The translations under genes were made by a program, and so were the position numbers. This document shows, piece after piece, positions 1-64,000 of a stretch of DNA of 64,000 bases; the stretch's first letter is position 1, and every line of letters begins with the position of its first letter. Location: the NCBI RefSeq assembly GCF_963675165.1, contig NC_087381.1, positions 2,170,001 to 2,234,000 of the forward strand. Direction: 5' to 3'. The DNA is from Halichondria panicea (Eukaryota > Porifera > Demospongiae > Suberitida > Halichondriidae). The notes below the pieces were generated by a model, which was not told the DNA's origin, did no database searches, and worked only from the letters and a program-made list of their open reading frames with translations.

Positions 1-340
1 GTAAAATTATGTAAGTCAAATCCAGCTGTTACTAATCGGAGCACCAGTTCTGGCGCTTTGACATCCACTGCAACACCTCACTTTAGTAATACCCAGGCCA
101 AATGTAGGTCTCATCTTAAAGTCAGGATGCCTGCATTTAGGGGGAGAAAAAACTATAATGATAATTATGCAGACATAGAAATGTAAAAATTGCACGATGT
201 AATGAGAATAATGCCAGCAGCCTATTATGAGCTCTATTGCTCTCCATGGAGTAGATGGAGTCTATAGCCGTTTGACTTTACGAATCACCTGATGATATAA
301 GACATAGCTCGTCGGTCTGCGAACCCTAACTTTGCTCTGC
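1..340 (-). pseudogene. Relic of RTK last two exons (cassette 1)
   Basis: Diverged copy of the 3' end of the RTK found intact at 40473-45938. It has the same order of landmarks: the gtaagtcaaa and ggagcaccag blocks of the last exon, tcaggatgcctgcat, then the gagctc...gaatcacctga block of the penultimate exon (kinase subdomains X-XI). Internal deletions, including about 40 bases in the last exon, destroy the frame. It continues past the left edge. It shows that the RTK once stood next to multi-pass copy A's neighbour. Confidence 0.6.
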
Positions 341-1200
341 CCTCAAAAAACGCGAAATGTTGCATCCCACGAAACTTTCCCGTTATACAATCCGTTACGG
401 CTACCCTCTTCTGGATAGAGATTCAATTAAACGGCCCCCTGGAATAGCTGGACAGGGTCCTGGTAAGAATGGGACCTCCGAGTACGACTTCTCACTCGAA
501 TACGTGATGCCTGTGTTTGCATCCATTCTACTGAACAATTTATAGTGAACTTTGAACTGAGAACTCTTAAGAGTGAGTTAGGTTATTAACGTGTCAAGCG
601 TTCATTTAATTATGCACTGAGTTATTATTCATCACTTATATACACTTTTTCGTCACCGAGTTTTCGAACAATCATAAGCCACTATAACAGGAGATAATGA
701 TGATCCTTAGGTGTATTCGATAATAACCGCAGTTAACATTAACTTTAGCCTATAGCCTCGACTCCAGGCCGTTGGAAAGTGGGTCTGCTATTTACAGACT
801 GTTTGGCGTTGGAAGATTCAATAGTAAATTTGTTAATAATTCTCTGTATATACTTGAGTATATACGGAACCCTCCGTTGTAGTTAACTCCTACTAGCACA
901 ATTAATTTTTGCAATGACGAAAACGCAATACAACTTGATGAAAATGGACATAACATTTTTCTGGGGGAATACCATATACTTTACTCCACTTGTCTAATGT
1001 ACTACAAAAATAATCATGTATACGATGACTATTAGTATAGGTATCTTGACCTTCAGAAATTAGTATATACAGGTTCACAGTATCTATCTGCTATAATTAA
1101 GGTGGAGACGCTAGCTGCTCTAGGAGTCAAAATAGTTATTAGAAAATGTATGGGAAAACTAATTGGCACATAGCTACATATACTAAATGAGTTCAATATT
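341..1200. repeat. Inter-cassette spacer, repeated between array units
   Basis: Non-coding spacer that recurs, with indels, at about 4290-4830, 7490-8460 and 16680-17660. Shared landmarks in order are tgttgcatcccacgaaac, acggccccctggaa, gagaactcttaagagtgag, aggttcacagtatctatc and ggtggagacgctagctgc. The last two lie just beyond the stop codons of the multi-pass genes and are probably their 3' UTR. A 62-codon ORF inside (357-545) is not kept open in the other copies, so I do not call it. Confidence 0.75.
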
Positions 1201-1223
1201 GCATGTTAAGTTGATCAAAACCA

Positions 1224-3202
1224 TCAGGCAACTGTTCCGTATGAGATGCATCGTTGATTCTCCCCTTGCAATAAACCTGCTTGAACTTGATAATTTATAG
1301 GATTTTCCATCCGATCAGAAAAATTATAAGAGGTGTCGTTTTCTTCAATATCGATATTATAATGCTGTTTCCAATGACTACCCAGCTCTTTCACCTTCCT
1401 AGCACATAATTTGAAGCAATTTGTTGACCATATCCTCCACATAGTAACAGCTACTAAATACACAAATGGAGCAACTGCAAACATTCCAGTAAGAGCGTAA
1501 GAAAATTTGGCAAAAGAAATCGCTTTCATGCTAGCTTCATCTGCAGCAGTGGCCATCACCATTATCAGAACAATATTCAACATAATCACAATATCGATTA
1601 AGTTGTAGATACGAAACTGTTCTTTGTATGGCTGTACCAGTAGCTGGACGATGACTATTAGTATCAAAAACACGGCACATATGGGATAGCAATAAATATT
1701 TCGTGAGAGTGTAAACAAGACGAACATAATGATATGAGTGAGAAAGAATGTTATAGAAAAGCATCGACAGTCACGAGTTCCATTTGTCCCATCCTTGTAG
1801 TAACTTTGATAACAGTAAACAAACATATCAACGTGTTGACACTGAACTTTAAACTTGTTCAGAACTCATTGAAACCAACGCATTGGATAGATGACAAGAA
1901 ATACAAGTGGAAAGATAATCACAAAGATCAAAACAAACAAAGCAGTGATAGCGTAGGGAAGGTGTTCTTTACTGAAGTAATCCACAGATGCATCCAGGTA
2001 GAGAACATAGCGGATACTATACTGTCTACTGTTACTGTGTTCAAATGTGTACATCTCTGTATACAAAAGGAAATCAAAAGAAACATCGATCAACTTCAAG
2101 TATGAGAGTAAAAAAAAAGTGGCAAAAGCTTTTACAATCGAACTCTCAAAGTCTGTTTTCTTATTACTGAAAAAACCTAGAAGTTTGTGAAATGGTTTCC
2201 AAAGCCAAACAATGACCCGTACGTTCCTACTGTACATACTCACTAGTATATAAGTAACAGTGACCAGTAACAGTGGATAGAATGCAATTGCATAATCTAA
2301 AGCAAGTGCCTGTAGTGGAGTTACACTCACACATATCGGTGGGATAATTGTCCGGAAAAAATCCAAATTCCAAATACCATAAACACATCCGAGTAGTCGA
2401 ATAAAGATGTTCATCCTGTGCCTAGCAATTTGCAAGGAAGATCTGGCTACTACAGGGGAGGCTACCCCTTGACAGAGAGAAATGAAAGCTTTCATCTATG
2501 GAGATGTTCCACTGAATTTAAAAACCACAACAAAGAAAAAGAAGATTGTTAAGGAATGTAAGCAATTGCTATGTACTTGATCCAGTTGTAGGTCATGTTC
2601 TCTCCTGTGCAGTTCATGCATTTCATTTCATACCAGTACAAGAGTGGTGAATATCCTGGTAGACACTTCCCACACAGTGTTGAATCGCGGTTGTATTTCT
2701 CGCACATGTAGGTGTTCAAATCGTTCACATTAGTTGGTAGTTTAGTATAGAGTGTGGCAGGAATGTGACCACAGCCAAAGAAGCACACTCCTAGTTCAGT
2801 CTTTCTTATAATGTTATCATACGTCATGCAATAACAGTCGAGTAAAGACATCTGAGGAATTGTGGAATCACACAGAACAGAGCGATAGGGAATGTCACCA
2901 CATGCACACTCTCCAATTGTGTAGTTGAAAAACATCCATGGATGACATTCTTCATCTGAACCATGCAGCTGATGAGATGTTCGTTTTAACTCTGCTACAA
3001 GAGCATCAGGTCTTCCATCGCTGGCAAATGATAATGACTTGCAAGGCAGTTCTATCTCACCAAGCCGACAACTACTGTTGTCCACACCGTTGACTGTGTC
3101 CACATAAACCACAGCTTGATGCTCCGAGCAAAGTACCAAACAAGTTACCACACTCAAGTACACACTAGCAACTAAAACTTTATATTTGAAGTGCGTAGTC
3201 AT
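1224..3202 (-). pseudogene. Cys-rich multi-pass membrane protein, copy A (broken)
   Basis: Colinear over its whole length with the intact copies B, D and G. Three lesions are visible. A one-base deletion near 2551 shifts the frame after the AYIP of the first TM segment. The conserved Trp before MKAF has become a stop (TAG, 2496-2498). A conserved Arg codon after MRWFQ has become TGA (1863-1865). After the frameshift the rest stays in one frame except for these stops, so decay is recent. The signal peptide, ectodomain cysteines, TM segments and the NPINYQ tail are all still recognisable. The start is the ATG that aligns with the other copies. Confidence 0.85.
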
Positions 3203-3779
3203 TCTACGTATAGCTAGTATAGTTCTACTATCTTTCCTATTGCAATAGAAAACCACTGCTTTGCATTCATGTGTGTCCGCAGTATAATTATGTAACCAAA
3301 ATGAAAGATAACTGTAACTATATTTATTGTGAAAGGTTGTTATTATTATGTGTATGTGTGTGCACTTGACTAATGTGTACATTGTTTACTTAGTTAATTT
3401 GTACTGTAGCTATGGTTTCTGTTATAGGTATGTTAAGTAGGTTAATTACTTCCTGTGGAGCAGAGCCTCTATTTGTGTTAACAATAGATTCTTTGTAAAG
3501 AGGCCCTGCACGTTTCTCTTGTTTTTGGTGCATGTATGATCTCTGTTTTGTCAGTTGTTACTTTTGTCTATCTTGTTTAATGTTAAACCCTTGTCAAATC
3601 TTGAACTGACTCCGCCGCTTAGCTAGTTCTGGCACTCAACTCTGCCAACAAAGGTGAGAAAGATTTCAAACACAGGCATTCAATTATATTTTGGTATAAA
3701 CTAACAGTCTATAAAAAAATCTTGTCAACAGTAATCTACAAGCGTCACAACATGCACAATACAGTCATAGTGTGTTTAC
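3203..3779. other. Upstream flank of copy A; no gene seen
   Basis: Begins with a short leader shared with copies B and G (tctacgtata, then aaaccactgctttgcattc and aaaatgaaagataactg). The middle (about 3380-3650) is not matched elsewhere in the window and has no coding pattern. It is the likely promoter/5' UTR region of copy A; I could not define a core promoter. Confidence 0.4.
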
Positions 3780-4130
3780 CTACAATTGTATGTAATGGGG
3801 TACCAAGTCTGGCGCTACTGCAACACCTCACTTTAGTAATGCGTAAGTATCTGGCCAAACGTAGGTCTCATCTTGAAGTTAGGATGCCTGCATTTAGAAT
3901 CAAGGGTGAGAGGTGAGGGTGAGAAAACTCTAACATAAATAATTATATGCAGACATAGAAATGTAAAAATTGCACCATGTACTGAGAATAAGGCCTATTT
4001 TATGAGCTTAAAGATTGCTATATTGCTCTATTACTCTCCATGGCCCGGAGTGGATATAGTCTATAGTCGTTCGACTTTACGAATCACCTGATAATATAAG
4101 ACATAATTATAGTCGGTCTGCGAACTCTGA
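3780..4130 (-). pseudogene. Relic of RTK last two exons (cassette 2)
   Basis: Matches the RTK 3' end: ggtaccaagtctggcgct, gtaagtatctggccaaa, aagttaggatgcctgcat (last exon, the RPTFGQI region) and then tatgagctta...tttacgaatcacctga (penultimate exon). The frame is lost. It sits directly upstream of multi-pass copy A and downstream of copy B, the position the intact RTK occupies next to copy H. Confidence 0.65.
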
Positions 4131-4836
4131 CTTTGAGACTGTATGGATATATACATGTGGTTATAGCAATATGCTTGTATGTCGGGGGCCCTCATTCAGC
4201 ACTTTTTGTAATCAAACATCATGCGACTGAAATCGCAATGATGGAAAAGAGTAGTTAACTCCAAGTCCAACCGGCTCACAAAATGTGCTGCCAAGGAATG
4301 CATGGGCTGTTGCATATTAAACACACTCTGTTACGGCTACCCTCTTCTAGATTGAGAATTAAACGGCCCCCTGGAATAGCTGGACAGGGTCCTGGTAAGA
4401 GTGGGATCTCAATCCGAGTACGACTTCTCACTTGAATACGTAATGCCTGTGTTTGCATCCATTCTACTGAACAATTTATAGTGAACTTTGAACTGAAAAC
4501 TCTTAAGAGTGAGTTAGGTTATTAACGTGTCAAGCGTTCATTTATGCACCGAAATGTTTATTCATCACTTACACTTTAATGTACTACAAAATAATCATGT
4601 ATACGATGACTATATATTAGTATAGGTATCTTGACCTTCAGAAATTAGATATACATATAATACAGGTTATAATTATATACAGGTTCACAGTATCTATCTG
4701 CTATAATTAAGGTGGAGACGCTAGCTGCTCTAGGAGTCAAAATAGTTATTATTTTGTTATGAAATGCGTGGGCAAACTTTGGCATATACATATCCTAAAA
4801 TGAGTTCAAAATTGCATGTTCAGTTGATTAAAACAA
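4131..4836. repeat. Inter-cassette spacer, second copy
   Basis: Shorter version of the 341-1200 spacer. It keeps tacggctaccctcttct, acggccccctggaa, gagaactcttaag-like and the 3' UTR block aggttcacagtatctatc, but lacks several internal stretches. No coding sequence is supported here. Confidence 0.7.
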
Positions 4837-6807
4837 TCAGGCAGCTGTTCCGTATGAGATACGTCGTTGATTCTCCCCTTGCAATAAGCCTGCTTGAACT
4901 TGATAATTTATAGGATTTTCCATTCTATCAGGAAAATTATCAGAGGTGTCGTTTTCTTCAATATTATGCTGTCTCCAATGACTACCCAGCTCTTTCACCC
5001 TCCTAACACACACTTTGAAGCAATTTGTTGACCATACCTTCCACATAGTAACAGCTATGAAATACACAAATGGAAGAACTACAAACATTTCGGTAAGAAT
5101 ATAAGAAAAGTTAACAAAACGAACTGTTTTCAGGCTAGCTTCAATTGAAGCAGTTACCATCACTGATATCAGAACAATATTCAACATCATCACAATATCG
5201 ATTAAGTTGTAGATACGAAACTGCTCTTTGTATGGCTGTACCAGTAGCTGGACGATGACTATTAGTACTAAAAACACGGCACATATGGGATAGCAATCAA
5301 TATTTCGTGAGAGGGTGAACAAGACAAACGTAATAATATTAGTTAGAAAGAACGTTATAGAAAAGCATCGACAGTCACGAGTTCCATTTGTCCCGTCCTT
5401 GTAGTAACCTTGATAACAGTAAACAAACATATCGACGTGTTGACGCTGAACTTTAAACTTGTTCAGTATTCGTTGAAACCAACGCATTGGATAGATGACA
5501 AGAAATACAAGTGGAAAGATAATCACAAAGATCAAAACAAACAAAGCAGTGATAGCGTAGGGAAGGTGTTCTTTACTGAAGTAATCCACAGATGAATCCA
5601 GGTAGAGAACATAGCGGACACTATACTGGCTACTGTTACTGTGTTCAAATGTGTACATCTCTGTATACAAAAGGAAATCAAAAGAAACATCGATCACCTT
5701 CAAGTATGAGAGTAAAAAAAAAGTGGCGAAAGCTTTTACAATCGAACCCTCAAAGTCCGTTTTCTTATTACTGAAAGAGCCTAGAAGTTTGTGAAATGGT
5801 TTCCAAAGCCATACAATGACCCTTACGTCACGACTGTGCATACTCACTAGTATATAAGTAACAGTGACTAGTAAAAGTGGATAGAATGCAATTGCATAAT
5901 CTAAAGCAAGTGCCTGTAGTGGAGTTACACTCACGCAAATCGGTGGGATAATTGTCCGAAAAAAATCCAAATTCCAAATACCATAAACACATCCGATTAG
6001 TCGAATGAAGATATTCGCCCTATTCCTAGCAACTCGCAAGAAAGATCTGAGTACTATAGGGGAGGCTAAACCTTGACAGAGAGAAATGAAAGCTTTCATC
6101 CATGGATGTGTTCCACTGAATTTTAAACCCACAACAAAGAAAAAGAAGATTGTTAATGGAATGTAAGCAACTGCTATGTACTTGATCCAGTTGTAGGTCA
6201 TGTTCTCTCCCGTACAGTTCATGCAGCCCATTTCATACGAGTACAAGAGTGGTGAATACCCTGGTAGACACTGCCCACACAGTGTTGAATCACGGTTGTA
6301 CTTCTCGCACATATAGGTATTCAAATCGCTCACATTAGTTGGTAATTCATAATACAGTGTGTCAGCAATACGATCACAGCCAAAGAAGCACACTCCTAGT
6401 TCAGTCTTTCTTGTAATGTTATCATATGTCATGCAATAACAGTCGAGTATAGACGTCTGAGGAATTGTGGGATCACACAGAACAGAGCGATAGGGAATGT
6501 CAACACACGCACACTCTCCAATCGTATCGTTGAAAAACATCCATGGGTAACATTCTTCATCTGAACCAAGCAGTTGATGAGATGTTCGCTTTAACTCTGC
6601 TACAAGAGCATCAGGTCTTCCATCGCTGGCAAATGATAATGACTTGCAAGGCAGTTCTATCTCACCAAGCCGACAACTACTGTTGTCCACACCGTTGACT
6701 GTGTCCACATAAACCACAACTTGATGCTCCGAGCAAAGCACCAAACAAGTTACCACACTCAAGTACAAGCTAGCGACTAAAACTTTATATTTGAAAAGCG
6801 TAGTCAT
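4837..6807 (-). CDS. Cys-rich multi-pass membrane protein, copy B (intact)
   Basis: Intact intronless gene, 656 aa. Residues 1-25 form a signal peptide. About 27-205 is a Cys-rich ectodomain with at least six N-glycosylation sequons. It opens with VVYVDTVNGVDNSSC, which resembles the entry of a right-handed beta-helix, and closes with CGQCLPGYSP and CMNCTG. From about 209 come 8-10 hydrophobic segments (near 209-230, 265-285, 297-322, 355-382, 414-440, 480-499, 506-524, 534-553, 570-592), with conserved loops WLWKPFHK, KEHLPYA and GYYKDGTNGTRDCRCF. The cytoplasmic tail ends MENPINYQVQAGLL...SYGTAA. The TM part resembles a large, uncharacterised family of sponge, cnidarian and lancelet proteins known to me by pattern only. 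Function is unknown; a surface receptor or sensor is a guess. Confidence 0.9.
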   Translation of the reverse strand: MTTLFKYKVLVASLYLSVVTCLVLCSEHQVVVYVDTVNGVDNSSCRLGEIELPCKSLSFASDGRPDALVAELKRTSHQLLGSDEECYPWMFFNDTIGECACVDIPYRSVLCDPTIPQTSILDCYCMTYDNITRKTELGVCFFGCDRIADTLYYELPTNVSDLNTYMCEKYNRDSTLCGQCLPGYSPLLYSYEMGCMNCTGENMTYNWIKYIAVAYIPLTIFFFFVVGLKFSGTHPWMKAFISLCQGLASPIVLRSFLRVARNRANIFIRLIGCVYGIWNLDFFRTIIPPICVSVTPLQALALDYAIAFYPLLLVTVTYILVSMHSRDVRVIVWLWKPFHKLLGSFSNKKTDFEGSIVKAFATFFLLSYLKVIDVSFDFLLYTEMYTFEHSNSSQYSVRYVLYLDSSVDYFSKEHLPYAITALFVLIFVIIFPLVFLVIYPMRWFQRILNKFKVQRQHVDMFVYCYQGYYKDGTNGTRDCRCFSITFFLTNIITFVLFTLSRNIDCYPICAVFLVLIVIVQLLVQPYKEQFRIYNLIDIVMMLNIVLISVMVTASIEASLKTVRFVNFSYILTEMFVVLPFVYFIAVTMWKVWSTNCFKVCVRRVKELGSHWRQHNIEENDTSDNFPDRMENPINYQVQAGLLQGENQRRISYGTAA

Positions 6808-7164
6808 TCTACGTATAGTATAGTTCTACTAATTACTGATTCGGTATAATTTTTTCTGGAAAACCACTGCTTTGCATTCGTGTGTCCGCAGTATATAATT
6901 ATGTAACTAAAATGAAAGATAACTGGAACTATATTTATTGTGAAAGGTGGGAAAAATTTCAAACACAGGCATCCATATTATAATTATGTAATAGTAATTT
7001 ATTATGTAATGATTATCTAATTTTGATTGGTATGGAAATTCTCTTCTAACAGTGTATATAAACAATCTTGTGAACAGTAATCTACAAGCTTATAGTTATG
7101 TAGCGTTACAACATGCACAATATAGTCATAGTATGTGTACCTACACATTGTGTATGTCTGTATA
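6808..7164. other. Upstream flank of copy B
   Basis: Shares its first part with the flanks of copies A and G. Its second part, from about 7013 (ttgattggtatggaaattct onward), recurs at 38863-39045, where it is fused to truncated copy H. No gene is seen; it is a likely promoter region. Confidence 0.45.
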
Positions 7165-7470
7165 ATTATGTAAGTCAAATCCAGCTGTTACTAATCGGAG
7201 CACCAATTTAGTTCTGGCGCTTGGGTATCCACTGCAACATCTCACTTCCAGCATATCTGGCCAAACATAGGTCTCATCTTGAAGTCATGATGCCTGCATT
7301 TTGTTTTATGATGAGAAAAACTGCAGACATAGAAATGTAAAAATTGCATGATGTAATGAGAATAAGGCCAGCAGCCTATCATGCATGAGCTTAAAGATTG
7401 CTCTATTGCTCTCCATGGAGTAGATGGAGTCTATAGCCGTTTGACTTTACGTTAGCTTTGCGAACTCTGA
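7165..7470 (-). pseudogene. Relic of RTK last two exons (cassette 3)
   Basis: Same landmarks as the other relics: gtaagtcaaatccagctg, cgcttgggtatccactgc, atctggccaaacat, then catgagcttaaagattgctc and tttgactttacg. The last exon lacks the middle portion and the frame is lost. Confidence 0.65.
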
Positions 7471-8464
7471 CTTTGCTCTGTCCTAAAAAACCGCGAAATG
7501 TTGCATCCCACGAAACTTTCCCGCTATATATACAATCCGTTACGGCTATACCCTCTTCTGGATTGAGATTCAATTAAATGGCCCCCTGGAATGGCTGGAC
7601 AGGGTCCTGGTAAGAATGGAATCTCCGAGTACGACTCCTCACTCGAATACGTAATGCCTGTGTTTGCATCCATTCTACTGAACAATTTGCTTTGAACTGA
7701 GAACTCTTAAGAGTGAGTTGGTTATTAACGTGTCCAACATTCATTTAATTATGCACTGAGTTGTTATTCATCACTTACACTTTTTCGTCACCGGGTTTTT
7801 GAACAATCGTAAGCCACTAACAAGAGATAATGATGATCCTTAGGTGTATATTCGATAATAACCGTGGTTAATTAACCTAAGCCTATAGCCTCGACTCCAG
7901 GCCGTTGGAAAGTGGTTTGATATTGCAGACTGATTGGCATACGTGGATTCATTAGAAAATTTGTTAATAATTCTCTCTAGATCAGTTGACTGTACGGGAA
8001 CCTTCCGTTGTTTAACTACTACTAGTATAATTAATTTTTGCGATGACATCACAATAATTATCAAGTTTACAAATTAAATGCGGAATAGAATACTGATAAA
8101 TACACTATAGACTATTAAATTCATTCGCTACAAGTCTATTTCGTATAGTTCTTGGTGTAAACATAATTATACAGTAACTTGATGAAAATGGACATAACAT
8201 TTTTCTGGAGGAATACTACTTTACTCCCACTTAATCGTTGTACATTGACAAAAATAATCATGTATACAATGACTATTAGTATAGGTATCTTGACCTTCAG
8301 AAATGATTATAATTATATACAGGTTCACAGTATCTATCTGCTATAATTAAGGTGGAGACGCTAGCTGCTCTAGGAGTCATGTTATGAAATGCGTGGGCAA
8401 ACTTGGCATATACATATCTACTAAAATGAGTTCAAAATTGCATGTTCAGTTTTGATCAAAACAA
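7471..8464. repeat. Inter-cassette spacer, third copy
   Basis: The longest close match to 341-1200 and to 16680-17660. It includes a stretch at about 8060-8200 (aatgcggaatagaatactga, tatttcgtatagttcttggt) that is also present at about 17360-17450 but missing from the first two copies. No supported gene. Confidence 0.7.
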
Positions 8465-10441
8465 TCAGGCAGCTGTTCCGTATGAGATGCGTCGTTGATT
8501 GTCCCCTTGCAATAAGCCTGCTTGAACTTGATAATTTATAGGATTTTCCATCCGATCAGGAAAATTATAAGAGGTATCGTTTTCTTTAATATCGATATTA
8601 TGATGTTGTTTCCAATGATTACCCAGCTCTTTCACCCTCCTAGCACACAATTTGAAGCAATTTGTTGACCATATCTTCCACATAGTAACAGCTACTAAAT
8701 ACACAAATGGAAAAACTACAAACATTCCGGTAAGAACAAAAGAAAAGTTAGTAAAACGAACTGCTTTCATGCTAGCTTCATCTGCAGCAGTGGCCATCAC
8801 CATTATCAGAACAAAATTCAACATCATCACAATATCGATTAAGTTGTAGATACGGAACTGTTCTTTGTATGGTTGTATCAGTAGCTGAACAATGACTACT
8901 AGTGTCAAAAGCACAGCACATATAGGATAACAATAAATACTTTGTGAGAGGGTGAACCAGACAAACATTATAATTTAAGAGAGAAAGAACGTTATAGAAA
9001 AGCATCGACAGTCACGAGTTTCATTTGTTCCATCCTTGTAGTAACCTTGGTAACAGTAAACAAACATATCGATGTGTTGGCGCTGAACACTAAACTTGTT
9101 GAGAACTCGTTGAAACCAACGCATTGGATAGATGACAAGAAACACAAGTGGAAAGATAATCACAAAGATCAAAACAAACAAAGCAGTGATAGCGTAGGGA
9201 AGGTGTTCTTTACTAAAGTAATCGACAGATGCATCGAGGTAGAGAACATAGCGGACACTATACTGGCTACTGTTACTGTGTTCGAATGTGTACATCTCTG
9301 TATACAAAAGGAAATCAAAAGAAACATCGATCAACTTCAAGTATGAGACTAAAAAAAAAGTGGCGAAAGCTTTTACAAGTGAACCCTCAAAGTCTGTTTT
9401 CTTATTCCTGAAACATCCCAGAAGTTTGTGAAATGGTTTCCAAAGCCATACGATTACCCGTACGTCCCGACTGTACATACTCACTAGTATATAAGTAACA
9501 GTGACCAGTAACAGTGGATAGAATGCAATTGCATAATCTAAAGCAATTGCCTGTAGTGGAGTTATACTTACGCATATCGGTGGGATAATTGTCCAGAAGA
9601 AATCCAAATTCCAAATACCATAAACACACTCGAGTATTCGAATAAAGATATTCATCCTGTTCCTGGCAATTCGCAAGAAAGACCTGGCTACTATAGGGGA
9701 AGCTACACCTTGACAGAGAGAAATGAAAGCTTTCATCCATGGAGATGTTCCACTGAATTTGAAACCCACAACACAGAAAAAGAAGATTGTTAACGGAATG
9801 TAAGCAACTGCTATGTACTTGATCCAGTTGTAGGTCATGTTCTCTCCCGTGCAGTTCATACATTTCATGTCATACGAGTACACAAGTGGTGAATATCCTG
9901 GTAGACACTTCCCACACAGTGTTGAACCTCGGTTGTATTTCTCACACATATAGGTGTTCAAATCGTTCACATTAGTTGGTAGTTTAGTATAAAGTGTGTC
10001 AGCAATACGATCACAGCCAAAGAAGCACACTCCTAGTTCAGTCTTTCTTGTAATGTTATCATACGTCATGCAATAACAGTCGAGTATAGACGTCTGAGGA
10101 ATTGTGGGATCACACAGAACAGAGCGATAGGGAATGTCACCACACGCACACTCTCCAATCGTATCATTGAAAAACATCCATGGATAACATTCTTCATCTG
10201 AACCATGCAGCTGATGAGATGTTCGTTTTAACTCTGCTACAAGAGCATCAGGTCTTCTATTGCCGACAAATGATAACGACTTGCAAGGCAGTTCTATCTC
10301 ACCAAGCCAACAACTACTGTTGTCCACACCGTTGACTGTGTCCATATAAACCACAGCTTGATGCTGCTCCGAGCAAAGTACCAAACAAGTTACCGCACTC
10401 AAGTACACATTAGCGACTAAAACTTTATATTTGAAAAACAT
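8465..10441 (-). pseudogene. Cys-rich multi-pass membrane protein, copy C (one in-frame stop)
   Basis: Reads colinearly with copy B from MFFKYKVLV to SYGTAA in a single frame, except for one stop, TAA at 8975-8977, in the TM segment after SITFFLS. The intact copies read His-Ile-Ile there; this copy reads stop-Ile-Ile, with no length change. As written it would give a 488-residue protein missing the last three or four TM segments and the NPINYQ tail. It could be a recent pseudogene, a truncated receptor, or a sequence error. An upstream in-frame ATG at 10504 would add 21 residues, but the ATG at 10441 matches the start of the signal peptide in the paralogues. Confidence 0.85.
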
Positions 10442-10776
10442 AGTTATTCTTAGTTTCATGGACCAGCCGATAATTATATCATTATCGTCTGGTAAATTAC
10501 TCATGAGCTACTTATGCAGCGGTCTAAGTGGCTGTTTGCATTGATAATTGGTTAGTGGGTGGAGGACGGATGTATGAAATCACATAATTAGATTTGCCAA
10601 ATCGCTAGCCGTGCAGCTGTGCAGTTTCACAACTTACTACAAACACTTATCAGCCACTTACTGACTTAGAGCGCCACGATATTTGTGGCGCAGTCAACAC
10701 AATTCTGTACTGTGAAATTGGCCATACCCTCTTTCAGAGTCTGGGTCCGCGAGACTATCACAGCCAAAAATCCACG
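10442..10776. repeat. Duplicated upstream block (copy C flank)
   Basis: About 335 bp that recurs almost unchanged at 19628-19977, upstream of copy D. Landmarks are gaccagccgata, gcagcggtctaagtggctg, tttgccaaatcgctagcc, cttatcagccacttactgac and gagcgccacgatatttgtgg. It contains the inverted pair taagtggctg...cagccactta (near 10530 and 10650), so part of it may be an inserted TIR element of about 130 bp. It links copies C and D as products of one duplication. Confidence 0.75.
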
Positions 10777-10900
10777 GGGTCGTTTCGGGCCCGTGAACGG
10801 ACCCGTATCAGGACGTAGCCCACCCACGTCCTGTGTACAGGACGTTAGCCCACGTCCTGTTAAGAGCCCATGGATACGGGCTTGTATCAGGGCGTAGTAC
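10777..10900. repeat. GC-rich short palindromes
   Basis: Unusually GC-rich for this window. It carries repeats and inverted repeats of cccacgtcctgt/acaggacgt and cccatggatacggg/cccgtatcaggacg. It is probably a small fragment of a foldback element. The two overlapping ORFs here are low-complexity shadows. Confidence 0.5.
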
Positions 10901-11238
10901 CCACGAAAGGTTACATCAAAAGATAATTGCACCAGACTAAAACATGTTACAGAACAGAACCATTATTAGTACAACCAGTAGGTTGTACATAGGATTGACA
11001 GTGCAGTTGTGTGTGTTTTCAATTATTGCACAAATTTTGACTCGTGTTTAGACTGCTCTATTTCTGCAGGAAAGGGCCACAGCAAGAAACTGAGTTGACA
11101 GATAGCTTAGTTAGCCTTTTATCTGTCTAAATGTGTGAAATTATAGTCAATGAATATTCTCATGCATTACTATTGATATTTGAAAAATTGCACTATTTTC
11201 ATATTTCACCGCGTTTTGTCTGACTGACTAAGTAAGTT

Positions 11239-11275
<37 letters not shown>

Positions 11276-11919
11276 CTTTCTTGAAAAGCATTTCCTCCTT
11301 GTACAGACATCTTCAGAAGATTCTAGATACAGCCTCTAGTCGACTAGAATCCTGACCATGGGCGTTTTTCTCAGAATTGCTTTCGCTTCCAAGAGGCAAA
11401 TGACCTCTCAGGCTCTACTTTTCTTACCTACGCAATTCCGCCATCTTTAAATGACTGCCACAGCAACGCACATGGCAACTTATGAGGTGGGCGTGGCTTT
11501 GACATCAATAACACAAGCCTCCTTTCTTCAGCTCGGCTCTCCATTCTCTCTCACTTCAGGTATGCTATATATGCTAGACATATGCATTGACTGGATATAC
11601 CATAGCCATAGGCCTCCATGCTTTTGCACTTGGAAGTACATCTACAGTATATAGTATAAACATGGCTGTCATTTTATCACATAGATTCTGAATAAAATAA
11701 TAATGTTTATTCCAGTCCTGTCTTCTCTTCTTGAACTTCTCTTGCTTCTTGATGTTCCTCTTCAGGTATTTCACTTTCATTATTGAAGAGTATAATATAC
11801 TTCTGTCCAACGACCACTTATATAATTATTATCTTCAACAAGATTACAGGACAATGACAAATTAATCAACGTCACATATATCTTATCATTAATGTACTAC
11901 TGTAATGAAAAAGAAAGGG
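10901..11919. other. No gene recognised
   Basis: About 1 kb with no convincing coding sequence. The only structured item is the tetranucleotide array listed separately. A stretch near 11480 (tatgaggtgggcgtggcttt) looks like generic sponge repeat DNA, but I cannot assign it. Confidence 0.4.
11228..11275. repeat. (AAGT)n microsatellite
   Basis: About twelve near-perfect copies of agta/taag tetranucleotide, with one early variant (gttag). Confidence 0.95.
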
Positions 11920-12424
11920 AATCAAAACTAAAAAACATTTGCAATGTGAACGTTGCTAGGATTGCCAGGAAAAGAAAAAGCGAAGAAACAAGAAATTCGG
12001 CGAGTGCATAACTCCAATCCGTTACAACGCCATGAACATGTACAGCCGAGTGGCCTACTGTTGATAATGATGTTAGAATCAAAATACAAGTTGGGTAAAA
12101 ATGAACGGCGAATAACTGAATTCACAATCATCCACCCACACATCCAACACTTGCATGTTTGCTCAACACTGTAAGGGAAAACATTACAAACATTATATAG
12201 CTTGCAAAAAATTCACTATACAATGTAATTATAATTATTATGATAAAAATTACTGAAGGATTGGCCAGGAAAAGCATAAAACGAACAAAAAATTGAAACA
12301 GTACATGTGAATGAAGTTGTAACGGATTGGAGTTATGCACTCGCCGAATTTCTTGTTTCTTCGCTTTTTCTTTTCCTGGCAATCCTAGCAACGTTCACAT
12401 TGCAAATGTTTTTTAGTTTTGATT
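11920..12424. mobile_element. Foldback element with perfect 109-bp arms
   Basis: Left arm 11920-12028 and right arm 12316-12424 are exact reverse complements by base-by-base reading (aatcaaaactaaaaaacat... against ...atgttttttagttttgatt). The loop is 287 bp. It contains a weaker direct copy of part of the arm (ggattggccaggaaaagcat near 12258). There is no transposase ORF; the small ORFs in each arm are mirror images. Perfect arms imply a recent origin or ongoing homogenisation. A non-autonomous foldback or MITE is the best reading. Confidence 0.85.
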
Positions 12425-12961
12425 ATAATATAGAAAAGACACCAACAAAATTTTGCAGTACTTGCCCTCGCCAAAAGGTTTGGCAGACCAGAATAAAACT
12501 TTACAAACAACATTGTCATTGCTGTGACACTTAAACTTGGATATTCAATAACTTGTAGCACCGGAACCCTATCAGCTGTTAGCTAGCTGGGGATCGTTAA
12601 ATCAGTTTGTGTTGCTGTGCCATTTTCTAGTTTCATGTCTTCTTATGCTCGAGTAGGATCAACACATGACTTTGACTACCAAGTGAGAGGAGGCTTTGAG
12701 CATCTTCCAGTCTGTTCCAGTATATTGTACTTTTCAGGTCTCTCTAAATAAGAAGCCACCTCTTCTCTTTTTGTAAGCTCATACCCTCTGGTCTTTATCA
12801 CACTTTAGGAGTCCTGTAAAACGAGACATCTTTATATTGTCCTGATCACTTGGAACATCTTAAAACTTGGCAGCTAGCTAGATAAACAGAGTCCAGCTGT
12901 AGTCCAAAATGGCCGACAAGTTGATTTTCACGTGACTGTGCGTCACATGAAAACGCTCTAC
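12425..12961. other. No gene recognised
   Basis: Between the foldback element and the next MITE I see no ORF of quality and no repeat shared with the rest of the window. Confidence 0.4.
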
Positions 12962-13141
12962 TGCAAGTCAGAGGAGGTACGACAGGCGCGGTGCAGCTCA
13001 GGCAATTAGTCTTTGATTAAGCAATAATTATCCGCCCACGCCCCGCCCACGTCACGTCGTATGTTTTTGCTGAGAGTAAGCAAAGGCGCGCCGGCTAATT
13101 ACTTGAGCTGCACCGTGCCTGTCGGACCTCCTCTGATTGCA
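12962..13141. mobile_element. MITE-like inverted repeat, about 180 bp
   Basis: Arms of about 47 bp, 12962-13009 (tgcaagtcagaggaggtacg...) and 13095-13141 (...cggacctcctctgattgca), pair with a few mismatches. The centre is GC-rich, with ccgcccacgccccgcccacg. No ORF. Confidence 0.75.
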
Positions 13142-13189
13142 AGTCTGGAGTTACCTAGCATGCATATAGTAAAGTCTAAAGACTAAAGA

Positions 13190-13589
13190 TCTATCCTTGT
13201 TGCCGCTAGTCACAAAGATTTTATATTTGAAGAGCATAGTCATTCTACAAAATTGATCGTACTAACTGATTTGGAAGCTTTCTACAGTAATTGAAAACCA
13301 TGCACTGCTCATCATTTGTGTGTCTTAGTATAATTATTATGTTACTAAACTGAAAGAATGTGATATGCTTCAGTCCACAGATGTGTTTCAAGTTATTGTT
13401 TCTATTAGCTACAATGTTTCCATAACATTAACAAAAATCATACTGCACAGAATAATTATAACTTCCAGAATGAATGTTTGAAATGTTGCACACCTTTTAC
13501 AACAAACAGCGTTCGAGTCATAATTATTATCTCAGTTTACTAATTAGCAATTATTCTTATACAGCCTAAATCATTATAGTCAGGGTTAA
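13190..13589. repeat. Upstream flank of an F/H-type multi-pass gene, orphaned
   Basis: Matches the flanks at 22979-23330 (above copy F) and 40100-40470 (above copy H): atttgaagagcatagtcatt, gatcgtactaactgatttgg, aaaccatgcactgctcatca, cagtccacagatgtgtttca. Here only the first codons of the multi-pass gene remain at the left end; the gene body is gone. It is the scar of a deleted copy. Confidence 0.7.
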
Positions 13590-13808
13590 TTTTCATACAC
13601 ATTTTGTAAGTCAGTATATAAGTCAAACCCGACTGTTAATGGGGCACCATGCAAGTACTGTCGCTTGGGCGTCCACTGCGACATCTTTCTGGTCCCACTT
13701 TAAAAGCTCTGACAGAGGTTGACTATAATACATAAGGATGCCTGCACGTTATATTGATCAAAGGAGAATACATGGCTGCAGGCCTAAAAATATGAATTAG
13801 GCACTCAT
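13590..13808 (-). pseudogene. RTK last exon, orphan fragment
   Basis: Close to the intact RTK last exon: read on the minus strand it gives [17 protein letters not shown] and then [20 protein letters not shown] before a stop, as in the intact gene. A small insertion near 13650 breaks the frame and the RPTFGQ part is deleted. Homology ends abruptly near 13808 (gcactca), where unrelated sequence begins. Confidence 0.75.
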
Positions 13809-13879
13809 AAGATGGAGCCGGACCTAGACGACACTCGCTACCTTTCTTTCCCGGGCTTATTAGGATAGAAATTCCCGAG

Positions 13880-14345
13880 CATGTGTGGGAGGAAGACACT
13901 TCCATGAGCTACCATTTTGGCTGGATACTCGAAACATCTCAAGACACATATTTTTTCGATCCTCGCTGCCTTCAGGTCGTCCTCATTCTGAGGATAGTGT
14001 TTACATTTCGGCTTGCCCCTGCTACCAAAGTATTGCTCAATGTCCCTTCCCTGCAAAAATGTTGCTCCGTTTGGAAGAGTGGGATATGCTGGTGCAACGA
14101 TGATGGAATCACCACACATCTCGAGCTTTGTGACAACAAATCGTTCACTATTAAAATACGATCTGAAGTTCTTACACCTGAGAGCCTAGCCCATCGCTCC
14201 AAGGTAGTCAACAAAATTCTCGAAACGGTGCAAGATGTTTGTCCCAATATTGCAGTTGGAGAATCACTGATCGATTATTTCAAAAAAATCTGTGAAATCG
14301 GTTCATCGAGCACTTTCACTGAAACGTCTTCTCCAGTTTGAGCCG
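13880..14345 (+). pseudogene. Gene fragment, possibly ROCO COR-domain-like
   Basis: An open frame of 152 codons (13883-14341). It contains YFFDP, then SVWKSGICWCNDDG, LELCDNKSFTIKIRS and a helical stretch VVNKILETVQDVC. The pattern of a Trp-Lys-Ser/Asn-Gly turn followed by beta strands and a 'TIKIR' strand recalls the C-terminal half of COR domains in ROCO proteins. I hold this loosely. It lies just upstream, on the same strand, of death-domain exons, and is probably part of the same decayed gene. Confidence 0.4.
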
Positions 14346-15390
14346 TATGCTGGTTTGGACATCAACACTCTACAGTGTATTCACAGTGACAAGAATGGCA
14401 TGAAGGATGAACAAATTTCAAACGCCTTCGTTTCTAATTTCGCTAGTCAAATTTCCGATCCAAACAGTATTATTTTTCATGTACAGAAGAATCCTGAGCC
14501 AATCTCAAGCTGCTAATGCCAACATAAAGTTAGTCAGTCCCAGACAGGAGGTGGTCCAGGCCCTTGAGACGTGGAGGAGTGAGACTGAGGGAACTTACAG
14601 CTGTCTGAGGGAGACTCTCAACAAGTACAGCGTGTTCACTGGGAGAAACTTTCTGGTGAGTGGCAAATAACCCTTAGTACATTCACATGCACATGTTGAT
14701 ATACATGCATGATATAATTATATGCGCTATTTTGTCCCAGGTCCTAGTTGGTGTGGCTCATGATGACATTGATCCCTCTGTGTTTAGTATCAGTGGTGAT
14801 AAGCAGAATGTGAGTCATCCGTATATCTATATACAAAATATATTTTCAGGAAAATTATGTAATCCTCTGACCCTTTCATGCGTATTTTGGACTTATATTA
14901 ATGCATGTATACAAGCTTTTTTTAAATTATTTTAGAGTTTATCCCAGATTATACAAGCTTTTTTTAAATTATTTTAGAGTTTATCCCAGATTATATAATT
15001 ATTATAAGTTATACATTACAATTTCTCAACATGTTATATAATATAAAATATAAGATCCAGCATCTTCCATGGGTTGATGGTCAAGCATGGAGTCACTGAT
15101 GAGCAGTTAGATCTAATAATCAAGGATAAAGACACTGCCCTCATTTCTATAAACTTTGATGATTTTGAAAACTACATCCACCGTCTTGAGTTGACTGGTA
15201 ATGAACAAGCTGACGTAAAGAAAATCGCTTAAGTTAGTGGCAATCTAGTGGCAGTCATCAACTGTTTGTCAATCTGGAGGATCACGAACCCAGCAAAGCA
15301 ACCTTCAGAGCATTGATTAACATTTTATTGGACCTGAAGAAGGAAGAGATTGCTACCAAGATCTGTCAGTACTTAAAAGAAAAGGTAATT
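14346..15390 (+). pseudogene. Death-domain gene relic, several exons
   Basis: Exon-like pieces on the plus strand. One at about 14540-14655 (EVVQALETWRSETEGTYSCL...GRNFL) ends in a gtgagt donor. A short one at about 14748-14810 also ends in gtgagt. One at about 15060-15230 gives DEQLDLIIKDKDTALISINF then LELTGNEQADVKKIA before a stop. In another frame, 15250-15388 gives HEPSKATFRALINILLDLKK...ICQYLKEK and ends in a gtaatt donor. The Trp/Leu and 'ATFRALI.IL' spacing is typical of the death-domain superfamily (helices 5-6) in sponge NLR/ROCO-like proteins. Frame breaks mean it is not functional as written. A direct repeat near 14908-14998 (ttttagagtttatcccagat twice) marks further damage. Confidence 0.55.
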
Positions 15391-16349
15391 AGTGTACAGT
15401 GATTGTATTCCTTCCAACATATATTGCTATAGTGTCGACATGCAAGCTTTTTGTATACGTACTGCATGTGTGCTTAGCTCATTAATTTCCAGCTCCATAT
15501 AATTATACTCAGAATTCATGTACTGCTTGAGTCACTAGTATACTTTCTTTACAATCAAGCAGACCCAGTGATCTATGAGTGCTGAGAGTACGTGACTTCA
15601 TGGCTGCAAAGCTAGAGCTATATGTAGGTCTCTTGTACTGAATTGAAACACAGACATTTTTGCTGAATTATTGTGTGTATGCTTTTTATTATACCCAATT
15701 GCTGGTGTAGAGTGGAATCAAGTCTGTTTAACTCTTGTTGAGGTATTGATATTTACCTTGATTGCCAGTTAATTAAAAGTGTAAAAGTTAAAAAAATGAA
15801 TGTACCGGTATTGAAAATACATGACCGGATCTGTCGTTGCCTCGCAACCAGCCATCACCCCACAATTAAAAATTATTGTTACAGTTATAACAAACATTAT
15901 TCAGTACAGGTATGATGTTGCAATGTGACTGAACACATTATATTAGTGACGTGGCTCAATCAGGATCTGCAGAAATTTGCCTGTGAGGTCCTATCGGCAG
16001 ACGTCCTCCGGGAAATATTTTCTTCACAGGTTTACAAGTTCAATGGTGGCTCATGATGCTGCATGTACTAACTATCCTATTCAAGACTACCAAATGTAAT
16101 GCTCTATACTTTCACTATGCAGGTGGAATAGTCTCGCGGGCCATGCATACTTTGAATATCAGTTCAATCAGTTCATAGTATGGCCCGCGAAACTAGTCCA
16201 AGAATGTCCGGTCGCCTTCTGTCCCACTAAACAAAACACCACTAGTAGTCAATAATGCGCGTGGCACCTAATTACCTATATATCTCTAACCCTAACGGTA
16301 TACTTTAACATTATTCTTAGACCTCCACCATGTCAACTATACGAGCTCG
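15391..16349. other. No gene recognised; one small inverted repeat
   Basis: Non-coding. At about 16128-16192 the arms agtctcgcgggccat and atggcccgcgaaact pair across a spacer of some 35 bases, probably a short MITE remnant. Nothing else is supported. Confidence 0.5.
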
Positions 16350-16660
16350 TAAACACCTACACATTTTAAATGGGGCACCAAGATCTGGCGCTTGCATGGG
16401 TATCCACTGCAACATCTCACTTTAGTAATACGTAAGGCCAAACGTAGGTCTCATGTTGAATGTCAGCAGGATGCCTGCGTTTAGTTTTAGATGAAAGGGT
16501 GAGAAAAACTCTACTATATAATAATGCAGACATAGAAATGTAAATGCACAATGTAATGAGAATATATATAAGGCCAGCAACCTATCACGAGTTTATAAAG
16601 ATTGCTCTATTGTTCTACATGGAGTCTATATAATTATAGCCGTTCAACTTACGAATCACC
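16350..16660 (-). pseudogene. Relic of RTK last two exons (cassette 4)
   Basis: Same landmarks as the other relics: ggggcaccaagatctggcgc, gggtatccactgcaacatct, aggatgcctgcgttt, then tcacgagtttataaagattg and acttacgaatcacctg. Not readable as a kinase. Confidence 0.65.
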
Positions 16661-16679
16661 TGTCAAGGAATGCATGGGG

Positions 16680-17662
16680 TGTTAAGTACCATTACAAACA
16701 CAATCCGTTACCGCTAACCCCTGCTGGATAGATTCAGGCCCCCTGAAATGGCTGAACAGGGTCCTGGTAAGAATGGGATCTCCGAGTACGACCCCTCACT
16801 CAAATACGTAATGCCTGTGTTTGCATCCATTCTACGGAACAATTTATAGTGAGCTTTGAACTGAGAACTCTTAAGAGTGAGTTAGGTTATTAACGTGTTA
16901 AGCGTTCCTTTAATTATGCACTGAGTTGTTATTCATGTTATCCATTCTACGGAACAATTTATAGTGAGCTTTGAACTGAGAACTCTTAAGAGTGAGTTAG
17001 GTTATTAACGTGTTAAGCGTTCATTTAATTATGCACTGAGTTGTTATTCGTCACCGGGTTTTCGAAAATAATTGGATAATTGTAAGCCACTAACAAGAGA
17101 TAATGACGATCCTTAGATGTGTTCGATAATTAATAATCTCTGTTAACATTAACCAAAGCCTATAATTTATAGCCTTGATTTCAGGCCGTTGGAAAGTGGG
17201 TCTGATAATCATATTGCAGACTGTTGCGTGGGTGGATTCAATAGTAAATTTGTTAATAATTATCTGATTAAACTTCAGTGTACGGAAACCCTCTGTTGTA
17301 GTTAACTACTAGCATCATTAATCTTCCAATGACATCACAATATAATAATAATCAAGTTTACAAATTAAATGTGGAATAGAATACTGATAAATACACTATA
17401 GACTATTAATTTATTCGCTGTCTATTTCGTATAGTTCTTGGTGTGAACATAATTATACAGTATCTTGACCTTCAGAAATTAGATATAATTATATATACAT
17501 GCAGGTTCACAGTATCTATCTGCTATAATTAAGGTGGAGACACTATAGCTGCTCTAGGGGTCAAAATAGTTATTACTTTGTTAGGAAAATGCGTGGGCAA
17601 ACTTTGCCACATATGTATCTACTAAAATGAGTCAATATTGCATGTTCAGTTGATCAAAACAA
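16680..17662. repeat. Inter-cassette spacer, fourth copy, with internal 115-bp duplication
   Basis: Homologous to 341-1200 and 7471-8464. A 115-bp unit starting at atccattctacggaacaatt (16825) is repeated head-to-tail from 16940, so the block runs to about 17050. The two units differ at only a few positions, so the duplication is recent. Confidence 0.8.
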
Positions 17663-19627
17663 TCAGGCAGCTGTTCCGTATGAGATGCGTCGTTGATTCT
17701 CCCCTTGCAATAAGCCTGCTTGAACTTGATAATTTATAGGATTTTCCATCCGATCAGGAAAATTATAAGAGGTGTCGTTTTCTTCAATATTGATATTCTG
17801 ATGTTGTTTCCAATGACTACCAAGCTCTTTCATCCTCCTAACACACACTTTGAAGCAATTTGTTGACCATATCCTCCACATAGTAACAGCTACTAAATAC
17901 ACAAATGGAAGAACTGCAAACACTCCGGTAAGAGCAAAAGAAAAGTTAGCCAAAGGACTCGCGTTCATGCTAGCTTCAGTAGAAGCAGTTGCCATCACCA
18001 AAATCAGAACAATATTCAACATCATCACAATATCGAGTAAGTTGTAGATACGAAACTGCTCTTTGTATGGCTGTACCAGTAGCTGGACGATGACTATTAG
18101 TATCAAAAACACGGAACATATGAGATAGCAATAAATATTTCGTGAGAGGGCGAATAAGACAAACATAATGATATGAGAGAGAAAGAACGTTATAGAAAAG
18201 CATCGACAGTCACGAGTTCCATTTGTCCCGTCCTTGTAGTAACCTTGGTAACAGTAAACAAACATATCGACGTGTTGACGCTGAATTTTAAACTTGTTTA
18301 GAACTCGTTGAAACCAACGCATTGGATAGATGACAAGAAACACAAGTGGAAAGATAATCACAAAGATCAAAACAAACAAAGCAGTGATAGCGTAAGGAAG
18401 GTGTTCTTTACTGAAGTAATCCACAGATGCATCGAGGTAGAGAACATAGCGGACACTATACTGGCTACTGTTACTGTGTTCGAATGTGTACATCTCTGTA
18501 TATAAAAGGAAATCAAAAGAAACATCAATCAACTTCAAGTATGAGAGTAAAAAAAAAGTGGCGAAAGCTTTTACAAGCGAACCCTCAAAATCAAAATTCT
18601 TATTTCTGAAAGAGCCTAGAAGTTTGTGAAATGGTTTCCAAAGCCATACAATGACCCGTACGTCACGACTGTACATACTCACTAGTGCATAAGTAACAGT
18701 GATCAGTAACAGTGGATAGAATGCAATTGCATAATCTAGAACAAGTGCCTGTAGTGGAGTTATACTTACGCATATCGGTGGGATAATTGTCCGGAAGAAA
18801 TCCAAATTCCAAATACCATAAGCACATCCGAGTAGTCGAATAAAGATGTCCATCTTGTTCCTGGCAATTCGCAAGGTAGATCTGGCTACTACAGGGGAGG
18901 CTACACCTTGACAGAGAAAAATGAAAGCTTTCATCCATGGAGATGTTCCACTGAATTTGAAACCCACAACAATGAAAAAGAAGAATGTTAATGGAATGTA
19001 AGCAACCGCTATGTACTTGATCCAGTTGTATGTCATGTTCTCTCCTGTACAGTTCATGCATTCCATTTCATACGAGTACACAAGTGGGGAATATCCTGGT
19101 AGACACTTCCCACACAGTGTTGAACCTCGGTTGTATTTTTCGCACATTTTGGAGTTCAAATCACTCACATTAGTTGGTAATCCATCGTACAGTGTACGAT
19201 CACAGCCAAAGAAGCACACTCCTAGTTCAGTCTTTCTTGTAATGTTATCATACGTCATGCAGTAACAGTCGAGTAAAGACGTCTGAGGAATTGTGGGATC
19301 ACACAGAACAGAGCGATAGGGAATGTCACCACACGCACACTCTCCAATCGTATCGTTGAAGAACATCCATGGATGACATTCTTCATCTGAACCATGCAGC
19401 TGATGAGATGCTAGTTTTAACTCTGCTACTAGAGCATCAGGTCTTCCATCGCCGGCAAATGATGACGACTTGCAAGGCAGTTCTATCTCACCAAGCCGAC
19501 AACTACTGTTGTCTACACCGTTGACTGTGTCCACATAAACCACAGCCTGATGCTCCGAGCAAAGTACCAAACAAGTTACCGCACTCAAGCACACACTAGC
19601 GACTAAAACTTTATATTTGAAGAACAT
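17663..19627 (-). CDS. Cys-rich multi-pass membrane protein, copy D (intact)
   Basis: Intact intronless gene, 654 aa, aligning with copy B end to end. The signal peptide starts MFFKYKVLVASVCLS. The ectodomain cysteines are all kept (SSC, LPC, EEC, CAC, LCD, CYC, CFFGCD, MCEK, LCGKC, CMNC). Three residues (IAD) are missing after CFFGCDR compared with B. All TM segments and the tail NPINYQVQAGLL are kept. The upstream flank is nearly identical to that of copy C, and the downstream flank matches the common 3' UTR block. Function unknown, as for copy B. Confidence 0.9.
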   Translation of the reverse strand: MFFKYKVLVASVCLSAVTCLVLCSEHQAVVYVDTVNGVDNSSCRLGEIELPCKSSSFAGDGRPDALVAELKLASHQLHGSDEECHPWMFFNDTIGECACGDIPYRSVLCDPTIPQTSLLDCYCMTYDNITRKTELGVCFFGCDRTLYDGLPTNVSDLNSKMCEKYNRGSTLCGKCLPGYSPLVYSYEMECMNCTGENMTYNWIKYIAVAYIPLTFFFFIVVGFKFSGTSPWMKAFIFLCQGVASPVVARSTLRIARNKMDIFIRLLGCAYGIWNLDFFRTIIPPICVSITPLQALVLDYAIAFYPLLLITVTYALVSMYSRDVRVIVWLWKPFHKLLGSFRNKNFDFEGSLVKAFATFFLLSYLKLIDVSFDFLLYTEMYTFEHSNSSQYSVRYVLYLDASVDYFSKEHLPYAITALFVLIFVIIFPLVFLVIYPMRWFQRVLNKFKIQRQHVDMFVYCYQGYYKDGTNGTRDCRCFSITFFLSHIIMFVLFALSRNIYCYLICSVFLILIVIVQLLVQPYKEQFRIYNLLDIVMMLNIVLILVMATASTEASMNASPLANFSFALTGVFAVLPFVYLVAVTMWRIWSTNCFKVCVRRMKELGSHWKQHQNINIEENDTSYNFPDRMENPINYQVQAGLLQGENQRRISYGTAA

Positions 19628-19977
19628 AGTTATTCTTAGTCTCGTGGACCAGCCGATATATCATTATCGTGGCAAATTACTCATGCAAACATGCAAAATT
19701 ACTCATGCTACTTATGCAGCGGTCTAAGTGGCTGTTTGCATTGATAAGTGGTTAGTGGTTGGAGGACGGATGTGTGAAACCACATAATTAGATTTGCCAA
19801 ATCGCTAGCCATGCAGCTGTGTGGTTTCACAACTTACTACAAACACTTATCAGCCACTTACTGACTTAGAGCGCCACGATATTTGTGGCGCAGTCAACAC
19901 AACTCTGTACGGTGAAATTGGCCATACCCTCTTTCAGGGTCTGGGTCCGCGAGACAATCACAACCAAAAATCCACTG
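19628..19977. repeat. Duplicated upstream block (copy D flank, fused to copy E)
   Basis: Second copy of 10442-10776, with a 20-odd base local duplication (aaattactcatgc twice near 19674-19708). At its right end (about 19975) it breaks straight into the middle of copy E, at the WLWKP loop. Confidence 0.75.
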
Positions 19978-20878
19978 GTCAGTTTCAGGCCGTTCGGTGA
20001 ACCGTTTGGTTTCCAAAGCCATAAAATGACCAGTACGTCCCAACTGTACATACGCATTAGTATATAAGTAACAGTGGCTAGTAACAATGGCAATTTCGGG
20101 ATAATTGTCCGGAAGAAATCCAAATTCCAAATACCATAAACACACTCGAGTAGTCGAATAAAAATGTTCATCCTGTTCCTGGAAATTCCCAAGAAAGACC
20201 TGGCTACTATAGGGGAAGCTACACCTTGACAGAGAGAAATGAAAGCTTTCATCCATGGAGATGTTCCACTGAATTTGAAACCCACAACACAGAAAAAGAA
20301 GATTGTTAATGGAATGTAAGCAACCGCTATGTACTTGATCCAGTTATAGGTCATGTTCTCTCCCGTACAGTTCATGCAGTCCATTTCATACGAGTACAAG
20401 GGTGGTGAATACCCTGGTAAACACTGCCCACACAGTGTTGAACCTCGGTTGTATTTTTCGCACATTTTGGAATTCAAATTGCTCACATTAGCTGGTAATC
20501 CATAATACAATGTGTCAGCAATACGATCACAGCCAAAGAAGCACACTCCTAGTTCAGTCTTTCTTGTAATGTTATCATACGTCATGCAATAACAGTCGAG
20601 TATAGACGTCTGAAAAACATCCATGGATAACATTCTTCATCTGAACCAAGCAGTTGATGAGATGTTAATTTTAACTCTGCTACAAGAGTTTCAGGTTTTC
20701 CATCGCCGGCAAATGATAACGACTTGCAAGGCAGTTTTATCTCACCAAGCCGACGACTACTGTTGTCCACACCGTTGACTGTGTCCACATAAACCACAGC
20801 TTGATGCTCCGAGCAAAGCACCAAACAAATTACCACACTCAAGTACAAGGTGACTAAAACTTTATATTTGAAGAACAT
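19866..20878 (-). pseudogene. Cys-rich multi-pass protein, copy E (truncated chimera)
   Basis: Starts normally at MFFKYKVLV. About 73 bp of the ectodomain (from the conserved FFNDTIG through DPTIP) are deleted at about 20610, shifting the frame. About 60 bp are deleted after FFRTIIP near 20100, and the gene stops resembling the family at WLWKP (about 20000). Beyond that the open frame runs 40-odd residues into the duplicated flank block (ending CVDCATNIVAL). The second half of the gene is missing. The 255-codon ORF here is therefore a chance chimera, not a designed protein. Confidence 0.85.
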
Positions 20879-21032
20879 AGTAATTCTATAATAATAATCG
20901 ACAAAATAGACTCTAATGAGCTGATTTGGTCTGTTGGAATAAAGAAAAACCACTACTCTACATTTGTGTGTCTCAGTATATAATAACTCTACTAAAATGA
21001 GTCAATATTGCATGTTCAGTTGATCATAACAA

Positions 21033-23011
21033 TCAGGCAGCTGTTCCGTATGAGATGCGTCGTTGATTCTCCCCTTGCAATAAGCCTGCTTGAACTTGAT
21101 AATTTATAGGATTTTCCATTCTATCAGGAAAATTATAAGAGGTGTCGTTTTCTTCAATATTGATATTCTGATGTTGTTTCCAATGACTACCAAGCTCTTT
21201 CATCCTCCTAACACACACTTTGAAGCAATTTGTTAACCATATCCTCCACATAGTAACAGCTACTAAATACACAATTGGAAGAGCTGCAAACACTCCGGTA
21301 AGAGCATAAGAGAAGTTAGCAAAACGGACTGCTTTCATGCTAGCTTCATCTGCAGCAGTCGCCATCACCGTTATCAGAACTAAATTTAACATCATCACAA
21401 TATCGATTAAGTTGTAGATACGAAACTGCTCTTTGTATGGCTGTACCAGTAGCTGGACGATGACTATTAGTATCAAAAACACGGAACATATGAGATAGCA
21501 ATAAATACTTTGTGAGAGGGTGAACCAGACAAACATAATAATAGGAGTGAGAAAGAACGTTATAGAAAAGCATCGACAGTCACGAGTTCCATTTGTCCCG
21601 TCCTTGTAGTAACCTTGGTAACAGTAAACAAACATATCAACGTGTTGACGCTGAACACTAAACTTGTTCAGAACTCGTTGAAACCAACGCATTGGATAGA
21701 TGACAAGAAATACAAGTGGAAAGATAATCACAAAGATCAAAACAAACAAAGCAGTGATAGCGTAGGGAAGGTGTTCTTTACTGAAGTAATCCACAGATGC
21801 ATCGAGGTAGAGAACATAGCGGACACTATTATGGCTACTGTTACTGTGTTCGAATGTGTACATCTCTGTACACAAAAGGAAATCAAAAGAGACGTCAATC
21901 AACTTCAAGTATGAGAGTAAAAAAAAAGTGGCGAATGCTTTTACAAGCGAACCCTCAAAGTCTGTTTTCTTATTCCTGAAAGAGCCTAGAAGTTTGTGAA
22001 ATGGTTTCCAAAGCCATACAATGACCCGTATGTCCCGACTGTACATACTCACTAGTATATAAGTAACAGTGACTAGTAACAATGGATAGAATGCAATTGC
22101 ATAATCTAAAGCAAGTGCCTGTAGTGGAGTTATACTTATGCATATCGGTGGGATAATTGTCCGAAAGAAATCCAAATTCCAAAACCATAAACACATCCGG
22201 CTAGTCGAATAAAGATGTCCATCCTGTTCCTGGCAACTCGCAAGAAAGATCTGAGTACTATAGGGGAGGCTACCCCTTGACAGAGAGAAATGAAAGCTTT
22301 CATCCATGGAGATGTTCCACTGAATTTGAAACCCACAACACAGAAAAAGAAGAAAGTTAATGGAATGTAAGCAACTGCTATGTACTTGATCCAGTTGTAG
22401 GTCATGTTCTCTCCCGTACAGTTCATGCATTTCGTGTCATACGAGTACACAAGTGGTGAATACCCTGGTAGACACTTCCCACACAGTGTTGAACCTCGGT
22501 TGTATTTCTTGCACATATAGGTGTTTAAATCGCTCACATTAGTTGGTAGTTTAGTATAGAGTGTGTCAACAATATGATCACAGCCAAAGAAGCACACTCC
22601 TAGTTCAGTCTTTCTTGTAATGTTATCATACGTCATGCAATAACAGTCTAGTATAGACGTCTGAGGAATTGTGGGATCACACAGAACAGAGCGATAGGGA
22701 ATGTCACCACACGCACACTCTCCAATCGTATCGTTGAAGAACATCCATGGGTAACATTCTTCATCTGAACCATGCAACTGATGAGATGTTCGTTTTAACT
22801 CTGCTAAAAGAGTTTCAGGTCTTCCATTGCTGGCAAATGATAACGATTTGCAAGGTAGTTCTATCTCACCAAGCCGACAACTACTGTTGTCCACACCGTT
22901 GACTGTGTCCACATAAACCACAGCTTGATGCTCCGAGCAAAGCACCAAACAAGTTACCACACTCAAGTACACGCTAGTCACAAAGACTTCATATTTGAAG
23001 AGCATAGTCAT
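21033..23011 (-). pseudogene. Cys-rich multi-pass membrane protein, copy F (one frameshift)
   Basis: Two overlapping frames together cover the whole family length. The single lesion is a one-base deletion at about 22183, where the other copies read ccaaataccata and this one reads ccaaaaccata. It falls in the GCVYGIWNL segment (TM3). Everything before and after matches B, D and G. It could be a very recent pseudogene or a base-calling/assembly error; if an error, this is a fourth intact copy. It starts MTMLFKYEVF. The segment holding F and the RTK copy to its right is duplicated as H plus RTK at 39046-45938. Confidence 0.85.
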
Positions 23012-23327
23012 TCTATATGACTGGATCTACTGAGAATAATAAAACAAAATTGATCGTACTAACTGATTTGGAAGCTTTCTACAGTAATTGAAAACCATGC
23101 ACTGCTCATCATTTGTGTATCTTAGTATAATTAATGTTACTAAACTGAAAGATAAGCTTCAGTCCACAGATGTGTTTCAAGTTATTGTTTCTATATTAGC
23201 TACAATGTTTCCATAACAACAAAAATCATACTGCACAGAATAATTATAACTTCCAGAATGAATGTTTGAAATGTTGCACACCTTTTACAACAAACAGCGT
23301 TCGAGTCATAATTATTATCTCAGTTTA
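23012..23327. repeat. Upstream flank of copy F
   Basis: Homologous to 13190-13589 and 40120-40472. It lies between the 3' end of the RTK pseudogene and the start of copy F, both on the minus strand, so it must hold the copy F promoter if that gene is expressed. Confidence 0.6.
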
Positions 23328-25145
23328 CTAATTAGCAATTATTCTTATACAGCCTAAATCATTAAAGTCAGGGTTACACACTCTGTAAGTTAGTATATAT
23401 AAGTCAAATCCGACTGTTAATGGGGCACCAAGTACTGTCGCTTGGGTGTCCACTGCGACATCTTTCTGGTCCCACTTTAAAAGCTCTGACAGAGGTTGAC
23501 TATAATACATAAGTATCTGGCCAAATGTCGGCCTCAACTTGAAGTCAGAATGCCTGTATGTTAGAGAATATGTGGCTGCAGGCCTAAAAATATAGAATTA
23601 AGCACTCACCAGCAGCCTATCATGAGCTTATAAATGGCTCTAGTATATCCAGGGGTGGCGAGAGTCTAGAGTCGTTCGATAACTTATGAATCACCTGAAA
23701 TTATATAAGACGTATAAAACTCTGCATGCTTATATAGTTAGTATACCATACATCCATATATTCACCTCCATGTTGGTTACTCCTTCAAATGGCTTGCAGC
23801 CAAGACTCCATATTTCAAACAGTAGGACTCCGTAACTCCAAACGGAGGAATACTTTTTGTAATGAAGGGCCTTTGAAGAAAAGAAATCAAATTATGCGTA
23901 AACTGATTCACTTGCATGATTATGTGTACAATTATTATTTAACCTCTGGTAATGTCCACTTGAGTGGTACTAAGCCCCCTTGTGATATATAGTAGTCACT
24001 TTCTTCCAGATCCCTCGCCATTCCAAAGTCAGAAATCTATTAATCACAATTATAAAACTATAGAGTATAGTCCAACAATCACAATCCAGAAAAGGACGAA
24101 GCTTACACTGCCCGCCATTTTTTGTCATCAGAATGTTTCTAGCTGCTAGGTCTCTATGAACAAACTGTTTGTTGGACAGGTAACTCATGCCTGATGCTAT
24201 CTAACAAGAATAGTCAAGACACTTCAATGCAACTTCTTTGTTATCTTGTGCCACCCTGCATGTCGTACAGTATTCAACACGAACATGCACGTCACACGTA
24301 TACCACTCTAAGGCACCGATGCATATCCATAACAGGTATGGCTGTTTGTGACAATGGTACTAAGATTACTTTAGTATACCATTGATATTAATAGACCTTT
24401 CAAAAGACTGATGTGTTTAAATAAGCATAAATAATCCATGGTATGACCACATTGTCATTTCAAACATGGACTTTATAGTAACACCATTTGAAAGGAAAAT
24501 CATAAATTAGATGCACAGAATTCAAGATGATTTGGCAGCTGATCGAAAGAGTCCTCGAACTAGTTGGAATACATTGTATGGGTATACAGTCCTAGATGCA
24601 TGTGTTGTATAATTCACCTCCGTTGCAAAGTTGGAAGATAATCTTTCATATTTCCACCTTCCATCAGCTCAAGAATAATCATAGCCTGCAAAATTCATGT
24701 AACACTCTATAGTAACTCAATTAATATAATGACTTGCCTCGTTTCCAATGGTTACAACACCATGTAGGGAAATGATAGAGCGATAATGAAATTGTCCGTT
24801 AATGGCTGCTTCTTGCAAGAGCTTCACTTTATCTTCCTCCGTAGTCTCATCGTTGAGAGTCTTAACAGCGACGTCTTTTGGGCCATCTAGTGACGTCCAC
24901 ACACCTTTCTTAACCACACCAAACTGACCCGAACCGATGCACTCAGATATGCTGAAATTATATATTAACAACAACAAAGTAAATAAGCCAGACAAATAAT
25001 TATAAATTAAATGCACAATGAGCTGGAAATCACCCACCACAATAATAATAATTATTATACCTAAGCCCGAACAATAGTAATTCGGTAACCATAGTAATGG
25101 CTCATTCTGTTACTCTATAGTAAATAATGTTCCTTTTTACGTATA

Positions 25146-25916
25146 CAGTAGACTCTCGTTAATCCGGTCGCCCTATGGGGCCATGCAGCCTTGGCCGGAA
25201 TAATGGCTGTATCTCAGGAAATAGCCATGGCTTAAAAACGACCTTACCTCGAATCTAACAACTACTTTTGCGGTTTTTGTCTCGAGGATAATGAAGGATA
25301 ATGAATCATTCTGTTCTCTATTTAAGTGTAATCCAATTTTATTTGCTAAACCACACCCAAAACATCATATCTGGCCGTAATAATTATACGTATAAAATTA
25401 CATTGAAAACTTTGTTTGGGACAGACAGCACTGGCCGGTAAACGGAATAGCGAGTGACCGTACTTCAGGGTAGATGGGCGTGCCCGTCCCCAGCCATAAA
25501 AGGGGGGACGGGTTTCAGCCCTATCTAGCATTCGTTTTGCTGTTCCCGTACTAACTATGAATATAGTTAATATTAGCCGCGCCTCTAACCACAGAGCTCA
25601 GCTTGCTATAGAGAAAGGGAGGAGCTGGGAAGCCAAGGAATGCATTACGTAAGAACTATACAATCTGATTGGTGCTGAAATGTATTACGTAAGCAGTCTG
25701 CAATCTGATTGGTGCTGCATGATTTTCTGCAGCAGAACGAATGCTAGATAGGGCTGAAACCCGTCCCCCCATTTTATGGCTGGGGACGGGCACGCACATC
25801 TAACTTTAGGGTGAGTTTTGTGCAGTAAACATATAGCTAGCATTCCGTGCAAAGCCAAATGGCCGGTATATCGAGGTGGCCGTACTTCAGAGAGCCGGAA
25901 TAGCGAGAGTCTACTG
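25146..25916. mobile_element. pogo/Tigger-like non-autonomous DNA element
   Basis: Termini are CAGTAGACTCTCGTTAATCC and, on the other strand, CAGTAGACTCTCGCTATTCC, each flanked by TA. This is the layout of Tc1/mariner superfamily (pogo/Tigger) elements. There is no transposase ORF. Further GGCCGG(A/T)ATA-type subterminal motifs recur inside. It sits in an RTK intron. The paralogous intron at 42253-42275 reads straight through (tttttacgtactaataag), giving an empty site. Confidence 0.85.
25471..25802. mobile_element. Palindromic element nested in the pogo-like element
   Basis: Arms 25471-25542 and 25730-25802 pair almost perfectly (tagatgggcgtgcccgtccc ... gggacgggcacgcacatcta). The central part carries a direct repeat of tacgtaag...caatctgattggtgctg (near 25645 and 25685). 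It is probably a second MITE that jumped into the first. Confidence 0.8.
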
Positions 25917-27260
25917 TACTAATAAGCTAAAGCATAACATTAAGTTACTCACTTTTAATTAGCTCGTTCAGAGGAATCTCGCGATATTTATGTCTTGCCA
26001 GCTGCTCATAAAGCGCGTTTGCATTAGAAGAGGGCGTCCAATAAATAGGCTGCTCTTCGAAGAACTTTGATGCATCGTCCTCTCACTATAATTATATGCC
26101 GCAAGTTTTAGGAGTATGTGACGGGTACAATATGAACATTTTTATGACACTCATTCGATTTAAGGCGACACAAAAGGTTTTGCAAGGACAAACCTCTTCT
26201 TGAAGTACTGAAAACAGTGTGTCATACACAGGAGATAGATCCGCTTTAGATGTGACTGGCTCTTTTCTCTGATTCTGAATAATTGTATAATATCACATGT
26301 ATGATTTTGTTGTAAACTAACATTGTATATAGTTTTAACTTACTTGTGTTGGAACGTAGATACCTCGAGCACTTGGAGTAGTTTGCGATCGAGTAGGCAC
26401 AGACTGAAATAAAAAAAGCAAGTGGAGTAATTAGTCACTATAGCATAATTATTATAGTATAGCCGCTCACGTAAATACTGTTGTCAAAATAAGAATCTTC
26501 AAGGTCCAATTTTGCTCAGAGTACAGTGGATTAGGAAAGTTCACATTTGGAAACTTATACCTACATCTTTGTCGTTTGAGTAGACTAAGTACGACTGTTA
26601 GTACCACTATAACAATTAGTACGACAATCGCGCCAACAGCTATACCAATGCCTAGTACAATTGTAGATGTGGCGGTACCCATGGGTACCGCCATGATGAT
26701 ACAGATGATACAGATGGATTTGCAAGAAGGATGGAAGAAGTTGGAAGAGGCATCAGTAATTCAGAAGAAGATATTCCAACATTAGTTTCATCTGTACTAC
26801 TGCTGACAATGGATGCAGATGGAGGTGGATTGGGTGTCGATTTTACACCCGATCTGAATGTAGATATGACTGTATATTCGTAAGCAGCATTGAAGAAGTT
26901 GGGAAAAGAGTAAGTGAAGGTATTGCAGTGTTAGACTCATCTATACTGCTGCTGACAATGGAGGCAATGGGAGAAGGAGTGGGAGTTGATGTCAGTGTCA
27001 GAGAGCTAGTTGACATATAGCTGGAAGTAGATTCACTGACCGAAACGTCCATGCTAGATGTTGGCTGCATTGTTCGAATTACCGGAGAAGTTGCGCTATA
27101 GGGAGCAATATGTTTGATGTTGTCAACGGAGATGTAGTTCCATGATATGCATAGACTGACTAGAGCTCAACAGAGCAGAAGAAATGGTTATAGTTTCAGT
27201 AGTCGAAGGTGCTGTACTTAGCGGTAATGATGGGTTTACAGTGGCAGATCTAGAAAAAGT

Positions 27261-27507
27261 GGTAGGTAGGTACTGAGCAAGAGAGGTAAGGAGCATTTCG
27301 CACGGTAGCGCGAGAAAATTTGAGGTTTTGATGTCATTTCCGGTATTTGCGGCATCAATGTGACAGTAATAATTTTGCAGAGGTTCTCTTGCACTACTCT
27401 GTGTATTTACTTGTCGAGTCTAGTCTGCACTGCAGTGCAGCTTGTCGAGCTTTTATTGTAGCTTTTAAAAGTTCAAGTGATGTCCGACCTCCTGCTAGCT
27501 AGCAACC
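27261..27507. other. Junction sequence replacing the RTK ectodomain; no gene seen
   Basis: Unique sequence between the RTK truncation point and the repeat that starts at 27508. No coding evidence. Confidence 0.4.
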
Positions 27508-27878
27508 TTTAATTATTCCTGTGGATGTAATGCACATGCGCGCTCATTCCCCACGTGTGAGACAAAATAATATCCAAAAGATCCAGATCCAGATCCTCCT
27601 GGCAGAATTATCTTTGTCTTGAGGGCTGGTAAGCCACAAAACACTACCATATAACATAACAATATAGATAACAATATGCATGTAAACAGGTTTTTTCTTC
27701 TTAGATATTATACTGAACTACACTAACAGATCCTGGAAGAATAAATTTTCTTCTTTCTTGAGGTCCTGGTAAGCCACATAATATAATAAATAACAACAGA
27801 TGCATGTAAATAAGTCTTTTCTTCTCAGTGACTTTATATAGATAAGCTAACTTTAATATGAAATTCATTATAGACTAG
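27508..27878. repeat. Interspersed repeat, left part (also in T1 intron)
   Basis: Matches 47787-48120 closely: ctttaattattcctgtggat, cccacgtgtgagac, gatccagatccagatcctcc, tcttttcttcttagatatta. Its continuation is displaced to 30889-30969 by a 3-kb insertion, whereas in the T1 intron the two parts are contiguous. It has internal degenerate direct repeats (aggtcctggtaagccac; taagtcttttcttctcagtg). Confidence 0.8.
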
Positions 27879-28159
27879 GAGCATGCAGAGCATGTTTGGG
27901 GCGAGCGAGCAATTTTGTATTTGTTGTGCAGTCATTTGGTACATGTGGTCATTTTAAGTATATTGTTTATTTATGAATCGAATGAAAAAATTAATGAACA
28001 GTGATTGTGAATAACCGAGTAGTCCATGTAGACGACTTTCCTGTGCCAGCTGTATACCCGTGACAATTATTCTGTCACAGTGGTGTAGGGTTGTTGTCTT
28101 TGACTGTGCATGGTGTAACATGAAGTTGACTTACTAAGAGTGAAACATAATTATATCTA

Positions 28160-30116
28160 GAGTAAGTAACCTATCTTCGCCAGACACCTATAATCGGCGG
28201 CTATTGCACGAAGCACAAGACAATTTTGCACAAAACTAACTACATGGATCTACAGATGGGTAAGAAAGTAACAGCTCCCCAAAATTTGGAAAGAATAACT
28301 TGCTTGCGGACGGAATGGTGGTCATGAGAAAAATGAGCTGCCGAATGTATCGATAATCGTCAGTGAGACATTTATCTCCGTCTTTGCACGCTTACCAAGC
28401 ACTGAAACTACCAACACTAACAATACTTCTTGGCACAACTCTAACTAGTGAGCACTACTTGCAGGCAAAGCAGCGTTAGCTGCAGATCGAGCCCCACCCA
28501 GCTAGGCATGACGAAAATTTTGCAAAAAATAATGCTGATTCAGCAATAATTGTGCACATTCAGCAATAATTGTGGCAAATTAAACTGGGATTACCTCGAT
28601 TTTAGGCCGCCCTGAAGATATGTGCACAATTATTGCTGAATCAGCACTATTTTTTGCAAAATTTTCGTCATGCCTCGATCCCAGGCCGAGTTTTCGCTTT
28701 TATAACGGTTAGGCGAACAACTGGGCCTGGTACTAGTTGTCTGCGCATGCGTCAAATTTTCATTGTATATTTGTGGTCGGCAAAAATATTTAATAAATCA
28801 ATAATAGAAATTTGTACACAGAAAAAATGCACAGAGTGAGTACACAAAAGATGCACATAGGGAGCTGCTTCACAAAGGCCTGGGGAGTTGCCAGTTGTGC
28901 TGCAGCACAATTACAGTGACCCAGGGCAACTTCAGGATGATTGAATGCCTTCAAATTACGTTTCAAAAAGATTTAGCAGGCTGCTGGACTTCTCTGATTC
29001 TAGGCCCCAACTCGTAACTCATTGCTTGAGAAAACGTAGATTCTCTTGATGTCTCTGAGCTACCCAGCAACGCTCGAATGAGCAGGTCATACTCCAGTCC
29101 TGTGTCTGTGAGTATAGGACAATATTAAAAGAAACCAAAGACGGTTAAACCCTTACCTCAAACTGTCCAGTCTCGTCCGTTAGTATAGCCAAGAGGAGCA
29201 CTGTTGGGATAGCTGGATATTAGCCATTGCTCCTGTACAGAGAAGTAGACATTTTAAATACGTGTAGATCTATACATATTAAATTTCTCGGTTATAGTGT
29301 CATTGTCGACGAGCTGATGATGGCAGCACCAAGTTCTCTAGCTCACACTCTTCACTTGATCCACCATATTAATGATGAAACTATAGTCTACCTACATTCT
29401 TGCCAAACATGAACAAGACTTGATAGCATAGCCGGCCATAGGGCCCACACAAAAATATCTGACCTTAACAAGCTTGACAAAGCTTTATACCTCTTCCCTT
29501 GTTGTTCAGTCTTCAGAATAAGCTTCAGAGAAGAGAGAAGCTTCAGCTAAGAGCCATTCCAATCGATTCCAATAATGATAAAACGGGAACTGACTTCTAG
29601 TACACGATAGTACACGAATATAAATGTCACGAAAGTGAACGAGAATATCCATTCGTCAGAATCTGACAAACGATTGACGCATGCGCAGACAACTAGTACC
29701 AGGCCCAGTTGTTCGCCTAACCGTTATAAAAGCGAAAACTCGGCCTGGGATCGAGGCTACGTCATGCCTAGCTGGGTGGGGCTCGATCTGCAGCTAACGC
29801 TGCATGCTTTGCCTGCAAGTAGTGCTCACTAGTTAGAGTTGTGCCAAGAAGCATTGTTTAGTGTTGGTAGTTTCAGTGCTTGGTAAGCGTGCAAAGACGG
29901 AGATAAATGTCTCACTGACGATTATCGATACATTCGGCAGCTCATTTCTCATGACCACCATTCCCTCCGCAAGCAAGTTATTCTTTCCAAATTTTGGGGA
30001 GCTGTTACTTTCTTACCCATCTGTAGATCCATGTAGTTAGTTTTGTGCAAAATTGTCTTGTGCTTCGTGCAATAGCCGCCGATTATAGGTATCTGGCGAA
30101 GATAGGTTACTTACTC
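28160..30116. mobile_element. Large foldback element with about 443-bp arms
   Basis: Right arm 29674-30116 is the near-perfect reverse complement of 28160-28755 once a 153-base insertion in the left arm is removed. The outer ends read gagtaagtaacctatcttcg and its inverse. The inner part of the arms carries the cctcgatcccaggcc ... ggcctggtactagtt ... gcgcatgcgtc signature seen in other repeats of this window. The 920-bp loop has no convincing gene. Confidence 0.85.
28505..28673. mobile_element. Palindromic MITE inserted in the foldback's left arm
   Basis: Arms 28505-28556 (gcatgacgaaaattttgcaa...) and 28620-28673 (...ttgcaaaattttcgtcatgc) pair with about two differences. The opposite arm of the host foldback (29745-29765, cgaggctacgtcatgcctag) lacks it, so it arrived after the arms were made. 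Confidence 0.85.
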
Positions 30117-30168
30117 TATGAGTGAAAGTTCAGCACGAAAGAGCTGGCTGTACAAACTAAGCAAGGAG

Positions 30169-30660
30169 ATAATTATTATTATCACTTTTTGCTGGACCCA
30201 AATTACAAGGCTATAGTATACTGTCAGTGTAAACAATCCTTAAAGCTACTCTGACCTGTTGTAAGCATGCCTGTGTGGCCTCAGAAGTTTCCATCTGAGC
30301 TGGTCTGATCTGCCGTAGTGCTGTATTGTCTAAAGGTGCCTGTACAACTTTAGAAGTCTCCATCTGAGCTGTTCTGACCTGTCCTAGTGACTGGCCTCGA
30401 TCTCTGTTTTGTCCTGTTGAGCTAGCAGGTTTATTATCACAAAAACACAAGACTTGGAAGTGAAACATGGCAAGTAAGCTGCTGTGACCTCCTGCAGGCG
30501 TGCCTGTGTGATCTTAGGCTCAGGAGGTCCCTATTTGAGCTGCTCTGACCTGCTGTAGGCGTGCTTGTAGCCTCAAGCGTCTCTGTGTCTTGTCTGAGCC
30601 TTCGATCCTGAGTGTAGCTAGCTCTTGTGCCCATGCACAGCTTTCACGTAAAATTTGGTA
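30169..30660. repeat. Degenerate direct repeats, no gene
   Basis: Several imperfect copies of a roughly 60-80 base unit containing ctgagctgntctgacctgn and gcctgtgtgncctcag-like strings (30245, 30295, 30365, 30535). It reads as a decayed minisatellite. The minus-strand ORFs over it reflect the repeat, not a protein. Confidence 0.55.
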
Positions 30661-30699
30661 AAGGGTCACAGTACAAAAAACAAATATCGTACCGGTCCA

Positions 30700-30701
30700 T
30701 G

Positions 30702-30732
<31 letters not shown>

Positions 30733-30747
30733 AAATTGCCGGTCCAT

Positions 30748-30791
<44 letters not shown>

Positions 30792-30806
30792 AAATTGCCG
30801 GTCCAT

Positions 30807-30843
<37 letters not shown>
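30700..30843. repeat. (CA)n minisatellite with three higher-order units
   Basis: Three blocks of 9-17 CA dinucleotides, each preceded by ccggtccatga and followed by cagacaaaattg. It is a compound minisatellite built from a microsatellite. Confidence 0.95.
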
Positions 30844-30844
<1 letters not shown>

Positions 30845-30888
30845 GACAAAATTGCAACGTTCATCACTAGGAAGGGACTCGCTTCGCT

Positions 30889-30969
30889 CGCCCCAATAAC
30901 ACTCTAATACTTTTGAGCGAAAGCAAAAACATGGTGAGAGGCATTAGCACAGCGCCAGCTTGAACACTA
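30889..30969. repeat. Interspersed repeat, right part
   Basis: Matches 48131-48213 (aacactctaatacttttgag, agcgccagcttgaacactag). It is the displaced end of the repeat that begins at 27508. The 3' flank of copy G starts immediately after it. Confidence 0.8.
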
Positions 30970-31157
30970 GTAGTATAGGTATCTTGACTTTCAGAAATGA
31001 GTATATACAGGTTCACAGTATCTATATGCTATAATTAAGGTGGAGACGCTAGCTGCTCTAGGAGTCAAAATAGTTATTACTTTGTTAGAAAAATGCATGG
31101 GAAAACTTTGCCACATACATATCTAGTTAATATTGCATGTTCAGTTGATCAAAACAA

Positions 31158-33140
31158 TCAGGCAGCTGTTCCGTATGAGATGCGTCGTTGATTCTCCCCA
31201 TGCAATAAGCCTGCTTGAACTTGATAATTTATAGGATTTTCCATCCGATCAGGAAAATTATAAGAGGTGTCGTTTTCTTCAATATCTATATTATAATGCT
31301 GTTTCCAATGACTACACAGCTGTTTCATCCTCCTAACACACACTTTGAAGCAATTTGTTGACCATATCCTCCACATAGTAACAGCTACTAAATACACAAA
31401 TGGAAAAACTCCAAACATTCCGGTAAGAATATAAGAAAAGTTAACAAAACGGACTGCTTTCAGGCTAGCTTCAGCTGACGCAGTTACCATCACCAAAATC
31501 AGAACTAAATTCAACATCATCACAATATCGATTAAGTTGTAGATACGAAACTGCTCTTTGTATGGCTGTACCAGTAGCTGGACGATGACTATTAGTATCA
31601 AAAACACGGCACATATGGGATAGCAATAAATATTTCGTGAGAGTGTAAACAAGACGAACATAATGATATGAGTGAGAAAGAACGTTATAGAAAAGCATCG
31701 ACAGTCACGAGTTCCATTTGTCCCATCCTTGTAGTAACCTTGGTAACAGTAAACAAACATATCAACATGTTGACGCTGAACTTTAAACTTGTTCAGTATT
31801 CGTTGAAACCAACGCATTGGATAGATGACAAGAAATACAAGTGGAAAGATAATCACAAAGATCAAAACAAACAAAGCAGTGATAGCATAGGGAAGGTGTT
31901 CTTTACTGAAGTAATCCACAGATGCATCCAGGTAGAGAACATAGCGGACACTATACTGGCTACTGTTACTGTGCTCGAATGTGTACATCTCTGTATACAA
32001 AAGGAAATCAAAAGAAACATCGATCAACTTCAAGTATGAGAGTAAAAAAAAAGTGGCAAAAGCTTTTACAATCGAACCTTCAAAGTCTGTTTTCTTATTA
32101 CTGAAAAAGCCTAGAAGTTTGTGAAATGGTTTCCAAAGCCATACGATGACCCGTACGTCCCTACTGTACATACTCACTAGTATATAAGTAACAGTGACTA
32201 GTAACAGTGGATAGAATGCAATTGCATAATCTAAAGCAAGTGCCTGTAGTGGAGTTATACTTACGCATATCGGTGGGATAATTGTCCGGAAGAAATCCAA
32301 ATTCCAAATACCATAAACACATCCGAGTAGTCGAATAAAGATATCCATCCTGTTCCTCGCAATTTGCAAGAGAGATCTAGCTACTACAGGGGAGGCTACA
32401 CCTTGACAGAGAGAAATAAAAGCTTTCATCAATGGAGATGTTCCACTGAATTTGAAAACCACAACAAAGAAAAAGAAGATAGTTAATGGAATATAAGCAA
32501 CTGCTATGTACTTGATCCAATTGTAGGTCATGTTCTCTCCTGTGCAGTTCATGCATTTCATTTCATACGAGTACAAGAGTGGTGAATATCCTGGTAGACA
32601 CTTCCCACACAGTGTTAAATCGCGGTTGTATTTCTCGCACATATAGGTGTTCAAATCGTTCACATTAGTTGGTAGTTTAGTATAGAGTGTGTTAGGAATG
32701 TGACCACAGCCAAAGAAGCACACTCCTAGTTCAGTCTTTCTTGTAATGTTATCATACGTCATGCAGTAACAGTCTAGTAGAGACGTCTGAGGAATTGTGG
32801 GATCACACAGAACAGAGCGATAGGGAATGTCACCACACGCACACTCTCCAATCGTATCATTGAAAAACATCCCTGGATAACATTCTTCATCTGAACCATG
32901 CAGTTGATGAGATGTATGTTTTAACTCTGCTACAAGAGCACCAGGTGTTCCATCGCTGGCAAATGATAATGACTTGCAAGGCAGTTCTATCTCACCAAGC
33001 CGACAACTACTGTTGTCCACACCGTTGACTGTGTCCACATAAACCACAGCTTGATGCTGCTCCGAGCAAAGCACCAAACAAGTTACCACACTTAAGTACA
33101 AGCTAGCGACTAAAACTTTATATTTGAAGAGCGTAGTCAT
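31158..33140 (-). CDS. Cys-rich multi-pass membrane protein, copy G (intact)
   Basis: Intact intronless gene, 660 aa, the longest copy. Signal peptide MTTLFKYKVLVASLYLS, with one extra residue after the signal (CSEQHQ, as in copy C). The full set of ectodomain cysteines, the TM block and the tail NPINYQVQAGLLHGENQRRI are kept. Differences from copy B are scattered substitutions, most visible in the last TM segments (AEASLKAVRF) and the ectodomain (ALVAELKHTS). The 3' flank (31010-31150) is the common UTR block. No RTK relic is left on its right side; repeats follow instead. Function unknown, as for copy B. Confidence 0.9.
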   Translation of the reverse strand: MTTLFKYKVLVASLYLSVVTCLVLCSEQHQAVVYVDTVNGVDNSSCRLGEIELPCKSLSFASDGTPGALVAELKHTSHQLHGSDEECYPGMFFNDTIGECACGDIPYRSVLCDPTIPQTSLLDCYCMTYDNITRKTELGVCFFGCGHIPNTLYTKLPTNVNDLNTYMCEKYNRDLTLCGKCLPGYSPLLYSYEMKCMNCTGENMTYNWIKYIAVAYIPLTIFFFFVVVFKFSGTSPLMKAFISLCQGVASPVVARSLLQIARNRMDIFIRLLGCVYGIWNLDFFRTIIPPICVSITPLQALALDYAIAFYPLLLVTVTYILVSMYSRDVRVIVWLWKPFHKLLGFFSNKKTDFEGSIVKAFATFFLLSYLKLIDVSFDFLLYTEMYTFEHSNSSQYSVRYVLYLDASVDYFSKEHLPYAITALFVLIFVIIFPLVFLVIYPMRWFQRILNKFKVQRQHVDMFVYCYQGYYKDGTNGTRDCRCFSITFFLTHIIMFVLFTLSRNIYCYPICAVFLILIVIVQLLVQPYKEQFRIYNLIDIVMMLNLVLILVMVTASAEASLKAVRFVNFSYILTGMFGVFPFVYLVAVTMWRIWSTNCFKVCVRRMKQLCSHWKQHYNIDIEENDTSYNFPDRMENPINYQVQAGLLHGENQRRISYGTAA

Positions 33141-33324
33141 TCTACGTATAGTATAGTTCTACTAACTGATTTGGTATAATTTTTTCTAGAAAATCACTGC
33201 ATGTGTGTCCACAGTATATAATTATGTAACCAAAATGAAAGATAACTGGAACTATGTTTATTATGAAAAGTGGGAAAGATTTCAAACACACTCCATGCAC
33301 TTAAGGCCTGGGCCTTGTACTGAT
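33141..33324. other. Upstream flank of copy G
   Basis: Short flank homologous to those of copies A and B (tctacgtatagtatagttct, aaaatgaaagataactgg), cut off by the next repeat. Confidence 0.45.
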
Positions 33325-33970
33325 AGCATTCATTACCCTAGCCTCCTTCACAAGGCCTAAACAATTAGGCCTGCTACTGACTGTTCGCGCATGCGCAAAA
33401 TTATTGGATAATTTTCCCGTAATGTTTCTCATTAAACTGAATTTTTACCCGAATTATATCCTGAATAACATATACAGACAAAGAATACTCTTCATAAAGT
33501 CAGACACAGAGCTATATAGCTAGCTAGCTAGAGACAGAGCTGTATTGGTTACAGTAGCAATTTCTTTCTGATAGAGTCGACTTTTACCAAGGTTAGTGTC
33601 AGATGGGCGTGGCCTATCCATATAGGTTATTGTCAGTCTTCCCTCCGTTCAGAGGATTGTTATCCACACTGTTGCAGGCTGTGAGTCCTTTGTTAAAATA
33701 GTAGCTATTAGAATGCTATCACACGGGCTAGAAACCTTCACAATGAATCACACTTCTATCCACTTTCTTCAATCCACTTCCGTTCGTTGTGACGTCATTG
33801 TTTTACTGAGCAAATACAATGGTATCCGGAATTACCCACTTTGCCTTGCCGTAAAAAAAAAAAAAAAAAAAAAAACTTTCTGGGTAATAGGTGGCGCATG
33901 CGCAAACAGTCGATTACCAGGCCCTCTCTTCGAGGAAGAGCGGCCTGGGATCGAGGCTATCATTACCCAA
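33325..33970. mobile_element. Imperfect foldback of the 'cgatcccaggcc' family
   Basis: Left end (cattaccctagcctc ... aggcctgctactgactgttcgcgcatgcgc, 33325-33395) and right end (gcgcatgcgcaaacagtcga ... cctgggatcgaggctatcat, 33892-33970) are imperfect inverse copies. They share the signature seen inside the 28160-30116 foldback. A 22-base A run at about 33852-33873 lies inside. Related short pieces occur at 34060-34095, 37448-37500 and 56775-56830. Confidence 0.65.
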
Positions 33971-34489
33971 GATTGTGTAGATTATGTAGTGTTAATGAGA
34001 TTCATAATCTTTATCAGTGCATGTGACGTCATGAGTCAATGCGTTTGCCTAGCTATAGTAGCCTCGATTAATCGGCCTTGAATCGAGGCTACCTAGCTAG
34101 CTGCTGGAACTATTATACAATGCTGTTTAGGCCCTCAAAAGATAGAGTATGTTGTCATGATTATGTTTCCCAAGTGGGAAGTCAATATGTGCAAAATTAT
34201 CTTAGCTATACTAGCTCTGGCAGCCACCCTAGAGGTAGGCTATGTTGTGTATCTCAAGAATACAGTAACTGCTACTCTCCCCATTTATGATACTAGTACC
34301 TAGCAATGAGTTGTTCATCTAGCCTTGTTTTTGAAGCTTGATCTTAGCATCTTCATAGCCGCTTTTTGCAGTTTTCTTACTAAAAGTGGCATGACGTCAT
34401 CACCATTTATGGGGCTAATTAGCATAATTGAATTAGTTTTTTGGAAAAAGAAAACATTGAACTTTATGTTGAATCATCTTGATGTAGCA
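33971..34489. other. No gene recognised
   Basis: Non-coding; only the short palindromic tagcctcgattaatcgg/ttgaatcgaggcta piece at 34060-34092 stands out. Confidence 0.4.
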
Positions 34490-35757
34490 TAAATTACTAC
34501 GGTGGCCCTGAGGTACACACACACCTACTCCATTTTTCATTTGCGGTTCATTTCGCAGTTCAACTACTCTGTTTTTCATTTGCGGTTCATTTCGCAGTTC
34601 GACTATATGGAGCTTAATTTGTGTCAAAATTAAAAAGCAGTATTTTCTATTCCAAGTGAGTGTTCCAAATCATATTCCAATAATTATTTCAAAGCTGTAA
34701 TTACATAATTATACGATCGCAACATGATGATTTGTTGCATGCCGTCTCCCGGTATGGTCTTCCATCCAGAGTGAGAATGGACATGGGAGGAGAGAATACT
34801 GGAATTGCTCGTTTTATGCTATCTCATCCTCTTAGGGGTCCAGGGAGAGGGAGTGCGATTGTCAGTGCTAGTGTACATAATCAAGGGTGGAAAGGTTTTG
34901 GAGAGATCTTTTCATCGGCTGCACAGGAATATTTTATCATCTTTTTTATCACATGGAATAAACAGGCCAGTTGAATCCGATAGACACCTTACATCTTTTT
35001 CGCCTGCACTTCGTATATTTGCCCTACATTAATTATCAAATAGATATATTTCTTGATGCGTGGGCAAATCACTGTTTATGTTCAGAGCGAAACCAAACTC
35101 CACTACAGCTATGGATGCAAGGGATGTGTACACAGTTACTGGACACAATTACTGATGTAAGTGGTAAGTGCTATAATAATATACAGTGTACCTTAATAGC
35201 TTAAACAATGTATTCTTTTTATCTACATGTATATAGGACTACCCTTGTTATGGGATTGATTGGGAAGAGCCTGTGCCAGAAGTTTAAGAAAATGAACATG
35301 TTGAAGTACCACCTATATACTCATTCTCCACTGTCAGAAGAACAATTTCAAGATCTTTCAGCACTCTATCCTCTACAAAGAACTCTCCATTCCAGTGTTC
35401 ATGCTGTAGATGTCTTCCAAGAAGTGTTGGACTATGTTACGGATATTACCCAATAATGTTTTACTGTGTGCATGTGGTATGTGTGTGTGTCCAATGAATA
35501 CTATTACATTTTGGAAATTGTTTACGAGAAATACATTAAATATATTGGAATTTTAATTGGAACACTGACTTGGAATTGTAATGTTTTTACTGTGTGTGTG
35601 GTATGTGTGTATGTGCCTTTGGAATTTGCATTGGATTGTTGACATTTAATATTGGAATTTGAATTGGAACATGGACTTGGAATTGAATAAACTGCTCTTA
35701 GAATTTTGACACAAATTAAGCTCCATATAGGTGTGTACCTCAGGGCCACCGTAATAA
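34490..35757 (+). mobile_element. Decayed TIR transposon with integrase-like gene
   Basis: Ends are inverse copies: tacggtggccctgaggtacac (34499) against its complement near 35727-35753, followed inward by tggagcttaatttgtgtcaa and its inverse (34609, 35710). Between the two left-end blocks are two tandem copies of tttttcatttgcggttcatttcgcag that the right end lacks. Inside on the plus strand is a broken integrase-core protein: [17 protein letters not shown] (34750-34805, with a DxGGEN motif), [18 protein letters not shown], then NPIDTLHLFRLHFVYLPYIN and TPLQLWMQGM (34971-35130), and a tail YGIDWEEPVPE (35240). It resembles DDE integrase-like proteins common in invertebrate genomes. At least three frame breaks make it inactive. 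Confidence 0.7.
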
Positions 35758-35824
35758 ATAGTATGTTGCAAAAAATACAGCAGTATAAACATTGTGTTAA
35801 ATTTTGGTATTCAGACTTTGACCC

Positions 35825-36881
35825 GGTGTCATAAAATTTTGGGCCCCCCCATGTTTAGGCCCCCCGGGCCTAGAATTTTAAAATTTTGGGCCCCCCTGGG
35901 CCTAGAATATTAACAGTTTAGGCCCCCCAGGGGGTCCAAACTGTTAACATTCTAGGCCCCCCACTGTGAGATTAGGCCCCCCCTCTTCTGCTATCCTTTT
36001 CTGCACGATAGAACGAAGTCAAAGAGATATAATAATATGGTAAGGTTAGCTCTATTAGTTGACAAAGCATCAAAGAGACTGCATGCATGCAAAGACTCTG
36101 TATCAAAGTAGCAAAAATGTTTGCATTATTATTCTGTCATGGAATTCAAAGTGAAGGAAGATTTACCTTTCAAGTTACTTATGCTTTACCTATAAGAGTT
36201 AAATGCTTTGATGCAGCTCTGCAATGTTGGATCTGCCTGTAAGACAATCGATGTTGTTGCATAGCTATCGCCATATTTGCAACTTTGTGCTTACTTTCTC
36301 AGCCAAATTTCATGACAAAAAAGTATAAAACACACAATATCAGTGCAAAGACAACAATTCATATCTTCCTCCATGTTTTCCTATACATAGAAGATGTAAA
36401 TTGTTGTGGGGATGCTCCAATAGCATCACTGGCTCAGCTCTCAAGTAATGTGAAATCACAGATAGAAGTCAAGAGAGAAACTGTTGTATCATGGGGGAAT
36501 CACAATAGCAGTTTCCTTTCGGGACAATGGTAATCTTGGACAGTCCTGACCAATTCGGGACAGTTGGCACCTATGTGCTTCGTGCTGCATGAGGCCTGAT
36601 TCATAGAATGACATGGTGCAGTGTGATGGCTGTGAGACCAGTGGTATACTACTGTACATGCATGAAATGTGTGTGTATGAGGAGAGCTGCATTCAGTAAC
36701 TGGCACTGCATATACTGTGAAGACCATAGAAGACTGCATGTATTGGTGTATTTTGAGAATGCACTGTCACATAATGTTACCGCTGTTGCGCTGTTAATGG
36801 GGGGGCCTAAAATTTTAAGAGGGGCCAAAATTTTAGGCCCGGGGGGGCCCAATCTCATGGGGGCCTAAAATTTTATGACAC
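35825..36881. mobile_element. TIR element with C/G-run ends and a possible PHD-finger relic
   Basis: Ends are ggtgtcataaaattttggg and its inverse ...aaaattttatgacacc. Both flanks carry runs of six or more C or G within ggcccccc/gggggggcc motifs, some forming internal palindromes (aacagtttaggccccccagg / ccagggggtccaaactgtt). In the interior (36610-36725, plus) are MVQCDGC in one frame and WHCIYCEDH in another, the order of a PHD zinc finger with a frameshift between. No full ORF. Confidence 0.6.
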
Positions 36882-37570
36882 CAGCAGAGCAGGTATTCAT
36901 ATTATAATTATGTAATATCATTAGCATGGTAGTGCTAATAGTATAGGGTTGGGTCGAAAACAGCAAAAGGCCCCCTTTGGATCTCACCCAAGACACAAGA
37001 CACAGTTACTTTGAGTTTATATATCTATTGCCTATATCATTTGTAACATTTGTGTGAAATATGAACTGAATTGAACATTGTACAAAAAAGTTATACTGAA
37101 GAACAGCAAAACTAAAAAAACAACAACTTTTTCTTCATCTTCCTCTCACGTTCTTCAGTGAGATAATCTAGAGAACTGTAGGTCCACAGGACAAACTAAT
37201 GGCACCGTACTGTTCTCTGTCGCCTTGGGTAGTGCAGTAACTAATCTACGAAGTTAAATTTGCTAGGGTGGAAGCTACGCCCTCTTTAATGAGTGCAGAG
37301 GTGAGGTCGCCATTGTTTACCTACTGAGCATGCTCAGACATAGTAGAAAGCATGGCCACACCCCTCTTATCTTAGCAACCACTTGAGATCTATAGCAACA
37401 GTAGTGTTTTGCACTGTCGATTCTTACCGCTCCAGTTAATGCTCCTTCTAGCCTCGATCCCAGGCCGCACTTCATCAGGAAGGAGGCTAGGCTAGCTCCT
37501 CGCATGCAAGTTAAATTGACACAAGCTCTTATCTGAGCAGCTTTTATTCTGCCCCTTATCATAAATTTAA
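36882..37570. other. No gene recognised
   Basis: Non-coding. 37448-37500 holds another fragment of the cgatcccaggcc repeat family. Confidence 0.4.
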
Positions 37571-37673
37571 GTTATCATAAAGTTCTTGGTCTTGCAGAGA
37601 TGCATGCAATAATCATATGGCTTATGATTATTGCATGCATCTATATACAAGACCAAGAACTTTATGATAATTA
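37571..37673. repeat. Near-perfect hairpin, arms about 43 bases, loop about 14
   Basis: tcataaagttcttggtcttg ... gcatgcaataatca pairs with tgattattgcatgc ... caagaccaagaactttatga. A few unpaired bases lie near the middle (gcagag against tatata). It could be a tiny foldback element or the precursor of a small RNA. Confidence 0.8.
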
Positions 37674-37888
37674 TCATGACAGACACTGCAACAGTGCAAA
37701 TAAAAATTCGATCAGCCTACAGCTAGCTAGCTAGATCTAGCTGTAGCAGCCTTCTTTTTTATCATAGTACTATGGTAATGCCACCTACTTGATCTAGGTA
37801 GCACCATAGAATCTATGTGCTGGTACCTATAAGAAAAAAAGTGTACAAACAAGTGTATTTGTGAAAAAAATAATGGTGAGAAGTAGAC

Positions 37889-38121
37889 TACCGTATAGTG
37901 CGAAATTTTCGAGGGGCTAAATTTTCACGGATTTCGTGGGTTAGCAATCATACACGAAAATTAAGTCCATGAAAAATTTTCTTTAATTAGAATTACCTGC
38001 TATAACGTGCAAAGGCGTGGCTTCCGGTATAAGCAGTCATTCCGCGAACATTGTGCAACGAAATGCTTTTAGAGGCCAATCCACGAAATATAAGTGCTTC
38101 AAAAATTTCGTGCTATACGGT
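37889..38121. mobile_element. MITE with taccgtatag TIRs
   Basis: Begins taccgtatagtgcgaaattt and ends aaatttcgtgctatacggta, about 26-base imperfect inverted ends. The body contains further cgaaatttt/cacgaaaat motifs. No ORF. Confidence 0.8.
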
Positions 38122-38276
38122 ATCTATGGTTGCATGTTGGATAAGCTGTTCAAACCAAAAAGTTGGAGTGCACAAGATGGGTAACCCTAAAAAAACCGCC
38201 CATTAACAAAACGTGATTAGTTACGTGGCCTCCCAGGACCACTCTATGCATGCATGCACGCAGTGAAAAAAGTTTG

Positions 38277-38862
38277 CAAACAAGTGCAAAAAACATTTTT
38301 GAAAAAATGGGGAAGAGTACAGGGTTGGAAGAGCATGCATGCATGTGCATTGAAGTAACAAAAAGTTCGAAAACAAGATTGTGGGTTGGTATAGTCTTTG
38401 CATGCTCCAACTAGTTGGGAGTGGGGCTCAATCTTTACGATCTTTAACAGTTGGGTCCAGCACTACTTCGAGTTTTGGTGGGCAGGGCTCATCTGTAGAG
38501 TCTCAAATTCAGGAGTGCTATTCATGCACTCATGTAATTATACACTATGTGTTTCAGTGCTGGTCCTCCCTGGTGGAAAAAAGTCTCATTCAAATGCATT
38601 ATTATTGTATCGAAACACATGCAAGTTGATGGTCAAATAGGGGATCGAGCGCCTTGCATAAAGAAAAAGGTGAACGAGAAGTAGTGCTGGACCCAACTGT
38701 TAAAGATCGTAAAGATTGAGCCCCACTCCCAACTAGTTGGAGCATGCAAAGACTATACCAACCCACAATCTTGTTTTCGAACTTTTTGTTACTTCAATGC
38801 ACATGCATGCTCTTCCAACCCTACTCTTCCCCATTTTTTCAAAAATGTTTTTTGCACTTGTC
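38277..38862. mobile_element. Foldback element with about 185-bp arms
   Basis: Arms 38277-38467 and 38681-38862 are near-perfect reverse complements (caagtgcaaaaaacattttt ... against ... aaaaatgttttttgcacttg), with a 213-bp loop. Right after the right arm the sequence becomes the copy B-type upstream flank (38863), so one boundary of the rearrangement that truncated copy H lies at this element. Confidence 0.85.
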
Positions 38863-39045
38863 TAATTTTGATTGGTATGGAAATTCTCTTCTAACAGTGT
38901 ATATAAACAATCTGTGAACAGTAATCTACAAGCTTATAGTTATGTAGCATTACAACATGCACAATAATTATAGTCATAGTATGTTTACCTACACATTGTG
39001 TAGATCTATGTCTGTAAAATTATGTAAGTCAAATCCAGCTGTTAC
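38863..39045. repeat. Copy B-type upstream flank plus start of an RTK relic
   Basis: Matches 7013-7195 (ttgattggtatggaaattct ... gtaagtcaaatccagctgtt). It ends in the first bases of the RTK last-exon relic and is then joined directly to the middle of copy H. Confidence 0.75.
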
Positions 39046-40119
39046 TAAAAGTAGCGAATGTTTTTACAAGCGAACCCTCAAAGTCTGTTTTTTTATTCCT
39101 AAAAGAGCCTAGAAGTTTGTGAAATGGTTTCCAAAGCCATACAATGACCCGTACGTCCCGACTGTACATACTCATTAGTATATAAGTAACAGTGACTAGT
39201 AACAGTGGATAGAATGCAATTGCATAATCTAAAGCAAGTGCCTGTAGTGGAGTTACACTTACGCATATCGGTGGGATAATTGTCTGGAAGAAATACAAAT
39301 TCCAAATACCATAAACACATCCGGCTAGTCAAATGAAGATGTTCATCCTGTTCCTGGCAACTCGCAAGAAAGATCTGAGTACTATAGGGGAGGCTAAACC
39401 TTGACAGAGAGAAATGAAAGCTTTCATCCATGGAGATATTCCACTGAATTTGAAACCCACAACAAAGAAAAAGAAGATTGTTAATGGAATGTAAGCAACT
39501 GCTATATGTACTTGATCCAGTTGTAGGTCATGTTCTCTCCCGTACAGTTCATGCAGCCCATTTCATACGAGTACACAAGTGGTGAATACCCTGGTAGACA
39601 CTTCCCACACAGTGTTGAATCACGGTTGTATTTCTCGCACATATAGGTGTTTAAATCGCTTATATTAGTCGGTAGTTTAGTATAAAGTGTGTCAGCAATA
39701 TGATCACAGCCAAAGAAGCACATTCCTAGTTCAGTCTTTCTTGTAATGTTATCATACGTCATGCAATAACAGTCGAGTATAGACGTCTGAGGAACTATGC
39801 ATGGGATCACACAATAGGGAATGTCACCACACGCACACTCTCTAATCGTATCGTTGAAGAACATCCATATGGATGACATTCTTCATCTGAACCATGCAGC
39901 TGATGAGATGTTCGTTTTAACTCTGCTAAAAGAGCATCAGGTCTTCCATTGCTGGCAAATGATAATGACTTGCAAGGCAGTTCTATCTCACCAAGCCGAC
40001 AACTACTGTTGTCCACACTGTTGACTGTGTCCACATAAACCACAGCTTGATGCTTCGAGCAAAGCACCAAACAAGTTACCACACTCAAGTACACGCTAGC
40101 GACTATATTTGAAGAGCAT
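39046..40119 (-). pseudogene. Cys-rich multi-pass protein, copy H (truncated)
   Basis: Retains the first half of the family, from MLFKY to the FATFF part of the fifth TM segment, where it is cut at 39046. Frame breaks: about 12-13 bases lost right after the start (near 40100), so the signal peptide runs into a stop; an insertion at PYG (near 39870); changes around CDPTIPQ (CVIPCIVPQ, near 39800); a two-base insertion at YIAVAY (near 39505). Still 90-odd percent alike by eye to copy F. It is the partner of the intact RTK to its right. Confidence 0.85.
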
Positions 40120-40472
40120 AGTGATTCTCTATGACTGGATACTGAAACAAAATTGATCGTACTAACTGATTTGGAAGCTTTCTACAGTAATTGAAAACCA
40201 TGCACTGCTCATCATTTGTGTGTCTTATAGTATAATTAATGTTACTAAACTGAAAGATATGCTTCAGTCCACAGATGTGTTTCAAATTATTGTTTCTATT
40301 AGCTACAATGTTTCCATGACAACAAAAATTATACAGCACAGATAACTTCCAGAAATGAATGTTTGAAATGTTGCCTACCTTTTACAACAAACAGCGTTCA
40401 AATCATAATTATTATCTCAGTTTACTAATTAGCAATTATTCTCATACAGCCTAAATTATATTATAGTCATAG
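40120..40472. repeat. Upstream flank of copy H / downstream of the RTK
   Basis: Homologous to 23012-23327 and 13190-13589. It includes the RTK 3' UTR on its right side. Confidence 0.6.
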
Positions 40473-43400
40473 TTAATTTTCATACACATTTTGTAAGTCA
40501 GTATATAAGTCAAACCCGGCTGTTAATGGGGCACCAAGTACTGTCGCTTGGGCGTCCACTGCGACATCTTTCTGGTCCCACTTTAAAAGCTCTGACAGAG
40601 GTTGACTATAATGCGTAAGTATCTGGCCAAATGTCGGCCTCAACTTGAAGTCAGGATGCCTGTATGTTAGACAATACGTGGCTGCAGGCCTAAAAATATA
40701 GAATTAGGCACTCACCAGCATCCTATCATGAGCTTATAAATGGCTCTAGTACATCCAGGGGGTGGTGAGAGTCTAGAGCCGTTCGATAATTTACGAATCA
40801 CCTGAAATTATATAAAATAATTATAACTCTGCATGCTTATATAGTTAGTATACCATACATCCATATATTCACCTCCATGTTGGTTACTCCTTCAAATGGC
40901 TTGCAGCCAAGACTCCATATTTCAAACAGTAGGACTCCGTAACTCCAAACGTCACTGGCGGAGGAATACTTTTTGTAATGAAGGGCCTTTGAAGAAGAGA
41001 AATCAAGTAAACGTCACTCGCATAATTATAGCGTATACTTATTGTTTAACCTCTGGTGATGTCCACTTGAGTGGTACTAATCCCCCTTGTGATATATAGT
41101 AGTCACTTTCTTCCAGATCCCTCGCCATTCCAAAGTCAGAAATCTATTAATCACAATTATAAAACTATAGAGTATAGTCCAACAATCACAATCCAGAAAA
41201 GGACGAACCTTACACTGTCCGCCATTTTTTGTCATCAGAATGTTTCTAGCTGCTAGGTCTCTATGAACAAACTGTTTGTTGGACAAATAACTCATGCCTG
41301 ATGCTATCTGACAAGAATAGTCAAGACACTTCATTGCAACTTCTTTGTCATCTTGTTCCACCCTGCATGTCATGTACAGTATTCAACACGAACATGCACG
41401 TCACACGTATACCAATCACATAATTATAAGGCACCGATGCATATCTATAACAGGTATGGCTGTTTGTGACAATGGTACTAAGATTACTTTAGTATACCAT
41501 TGATATTAATAAAAGACTGATGTGTTTAAATAAGCATAAATAATCCATGGTATGACGACGTTGTCATTTCAAACATGGACTTTAGTAACACCATTTGAAA
41601 AGAAAATCATATAAAATAGATGCACACAATTCAAGATGATTTGACAGCTAATCGAAAAAGTCCCTGAACTGTTGTAGTTGGAATACATTAATTTGTATGG
41701 GTATACAGTCCTAGATGCATGTGTTATGTAATTCACCTCTGTTGCAATGTTGGAAGATAGTCCTTCATATTTCCACCTTCCATCAGCTCAAGAATAATCA
41801 TAGCCTGCAAAATTCATGTAACACTATAATTATAGTAATTCTATAACGACTTGCCTCGTTTCCAATAGTTACAACACCATGTAGGGAAATGATAGAGCGA
41901 TGATGAAATTGTCCGTTAATGGCAGCTTCTTGTAAGAGCTTCACTTTATCTTCCTCCGTAGTCTCATCGTTGAGAGTCTTAACTGCAACGTCTTTTGGGC
42001 CATCTAGTGACGTCCACACACCTTTCTTAACCACACCAAACTGACCCGAACCGATGCACTCAGATATACTGAAATTATATATTAACGACAACATATTAAA
42101 TAAGCCTAACAAACATAACGCTTACAATGTAGTTGGAAATCACCCACCACAATAATAATATTATACCTAAGTCCTTACAATAGTAATTTGGTAACCATAG
42201 TAATGGCTCATTCTGTTACTATATGCGGTATCTATAGCGTAAATAATGTTCCTTTTTACGTACTAATAAGCTAAAGTATAAGATTAAGTTACTCACTGTA
42301 GCTCGTTCAGAGGAATCTCGCGATATTTATGTATTGCCAGCTGCTCGTAAAGCACGTTTGCATTAGAAGAGGGCGTCCAATAAATGGGCTGCTCTTCAAA
42401 GAAATTTGATGCATCGTCCTCTCCCTATAATCATAATGCAAGTTTTAGGAGTATGCGACGGGTACAATAATTATGAACATTTTTACAACACTCATTCAAT
42501 TTAAGGCGACACAAAAAGTATTGCAAAGGACAACCTCTTCTTGATGTACTGAATACAGTGTGTCATACACAGAAGATAGATCCGCTTTAGATGTGACCGG
42601 CTCTTTTCTCTGATTCTGCATAATATCACATGCATGATTTCTTTTTGATTGTATATAGTTTTAACTTACTTGTGTTGGAACGTAGATACCTCGAGCACTT
42701 GGAGTAGTTTGCGATCGAGTAGGCACAGACTGAAAAATAAAAAAGCAAGTGGAGTAATTACAGTCACTAGCGTAATTATTTTAGAAGCCACTCACGTAAA
42801 TACTGTTGTCAAAATAAGAATCTTCAAGGTCCAATTTATGCTCCGAGTACAGTGGATTAGGAAAGTTTCTCTCTAACTCGCTGTTATCGAGATCTTGGTA
42901 CCTCTCTTCTAGATCAGAATAAACCGGTGGCTCATTGTGATCAGTAGAATTACATCCTCTGTTTGTGAGAGTCATTTCTATGCAAACAGAAATCAAGGGC
43001 ATATTAAATGTACAACCCACATGACAAATTGTATTGAGTAAAGTACATGCTGAGGAAATCATTACAGAAGTAAACTCAAATTCCCGATGTCATGCACGGT
43101 AATGATTGATATTGTATACATGGTTACGAGCAGACATATAATTATAGCAATAATAATCCCTCATAAAAGTTTCCGAAACATATTTCATGTAGTGTGCATG
43201 TTGCTAAATTGACCAATGTTACATGCATGTATAGTATACTCACCTATTGAGCTATATACAGGGTTCTGGACACCGTTGCTATGCACATTTGGAAACTTAT
43301 ACCTACGTCTTTGTCGTTTGAGTAGTACGACTGTTAGTACCACTATAACAATTAGTACGACAATTGCGCCAACGGCTATACCAATGCCTAATCCAATTGT

Positions 43401-45938
43401 AGATGTGACGGTACCCATGGGTACAGATGGATTTGCGAGAAGGATTGAAGAAGTTGGTAGAAGCATCAATAATTCAGAAGAAGTTATTTCAACACTGATT
43501 TCACTGCTGACAATGAGTGCAGAGGGAGGTGGATTGGGTGTCGATTTTACACCTGATTCGACTGTAGATAGGACTGTGCCCATTATATTTGTGAGCAGCA
43601 TTGAAGAAGTTGGGAGAAGAGTTACCATTTCAAGTGAAGGTATTGCAGTGTTAGAATCATCTATACTGCTGCTGACAATGGAGGCAATGGGAGATGGAGT
43701 GGGAGTTGATGTCAGTGTCAGAGAGCTGGTTGACATATAGCTGGAAGTAGATTCACTGACCGAAACGTCCATGCTAGATGTTAGCTGCATTGTTCGAAAT
43801 ACCGGAGAAGTTGCGCTAGGGAGTAATATGTTTGAGGTTGTCAACGGAGATGTAGTTTCCATAGACTGGCTAGAGCTCAATAGAGCGGAAGAAATGGTTA
43901 TAGTTTCAGTAGTCGAAGGTGCTGTACTTAGGGGTAATGATGATGACAATGGGTTTAAGGTTGCTAACGGAGATGTAGTGGAAAAGACGGTACTAGTCTC
44001 ACTATTCAAGGCTGTTATGCTAGCCCCATTAGAAGATGTAGTCAACTGCACAGAGATGCTAGATGTTATGTCATTCTCACTGCTTGAAGTTGGAGACAAG
44101 CTTGGCTGCATGGTCATTGTTGGTAACATTTCAGAGGGTGTGACGAAAACATTCTCTAAGCTGCTTGTTACTGAACCAGTCATAGAAGCATCTAGAGTAG
44201 AGGATATTTCGATGGAGGCAGATGGGCTCGTTGACGACAATAATACTGGTGTACTCTTATCTAATGTTATCGTAGTAGACACTCTCAAAGATGTCGATGG
44301 ATTGGCAACCAACGTGGAAGTAGGAACTTCAGTTGAGAGAATTAGCGGGATGCTTGTTGTTTGTGGCACACTTGTGACAATGTTTGTCATCGGAAAAAAG
44401 TCTGGTGAAGAGAAATCAGTAGTTTAGCAATTAACTGTATGCATTTAAATTCATAGATAATGTAACTTATTCATTATAGCATCTAAATGGAGTTTCTAAA
44501 TGAATATCCATTGGTGGTTCCCCAAAAAGACGTGAGGAATTTAATATGCCCGAATACAGTAATGCGTTATTAGTGGGTTGGTCTCATGCACACTCACCTA
44601 TTCCAAGAGATATCAAAGGTAGAGCAACATCCATTGAAGGCGGTGGCACAGTGATTGCAGCTGGTAAGGGTATGGTTACTGGACTCACTACATAGTTAAG
44701 AAGTTCATATCCGTTTATAAAGAACAAACCGACCACTCCAGAAGCGCCACGTCCGCTGAACTGGGGTAGGTATAATCCAGGTACATCACCAGCACTGAAT
44801 TGCAGAGGTGAATCAAGCACCCCACTATGTAAATTAACATCCGTTGTAAGTGGAGGAGGTAGAGTAACTTCATCCATCCTGTTGTAGCTAGTTGGTGGAT
44901 CAGAATTAGGTCTCCAGATTTGAAGCCCAGGATATTCGTTTCTGCCTCCTCCAGTATTTAAGGTAGCTGCTATGGTCCAATTTTTGATTTCACCGGCGCA
45001 AGGGAAAATGACCTCAGGTAATATTCTCAGCTGTAAGGAATCCAAGGAAACTGTTGAAGCTATCAGCAGTTGATCTTCTGTCAAAAATCCAACAGTACAA
45101 TCAGTTGTATCACCTGTATACGAGAAAATACGATCACTTACTATAGCTATATACGTAGCCATAGATCTAGAAATAATTAGCTATATAGTTTCTATCTCAC
45201 CATCGGTACTGATTTCCATATTAATCAAAGGAGCGTTATTATTTGTGGTGATACCGTTGACTAGATCTAATTCTGCTAGGTCTTGTGGTCCACTATCTGC
45301 TCGTACACTGTAGCTCAGATATCCTGATATTGTTTGAAAGTTCATATTGAGCTGACTGTTCTGTGACCTAGGAGAGAAAACACCAAGAACATAGCCAGAT
45401 TGAAAGCTCACTCCAGGACTGACATCGTAACTGTAGTACTTTCTCTCAGGAGAGCCATTCAGCAGTGGGACATTTATTGCAATGGTGCTTCCACTCACAA
45501 GCCGATAAGTTGTTCCACCAATATTCTCCCATAATTGTATTTCAGGACTAACAGGCTCAGTGGTATCAAAATCCGAAGCAACAAAATTCACTCGTGTTAT
45601 GTTGCCATTGCAACCCTCAAATCGAGTGTTGGGGAAGATGTACTGTGTCCGATCATCAGATGTTATTGCTCCAGCTTGAGGTTCATTGACAGCCGATAGG
45701 TCTGGTTGAGTCAACGAGCAGATTTCAACCTGGGAATATAAACCTAGACAAGAAGGGAGTGTAAGAGTAGACTGTATTAATTAGCTCTTGAGTAATTTAC
45801 CTAGATCTATGCATGGGCTGCTATTGCTTAATGTTTCTACTTTAGCTGTTAATGTGCTCCTAGATCTATATGCCTGGAATTTCTTTATCACTCACATTGA
45901 ATAAGAATAGACAAGACCAAGTAACTGAGACTCCTCAT
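40473..45938 (-). CDS. Receptor tyrosine kinase, intact, about 16 exons
   Basis: Coordinates span exons and introns; the spliced protein is roughly 1200 aa. Exon 1 (45896-45938) codes a signal peptide, [14 protein letters not shown]; exon 2 is 45801-45845. Exons 3 (45201-45743) and 4 (44598-45140) are each 543 nt and phase 1-1, coding two related extracellular domains ([10 protein letters not shown] / [18 protein letters not shown] / PGLQIWRP). Exon 5 (43244-44401) is a Ser/Thr-rich mucin-like stalk plus TM segment ([20 protein letters not shown]) and NPVY. Exons 6-9 (to about 42297) are juxtamembrane, with PPVYSD, NPLYSE and YSVHQ. Kinase: [49 protein letters not shown]; the stop is at 40473. 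Splice sites are GT/AG throughout where checked. It is a membrane receptor signalling by tyrosine phosphorylation; the ligand is unknown. The ectodomain type is not one I can name. Confidence 0.85.
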
Positions 45939-46296
45939 CTTGATTGTTGTGATTGCGCTGCGCTACGTAGATGTTGTTACTCTACTCCTTGCAGATGAGC
46001 CCCTCCCCCTAAAGTTGTTATCATGACCACACCCAGTTTGACTGAGAATTCTTGATGAGTCATGCAGGAAACACAAAATAGATCCAGACTATCACCTCAG
46101 AACTACACTGTAGAGCATTGAAAAACGGTTGACCTTTTTTCTTAGAAAAGTGTTTTGTGATTTCCCCCCTATCAAAATTCCTGGATCCGCCCCTGATTAG
46201 CTTGAATCTGTGTCTAGTCTAGCTCATTCTCTGCAACTTTCAACAAAGTGGGTGTGGCTAAGAGCAGCAATCAATTATTTCATAGCAGCAGCATTA

Positions 46297-46381
46297 TGGT
46301 ATAACCCCCCAATAAAGAACACCTTCGAATAGCAGACAAAACCTCCTGCACCAACTTGTTCGTTATTCGGAGGTTCCACTG
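46297..46381. mobile_element. Short pogo-like MITE remnant
   Basis: Ends ggaggttccactg next to TA. The left end (tggtataacccccc...aaagaacacctt) aligns with the start of the element at 62712. It lies just upstream of the T1 start codon. Confidence 0.6.
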
Positions 46382-47408
46382 TATTGCATGTCAATTCTAA
46401 AACATGCAGAATGATTCTGAAGCAAGAAATGATACTCCCACTGCAAAAGAAAATCTCGCACTAGAGGAGACTGTTTCCACAGACAGCAAGGCCCCCATTA
46501 GACTATGGACGATGGTCTACTCTGTTCTGACTGTGTGTTTGCTCTCTCTACTCGCTGGAGTCACGCTTGCCTTCCCATCACCAGTGCTGGTGGAGCTGCT
46601 ACAATTGGACGATCCTCAGTTCAGATTTGACACTCAGCTGCATGGCTGATATCTTTGGGGTAAGATGTTAGGCTCTATATATCCGTTTAGATTTTAGTTG
46701 AGATGTGTGCACATATTTTTCTCTATTTACCTTTTATGGTTACCCTATTAGTATTACTGTCACGATGTTGATGAATACCATTTTTACCATGTAAGTATAG
46801 TCACATTACAATAATTATTGCACAATACAGTAGTGGATCATCTGACTTAGTACAACAACAATGAGGTCTAGTCTAGCTGGCATAATTAAATAATTATTCA
46901 GATCGCAAATTGCATCAGAATGTATTGACCTTAATTGTCACCCTTTGCATAGTAATCACATGCACCTTCTCAATACAACTACTACATACTGTTACAGTAT
47001 TGTTGTAGCCTCACAATTTACACAAACGCTTTATAATTATACAATAACAGGCAGCTGCTCCAGTGGGTGGTCTCTTTGGTGGACTAATTGCCGGGTGGTT
47101 GGCAGACAAGTTAGGTCGTAAAACCACCATCATTCTGACGTCTGTGCCCTATCTGAGTGGTTACTTCATTATCCTCTGTGCTGTGCTCGCTGAAAATGGC
47201 ATAATCTTCAAGGTGGTCTTGATGGTGGGCCGATTTCTGACTGGTGTGGGAATGGGAAGGACGTTTGCAATAATGGGGGTGAGCTATATACATCGACCAT
47301 ATAGCTAAATGGCAGAGAACTATAATTATGTGCATGCATTTCATGATTCTATGAAGCAACCATTTTTATGCCTCGAGGCGTAGCCGCACGAGGGATACGG
47401 TAAAGCTG

Positions 47409-47446
<38 letters not shown>

Positions 47447-47460
47447 TGTGTGTGTGTCTG
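47409..47460. repeat. (TG)n microsatellite
   Basis: About 25 TG repeats with two tc interruptions, in T1 intron 2. It is preceded by atgcctcgaggcgtagccgc...agggatacgg, which looks like the head of a dispersed repeat. Confidence 0.95.
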
Positions 47461-47786
47461 TTCCAGCTGTAACTGCTCAACGGTTGCAATGCGACAAAAG
47501 CTAACAGCTTCTATAGGCTTCTAGCCACGTTCTCTTGGATTTTGATTCGTGGATTAGCAAACTAAAGCTTCTTTCTCGAGTTATGGCTAGTTTGACTCAC
47601 ATTGAAGGCTGTTGCAGTCTCTTCAGAATCTTTCATAGCATCATCTGTCCGCACAAACTTTCTATTCAACATATGAGTTGGCCTTGCACTAAAGCGCTAG
47701 CTTTTTGTTAGCTACAATACTCAGAAAATATCTGTTAAAACAGCTAGCTAGCAGTAGCCATTTGTGAAATTGATCTCTTTGGACAC

Positions 47787-48213
47787 ACCCTTTAATTATT
47801 CCTGTGGATGTAATGCGCATGCGCGCTCATTCCCCACGTGTGAGAAATAATATCCAAGATCCAGATCCAGATCCTCCTGGCAGAATCATCTTTGTCTTGA
47901 AGGCCTGGTAAGCCACCATATAACAATATAGATAACAATATGCATGTACACAGGTCTTTTCTTCTTAGATATTATATACACTGAACTACACAGATCCTGG
48001 AAGAATCAATTTTCTTCTTTCTTGAGGTCCTGGTAAGCCACATAATACAGCAATAGATGCATGTAAATAAGTCTTTTCTTCTCAGTGACTTTATATAGAT
48101 AAGCTAACTTTAATATTCATTATAGAAACTAATATAACACTCTAATACTTTTCAGCGAAAGCAAAAACATGGCGAGAGGCATTAGCACAGCGCCAGCTTG
48201 AACACTAGTTTGT
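47787..48213. repeat. Interspersed repeat, uninterrupted copy in T1 intron
   Basis: Continuous version of the repeat split between 27508-27878 and 30889-30969. It gives the pre-insertion state for the 3-kb composite at 27879-30888. Confidence 0.8.
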
Positions 48214-48239
48214 CAAGCATCCTTACAATTATGTATGCT

Positions 48240-48565
48240 CAAAAGCTTACTAAGGCCACTCCAAATGAGACTAGTTTCCAGTCCAACTCGCGCTTCCTGC
48301 TTTAGCTACCGCATTAATAGTCATTATGGCCATTATTTCTCTAATTATCCAATGAAATATTGAAATTACTTGTTCTTTGTTTACTGTTTGTGGGTGTATG
48401 TGTGTATGGTAACATTTTTGTGGGTGATTAGTTAAATTCGTTAATGACGCAACACACATTTATAATGAGATTCATAGTAATGAATAATGATAATACTGCT
48501 CACACCCGCATATAATTTACTAGAGTCTCTGACGGGAAACTATAGTCTCATTTGGAGTGGCCTAA
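48240..48565. repeat. Inverted repeat of about 300 bp in T1 intron
   Basis: Ends are taaggccactccaaatgaga...tagtttcc (48250) and ggaaactatagtctcatttg...gagtggcctaa (48535-48564), an imperfect pair of about 30 bases. It is probably another small MITE. Confidence 0.65.
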
Positions 48566-49833
48566 CATAATTATTTCCCCTTGTGTATATATATATACAT
48601 GCAGGTATACATTGGTGAAATATCGCCGTCAAAATCACGAGGAGTGTTTGCTGCAATGGCTGAACTCGGACTTGCTTTAGGAATTCTATTAATTCTTGTT
48701 CTGGGGGCTATTTGGAACACACACTATTACCATTTGGCCATCGTCATGGTAGGAATTGTAACATTGTTCGTATTACTGGGCATTTGGATACCCGAGACAC
48801 CAAGATGGCTACGTTTGAAATCGAAGAACGAAAAAGAAGCTACGGCTGTAATGAAGTACTTGCGAGGACCGAGGTACCCAAAACTCAAACAGGAAATCGA
48901 AGAAATAAAATCATCTATGTCTGCCAAAAAACCAAACTTTTGGACTATTCTCAAACAACTGTTTTGTGATAAAAGTACCCTGGTTCCATTTTTGCTGCTT
49001 ATGTACCTTTTCATTTATCAACAAACAGGAGGAAGTGGATCGCTAGCTGCGTATGTTGGACCCATATTCTTTGACATCGGTTTACCTTTTCCGAACCTCA
49101 TTGCAGCATTTGCATTGGGTGGAGTTAGTTTAATTGGAGCTATTATTTCTATATTGTCCATTGAATTTGCCGGAAGGAAACTACTCCTTGCAATCAGTTC
49201 ATTTGATATGCTTGTGGGCTCGTTAATACTGAGTGTACAGTTTTATCTTACCCAACCATCTCTCTGTAACAACTCCACCATTCTTGAATTATCACCTGAT
49301 GCAGCTATTGACTGTAATGCGATCGTATACCCCAATGGCTATTGCTGGAGTTATACTATTCATATTTAGTTTTGCTACGGGAGTTGCACCTGTTCCTTGG
49401 GTGCTTATACGTCTGAGTATCTTCCGCTTAATGTCAGAGGCATAGCAGGTGGATTTGTGACGGCTATACCTTGGGCCTTTGCCGCTGTTACCATGGGAAC
49501 CTTTCTAAATCTATCCGAGGCCGTAGGAACATGGGTAGTTTGGCTTATGCTGTCTGTTTACCACCTGTTGTCGTTTTTAATCATTCTGCTGTTTTTCCTG
49601 GAGACGAAAGGAAAGAAATTAGAAGATGTACAAGAAATGTTCTCTAACAAACTGAAATGTTCAACTTGTCATGAAGAACAGAACAGTGAGTAGAATTATA
49701 AGTAGAATCATATTTATTCAATAATTTATTCACTTTTTAACAGTTTTTCTAAGCTGTATATAAATTATAAGATTGTTATTTAATCAATAATCACTTTTTA
49801 TATAGTTTTTCTATGCTGTATAATTATATTGAT

Positions 49834-50574
49834 TCAAACCCATGTACTTTTGTTGATCGTTTCTTTGTCATTAGCTTCAGAACTCTTCGATTGTTCAACT
49901 AAATACGTGTTCTCTTGTCTGAGAATTTCGTTTTCCTGTGTCAATAATTGGTTTTCAAGAGATAGATCATCATTGCATCTTCGAGCTTGACCCAGTTCCT
50001 CTTGTAGCTCTTCACATTTGCATTCAAGCTTGGCGATGGATTCTTTAGTTTCGTTTTCGTAATTTTTAGTAGGCGGTTCTTCCATTTCATTGTTAAGGGT
50101 GAAAAGTTCGTGCTGTCCATTTTCTTCCAACTCCATAGAGGTTTTTCATCACTTGCATTCGGTAGCATTTCAAGTAGGTCCTTATGCCCAAGATGAATGT
50201 CAGCATTCCATGAAACAGAGTTCTTGAGGGCTCTCCAAAATCGACAGTACCAGTCCTTTCCTTTGGTAGATAGAATCTCAAAAAGATAGGGTACTTGACG
50301 ATGTTTTCCTTGTAGTTGAAGTATTTCGCTCCGTTCATCAAAAGTTAATAGTTCCTCGGCTAATAGATAGGTACAGATATTCACAACGTTCATATAATCG
50401 ACTAGTGCAGGCATTAGTTTGCAAACAACTCTTGTCAGGTACAAGCTGTTTCCATACCAACCCCTGTACAAAAAACACAAGTATATAATTATCATGACTG
50501 CATACAAAATTTAGCTGACAGCTAGCTTACCTGTTATTGGTCGATCTTTGGAGAGTAAGACGCACAACCTCCAT
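49834..50574 (-). CDS. CARD plus coiled-coil protein (one apparent frameshift)
   Basis: Exon 1 (50531-50574, 44 nt) begins MEVVRLTLQRSTNN and splices with GT/AG to exon 2 (49834-50463). Residues about 25-115 look like a CARD: LVDYMNVVNICTYLLAEELL, LTFDERSEILQ, PYLFEILSTKGKDWYCRF, LKNS, LGHKDLLEMLP. The frame then changes by one base near 50140 (between DEKPL and MELEENG) into a coiled coil (LECKCEELQEELGQ, LENQLLTQENEILRQEN) to the stop. CARD plus coiled coil is the layout of CARD9/CARMA-type adaptors, which assemble signalling filaments in innate immunity. With no room for an intron at the shift, it is either a young pseudogene or a sequence error. Confidence 0.65.
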
Positions 50575-51567
50575 ACACTGTCACTAAAGAGCATTATAAT
50601 TGTCAAATTAATATTATTATGACAAAAATGTTAAAGATCTCACTTTTATAGCTGAGCTCAGACTAAGATTGCGCAACTATGAAAGCATAATCATCTGATC
50701 ATAACACCCATTGTTATGCTTGTGCGGGTGCCTTTTTGTCTGTATTTGGTGCACAAAATGCCCCTTTAGTATTGCTCAATGGTATTATAATTAGGGATCT
50801 ACCCACAACAACGGTCAACACAGTGTCACAGACTGTCACCAATGTAGGAAATTCAACATAGTGAAGTCCATATATGGTACAATGAATACATACAAACATG
50901 AATACAATAGGGCAGATCTATTTCACAACAATTCTGATGTGGTGTGGAGGGGATTGCAGACATAAGACTAGTATAGTAGTTGTAAACAAACAAAAACACG
51001 CGACAGATAATGAGATGTCTATGGTACACACTTAACTAAACGTTTATTATGAACTCTTGATACAGTGTATTATACTGATAATAATTATAATGGTATTTAA
51101 TGTGCTATTTAATTGATTGACTAGACTTCTATTTACTTCTTGGTATACTGACTCGGCTTTAGCTTTCACTTCACTTGAAGGGATAGGAAGTCACAACCAT
51201 TGCTTAGTTGTGGGTGTCAACTTCCTTACTTCCTTATACTGGATGTACAATACTAGTGATTCTTTCCAAATTCGCTTTGTTTACACTAAGGTAGGTGTGC
51301 TTAATTGAACAGCTGGCCTCTTTGAGTATCACAATTTCACAAACCCTTATAGGGATTCCAGAGAATCATTCAAGCATTCCTTCATGCAGCTGTTAAGAAG
51401 CCAATGAAAGTCACTGAATCAGTTTGTAGGCCATTAAAGTGTCACCTGTTCAACAATTGAATGCCATGTACATGTAGTGTAACATAATAATGAATCCAAA
51501 CTGAATGAATGAAATGATGGTCGATTCACAATAAGAGAACTGAAGTGATAATGTGAGAATTAAATAG
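50575..51567. other. No firm gene; weak plus-strand exon pair
   Basis: A 63-codon frame at 51117-51308 ends near an aag|gtaggt donor-like site (about 51288). After an acceptor-like cttatag, the frame GFQRIIQAFLHAAVKK...KCHLFNN follows and stops at about 51460. I recognise no family and would not count it as a gene without transcript support. The rest is featureless. Confidence 0.25.
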
Positions 51568-53455
51568 CTATACAGACTTACACTGTTTTTTAGAGCAAGT
51601 CTGACACTGAAATCTAGCTGCAAACATTTCTTGCACTTCTTCAAGTTTCTTCCCTTTGGTCTCGATGAAAAACAGCACAATTACGAGAAAGGACAAGGCG
51701 TGATAACTTGCTATCATCAACCAGAGTCTCCATGCTCCAATGGCTTCGGAGAGATTTAAAAATGTCCCTGAGGCAATCGCAGATATTCCCCATGATATAG
51801 CCGATGCAATACCACCAGCCATAGCTCTCACATTAAAAGAAAGATATTCTGAAACCAGTACCCATGACACGGGTCCTACTCCAGCCGAAAACGCGAATGC
51901 AAAGAGAACGACTCCAGCAATAGCCAATGGATAAAGGTGTGGATTGCAATCAACCACTAAATCTGCAGTCTCTATAATAGTTGAGTTATTACAATAAGAC
52001 GGTTGCGTCAAGTAAAACTGCACACTCATTATTAAAGATGCCAAAAACATTCCACTAGAGCTTAAAGCAAGAAGTAACTTTCTACCAACAAAATCAATCA
52101 CTATGACACCAATAATAGTAGCTACAAAGCTGACACCACCAAGTGAAAATGCAGCCGCAAGGTTTGAAGATGGAACACCAATTTCGAAAAATATTGGCCC
52201 AACATAATTTGCCAATGCGACCTTTCCACATGCCTGCTGATACACGAAGATGTAAAAAACAAGTAAGAATGGAACTACAGTGTTCCTTTCAAAAAGTAGC
52301 AGTCTTATAACCTCAAAAAACTTCAGATTTTTTGAAATCTTCGTATTAATCTGTTCAATTTCTTGTTGGAGTTTTCGGTATTTGGGTCCGCGTAAGCACT
52401 TCAGTACAGCAACAGTTTGTTTCTGGTCTTTAGAGTTCAGGAGTAACCATCTTGGTGTCTCGGGTATCCAAATAGCCAGTACTACAAAGGCAGCTAGAAT
52501 TCCTACTACCACAAGAGCCAAATAATAATAGTGAAAGTTAGAAATAGCCCCTAGCGCCAGAATTAACAGCACTCCAAGTGCAAGAGTGACTTCAGTCATT
52601 GCAATGAACATTCCTCGAGACCTAGCAGGAGATATTTCACCAATGTAAGCCTGTAGGTGCCAAAAAGATGAGTTAATTACAGTATATAGCGGGTAATTTT
52701 CGTGGGGTAAAAATTCGTGGGCAAGCTGACCTCGCCAAACATTTTACCCACGAAAACCTATAGGTGTGTTCAAATTCAACGATTTTTTATCCCACAAAAA
52801 TGACCCACTATACGTTATAAGAAAACAAGTACGTGGCGCACTTTATTTCACGTACCCCTAATATTGCGAAGGTCCCTCCCATTCCCACACCAGTCAGAAA
52901 TCGGCCCACTATCAAGACCACCTTGAAGACTGTGCCATTTTCAGCGAGCACAGCACAGAGGATAATGAAGTAGCCACTCAGATAGGGCACAGACGTTAGA
53001 ATGATGGTGGTTTTACGACCTAACTTGTCTGCCAACCACCCGGCAATTAGTCCACCAAAGAGACCACCCACTGGAGCAGCTGCCTATACAAGTAAGTCTG
53101 TATAGATGTTGAGAATCACTGATCCATGCTGACTTATAAACTTATGCTTCCTCACCCCAAAGATATCAGCCAGCTGAGTGTCAAATCTGAACTGAGGATC
53201 GTCCAGTTGTAGCAGTTCCACCAACACTGGCGATGGGAAGGCAAGAGTGACTCCAGCGAGCAGAGAGAGCAAACACACAGTCAGAACAGAGTAGACCATT
53301 GTCCATAGTCTAATGGGGACCTTGCTGTCTGTGGAGACAGTCTCGATGACTGTGCTAAGCCTCTCACCATCTGATTGATGCTGTAAATTAATTGTTTTAG
53401 AGATTAGCCTATTATCATCAATCATTGAAATTGGACTAGACTTATAATTAGCCAT
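51568..53455 (-). CDS. GLUT/SLC2-like sugar transporter T2
   Basis: Three exons with clean GT/AG sites: 53156-53455 (100 codons), 52856-53083 (76 codons) and 51568-52650 (360 codons plus stop), giving 536 aa. Exon 1 holds the N-terminal tail and TM1 (WTMVYSVLTVCLLSLLAGVT). Exon 2 holds GGLFGG and DKLGRK. Exon 3 holds YIGEISPARSRG, PETPRWLL, YQQACG, DFVGRK, GPVSWVLVSEYL and ETKGKKLEEVQEMF. These are the sugar-porter signatures of the major facilitator superfamily, closest in feel to the GLUT6/8 class. It is predicted to be a 12-TM facilitator of hexose or a related solute. Exon 3 ends in a Cys-containing tail (CQTCSKKQC). Confidence 0.9.
52680..52818. mobile_element. MITE in T2 intron 2
   Basis: Ends agtatatagcgggtaatttt and its inverse ...aaaatgacccactatacgtt. 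The centre contains ttcgtgggcaag and tttacccacgaaaa. It is distinct from, but similar in style to, the 37889-38121 element. Confidence 0.75.
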
Positions 53456-53972
53456 AGCTAGCTATATAATTATAGTCTACTGTAACTTGACTGACTGCAT
53501 GTGATGACTATAGTACTTATAGTTCACAGGTACTAGGTAATGTGTCCATCTTTATCTACCCTATAGGCTTAACTGTGGTGACACTATCATGAAACAGATG
53601 AAATAGATCTACTTAGGAATGTATTTGTATGTTCCTGCTTAATTGAGTTCACCACATGCACTGCAGTGCTTAAAAAACATGGCATAGATGTGCACAATCA
53701 TTTCAAATTACTGAACTGTCAATTCAAAATGTCATCACCCAGATACGACCTAACTAGCTATTAGCATAAGTCTCAAAGGACTGTATATCAATACATGCAG
53801 TGATCGAATAACAACTGAAATAAGAATCTGAATGATATTACAGATTAATTAAGTCTATGTATGCAGTTGTTGCTAAGCATGTATTTAAGATTCTACACAT
53901 AAATATAGATCTAGCTACAGGGCGTGCATGAGCTAATAACTCGATTAACACGTACATGCAGTATCATCCACG
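53456..53972. other. Intergenic, T2-T3; nothing recognised
   Basis: Holds the T2 promoter side on the left and the T3 3' flank on the right. No repeat or ORF of note. Confidence 0.4.
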
Positions 53973-55688
53973 TCAATGTTTTTTAGAGCAAGTCTGACAC
54001 TGAAATCTAGCTGCAAACATTTCTTGCACTTCTTCAAGTTTCTTCCCTTTGGTCTCGATGAAAAACAGCACAATTATGAGAAAGGACAAGGCGTGATAAC
54101 TTGCTAGCAATAACCAGATTCCCCATGCTCCAATGGCTTCCGAGAGATTTAGAAATGTCCCAGACGAAATTGCAGCCATACCCCAAGAAATAGCTGACAT
54201 AATGCCTGCAGCCATACTTCGTACATTAAACGGAATATATTCCGAAACTATAACCCACGGCACAGGTCCTACTCCAATTGAAAATGACAATGAAAAAAGA
54301 ATGACTCCAGCAATAGCCAATGGATAAAGATGCGGATTGCAATCAACTACTAAATCAGCAGTCTCCAGAACAGTTGAGTTATTACAATAAGACGGTTGCG
54401 TCAAGTAAAACTGCACACTCATCATTGAAGATGCCAAAAACATTCCACTAGAGCTTAAAGCAAGAAGCAACTTTCTACCAACAAAATCAATCGCTATCAC
54501 ACCAATAATAGTAACCAGCAAACTCACACCACCAAGTGAAAATGCAGCTGTGAGATTGGGAGATGGAACGCCAATATCGGAAAATATTGGACCAATGAAA
54601 TTTGTCAGCGGTCCCTTTCCACATGCTTGTTGATATATTAAAATGTACAACACAAGCAGGAAGGGAATGAGCATATTTCGATTGCAAAGCAGTTGTCTGA
54701 TAGTATTGAAGAATGTGGGACTTTTCTTCGTAAAACTTGATTTAATTTCATTAACTTCCTGTTGTACTTTTCGATACTTTGGTCCTCGCAAGTACTTCAA
54801 AACAGCCGTAGCTTCTTTTTCGTTCTTCGATTTCAAAAGTAGCCATCTTGGTGTCTCGGGTATCCAAATGCCCAGTATAACAAACAATGTTACAATTCCT
54901 ACGATCACAAGGGCCAAATGGTAATAGTGTGTGTTTGGAATAGCTCCCAGCGCCAAAATTAATAGAATTCCAAGAGAAATGGTCACTTCAGTCATACTAG
55001 CAAACACTCCTCTGGATCTTGACGGAGAAATTTCACCGATGTAAACCTACAATCATGTATTGAACACAAAAAGTTCGCGTATGGTATTTAGCAGACTATA
55101 GTGCTATCTTTTATTTTACCCCCATTATTGCGAAGGTCCATCCCATTCCCACACCAGTCAGAAATCGGCCCACCATCAAGACCACCTTGAAAATTATGCC
55201 ATTCTCAGCGAGCACAGCACAGAGGATAATGAAGTAACCACTGAGATAAGGCACTGACGTCAGAATGATGGTGGTTTTACGACCTAACTTGTCTGCAAAC
55301 CACCCGGCAATTAATCCACCAAAGAGACCACCCACTGGAGCAGCTGCCTATATAAATTAAGGGAGTCGCACGTTCATGCAATTGTACATCACTTGCTAAG
55401 GAGCTGTAACAAAAGTTACAGGCATGGATGAAACTTATGCTTCCTCACCCCAAAGATATCAGCCAGCTGAGTGTCAAATCTGAACTGAGGATCGTCCAAT
55501 TGTAGCAGCTCCACCAGCACTGGCGATGGGAAGGCAAGCGTGACTCCAGCGAGCAGAGAGAGCAGACACACAGTCAAAACAGAGTAGACCATCGTCCATA
55601 GTCTAATGGGGACCTTGCTGTCTGTACTGGAGACAGTCTCCTCCAGTGTAAATTCCTCTTTTAGTAGTTCGTCCATGCCCTGCATCAT
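53973..55688 (-). CDS. GLUT/SLC2-like sugar transporter T3
   Basis: Same gene structure as T2: exon 1 55449-55688, exon 2 55120-55347 (228 nt) and exon 3 53973-55046, giving about 513 aa. Motifs: DKLGRK, YIGEISPSRSRG, PETPRWLLLKSKNEKEA, YQQACGKGP, DFVGRK, GPVPWVIVSEYI, ETKGKKLEEVQEMF. The start is uncertain: in-frame ATGs lie at 55769, 55688, 55685 and 55676, and the short N-termini of T1 and T2 favour one of the last three. Exons 1-2 and the last 130 bases are nearly identical to T2, while the middle of exon 3 is clearly diverged. Predicted hexose-type facilitator. Confidence 0.88.
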
Positions 55689-55869
55689 TATGATTACATT
55701 TGTATGAAAGGCTCTCAATAACGCATGTGCAGACCACTTTGGAACTGCAGCTATATTGACAAGAATCATATATAGAGCACTCTATGTAGATCAACTCCCC
55801 TTTCTGCATGGATCCGCCTCCTGATCGAGATCTACACCCATGCAAATCATTCATTGTAAGAATGATATA

Positions 55870-56408
55870 CAGTGCAACCTCCCATAACGGACCCTCCCAC
55901 TAGACAATAGCTGTTTTAATAAGTACCTTATTAAGGTGACATAATTATTTTCATAGTAGATTTGTTTGCAATTTCACATTTTGCTGGTGCTAAATTCTGC
56001 TCAAGTTGAAATAATTATTAATGTTTTCATAGCATTTCTACTTGCAAGTTTCTCGAAATAGCAGAAATCAATACCTGCGAATTTTTTCACCTTACACAAA
56101 AGCAACCTACAAGCGGACCTTCTTGATTTCCGGACACAACAGCTGTGCACAAGCTTCGAGTGCTCTCCAAAACTGCCTCTTTATAACGAGGAAATCACAC
56201 CCACATTTTATGTCCAATATGGTAGAGATCGTTTATTATGTTATTGCTAATCATACTTGCGATACTTGCAGAAAAATAATTATTGCTTTTTTATACATGT
56301 TTACAGACATACTATACATGAACATGCTATCCATAAATGTTAGATAAATAGGAATGTCAATGACAAAAGCTCTGCTCCAAAACTGTCCTTTATTCTGAGG
56401 TTCCACTG
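55870..56408. mobile_element. pogo/Tigger-like non-autonomous element, 539 bp
   Basis: Left end CAGTGCAACCTCCCATAACG and right end ...TTTATTCTGAGGTTCCACTG, each bordered by TA. The termini agree with those at 62712-62889. The inside has a 101-codon ORF (56042-56347) that resembles no transposase I know. Confidence 0.75.
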
Positions 56409-56716
56409 TATATAGATACAGGAAGGCTAAAGCAAGCTGCTCTCCAACAATATGACTAAGCCTCTATGGGTTAATGGGCATAGTTGAAATACAAGAAGAG
56501 CTTGTAATTGCAGCAAAGGGCGCCTGAACATCTGTAGGGACGATGTGTTGCTGCTTTAATTGACGGCTACAAAATCCAGCATATAGTATGTACAAAAAAT
56601 GCATGTATCATGCACTGAATTACATGGTATGACCCGTATGAGTCAACTATATTCTGTATGAGTCAACTATATTTTGTCACGGTCACATGGTATAAGTCTT
56701 TGTATCTGGAACCAGG
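56409..56716. other. No gene recognised
   Basis: Non-coding stretch; it includes a short tandem of atgagtcaactatattctgt (56637 and 56655). Confidence 0.4.
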
Positions 56717-56762
56717 CGTCATAAAGAACCCGCCAGTGAAGCAACCTTCAGAGCATGTTATT
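56717..56762 (+). pseudogene. Death-domain fragment
   Basis: Reads HKEPASEATFRA before a stop, matching the HEPSKATFRA of the death-domain relic at about 15280. A cgatcccaggcc-type repeat (56775-56830) cuts in right after it. This suggests that a death-domain/LRR gene once stood here. Confidence 0.45.
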
Positions 56763-56949
56763 ATTGAGATTGTAGCCTCGTTCCCGGCCCGACTCTTTTT
56801 GTTTTTTAGGTTTGGAACCGAGGCTAGCCTGAAGCCAGAATAGGCTTTCTCATTTACCTCGTCGTATGGTCAATGACTCATAGAAAATATAAAACGGAGA
56901 ACGTTAGTGTGAAGCTGCTTGAGGTAAAGTATTAAACGTTTGTTTTGCC

Positions 56950-57874
56950 AGGCAAGACATTCCTTCTCATTTTTTACGTCACCTGAAAATCCTTGATATA
57001 TCTTACAACAAACTTGATGGTGACGCTGTGGACCACATTGCCAAGACCATCCCTCACATGCCTCAACTGGAAAAGCTTGATCTGAGCTACAATCCTAAAA
57101 TCCGAAGTGGAGGTGCTACATCTCTTGTATCAGCCCTCTGTGACCATAAAGCTCTGAAGAAGTTGGTTTTGTCTTGGACTGGTATTGCCGAGAAAGACTG
57201 TGAACAATTAGCTCAACTTTTGTGTTTTAGTCAGTGTCTCGAATCGTTGAATGTCAATGACAATTCTCTCTCCTCCGACAGTGTCCATATTCTATTCAAA
57301 GGACTACAGCAAAAAACAGCTCTCTGAAACAACTGGACATATCATTGAGTAGCATTTCGCTAGAGGCCACAATAACTCTTTGTACTTACCTTGGGGACAA
57401 TGACAAGTGTAAACTGCATACACTAGAGCTGTGTGGCTGTGGCATTTCTCCAGAATTAGCTATTGAGTTAACATACGCACTCAGTCGAAACTGTTCATTG
57501 AAGAAACTGGATTTCTCTCACAATCCACTTGGAGACAGTGGATTGATTGCTCTCGGTAGAGCACTAGAAACAAACGAAATAATCACAGAACTCTTGTTAG
57601 TCAATTGCTTCATTACTACCATTGGAGGAGCAGCACTGGCCTCATCTCTGACGGCTAACTCAACAATAGAGGATCAGTGAACATTAGCGGCAACTTATTA
57701 GGCGGAGAAGTCATTCAAAAGTTTGCAGAGCTAACAGAACATAACAAGACACTCAAGAGACTAGATTACACAGATGACTCATTAACTCAATTCAATATCG
57801 ATACTCTCCTCAAAAGTTTAACAAAAAAACCAACTACTGGAAACGCTGACACTGCCAGAGAAATTCAAAGTTGA
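56950..57874 (+). pseudogene. Leucine-rich-repeat protein, RI-like, frameshifted
   Basis: About ten repeats of 28-29 residues of the ribonuclease-inhibitor type: LKILDISYNKLDGDAVDHIA, LEKLDLSYNP, LKKLVLSWTGIAEKDCEQLA, LESLNVNDNSLSSDSVHIL, LKQLDISLSS, LHTLELCGCGISPELAIEL, LKKLDFSHNPLGDSGLIAL, LNISGNLLGGEVIQ, LKRLDYTDD. Two shifts break it: one base missing near 57320 (before NSSLKQ), and two bases (ag) extra near 57674, where the second copy at 63030 reads ggatctgaac. There is no start; upstream exons (NACHT or death-fold in comparable sponge genes) are gone. LRRs of this type act in ligand sensing in NLR-like proteins. Confidence 0.8.
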
Positions 57875-58181
57875 GGACACTGACAAAGAGAGTGGTGTGA
57901 TTGTAGTTACCTAGGTTACTAACATAACAATTATATAGGTATACAATAAACAAAACCTTAAGAGCTTTGGAAAGTTGTCTTTATAACTCTGAATCGCAAC
58001 ATTGATATCTAGTACATTATCGCATTTTTATAATTGTGTGTGTATAGGCTGAATGTCTAAAACATAATATAAAATGGCCAAAAATAAAGTGGCATTAGCT
58101 ATCTATAATTTACAAGTCAATAATAATTATGGAACAATTATTAACTACATCACTAGCTGATCTCATGAGGCATGCAGTTTT
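57875..58181. repeat. LRR/SLC15 convergent spacer, first copy
   Basis: The 3' ends of the LRR pseudogene (+) and the SLC15-like gene (-) face each other. Bases 57973-58181 recur at about 63720-63933 (gtctttataactctgaatcg, tatctagtacattatcgcat), showing that the gene pair was duplicated together. Confidence 0.75.
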
Positions 58182-60050
58182 CTAATTGTCAGCAGTGTTG
58201 ACATCTAGTTCCTCAAACTCTCGATTATGACTAATATCCTTTTCATAAAACTCTTCAATGAACTTCCGTATATTGCAGAACTCATCACGCTGTCGATACT
58301 GGTACTTCTTTGCCGCTACTGTGAAAGCCACAACACCAGCGACAGATATCACTATGTTGACTGAGAAATACACCAAACCTGCTCTTGGGGAGGAAACCCA
58401 GAAACTGAATGGTAGCAGAATTCCAAGAACACCGATCAGCTGAAAGACTCCTTTAACAGCAAAGGAGATTCCAATGAGAAGACCTTTCATGGAATGAGGG
58501 CTTTGTGCACAAATAAACTCAAACACACCACCATAGATCAGTATGTAGGCCATTGCTAAAAGGACTTGCTGAATAATAAGGAACTGTGGAGAAACGTTCA
58601 GTGGTGCCGGGCCCACATACTTAAATTCATTGAAACTGAAGTGTTGAGGTTGAAATACAGAGGTGGAATTCAGACCACTGGGTAGAAGGTGACCAATTGA
58701 GTCAATTAGCAGTGAGCAGATTAGGTTGATTGTGATTAGACAAAGACCGATTCCAATACGCTTTAGGATACCATATCTCTGAAGTAGAGGATGAATTATT
58801 TTGAGATAAACTGGAAGCAAAACGACAATGATAACAGGGTAAAGTGTATCACCAGTTGAAAATGCAGAATCAAGTATGTTTTCAAAACTGACATCATATA
58901 GAAAGCTAGTACTTGTACTTGTCATGTGATGTTTCAGAATTAGAAGGAAAACAGATGCAGCAATATCCACTGCAAAGAATGGTCCGAGTGAAAGCAAGAT
59001 GTACAAAATTCCAAAGAATGATTTCACATTCTCCACCTGCTCTGTTGTGAAGGGTCCTCCATACTTGCTCTTGCCAAGATCCAGTCCTGTCGGTATATCA
59101 TCCTCCCAGTAGGTAAAGGCACTGCGTCTAATTGGTACTTTGTGTTTCCGAGCAAAAGAAACAACTCTTGCTACGTCTTTATACGGGTTGCCAATTCCAG
59201 AGTCGGTAATAAACCACCTGCGCTTAGCAACACAAAGAGAAACAGGAACAGCAATCAAGAACAAAAACAACACAAATGCATAATAAAAAATAAAACTATA
59301 ACCACCAGTGGAAATTCCCATGCTATACGCAATCTTTCCCAGACCAATTCCAAAGTAAAGTGTGAATAAAAACCAGTGAATAAATAAGAAGCAATCTCTA
59401 GCAGGAGAGTCTTGAAGCTGGTCAATTCCAAACTGTATCACATTAGCAGAAAATGTAGCAAATCCTGTTAGTATAGTAACAACTACAACAAAAGACAACA
59501 AAATTCCCAAAGCAATAACAGAGTAGATAAAAATATCACAAACTGAGGAATGTGAATCTGAACATTTCAGAAAGATAACAGGCAAAGTTATACAACAAAA
59601 GACACCTCCACAGATGATTAAGCTCAACAATGATCCCCACATTGTTTTCAATCCACACATAACAACTTTATACCTCCCAAAACGAACATCAGCCAAGTAT
59701 CCAGCCAGGGGGTAAAACAGCAGCCAAAACGCAATCACACCATACACCCCTGATCCTATCATGATGTAATAAACTATGGTATTTGTAGGGTACGTGTACA
59801 CCTCAGGCAAGTTGATAGAATTACCAGGATTTGCAAAATATCCGAAAATTAATACAACTAGAGTATTCCAAAAAAGTATCATCTTAGCAGCTTTGGACTT
59901 GATCAGTATGGACTGTCGAAACCTTTGAAAGAAAGGTATCCTTTGCAGTTTCTTGTTTTTCTGCAAAAGAGGTTGGTCTTCTGCAGTGACAGTATTAGGA
60001 TCAGTCAATTGAGTAGCTTGTTCTATTACACCTTGTTCATGGCTAGCCAT
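58182..60050 (-). CDS. SLC15/POT-like peptide transporter
   Basis: Intact intronless gene, 622 aa, with about 12 TM segments. POT/PTR family marks: GYLADVRFGRYKVV after TM2 (residues about 115-130), FATFSANVIQFGIDQL in the place of the family's GxxxxxxxFGxDQ segment, and FEFICAQSPHSMKGLLIG (about 525-545), equivalent to the family's 'E..AQAP..MKG' motif. A cytosolic loop before TM7 carries SAFTYWEDDIPTGLDLGKSK and GGPFTTEQVENVK, seen in expanded invertebrate SLC15-like proteins. It is expected to be a proton-coupled oligopeptide (or histidine-type) transporter. The N-terminal ExxER-type motif of classical PepT proteins is not obvious, so the substrate is uncertain. The C-terminal tail is acidic. 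Confidence 0.85.
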   Translation of the reverse strand: MASHEQGVIEQATQLTDPNTVTAEDQPLLQKNKKLQRIPFFQRFRQSILIKSKAAKMILFWNTLVVLIFGYFANPGNSINLPEVYTYPTNTIVYYIMIGSGVYGVIAFWLLFYPLAGYLADVRFGRYKVVMCGLKTMWGSLLSLIICGGVFCCITLPVIFLKCSDSHSSVCDIFIYSVIALGILLSFVVVVTILTGFATFSANVIQFGIDQLQDSPARDCFLFIHWFLFTLYFGIGLGKIAYSMGISTGGYSFIFYYAFVLFLFLIAVPVSLCVAKRRWFITDSGIGNPYKDVARVVSFARKHKVPIRRSAFTYWEDDIPTGLDLGKSKYGGPFTTEQVENVKSFFGILYILLSLGPFFAVDIAASVFLLILKHHMTSTSTSFLYDVSFENILDSAFSTGDTLYPVIIVVLLPVYLKIIHPLLQRYGILKRIGIGLCLITINLICSLLIDSIGHLLPSGLNSTSVFQPQHFSFNEFKYVGPAPLNVSPQFLIIQQVLLAMAYILIYGGVFEFICAQSPHSMKGLLIGISFAVKGVFQLIGVLGILLPFSFWVSSPRAGLVYFSVNIVISVAGVVAFTVAAKKYQYRQRDEFCNIRKFIEEFYEKDISHNREFEELDVNTADN

Positions 60051-62027
60051 GACTATTAGCGAGCTTTGATCTACAAAAAATAATTAATTACTATATATTC
60101 TCTTGTGGAAACAAACAAACGCATGTTGAGATCTAGATCTAAACACTGTATTATTATCTCATCGAATTTAAAAAACTAAGTCTTGTTACAGTAACTTTAT
60201 AGTTAATGTACGCAAACACTTTTTTTGGGAAAATATGACTATAATTATAGCTACATGTACTCCTTTCGTCCTCCTCAGTATCTACACGAGTACATTCTGT
60301 AATCTGCTCCTGGTATCTAAATACGATCATGCACCATCACTATAGGACACTATACAATCAGCGACTCTCCGGCCATCTCTCATACTCACTTTTTAATGAA
60401 GCTGTGTTGTGATAGTTCAGTTTGTCTCCCTTGCAGTTGTTTAAAGAATGAGGCTTGTACTGAGAGCAGAAAGTGACACACCACTGAACTTCAATGAACC
60501 CATGGCCATGCACTGGCCCGTAGATTCTAGATATGATTGAATGATATATATCAGATGTGGTTACATTAATTGTATCACTTCTTAGTAACTCACATTAATT
60601 TTCATGCTTACAATTTCATTTTACATGACTGTATAGTTATCCTATACGTCCTGCACGAAATTCTAAACTGAATCTGGGTCGGATTTCTTTTTTGCACTAT
60701 TCGTTTTGGTTTGTGGTTGTGAACTTCACACTCTTCTGGAACTATATATACTTATTATTGTTTATTCCAGATTTTTGTTGCTGCATGGGATTCTAGACTA
60801 TATTCCTTGGCTGAGTTGTATAATTTCCATACTATTATTTTGCTGAGTGCACATGATTTGTTGTTTGTAACAAGTGTGCATGAATCGATATTCAGTTTAT
60901 GAAACTATCAAAGCTCGATATATATTTACACATTATCCCAAAAGAAACATTTAAACTCACTATACACTTCCCTTGCATATGTGGGAGTGCATATAATATG
61001 GCCAGCAAGTGTACGTGAATGAAAAACATAGAGGATTCCGTCCAAAAATCTTCTCAGTGCTTCATTACTCGAATCTCCAGAAATTTTCAGAACATCATCG
61101 AGATTATTGCACTGCTGAAATTCTGAAATGCAGTGCTGGTATTCTCAGAGCTATGCATAGTGTATATACGATATCATCAGTGAGTCAAGGATTCTTGTTC
61201 AACAAGTTGCGAGGGCCGAGATGCCGTGCTTCAGCAATTAACATAAATGATCATTATTATGATTTGCTATCTTTCAACGAAATTCAAGTTATGCTCATTC
61301 CAAAGCAGCTATTAATCTCATGTACTTGGGGTAAAATTTACTTTACACTGACTGGGCATCCCCGCTGTCACCTCCTTCATAGCATGAGTTGTGATAACCC
61401 CCTGCATATGATAATAATTATATAGGATTGCATGCATGTGCATAATTTATAGTTATATGCATGGAGTGTTTTGGGAGATTCTCAATGAATTGGCTGTCTG
61501 AGTTAATATACTTTAACCAAGGCAAATGTGTGAATGGTGAGGGATTGGGAACCTGTGTGTGTAAAATGGTAATAAACCCCCAAAGTTGGAGTTGCAAAAC
61601 GCTTGTATGTACGTCCATGCACAACTACTTTGACCTTTGGCCCCAGTTACGTGGGGATGCCAATAACATTTGACCTTTGACCTCATTTGCTGTCGATCAT
61701 TGATACGCGAGTGACTCAGCAGAAATAATACTGCATGGACATAGAGTAAGACTGATTCAAACTAATTACACACTAACAGATGGCCATGGGCCTATTATCC
61801 AGCGAAAACTTGGATAGGCCAAGTCGCTTTCAGTCCGAGCAGTGATAACTTGAAAAAACTACAGAATTTTTCGATTTTCGTCAAAACGTACCGATCCCCG
61901 TTTTTGCCAAACTACACAGCTAGAGCTAACTGACACAAGCTGAGTACAATCTAGATAGAGTGCAGTACAGAGTGGAGCAATTCCCAGAATCAGGCGACCC
62001 TGCAAAGCGGAGTTACACATTAGGAGC
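60051..62027. other. Long non-coding stretch; no gene supported
   Basis: Contains the SLC15-like promoter on the left. The 138-codon plus ORF at 61009-61425 has no recognisable pattern, strange composition and no supporting start context; I leave it out. A local repeat actttgacctttgg...catttgacctttgacctcat lies at 61628-61685. Confidence 0.45.
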
Positions 62028-62356
62028 AAGCAGGTTCTGAAAGCCCTGCCCTAACACTTTTGCATTGCATGGCATGTTAACAGCATGGAGCAGGCGAAAG
62101 GATTGTTCCCTACAAGCATGGTGGAGGCACTTGGTGGGGGCACTGTGACATGGGCGGCTGGTTCCGCTTGGCCTGACACCCACGTTTTTCCCAACATTAG
62201 ACATACATATCTTACATCTTACATATCTACACTATAATTACGGTGTCCTACACACCCCATGCATGCATGCATTCATAGATCAGCAGCAACAATGACGAGG
62301 GTGGACATGCCATGCAATGCAAAAGTGTTATGGCAGGGCTTTCAGAACCTGCTTGA
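62028..62356. mobile_element. Inverted repeat, about 50-bp arms
   Basis: caagcaggttctgaaagccc ... ttgcattgcatggcatgt (62028-62078) pairs with acatgccatgcaatgcaaaa ... gggctttcagaacctgcttg (62306-62356). The spacer of about 230 bp is non-coding. MITE-like. Confidence 0.8.
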
Positions 62357-62378
62357 TCGCTGGATAAATATAATTACA

Positions 62379-62530
62379 TCGCTCGATCACATCGCTCAAT
62401 GATCGTAATACATCGCTCAATGATCGTAATACATCGCTTGATAATTGTAATACATCGCTCAATGATTGTATTAATACATCGCTCGATAATTGTAATACAT
62501 CGCTCAATGATTGTACTACATCGCTCAATA
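62379..62530. repeat. Minisatellite, about 21-bp unit, seven copies
   Basis: Unit acatcgctcaatgatcgtaat with variants (gcttgataattg, gcaatgattgta). The ORFs on both strands here are translations of the repeat. Confidence 0.95.
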
Positions 62531-62594
62531 AAATATCGCCTGCAGTTGGAAATGATCGACAATTTTGTTGAAACAAACGGCTAACCATAACACT

Positions 62595-63240
62595 ATAGAT
62601 GTGTGGCTGTGGCATTTGATTTCTCTAGAATTAGCTATTGAGTTAACATACGCACTTGTCGAAACTATTCATTGAAGAAACTGGATTTATCTCACAATCC
62701 ACTTGGAGATACATTGGAACCCCTCTATAATGAACACCTTTGGGGAACAATGTTTTGGCCTTTATTACAGAGGTGGTATTTGTTGAGAGGTTGTTTTGTA
62801 CACAAATTGTTCATTTAGGACCGGGGTGCCTGGCCGTTATATAGCAACTGGCCTTTATTTGGAGGTGGTTGTTAACAGAGGTTCCACTGTAGTGGATTGA
62901 TTGCTCTCATAGAGCAATAGAAATAAACAATTAATAATCACTGAACTTTTGTTAGTCTATATTGCTTCAATACTAGGAGAAACAACTAGATCTACTGGCC
63001 TCATCTCTTATGGCCAACTCGCAATAGAGGATCTGAACATTAGCGGCAACTCATTAGGCGGGAGTCATTCAAAAGTTTTCAGAGCTAATAGAACATAACA
63101 AGACACTCAAGAGACTAGATATTTACAAAGATGACTCATTAACTCAATCCGATATCGATACTCTTCTTAGTTTAACAAATACTGGAAACGCTGACACAGC
63201 CAGAGTCGAGGACACTGACAATAGAGTGGTGTGGTTGTAG
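62595..63240 (+). pseudogene. LRR relic, second copy
   Basis: Degenerate copy of 57429-57900: gtgtggctgtggcattt, agaattagctattgagttaa, aagaaactggatttatctca, aacattagcggcaactcatt, gacactcaagagactagat. It has many small indels and is interrupted by a pogo-like element at 62710-62891. Not translatable. Confidence 0.75.
62710..62891. mobile_element. pogo-like MITE inserted in the LRR relic
   Basis: Starts CATTGGAACCCCTCTATAAT and ends GTTAACAGAGGTTCCACTG, flanked by TA on both sides. The intact LRR copy (57531, ggagacagtggattg) shows the site without it. About 178 bp, no ORF. Confidence 0.85.
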
Positions 63241-63933
63241 TTAGGTTACTAACAATTAGTAGTACAATAAAATTATACACAATAGAACGTCAAGTGTCTC
63301 AAGGTAAATAATAAAATAAGTTTAGAAATCAATTCTCGTATATACATGTACATGCAGAGAGGTTTGTTAGAGAACAGCTGACTCTGACGCCCACTCAAAT
63401 GATCACCTTCCCTCACAACAACCAGGGCTCTGTCCAGCAAACACATGCACTATTACATGCATTGCATAATTATATATAAGTGAATCCATCAATCTTCTCG
63501 GTGCTTCGATCATCACTTGAGCTATATATAGGCACTCAGATTATTGTACTCATGAGGAATGAGCGTGCGTGCCAGTAGTGTATCGACCACTAAAAAGCAA
63601 AGGTTATATAATTATGACTGGATCTTTAGTTTCTTTCATTATATTCAAATAATAGTATAGGTGTGAAGCACAAATCACTAAATATAACCAATTTACCGAG
63701 CCAGAAGATGGATGGAAAGTTAATTGTCTTTATAACTCTGAATCGCAACATTGATATCTAGTACATTATCGCATTTTTATAATTGTGTGTGTATAGGCTG
63801 AATGTCTAAAACATAATAAAGATATAAAATAGCCAAAAATAAAGTGGCACTAGCTATTAATTATCACAAGTCAATAATAATTATGGAAAAATTATTAACT
63901 ACATCACTAGCTGATCATGAGGCATGCAGTTTT
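63241..63933. repeat. LRR/SLC15 spacer, second copy, with extra 400 bp
   Basis: The left end (ttactaacaattag) and the part from about 63720 match 57900-58181. Between them is some 400 bp of unmatched non-coding DNA. Confidence 0.6.
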
Positions 63934-64000
63934 CTAATTGTCAGCAGTGTTGACATCCAGTTCCTCAAACTCTCGATTATGACTAATATCCTTTTCATAA
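63934..64000 (-). CDS. SLC15/POT-like transporter, second copy (partial)
   Basis: The last 21 codons and stop of a paralogue of 58182-60050. On the minus strand it reads KDISHNREFEELDVNTADN, identical in protein to the first copy. The rest lies beyond the window's right edge. Confidence 0.8.
   Translation of the reverse strand, partial: YEKDISHNREFEELDVNTADN

Follow-up and report, generated by a model that had tools for sequence, protein, structure and literature searches.

The window analysed here is a 64-kb stretch of DNA (C5:2170001-2234000), which we examined together with 40 kb of its left flank and 20 kb of its right flank. Positions to the left of the window start carry negative coordinates, and the genome searched amounts to 131 Mb in 39 contigs. 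The region holds an array of 12 copies of a gene encoding a multi-pass protein, all on the minus strand, of which eight lie within the window (copies 1-8) and four in the left flank (copies a, b, c and d). The multi-pass gene of the array is intronless. At its left edge, outside the window, the array is bounded by a SMAD-like gene with an MH2 domain, and at its right edge by an intact receptor tyrosine kinase (RTK) gene, RTK B. The SMAD-like gene is convergent with the multi-pass gene and the RTK lies upstream of the multi-pass gene on the same strand. Intergenic distances are short at both edges: the stop codon of RTK B is ~370 bp from the start of copy 8, and the ends of the MH2 frame and of copy a are ~360 bp apart.

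The state of preservation varies from copy to copy. Frames are open in five of the 12, namely a and b in the left flank, copy 2 (4840-6810), copy 4 (17666-19636) and copy 7 (31161-33143), which was used as the reference copy. Copy 1 (1227-3205) is broken by one 1-nt deletion and two in-frame stops, copy 3 (8468-10450) has one in-frame stop, and copy 6 (21036-23014), which adjoins a second large RTK stretch designated RTK A, has a single 1-nt deletion that shifts the frame. Copy c also carries a 1-nt deletion and copy d is split. Only fragments remain of copies d, 5 and 8: copy 5 (20007-20887) is cut at nt 1021, and copy 8 (39047-40106), which adjoins RTK B, consists of the 5' half only, with small indels and one in-register stop. 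The junction between copies 4 and 5 is identical to that between c and d, the cut at nt 1021 being common to both, and this indicates that the copy pair was itself duplicated.

Repeated DNA interrupts the array at several points. The insert to the right of copy 3 contains a dispersed repeat (10962-12432) with copies on other contigs that are up to 97% identical, and the interval between copy 7 and the next RTK relic contains genome-repeated stretches (34604-38850) that were matched in three long blocks when 33300-38850 was used as the query; the part of this query from 33300 to 34603 gave short genome matches only. We also observed, at 28158-30118, two inverted arms of ~360 bp that are 97% identical and lie ~1.2 kb apart, an arrangement with the look of a mobile element. 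In the remainder of the window sugar-transporter-like genes have been duplicated locally (48566-49369, 51568-52743 and 53973-55046, one of them inverted), and frames in the right flank (L013:6519-7599) resemble them by eye. A gene for a POT-family (PTR2) transporter is found at 58182-60083, and frames that look alike by eye occur in the right flank at L013:48-1893.

RTK B (40473-45938, minus strand) has an open spliced frame of 15 exons encoding 1208 aa. Exons 1 to 8 lie at 45896-45938, 45201-45743, 44598-45113, 43244-44401, 42796-42977, 42670-42729, 42535-42615 and 42297-42424, and exons 9 to 15 at 41855-42068, 41737-41804, 41209-41362, 41051-41143, 40873-40986, 40716-40801 and 40473-40659. 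All splice sites are GT-AG except for one GC-AG. Two kinase exons match PF07714, which identifies the tyrosine kinase domain, and the spliced frame contains motifs that we take to be the catalytic motifs of a tyrosine kinase. By eye, the translation begins with a hydrophobic segment and has a single strongly hydrophobic stretch ahead of KRQRRR. Among the best 60 PDB matches the kinase domain is mostly nearest to FAK and the Eph receptors, and the list is headed by an EGFR entry in which two stretches match. RTK B differs from Eph-like and FAK-like RTKs in its ectodomain, for which Pfam gave no match at E 0.1 and which is 26-38% identical to its relatives in this genome, where it is matched at at least 17 places outside the array (at least 19 in all).

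Exon-by-exon blastn against RTK B identified RTK A (23375-27350, minus strand) as a pseudogene. Exons 1-3 are absent, exon 4 is fused into exon 5, frameshifts are present in exons 4, 5, 14 and 15, and exon 13 has a 9-nt loss inside the segment that matches SASDVW of RTK B. The matched parts are 85% identical to RTK B in exon 4 and 92-100% identical in exons 5-15. A block found at 27503-27874 and at 47786-48126 was considered as proof that the duplication giving rise to RTK A reached the RTK 5' flank, and it was discarded because it occurs at 40 full-length places genome-wide, its own included. A separate observation concerns the DNA ~26 kb to the left of the array, where kinase-like exons and a frame with SRCR and fibronectin III matches lie on one strand (L009:1240-9583), possibly forming another receptor kinase gene; this kinase-like gene is different from the RTK of the array.

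The first-pass annotation of the window had described tandem multi-pass copies accompanied by RTK remains in the same orientation at five relic sites, in addition to two large RTK copies. Our analysis confirmed the tandem copies, the RTK remains at 38-300, 3837-4111, 7121-7444, 13225-13807 and 16369-16662, and the stretches RTK A and RTK B. The RTK origin of the relic blocks was upheld by blastn against RTK B, the best E values at the window sites ranging from 6e-6 (16369-16662) to 0.0 (13247-13807); the weakest site, 16369-16662, also matches the relic at 7121-7444 (73%, E 1e-38). Five relics, those in the window all on the minus strand, are old RTK tails. The left flank contains one, at -6793..-6470, and the others are found at -38..300 upstream of the split copy d (given above as 38-300, the matching stretch beginning outside the window), at 3837-4111 upstream of copy 1, at 7121-7444 upstream of copy 2, and at 16369-16662, where the adjacent multi-pass copy has probably been lost. 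A fragment of an old relic (38969-39048, minus strand) is found on the broken 3' side of copy 8 and is 90% identical over 80 bp to 7121-7444. The remaining site is a younger remnant (13204-13807, minus strand) made up of a multi-pass start stub, a spacer and the RTK tail up to intron 14; it is 87% identical to RTK B 40147-40714. A search of the genome with the RTK-tail DNA returned four places, all within the array.

The old relics are closely alike. All five match RTK B only from ~40462 to 40786-40825, corresponding to exon 15, intron 14 and exon 14, the edges of 3837-4111 and 16369-16662 differing from those of the other three. A 31-column deletion is present in five of five old relics and absent from the three other sequences compared (RTK A, RTK B and the younger remnant). 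In an unrooted tree of 8 rows and 422 columns the old relics form one clade, separated from these three sequences, which group together, by a split with values of 100/100. The common extent, deletion and clade indicate that one truncated tail was copied.

The opposite side of the repeated unit carries a tail as well. The SMAD-like MH2 frame at the left edge of the array (L011:7778-8437, that is -12222..-11563) matches PF03166 with an E value of 1e-57, and each of the five old relics is followed, at a distance of 38-212 bp, by a block of ~250 bp that we call block X. In the left flank block X is found at -6382..-6133, where tblastn with the MH2 frame gave E 4e-19 at -6381..-6265 (92% over 39 residues). 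In the window it represents the SMAD-like 3' end on the plus strand, supported in each case by a DNA match, at 387-638 (the last 39 residues of the MH2 frame at 388-504, 85%, E 2e-15), at 4323-4577 in a decayed form (20 residues at 4356-4415, E 3e-4), at 7532-7783 (tblastn E 5e-16 at 7460-7651) and at 16700-16936 (tblastn E 2e-15 at 16686-16808). It is also matched at the left array edge (-11680..-11454), there without a relic and overlapping the end of the MH2 frame. A DNA query combining relic and block X found 9 places in the array or at its left edge, and the 18 other matches were at most 65 bp long. That block X is a plain 3' flank of the multi-pass gene is ruled out, as tblastn shows it to be the 3' end of the SMAD-like gene. 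We also noted that there are two SMAD-like MH2 frames directly to the left of the array, 66% identical to each other, the second at -14774..-14127 (L011:5226-5873); the right-hand one is the source of the tail clipped into the repeated unit.

Since a SMAD-like tail stands beside each of the five old relics, the old unit comprised a SMAD tail, the multi-pass gene and an RTK tail. An ancestral unit holding both the multi-pass gene and the RTK had been proposed earlier; it did hold sequence from both, but a two-gene cassette is not supported, the SMAD-like tail being there too. The same data bear on the proposal that each unit first held a full RTK and that the RTKs were then worn down individually until only their 3' ends were left. 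RTK A, which is large and eroded in part, and the younger remnant, which ends at a point of its own, would fit such a history, but five old relics that share one extent, one 31-column deletion, one ancestry and the same SMAD-tail neighbour are unlike the outcome of independent erosion. We therefore consider erosion of one RTK after another very improbable as the origin of the relics.

RTK remains had also been said to lie wherever a multi-pass copy has a right-hand neighbour, which overstated the case. RTK-derived sequence is present at most ~650 bp to the right in six of the 12 copies (b, d, 1, 2, 6 and 8), and to the right of copies 3 and 7 it is reached only past long inserts with dispersed repeats. 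For the other four (a, c, 4 and 5) a comparison of each right-hand interval with the RTK B locus revealed no RTK remnant, and the next multi-pass copy adjoins them at 166, 348, 371 and 149 bp, respectively. Copies b and 2 come out as a pair in trees of the multi-pass gene (full gene 89/98, 5' part 100/99), as do their relics in the relic tree (99/99), indicating that the relic moves with the multi-pass gene downstream of it.

This arrangement could have a regulatory basis if RTK exons 14-15 held the multi-pass gene's promoter or its 5' untranslated region and the relics were kept for that reason. The short distance between the RTK stop and the multi-pass start, together with a spacing of 304-311 bp in three old units (b, d and 2), would suit a promoter, yet copies a and 4 have open frames with no RTK relic to their right. 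Retention of this kind, which would be compatible with passenger tails, seems to us possible if rather unlikely. It is doubtful, and in our estimate distinctly unlikely, that the multi-pass proteins make up a receptor-like family, undescribed and strongly expanded, whose members here are driven from a putative promoter in the captured RTK 3' end; if true, such a promoter would tie multi-pass expression to the kinase locus.

Both families are well represented elsewhere in the genome. The multi-pass family gave at least 68 matches with a window copy as query and at least 71 with a distant copy as query, some of them pieces of one copy, and it forms further arrays at C5:1430001-1580000, C15:1430001-1480000, C10:4860001-4945000 and C7:4395001-4420000, whose members are intronless and Cys-rich. 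The RTK family likewise has many matches, with arrays at C4:2.5-2.77 Mb and C17:5.5-5.6 Mb. RTK sequence was found in none of 21 distant multi-pass loci taken with 1.5-kb flanks and in none of four ten-kb stretches sampled from the C5 1.43-1.53 Mb multi-pass array. When 25 distant multi-pass loci (142,276 bases) were compared with RTK B by blastn, only three matches of 24-29 bp were obtained (E 6e-4 to 1e-3), none of them in the tail. One 10-kb stretch of the C17 RTK array contains three RTK-like genes and no multi-pass match, and among the matches listed no multi-pass match outside this array has, by eye, a kinase within ~60 kb. The search for other adjacent pairs that had been recommended as a check thus found none among the matches listed and the stretches sampled, which within that scope is the outcome that the first-pass annotation had itself named as refuting its proposal.

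These results bear directly on the interpretation offered by the first-pass annotation, in which the array is a functional two-gene receptor cassette, a sensor and its kinase, amplified together because they act together. RTK A and RTK B do stand in the same orientation as the multi-pass copies and closely spaced with them, and a partnership is conceivable given that PMC12716839 reports sponge proteins in which 7TM and tyrosine kinase domains are fused. The GPCR-tyrosine kinase fusions of sponges and choanoflagellates described there likewise combine a multi-pass membrane domain with a tyrosine kinase; here, in contrast, there are two separate genes, and the multi-pass protein, at most a candidate 7TM protein, has no kinase match. 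A literature search that included portions of PMC8662651, PMC12716839 and PMC3449122 found no account of a multi-pass/RTK pair in that material, which does not prove its absence from print. Against a working pair, only one intact RTK faces the five open multi-pass copies of the 12, so that the two genes have not been kept intact together, and the SMAD-like tail is carried in the same way, so that not just two genes are repeated. Moreover, the families are not adjacent elsewhere among the matches listed and the stretches sampled, and RTK relatives follow one another with no multi-pass gene among them in the single 10-kb stretch inspected. A functional cassette is in our judgement extremely improbable.

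Very probably, the array consists of tandem multi-pass copies, many of which carry the clipped ends of both neighbours, and the pairing with the RTK is an accident of position. An early tandem duplication would have had one of its ends within RTK intron 13 and the other inside the final portion of the SMAD-like gene, giving units of the order SMAD tail, multi-pass gene, RTK tail. These would then have been multiplied, trimmed and fused through unequal crossing-over. A second, larger duplication would later have taken much of the RTK together with the multi-pass gene, after which RTK copy A would have decayed, and repeats inserted later would have separated some of the units. Both tails would be passengers, with no function of their own required. 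What moves them would be their position directly beside the multi-pass gene, which sits so tightly between its neighbours (~370 bp and ~360 bp) that a duplication including the flanks takes pieces of both. Against this model, RTK A shows that at least one duplication took in much of the RTK, so that not all units began with a bare tail, and the edges of relics 3837-4111 and 16369-16662 differ from those of the other three. The model is built on this genome, and as the relic tree is small and unrooted the order of events is one that we infer. Tandem arrays growing by unequal crossing-over contain duplications that end inside neighbour genes and repeat truncated copies of them, and the same is seen here; the general concept of partial duplication is covered in sections of PMC3449122. 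There is no difference in kind between this array and known tandem arrays with partial duplication of a neighbour, only in the genes involved. This is ordinary array evolution, and a cassette is not needed to account for it.

The multi-pass protein itself has eight hydrophobic stretches after a signal-like start, as judged by simple hydropathy. Scanning of 12 members of the family gave no Pfam match above cut-off, and a profile search gave no credible PDB match. We calculated pN/pS from nine full-length copies, skipping gapped and stop codons in the broken copies c, 1, 3 and 6 and leaving out the fragments d3, d5, 5 and 8. The pooled pN/pS is 0.37, with values of 0.34 for codons 25-212, 0.38 for codons 213-640 and 0.42 for codons 600-661, and pairwise dS is 0.13-0.18 in 35 of the 36 pairs, the exception being c versus 3 (0.03). 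The copies are under purifying selection, and the N-terminal part, which is presumably extracellular, shows no excess. The earlier suggestion that the array may now favour diversification of the multi-pass protein is thus not supported by these ratios, and diversifying selection on the extracellular part was rejected on the value for codons 25-212.

One tract of the gene stands out in comparisons between arrays. Codons ~160-215 (32493-32660 in copy 7) are 83-89% identical in DNA to copy 7 in 20 of 20 distant stop-free copies, a set that leaves aside L040, which has stops, and 14-17 of the 16-18 fourfold sites in this tract are identical. Outside codons ~160-215 DNA identity is 50-62% and about one third of the fourfold sites are identical. 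Ectopic gene conversion between arrays, or a constraint on the DNA itself, is a possible explanation for the tract.

A repeated neighbourhood can mimic a conserved gene pair while being merely the passenger of a tandem duplication. A simple test for passengers is available in common ends, a common deletion, a single clade, the tail of the other neighbour on the opposite side, and no adjacency elsewhere. The unnamed multi-pass family is more interesting than its pairing with the RTK and, with no named domain and a possible tract of sequence exchange, may merit more of the attention.
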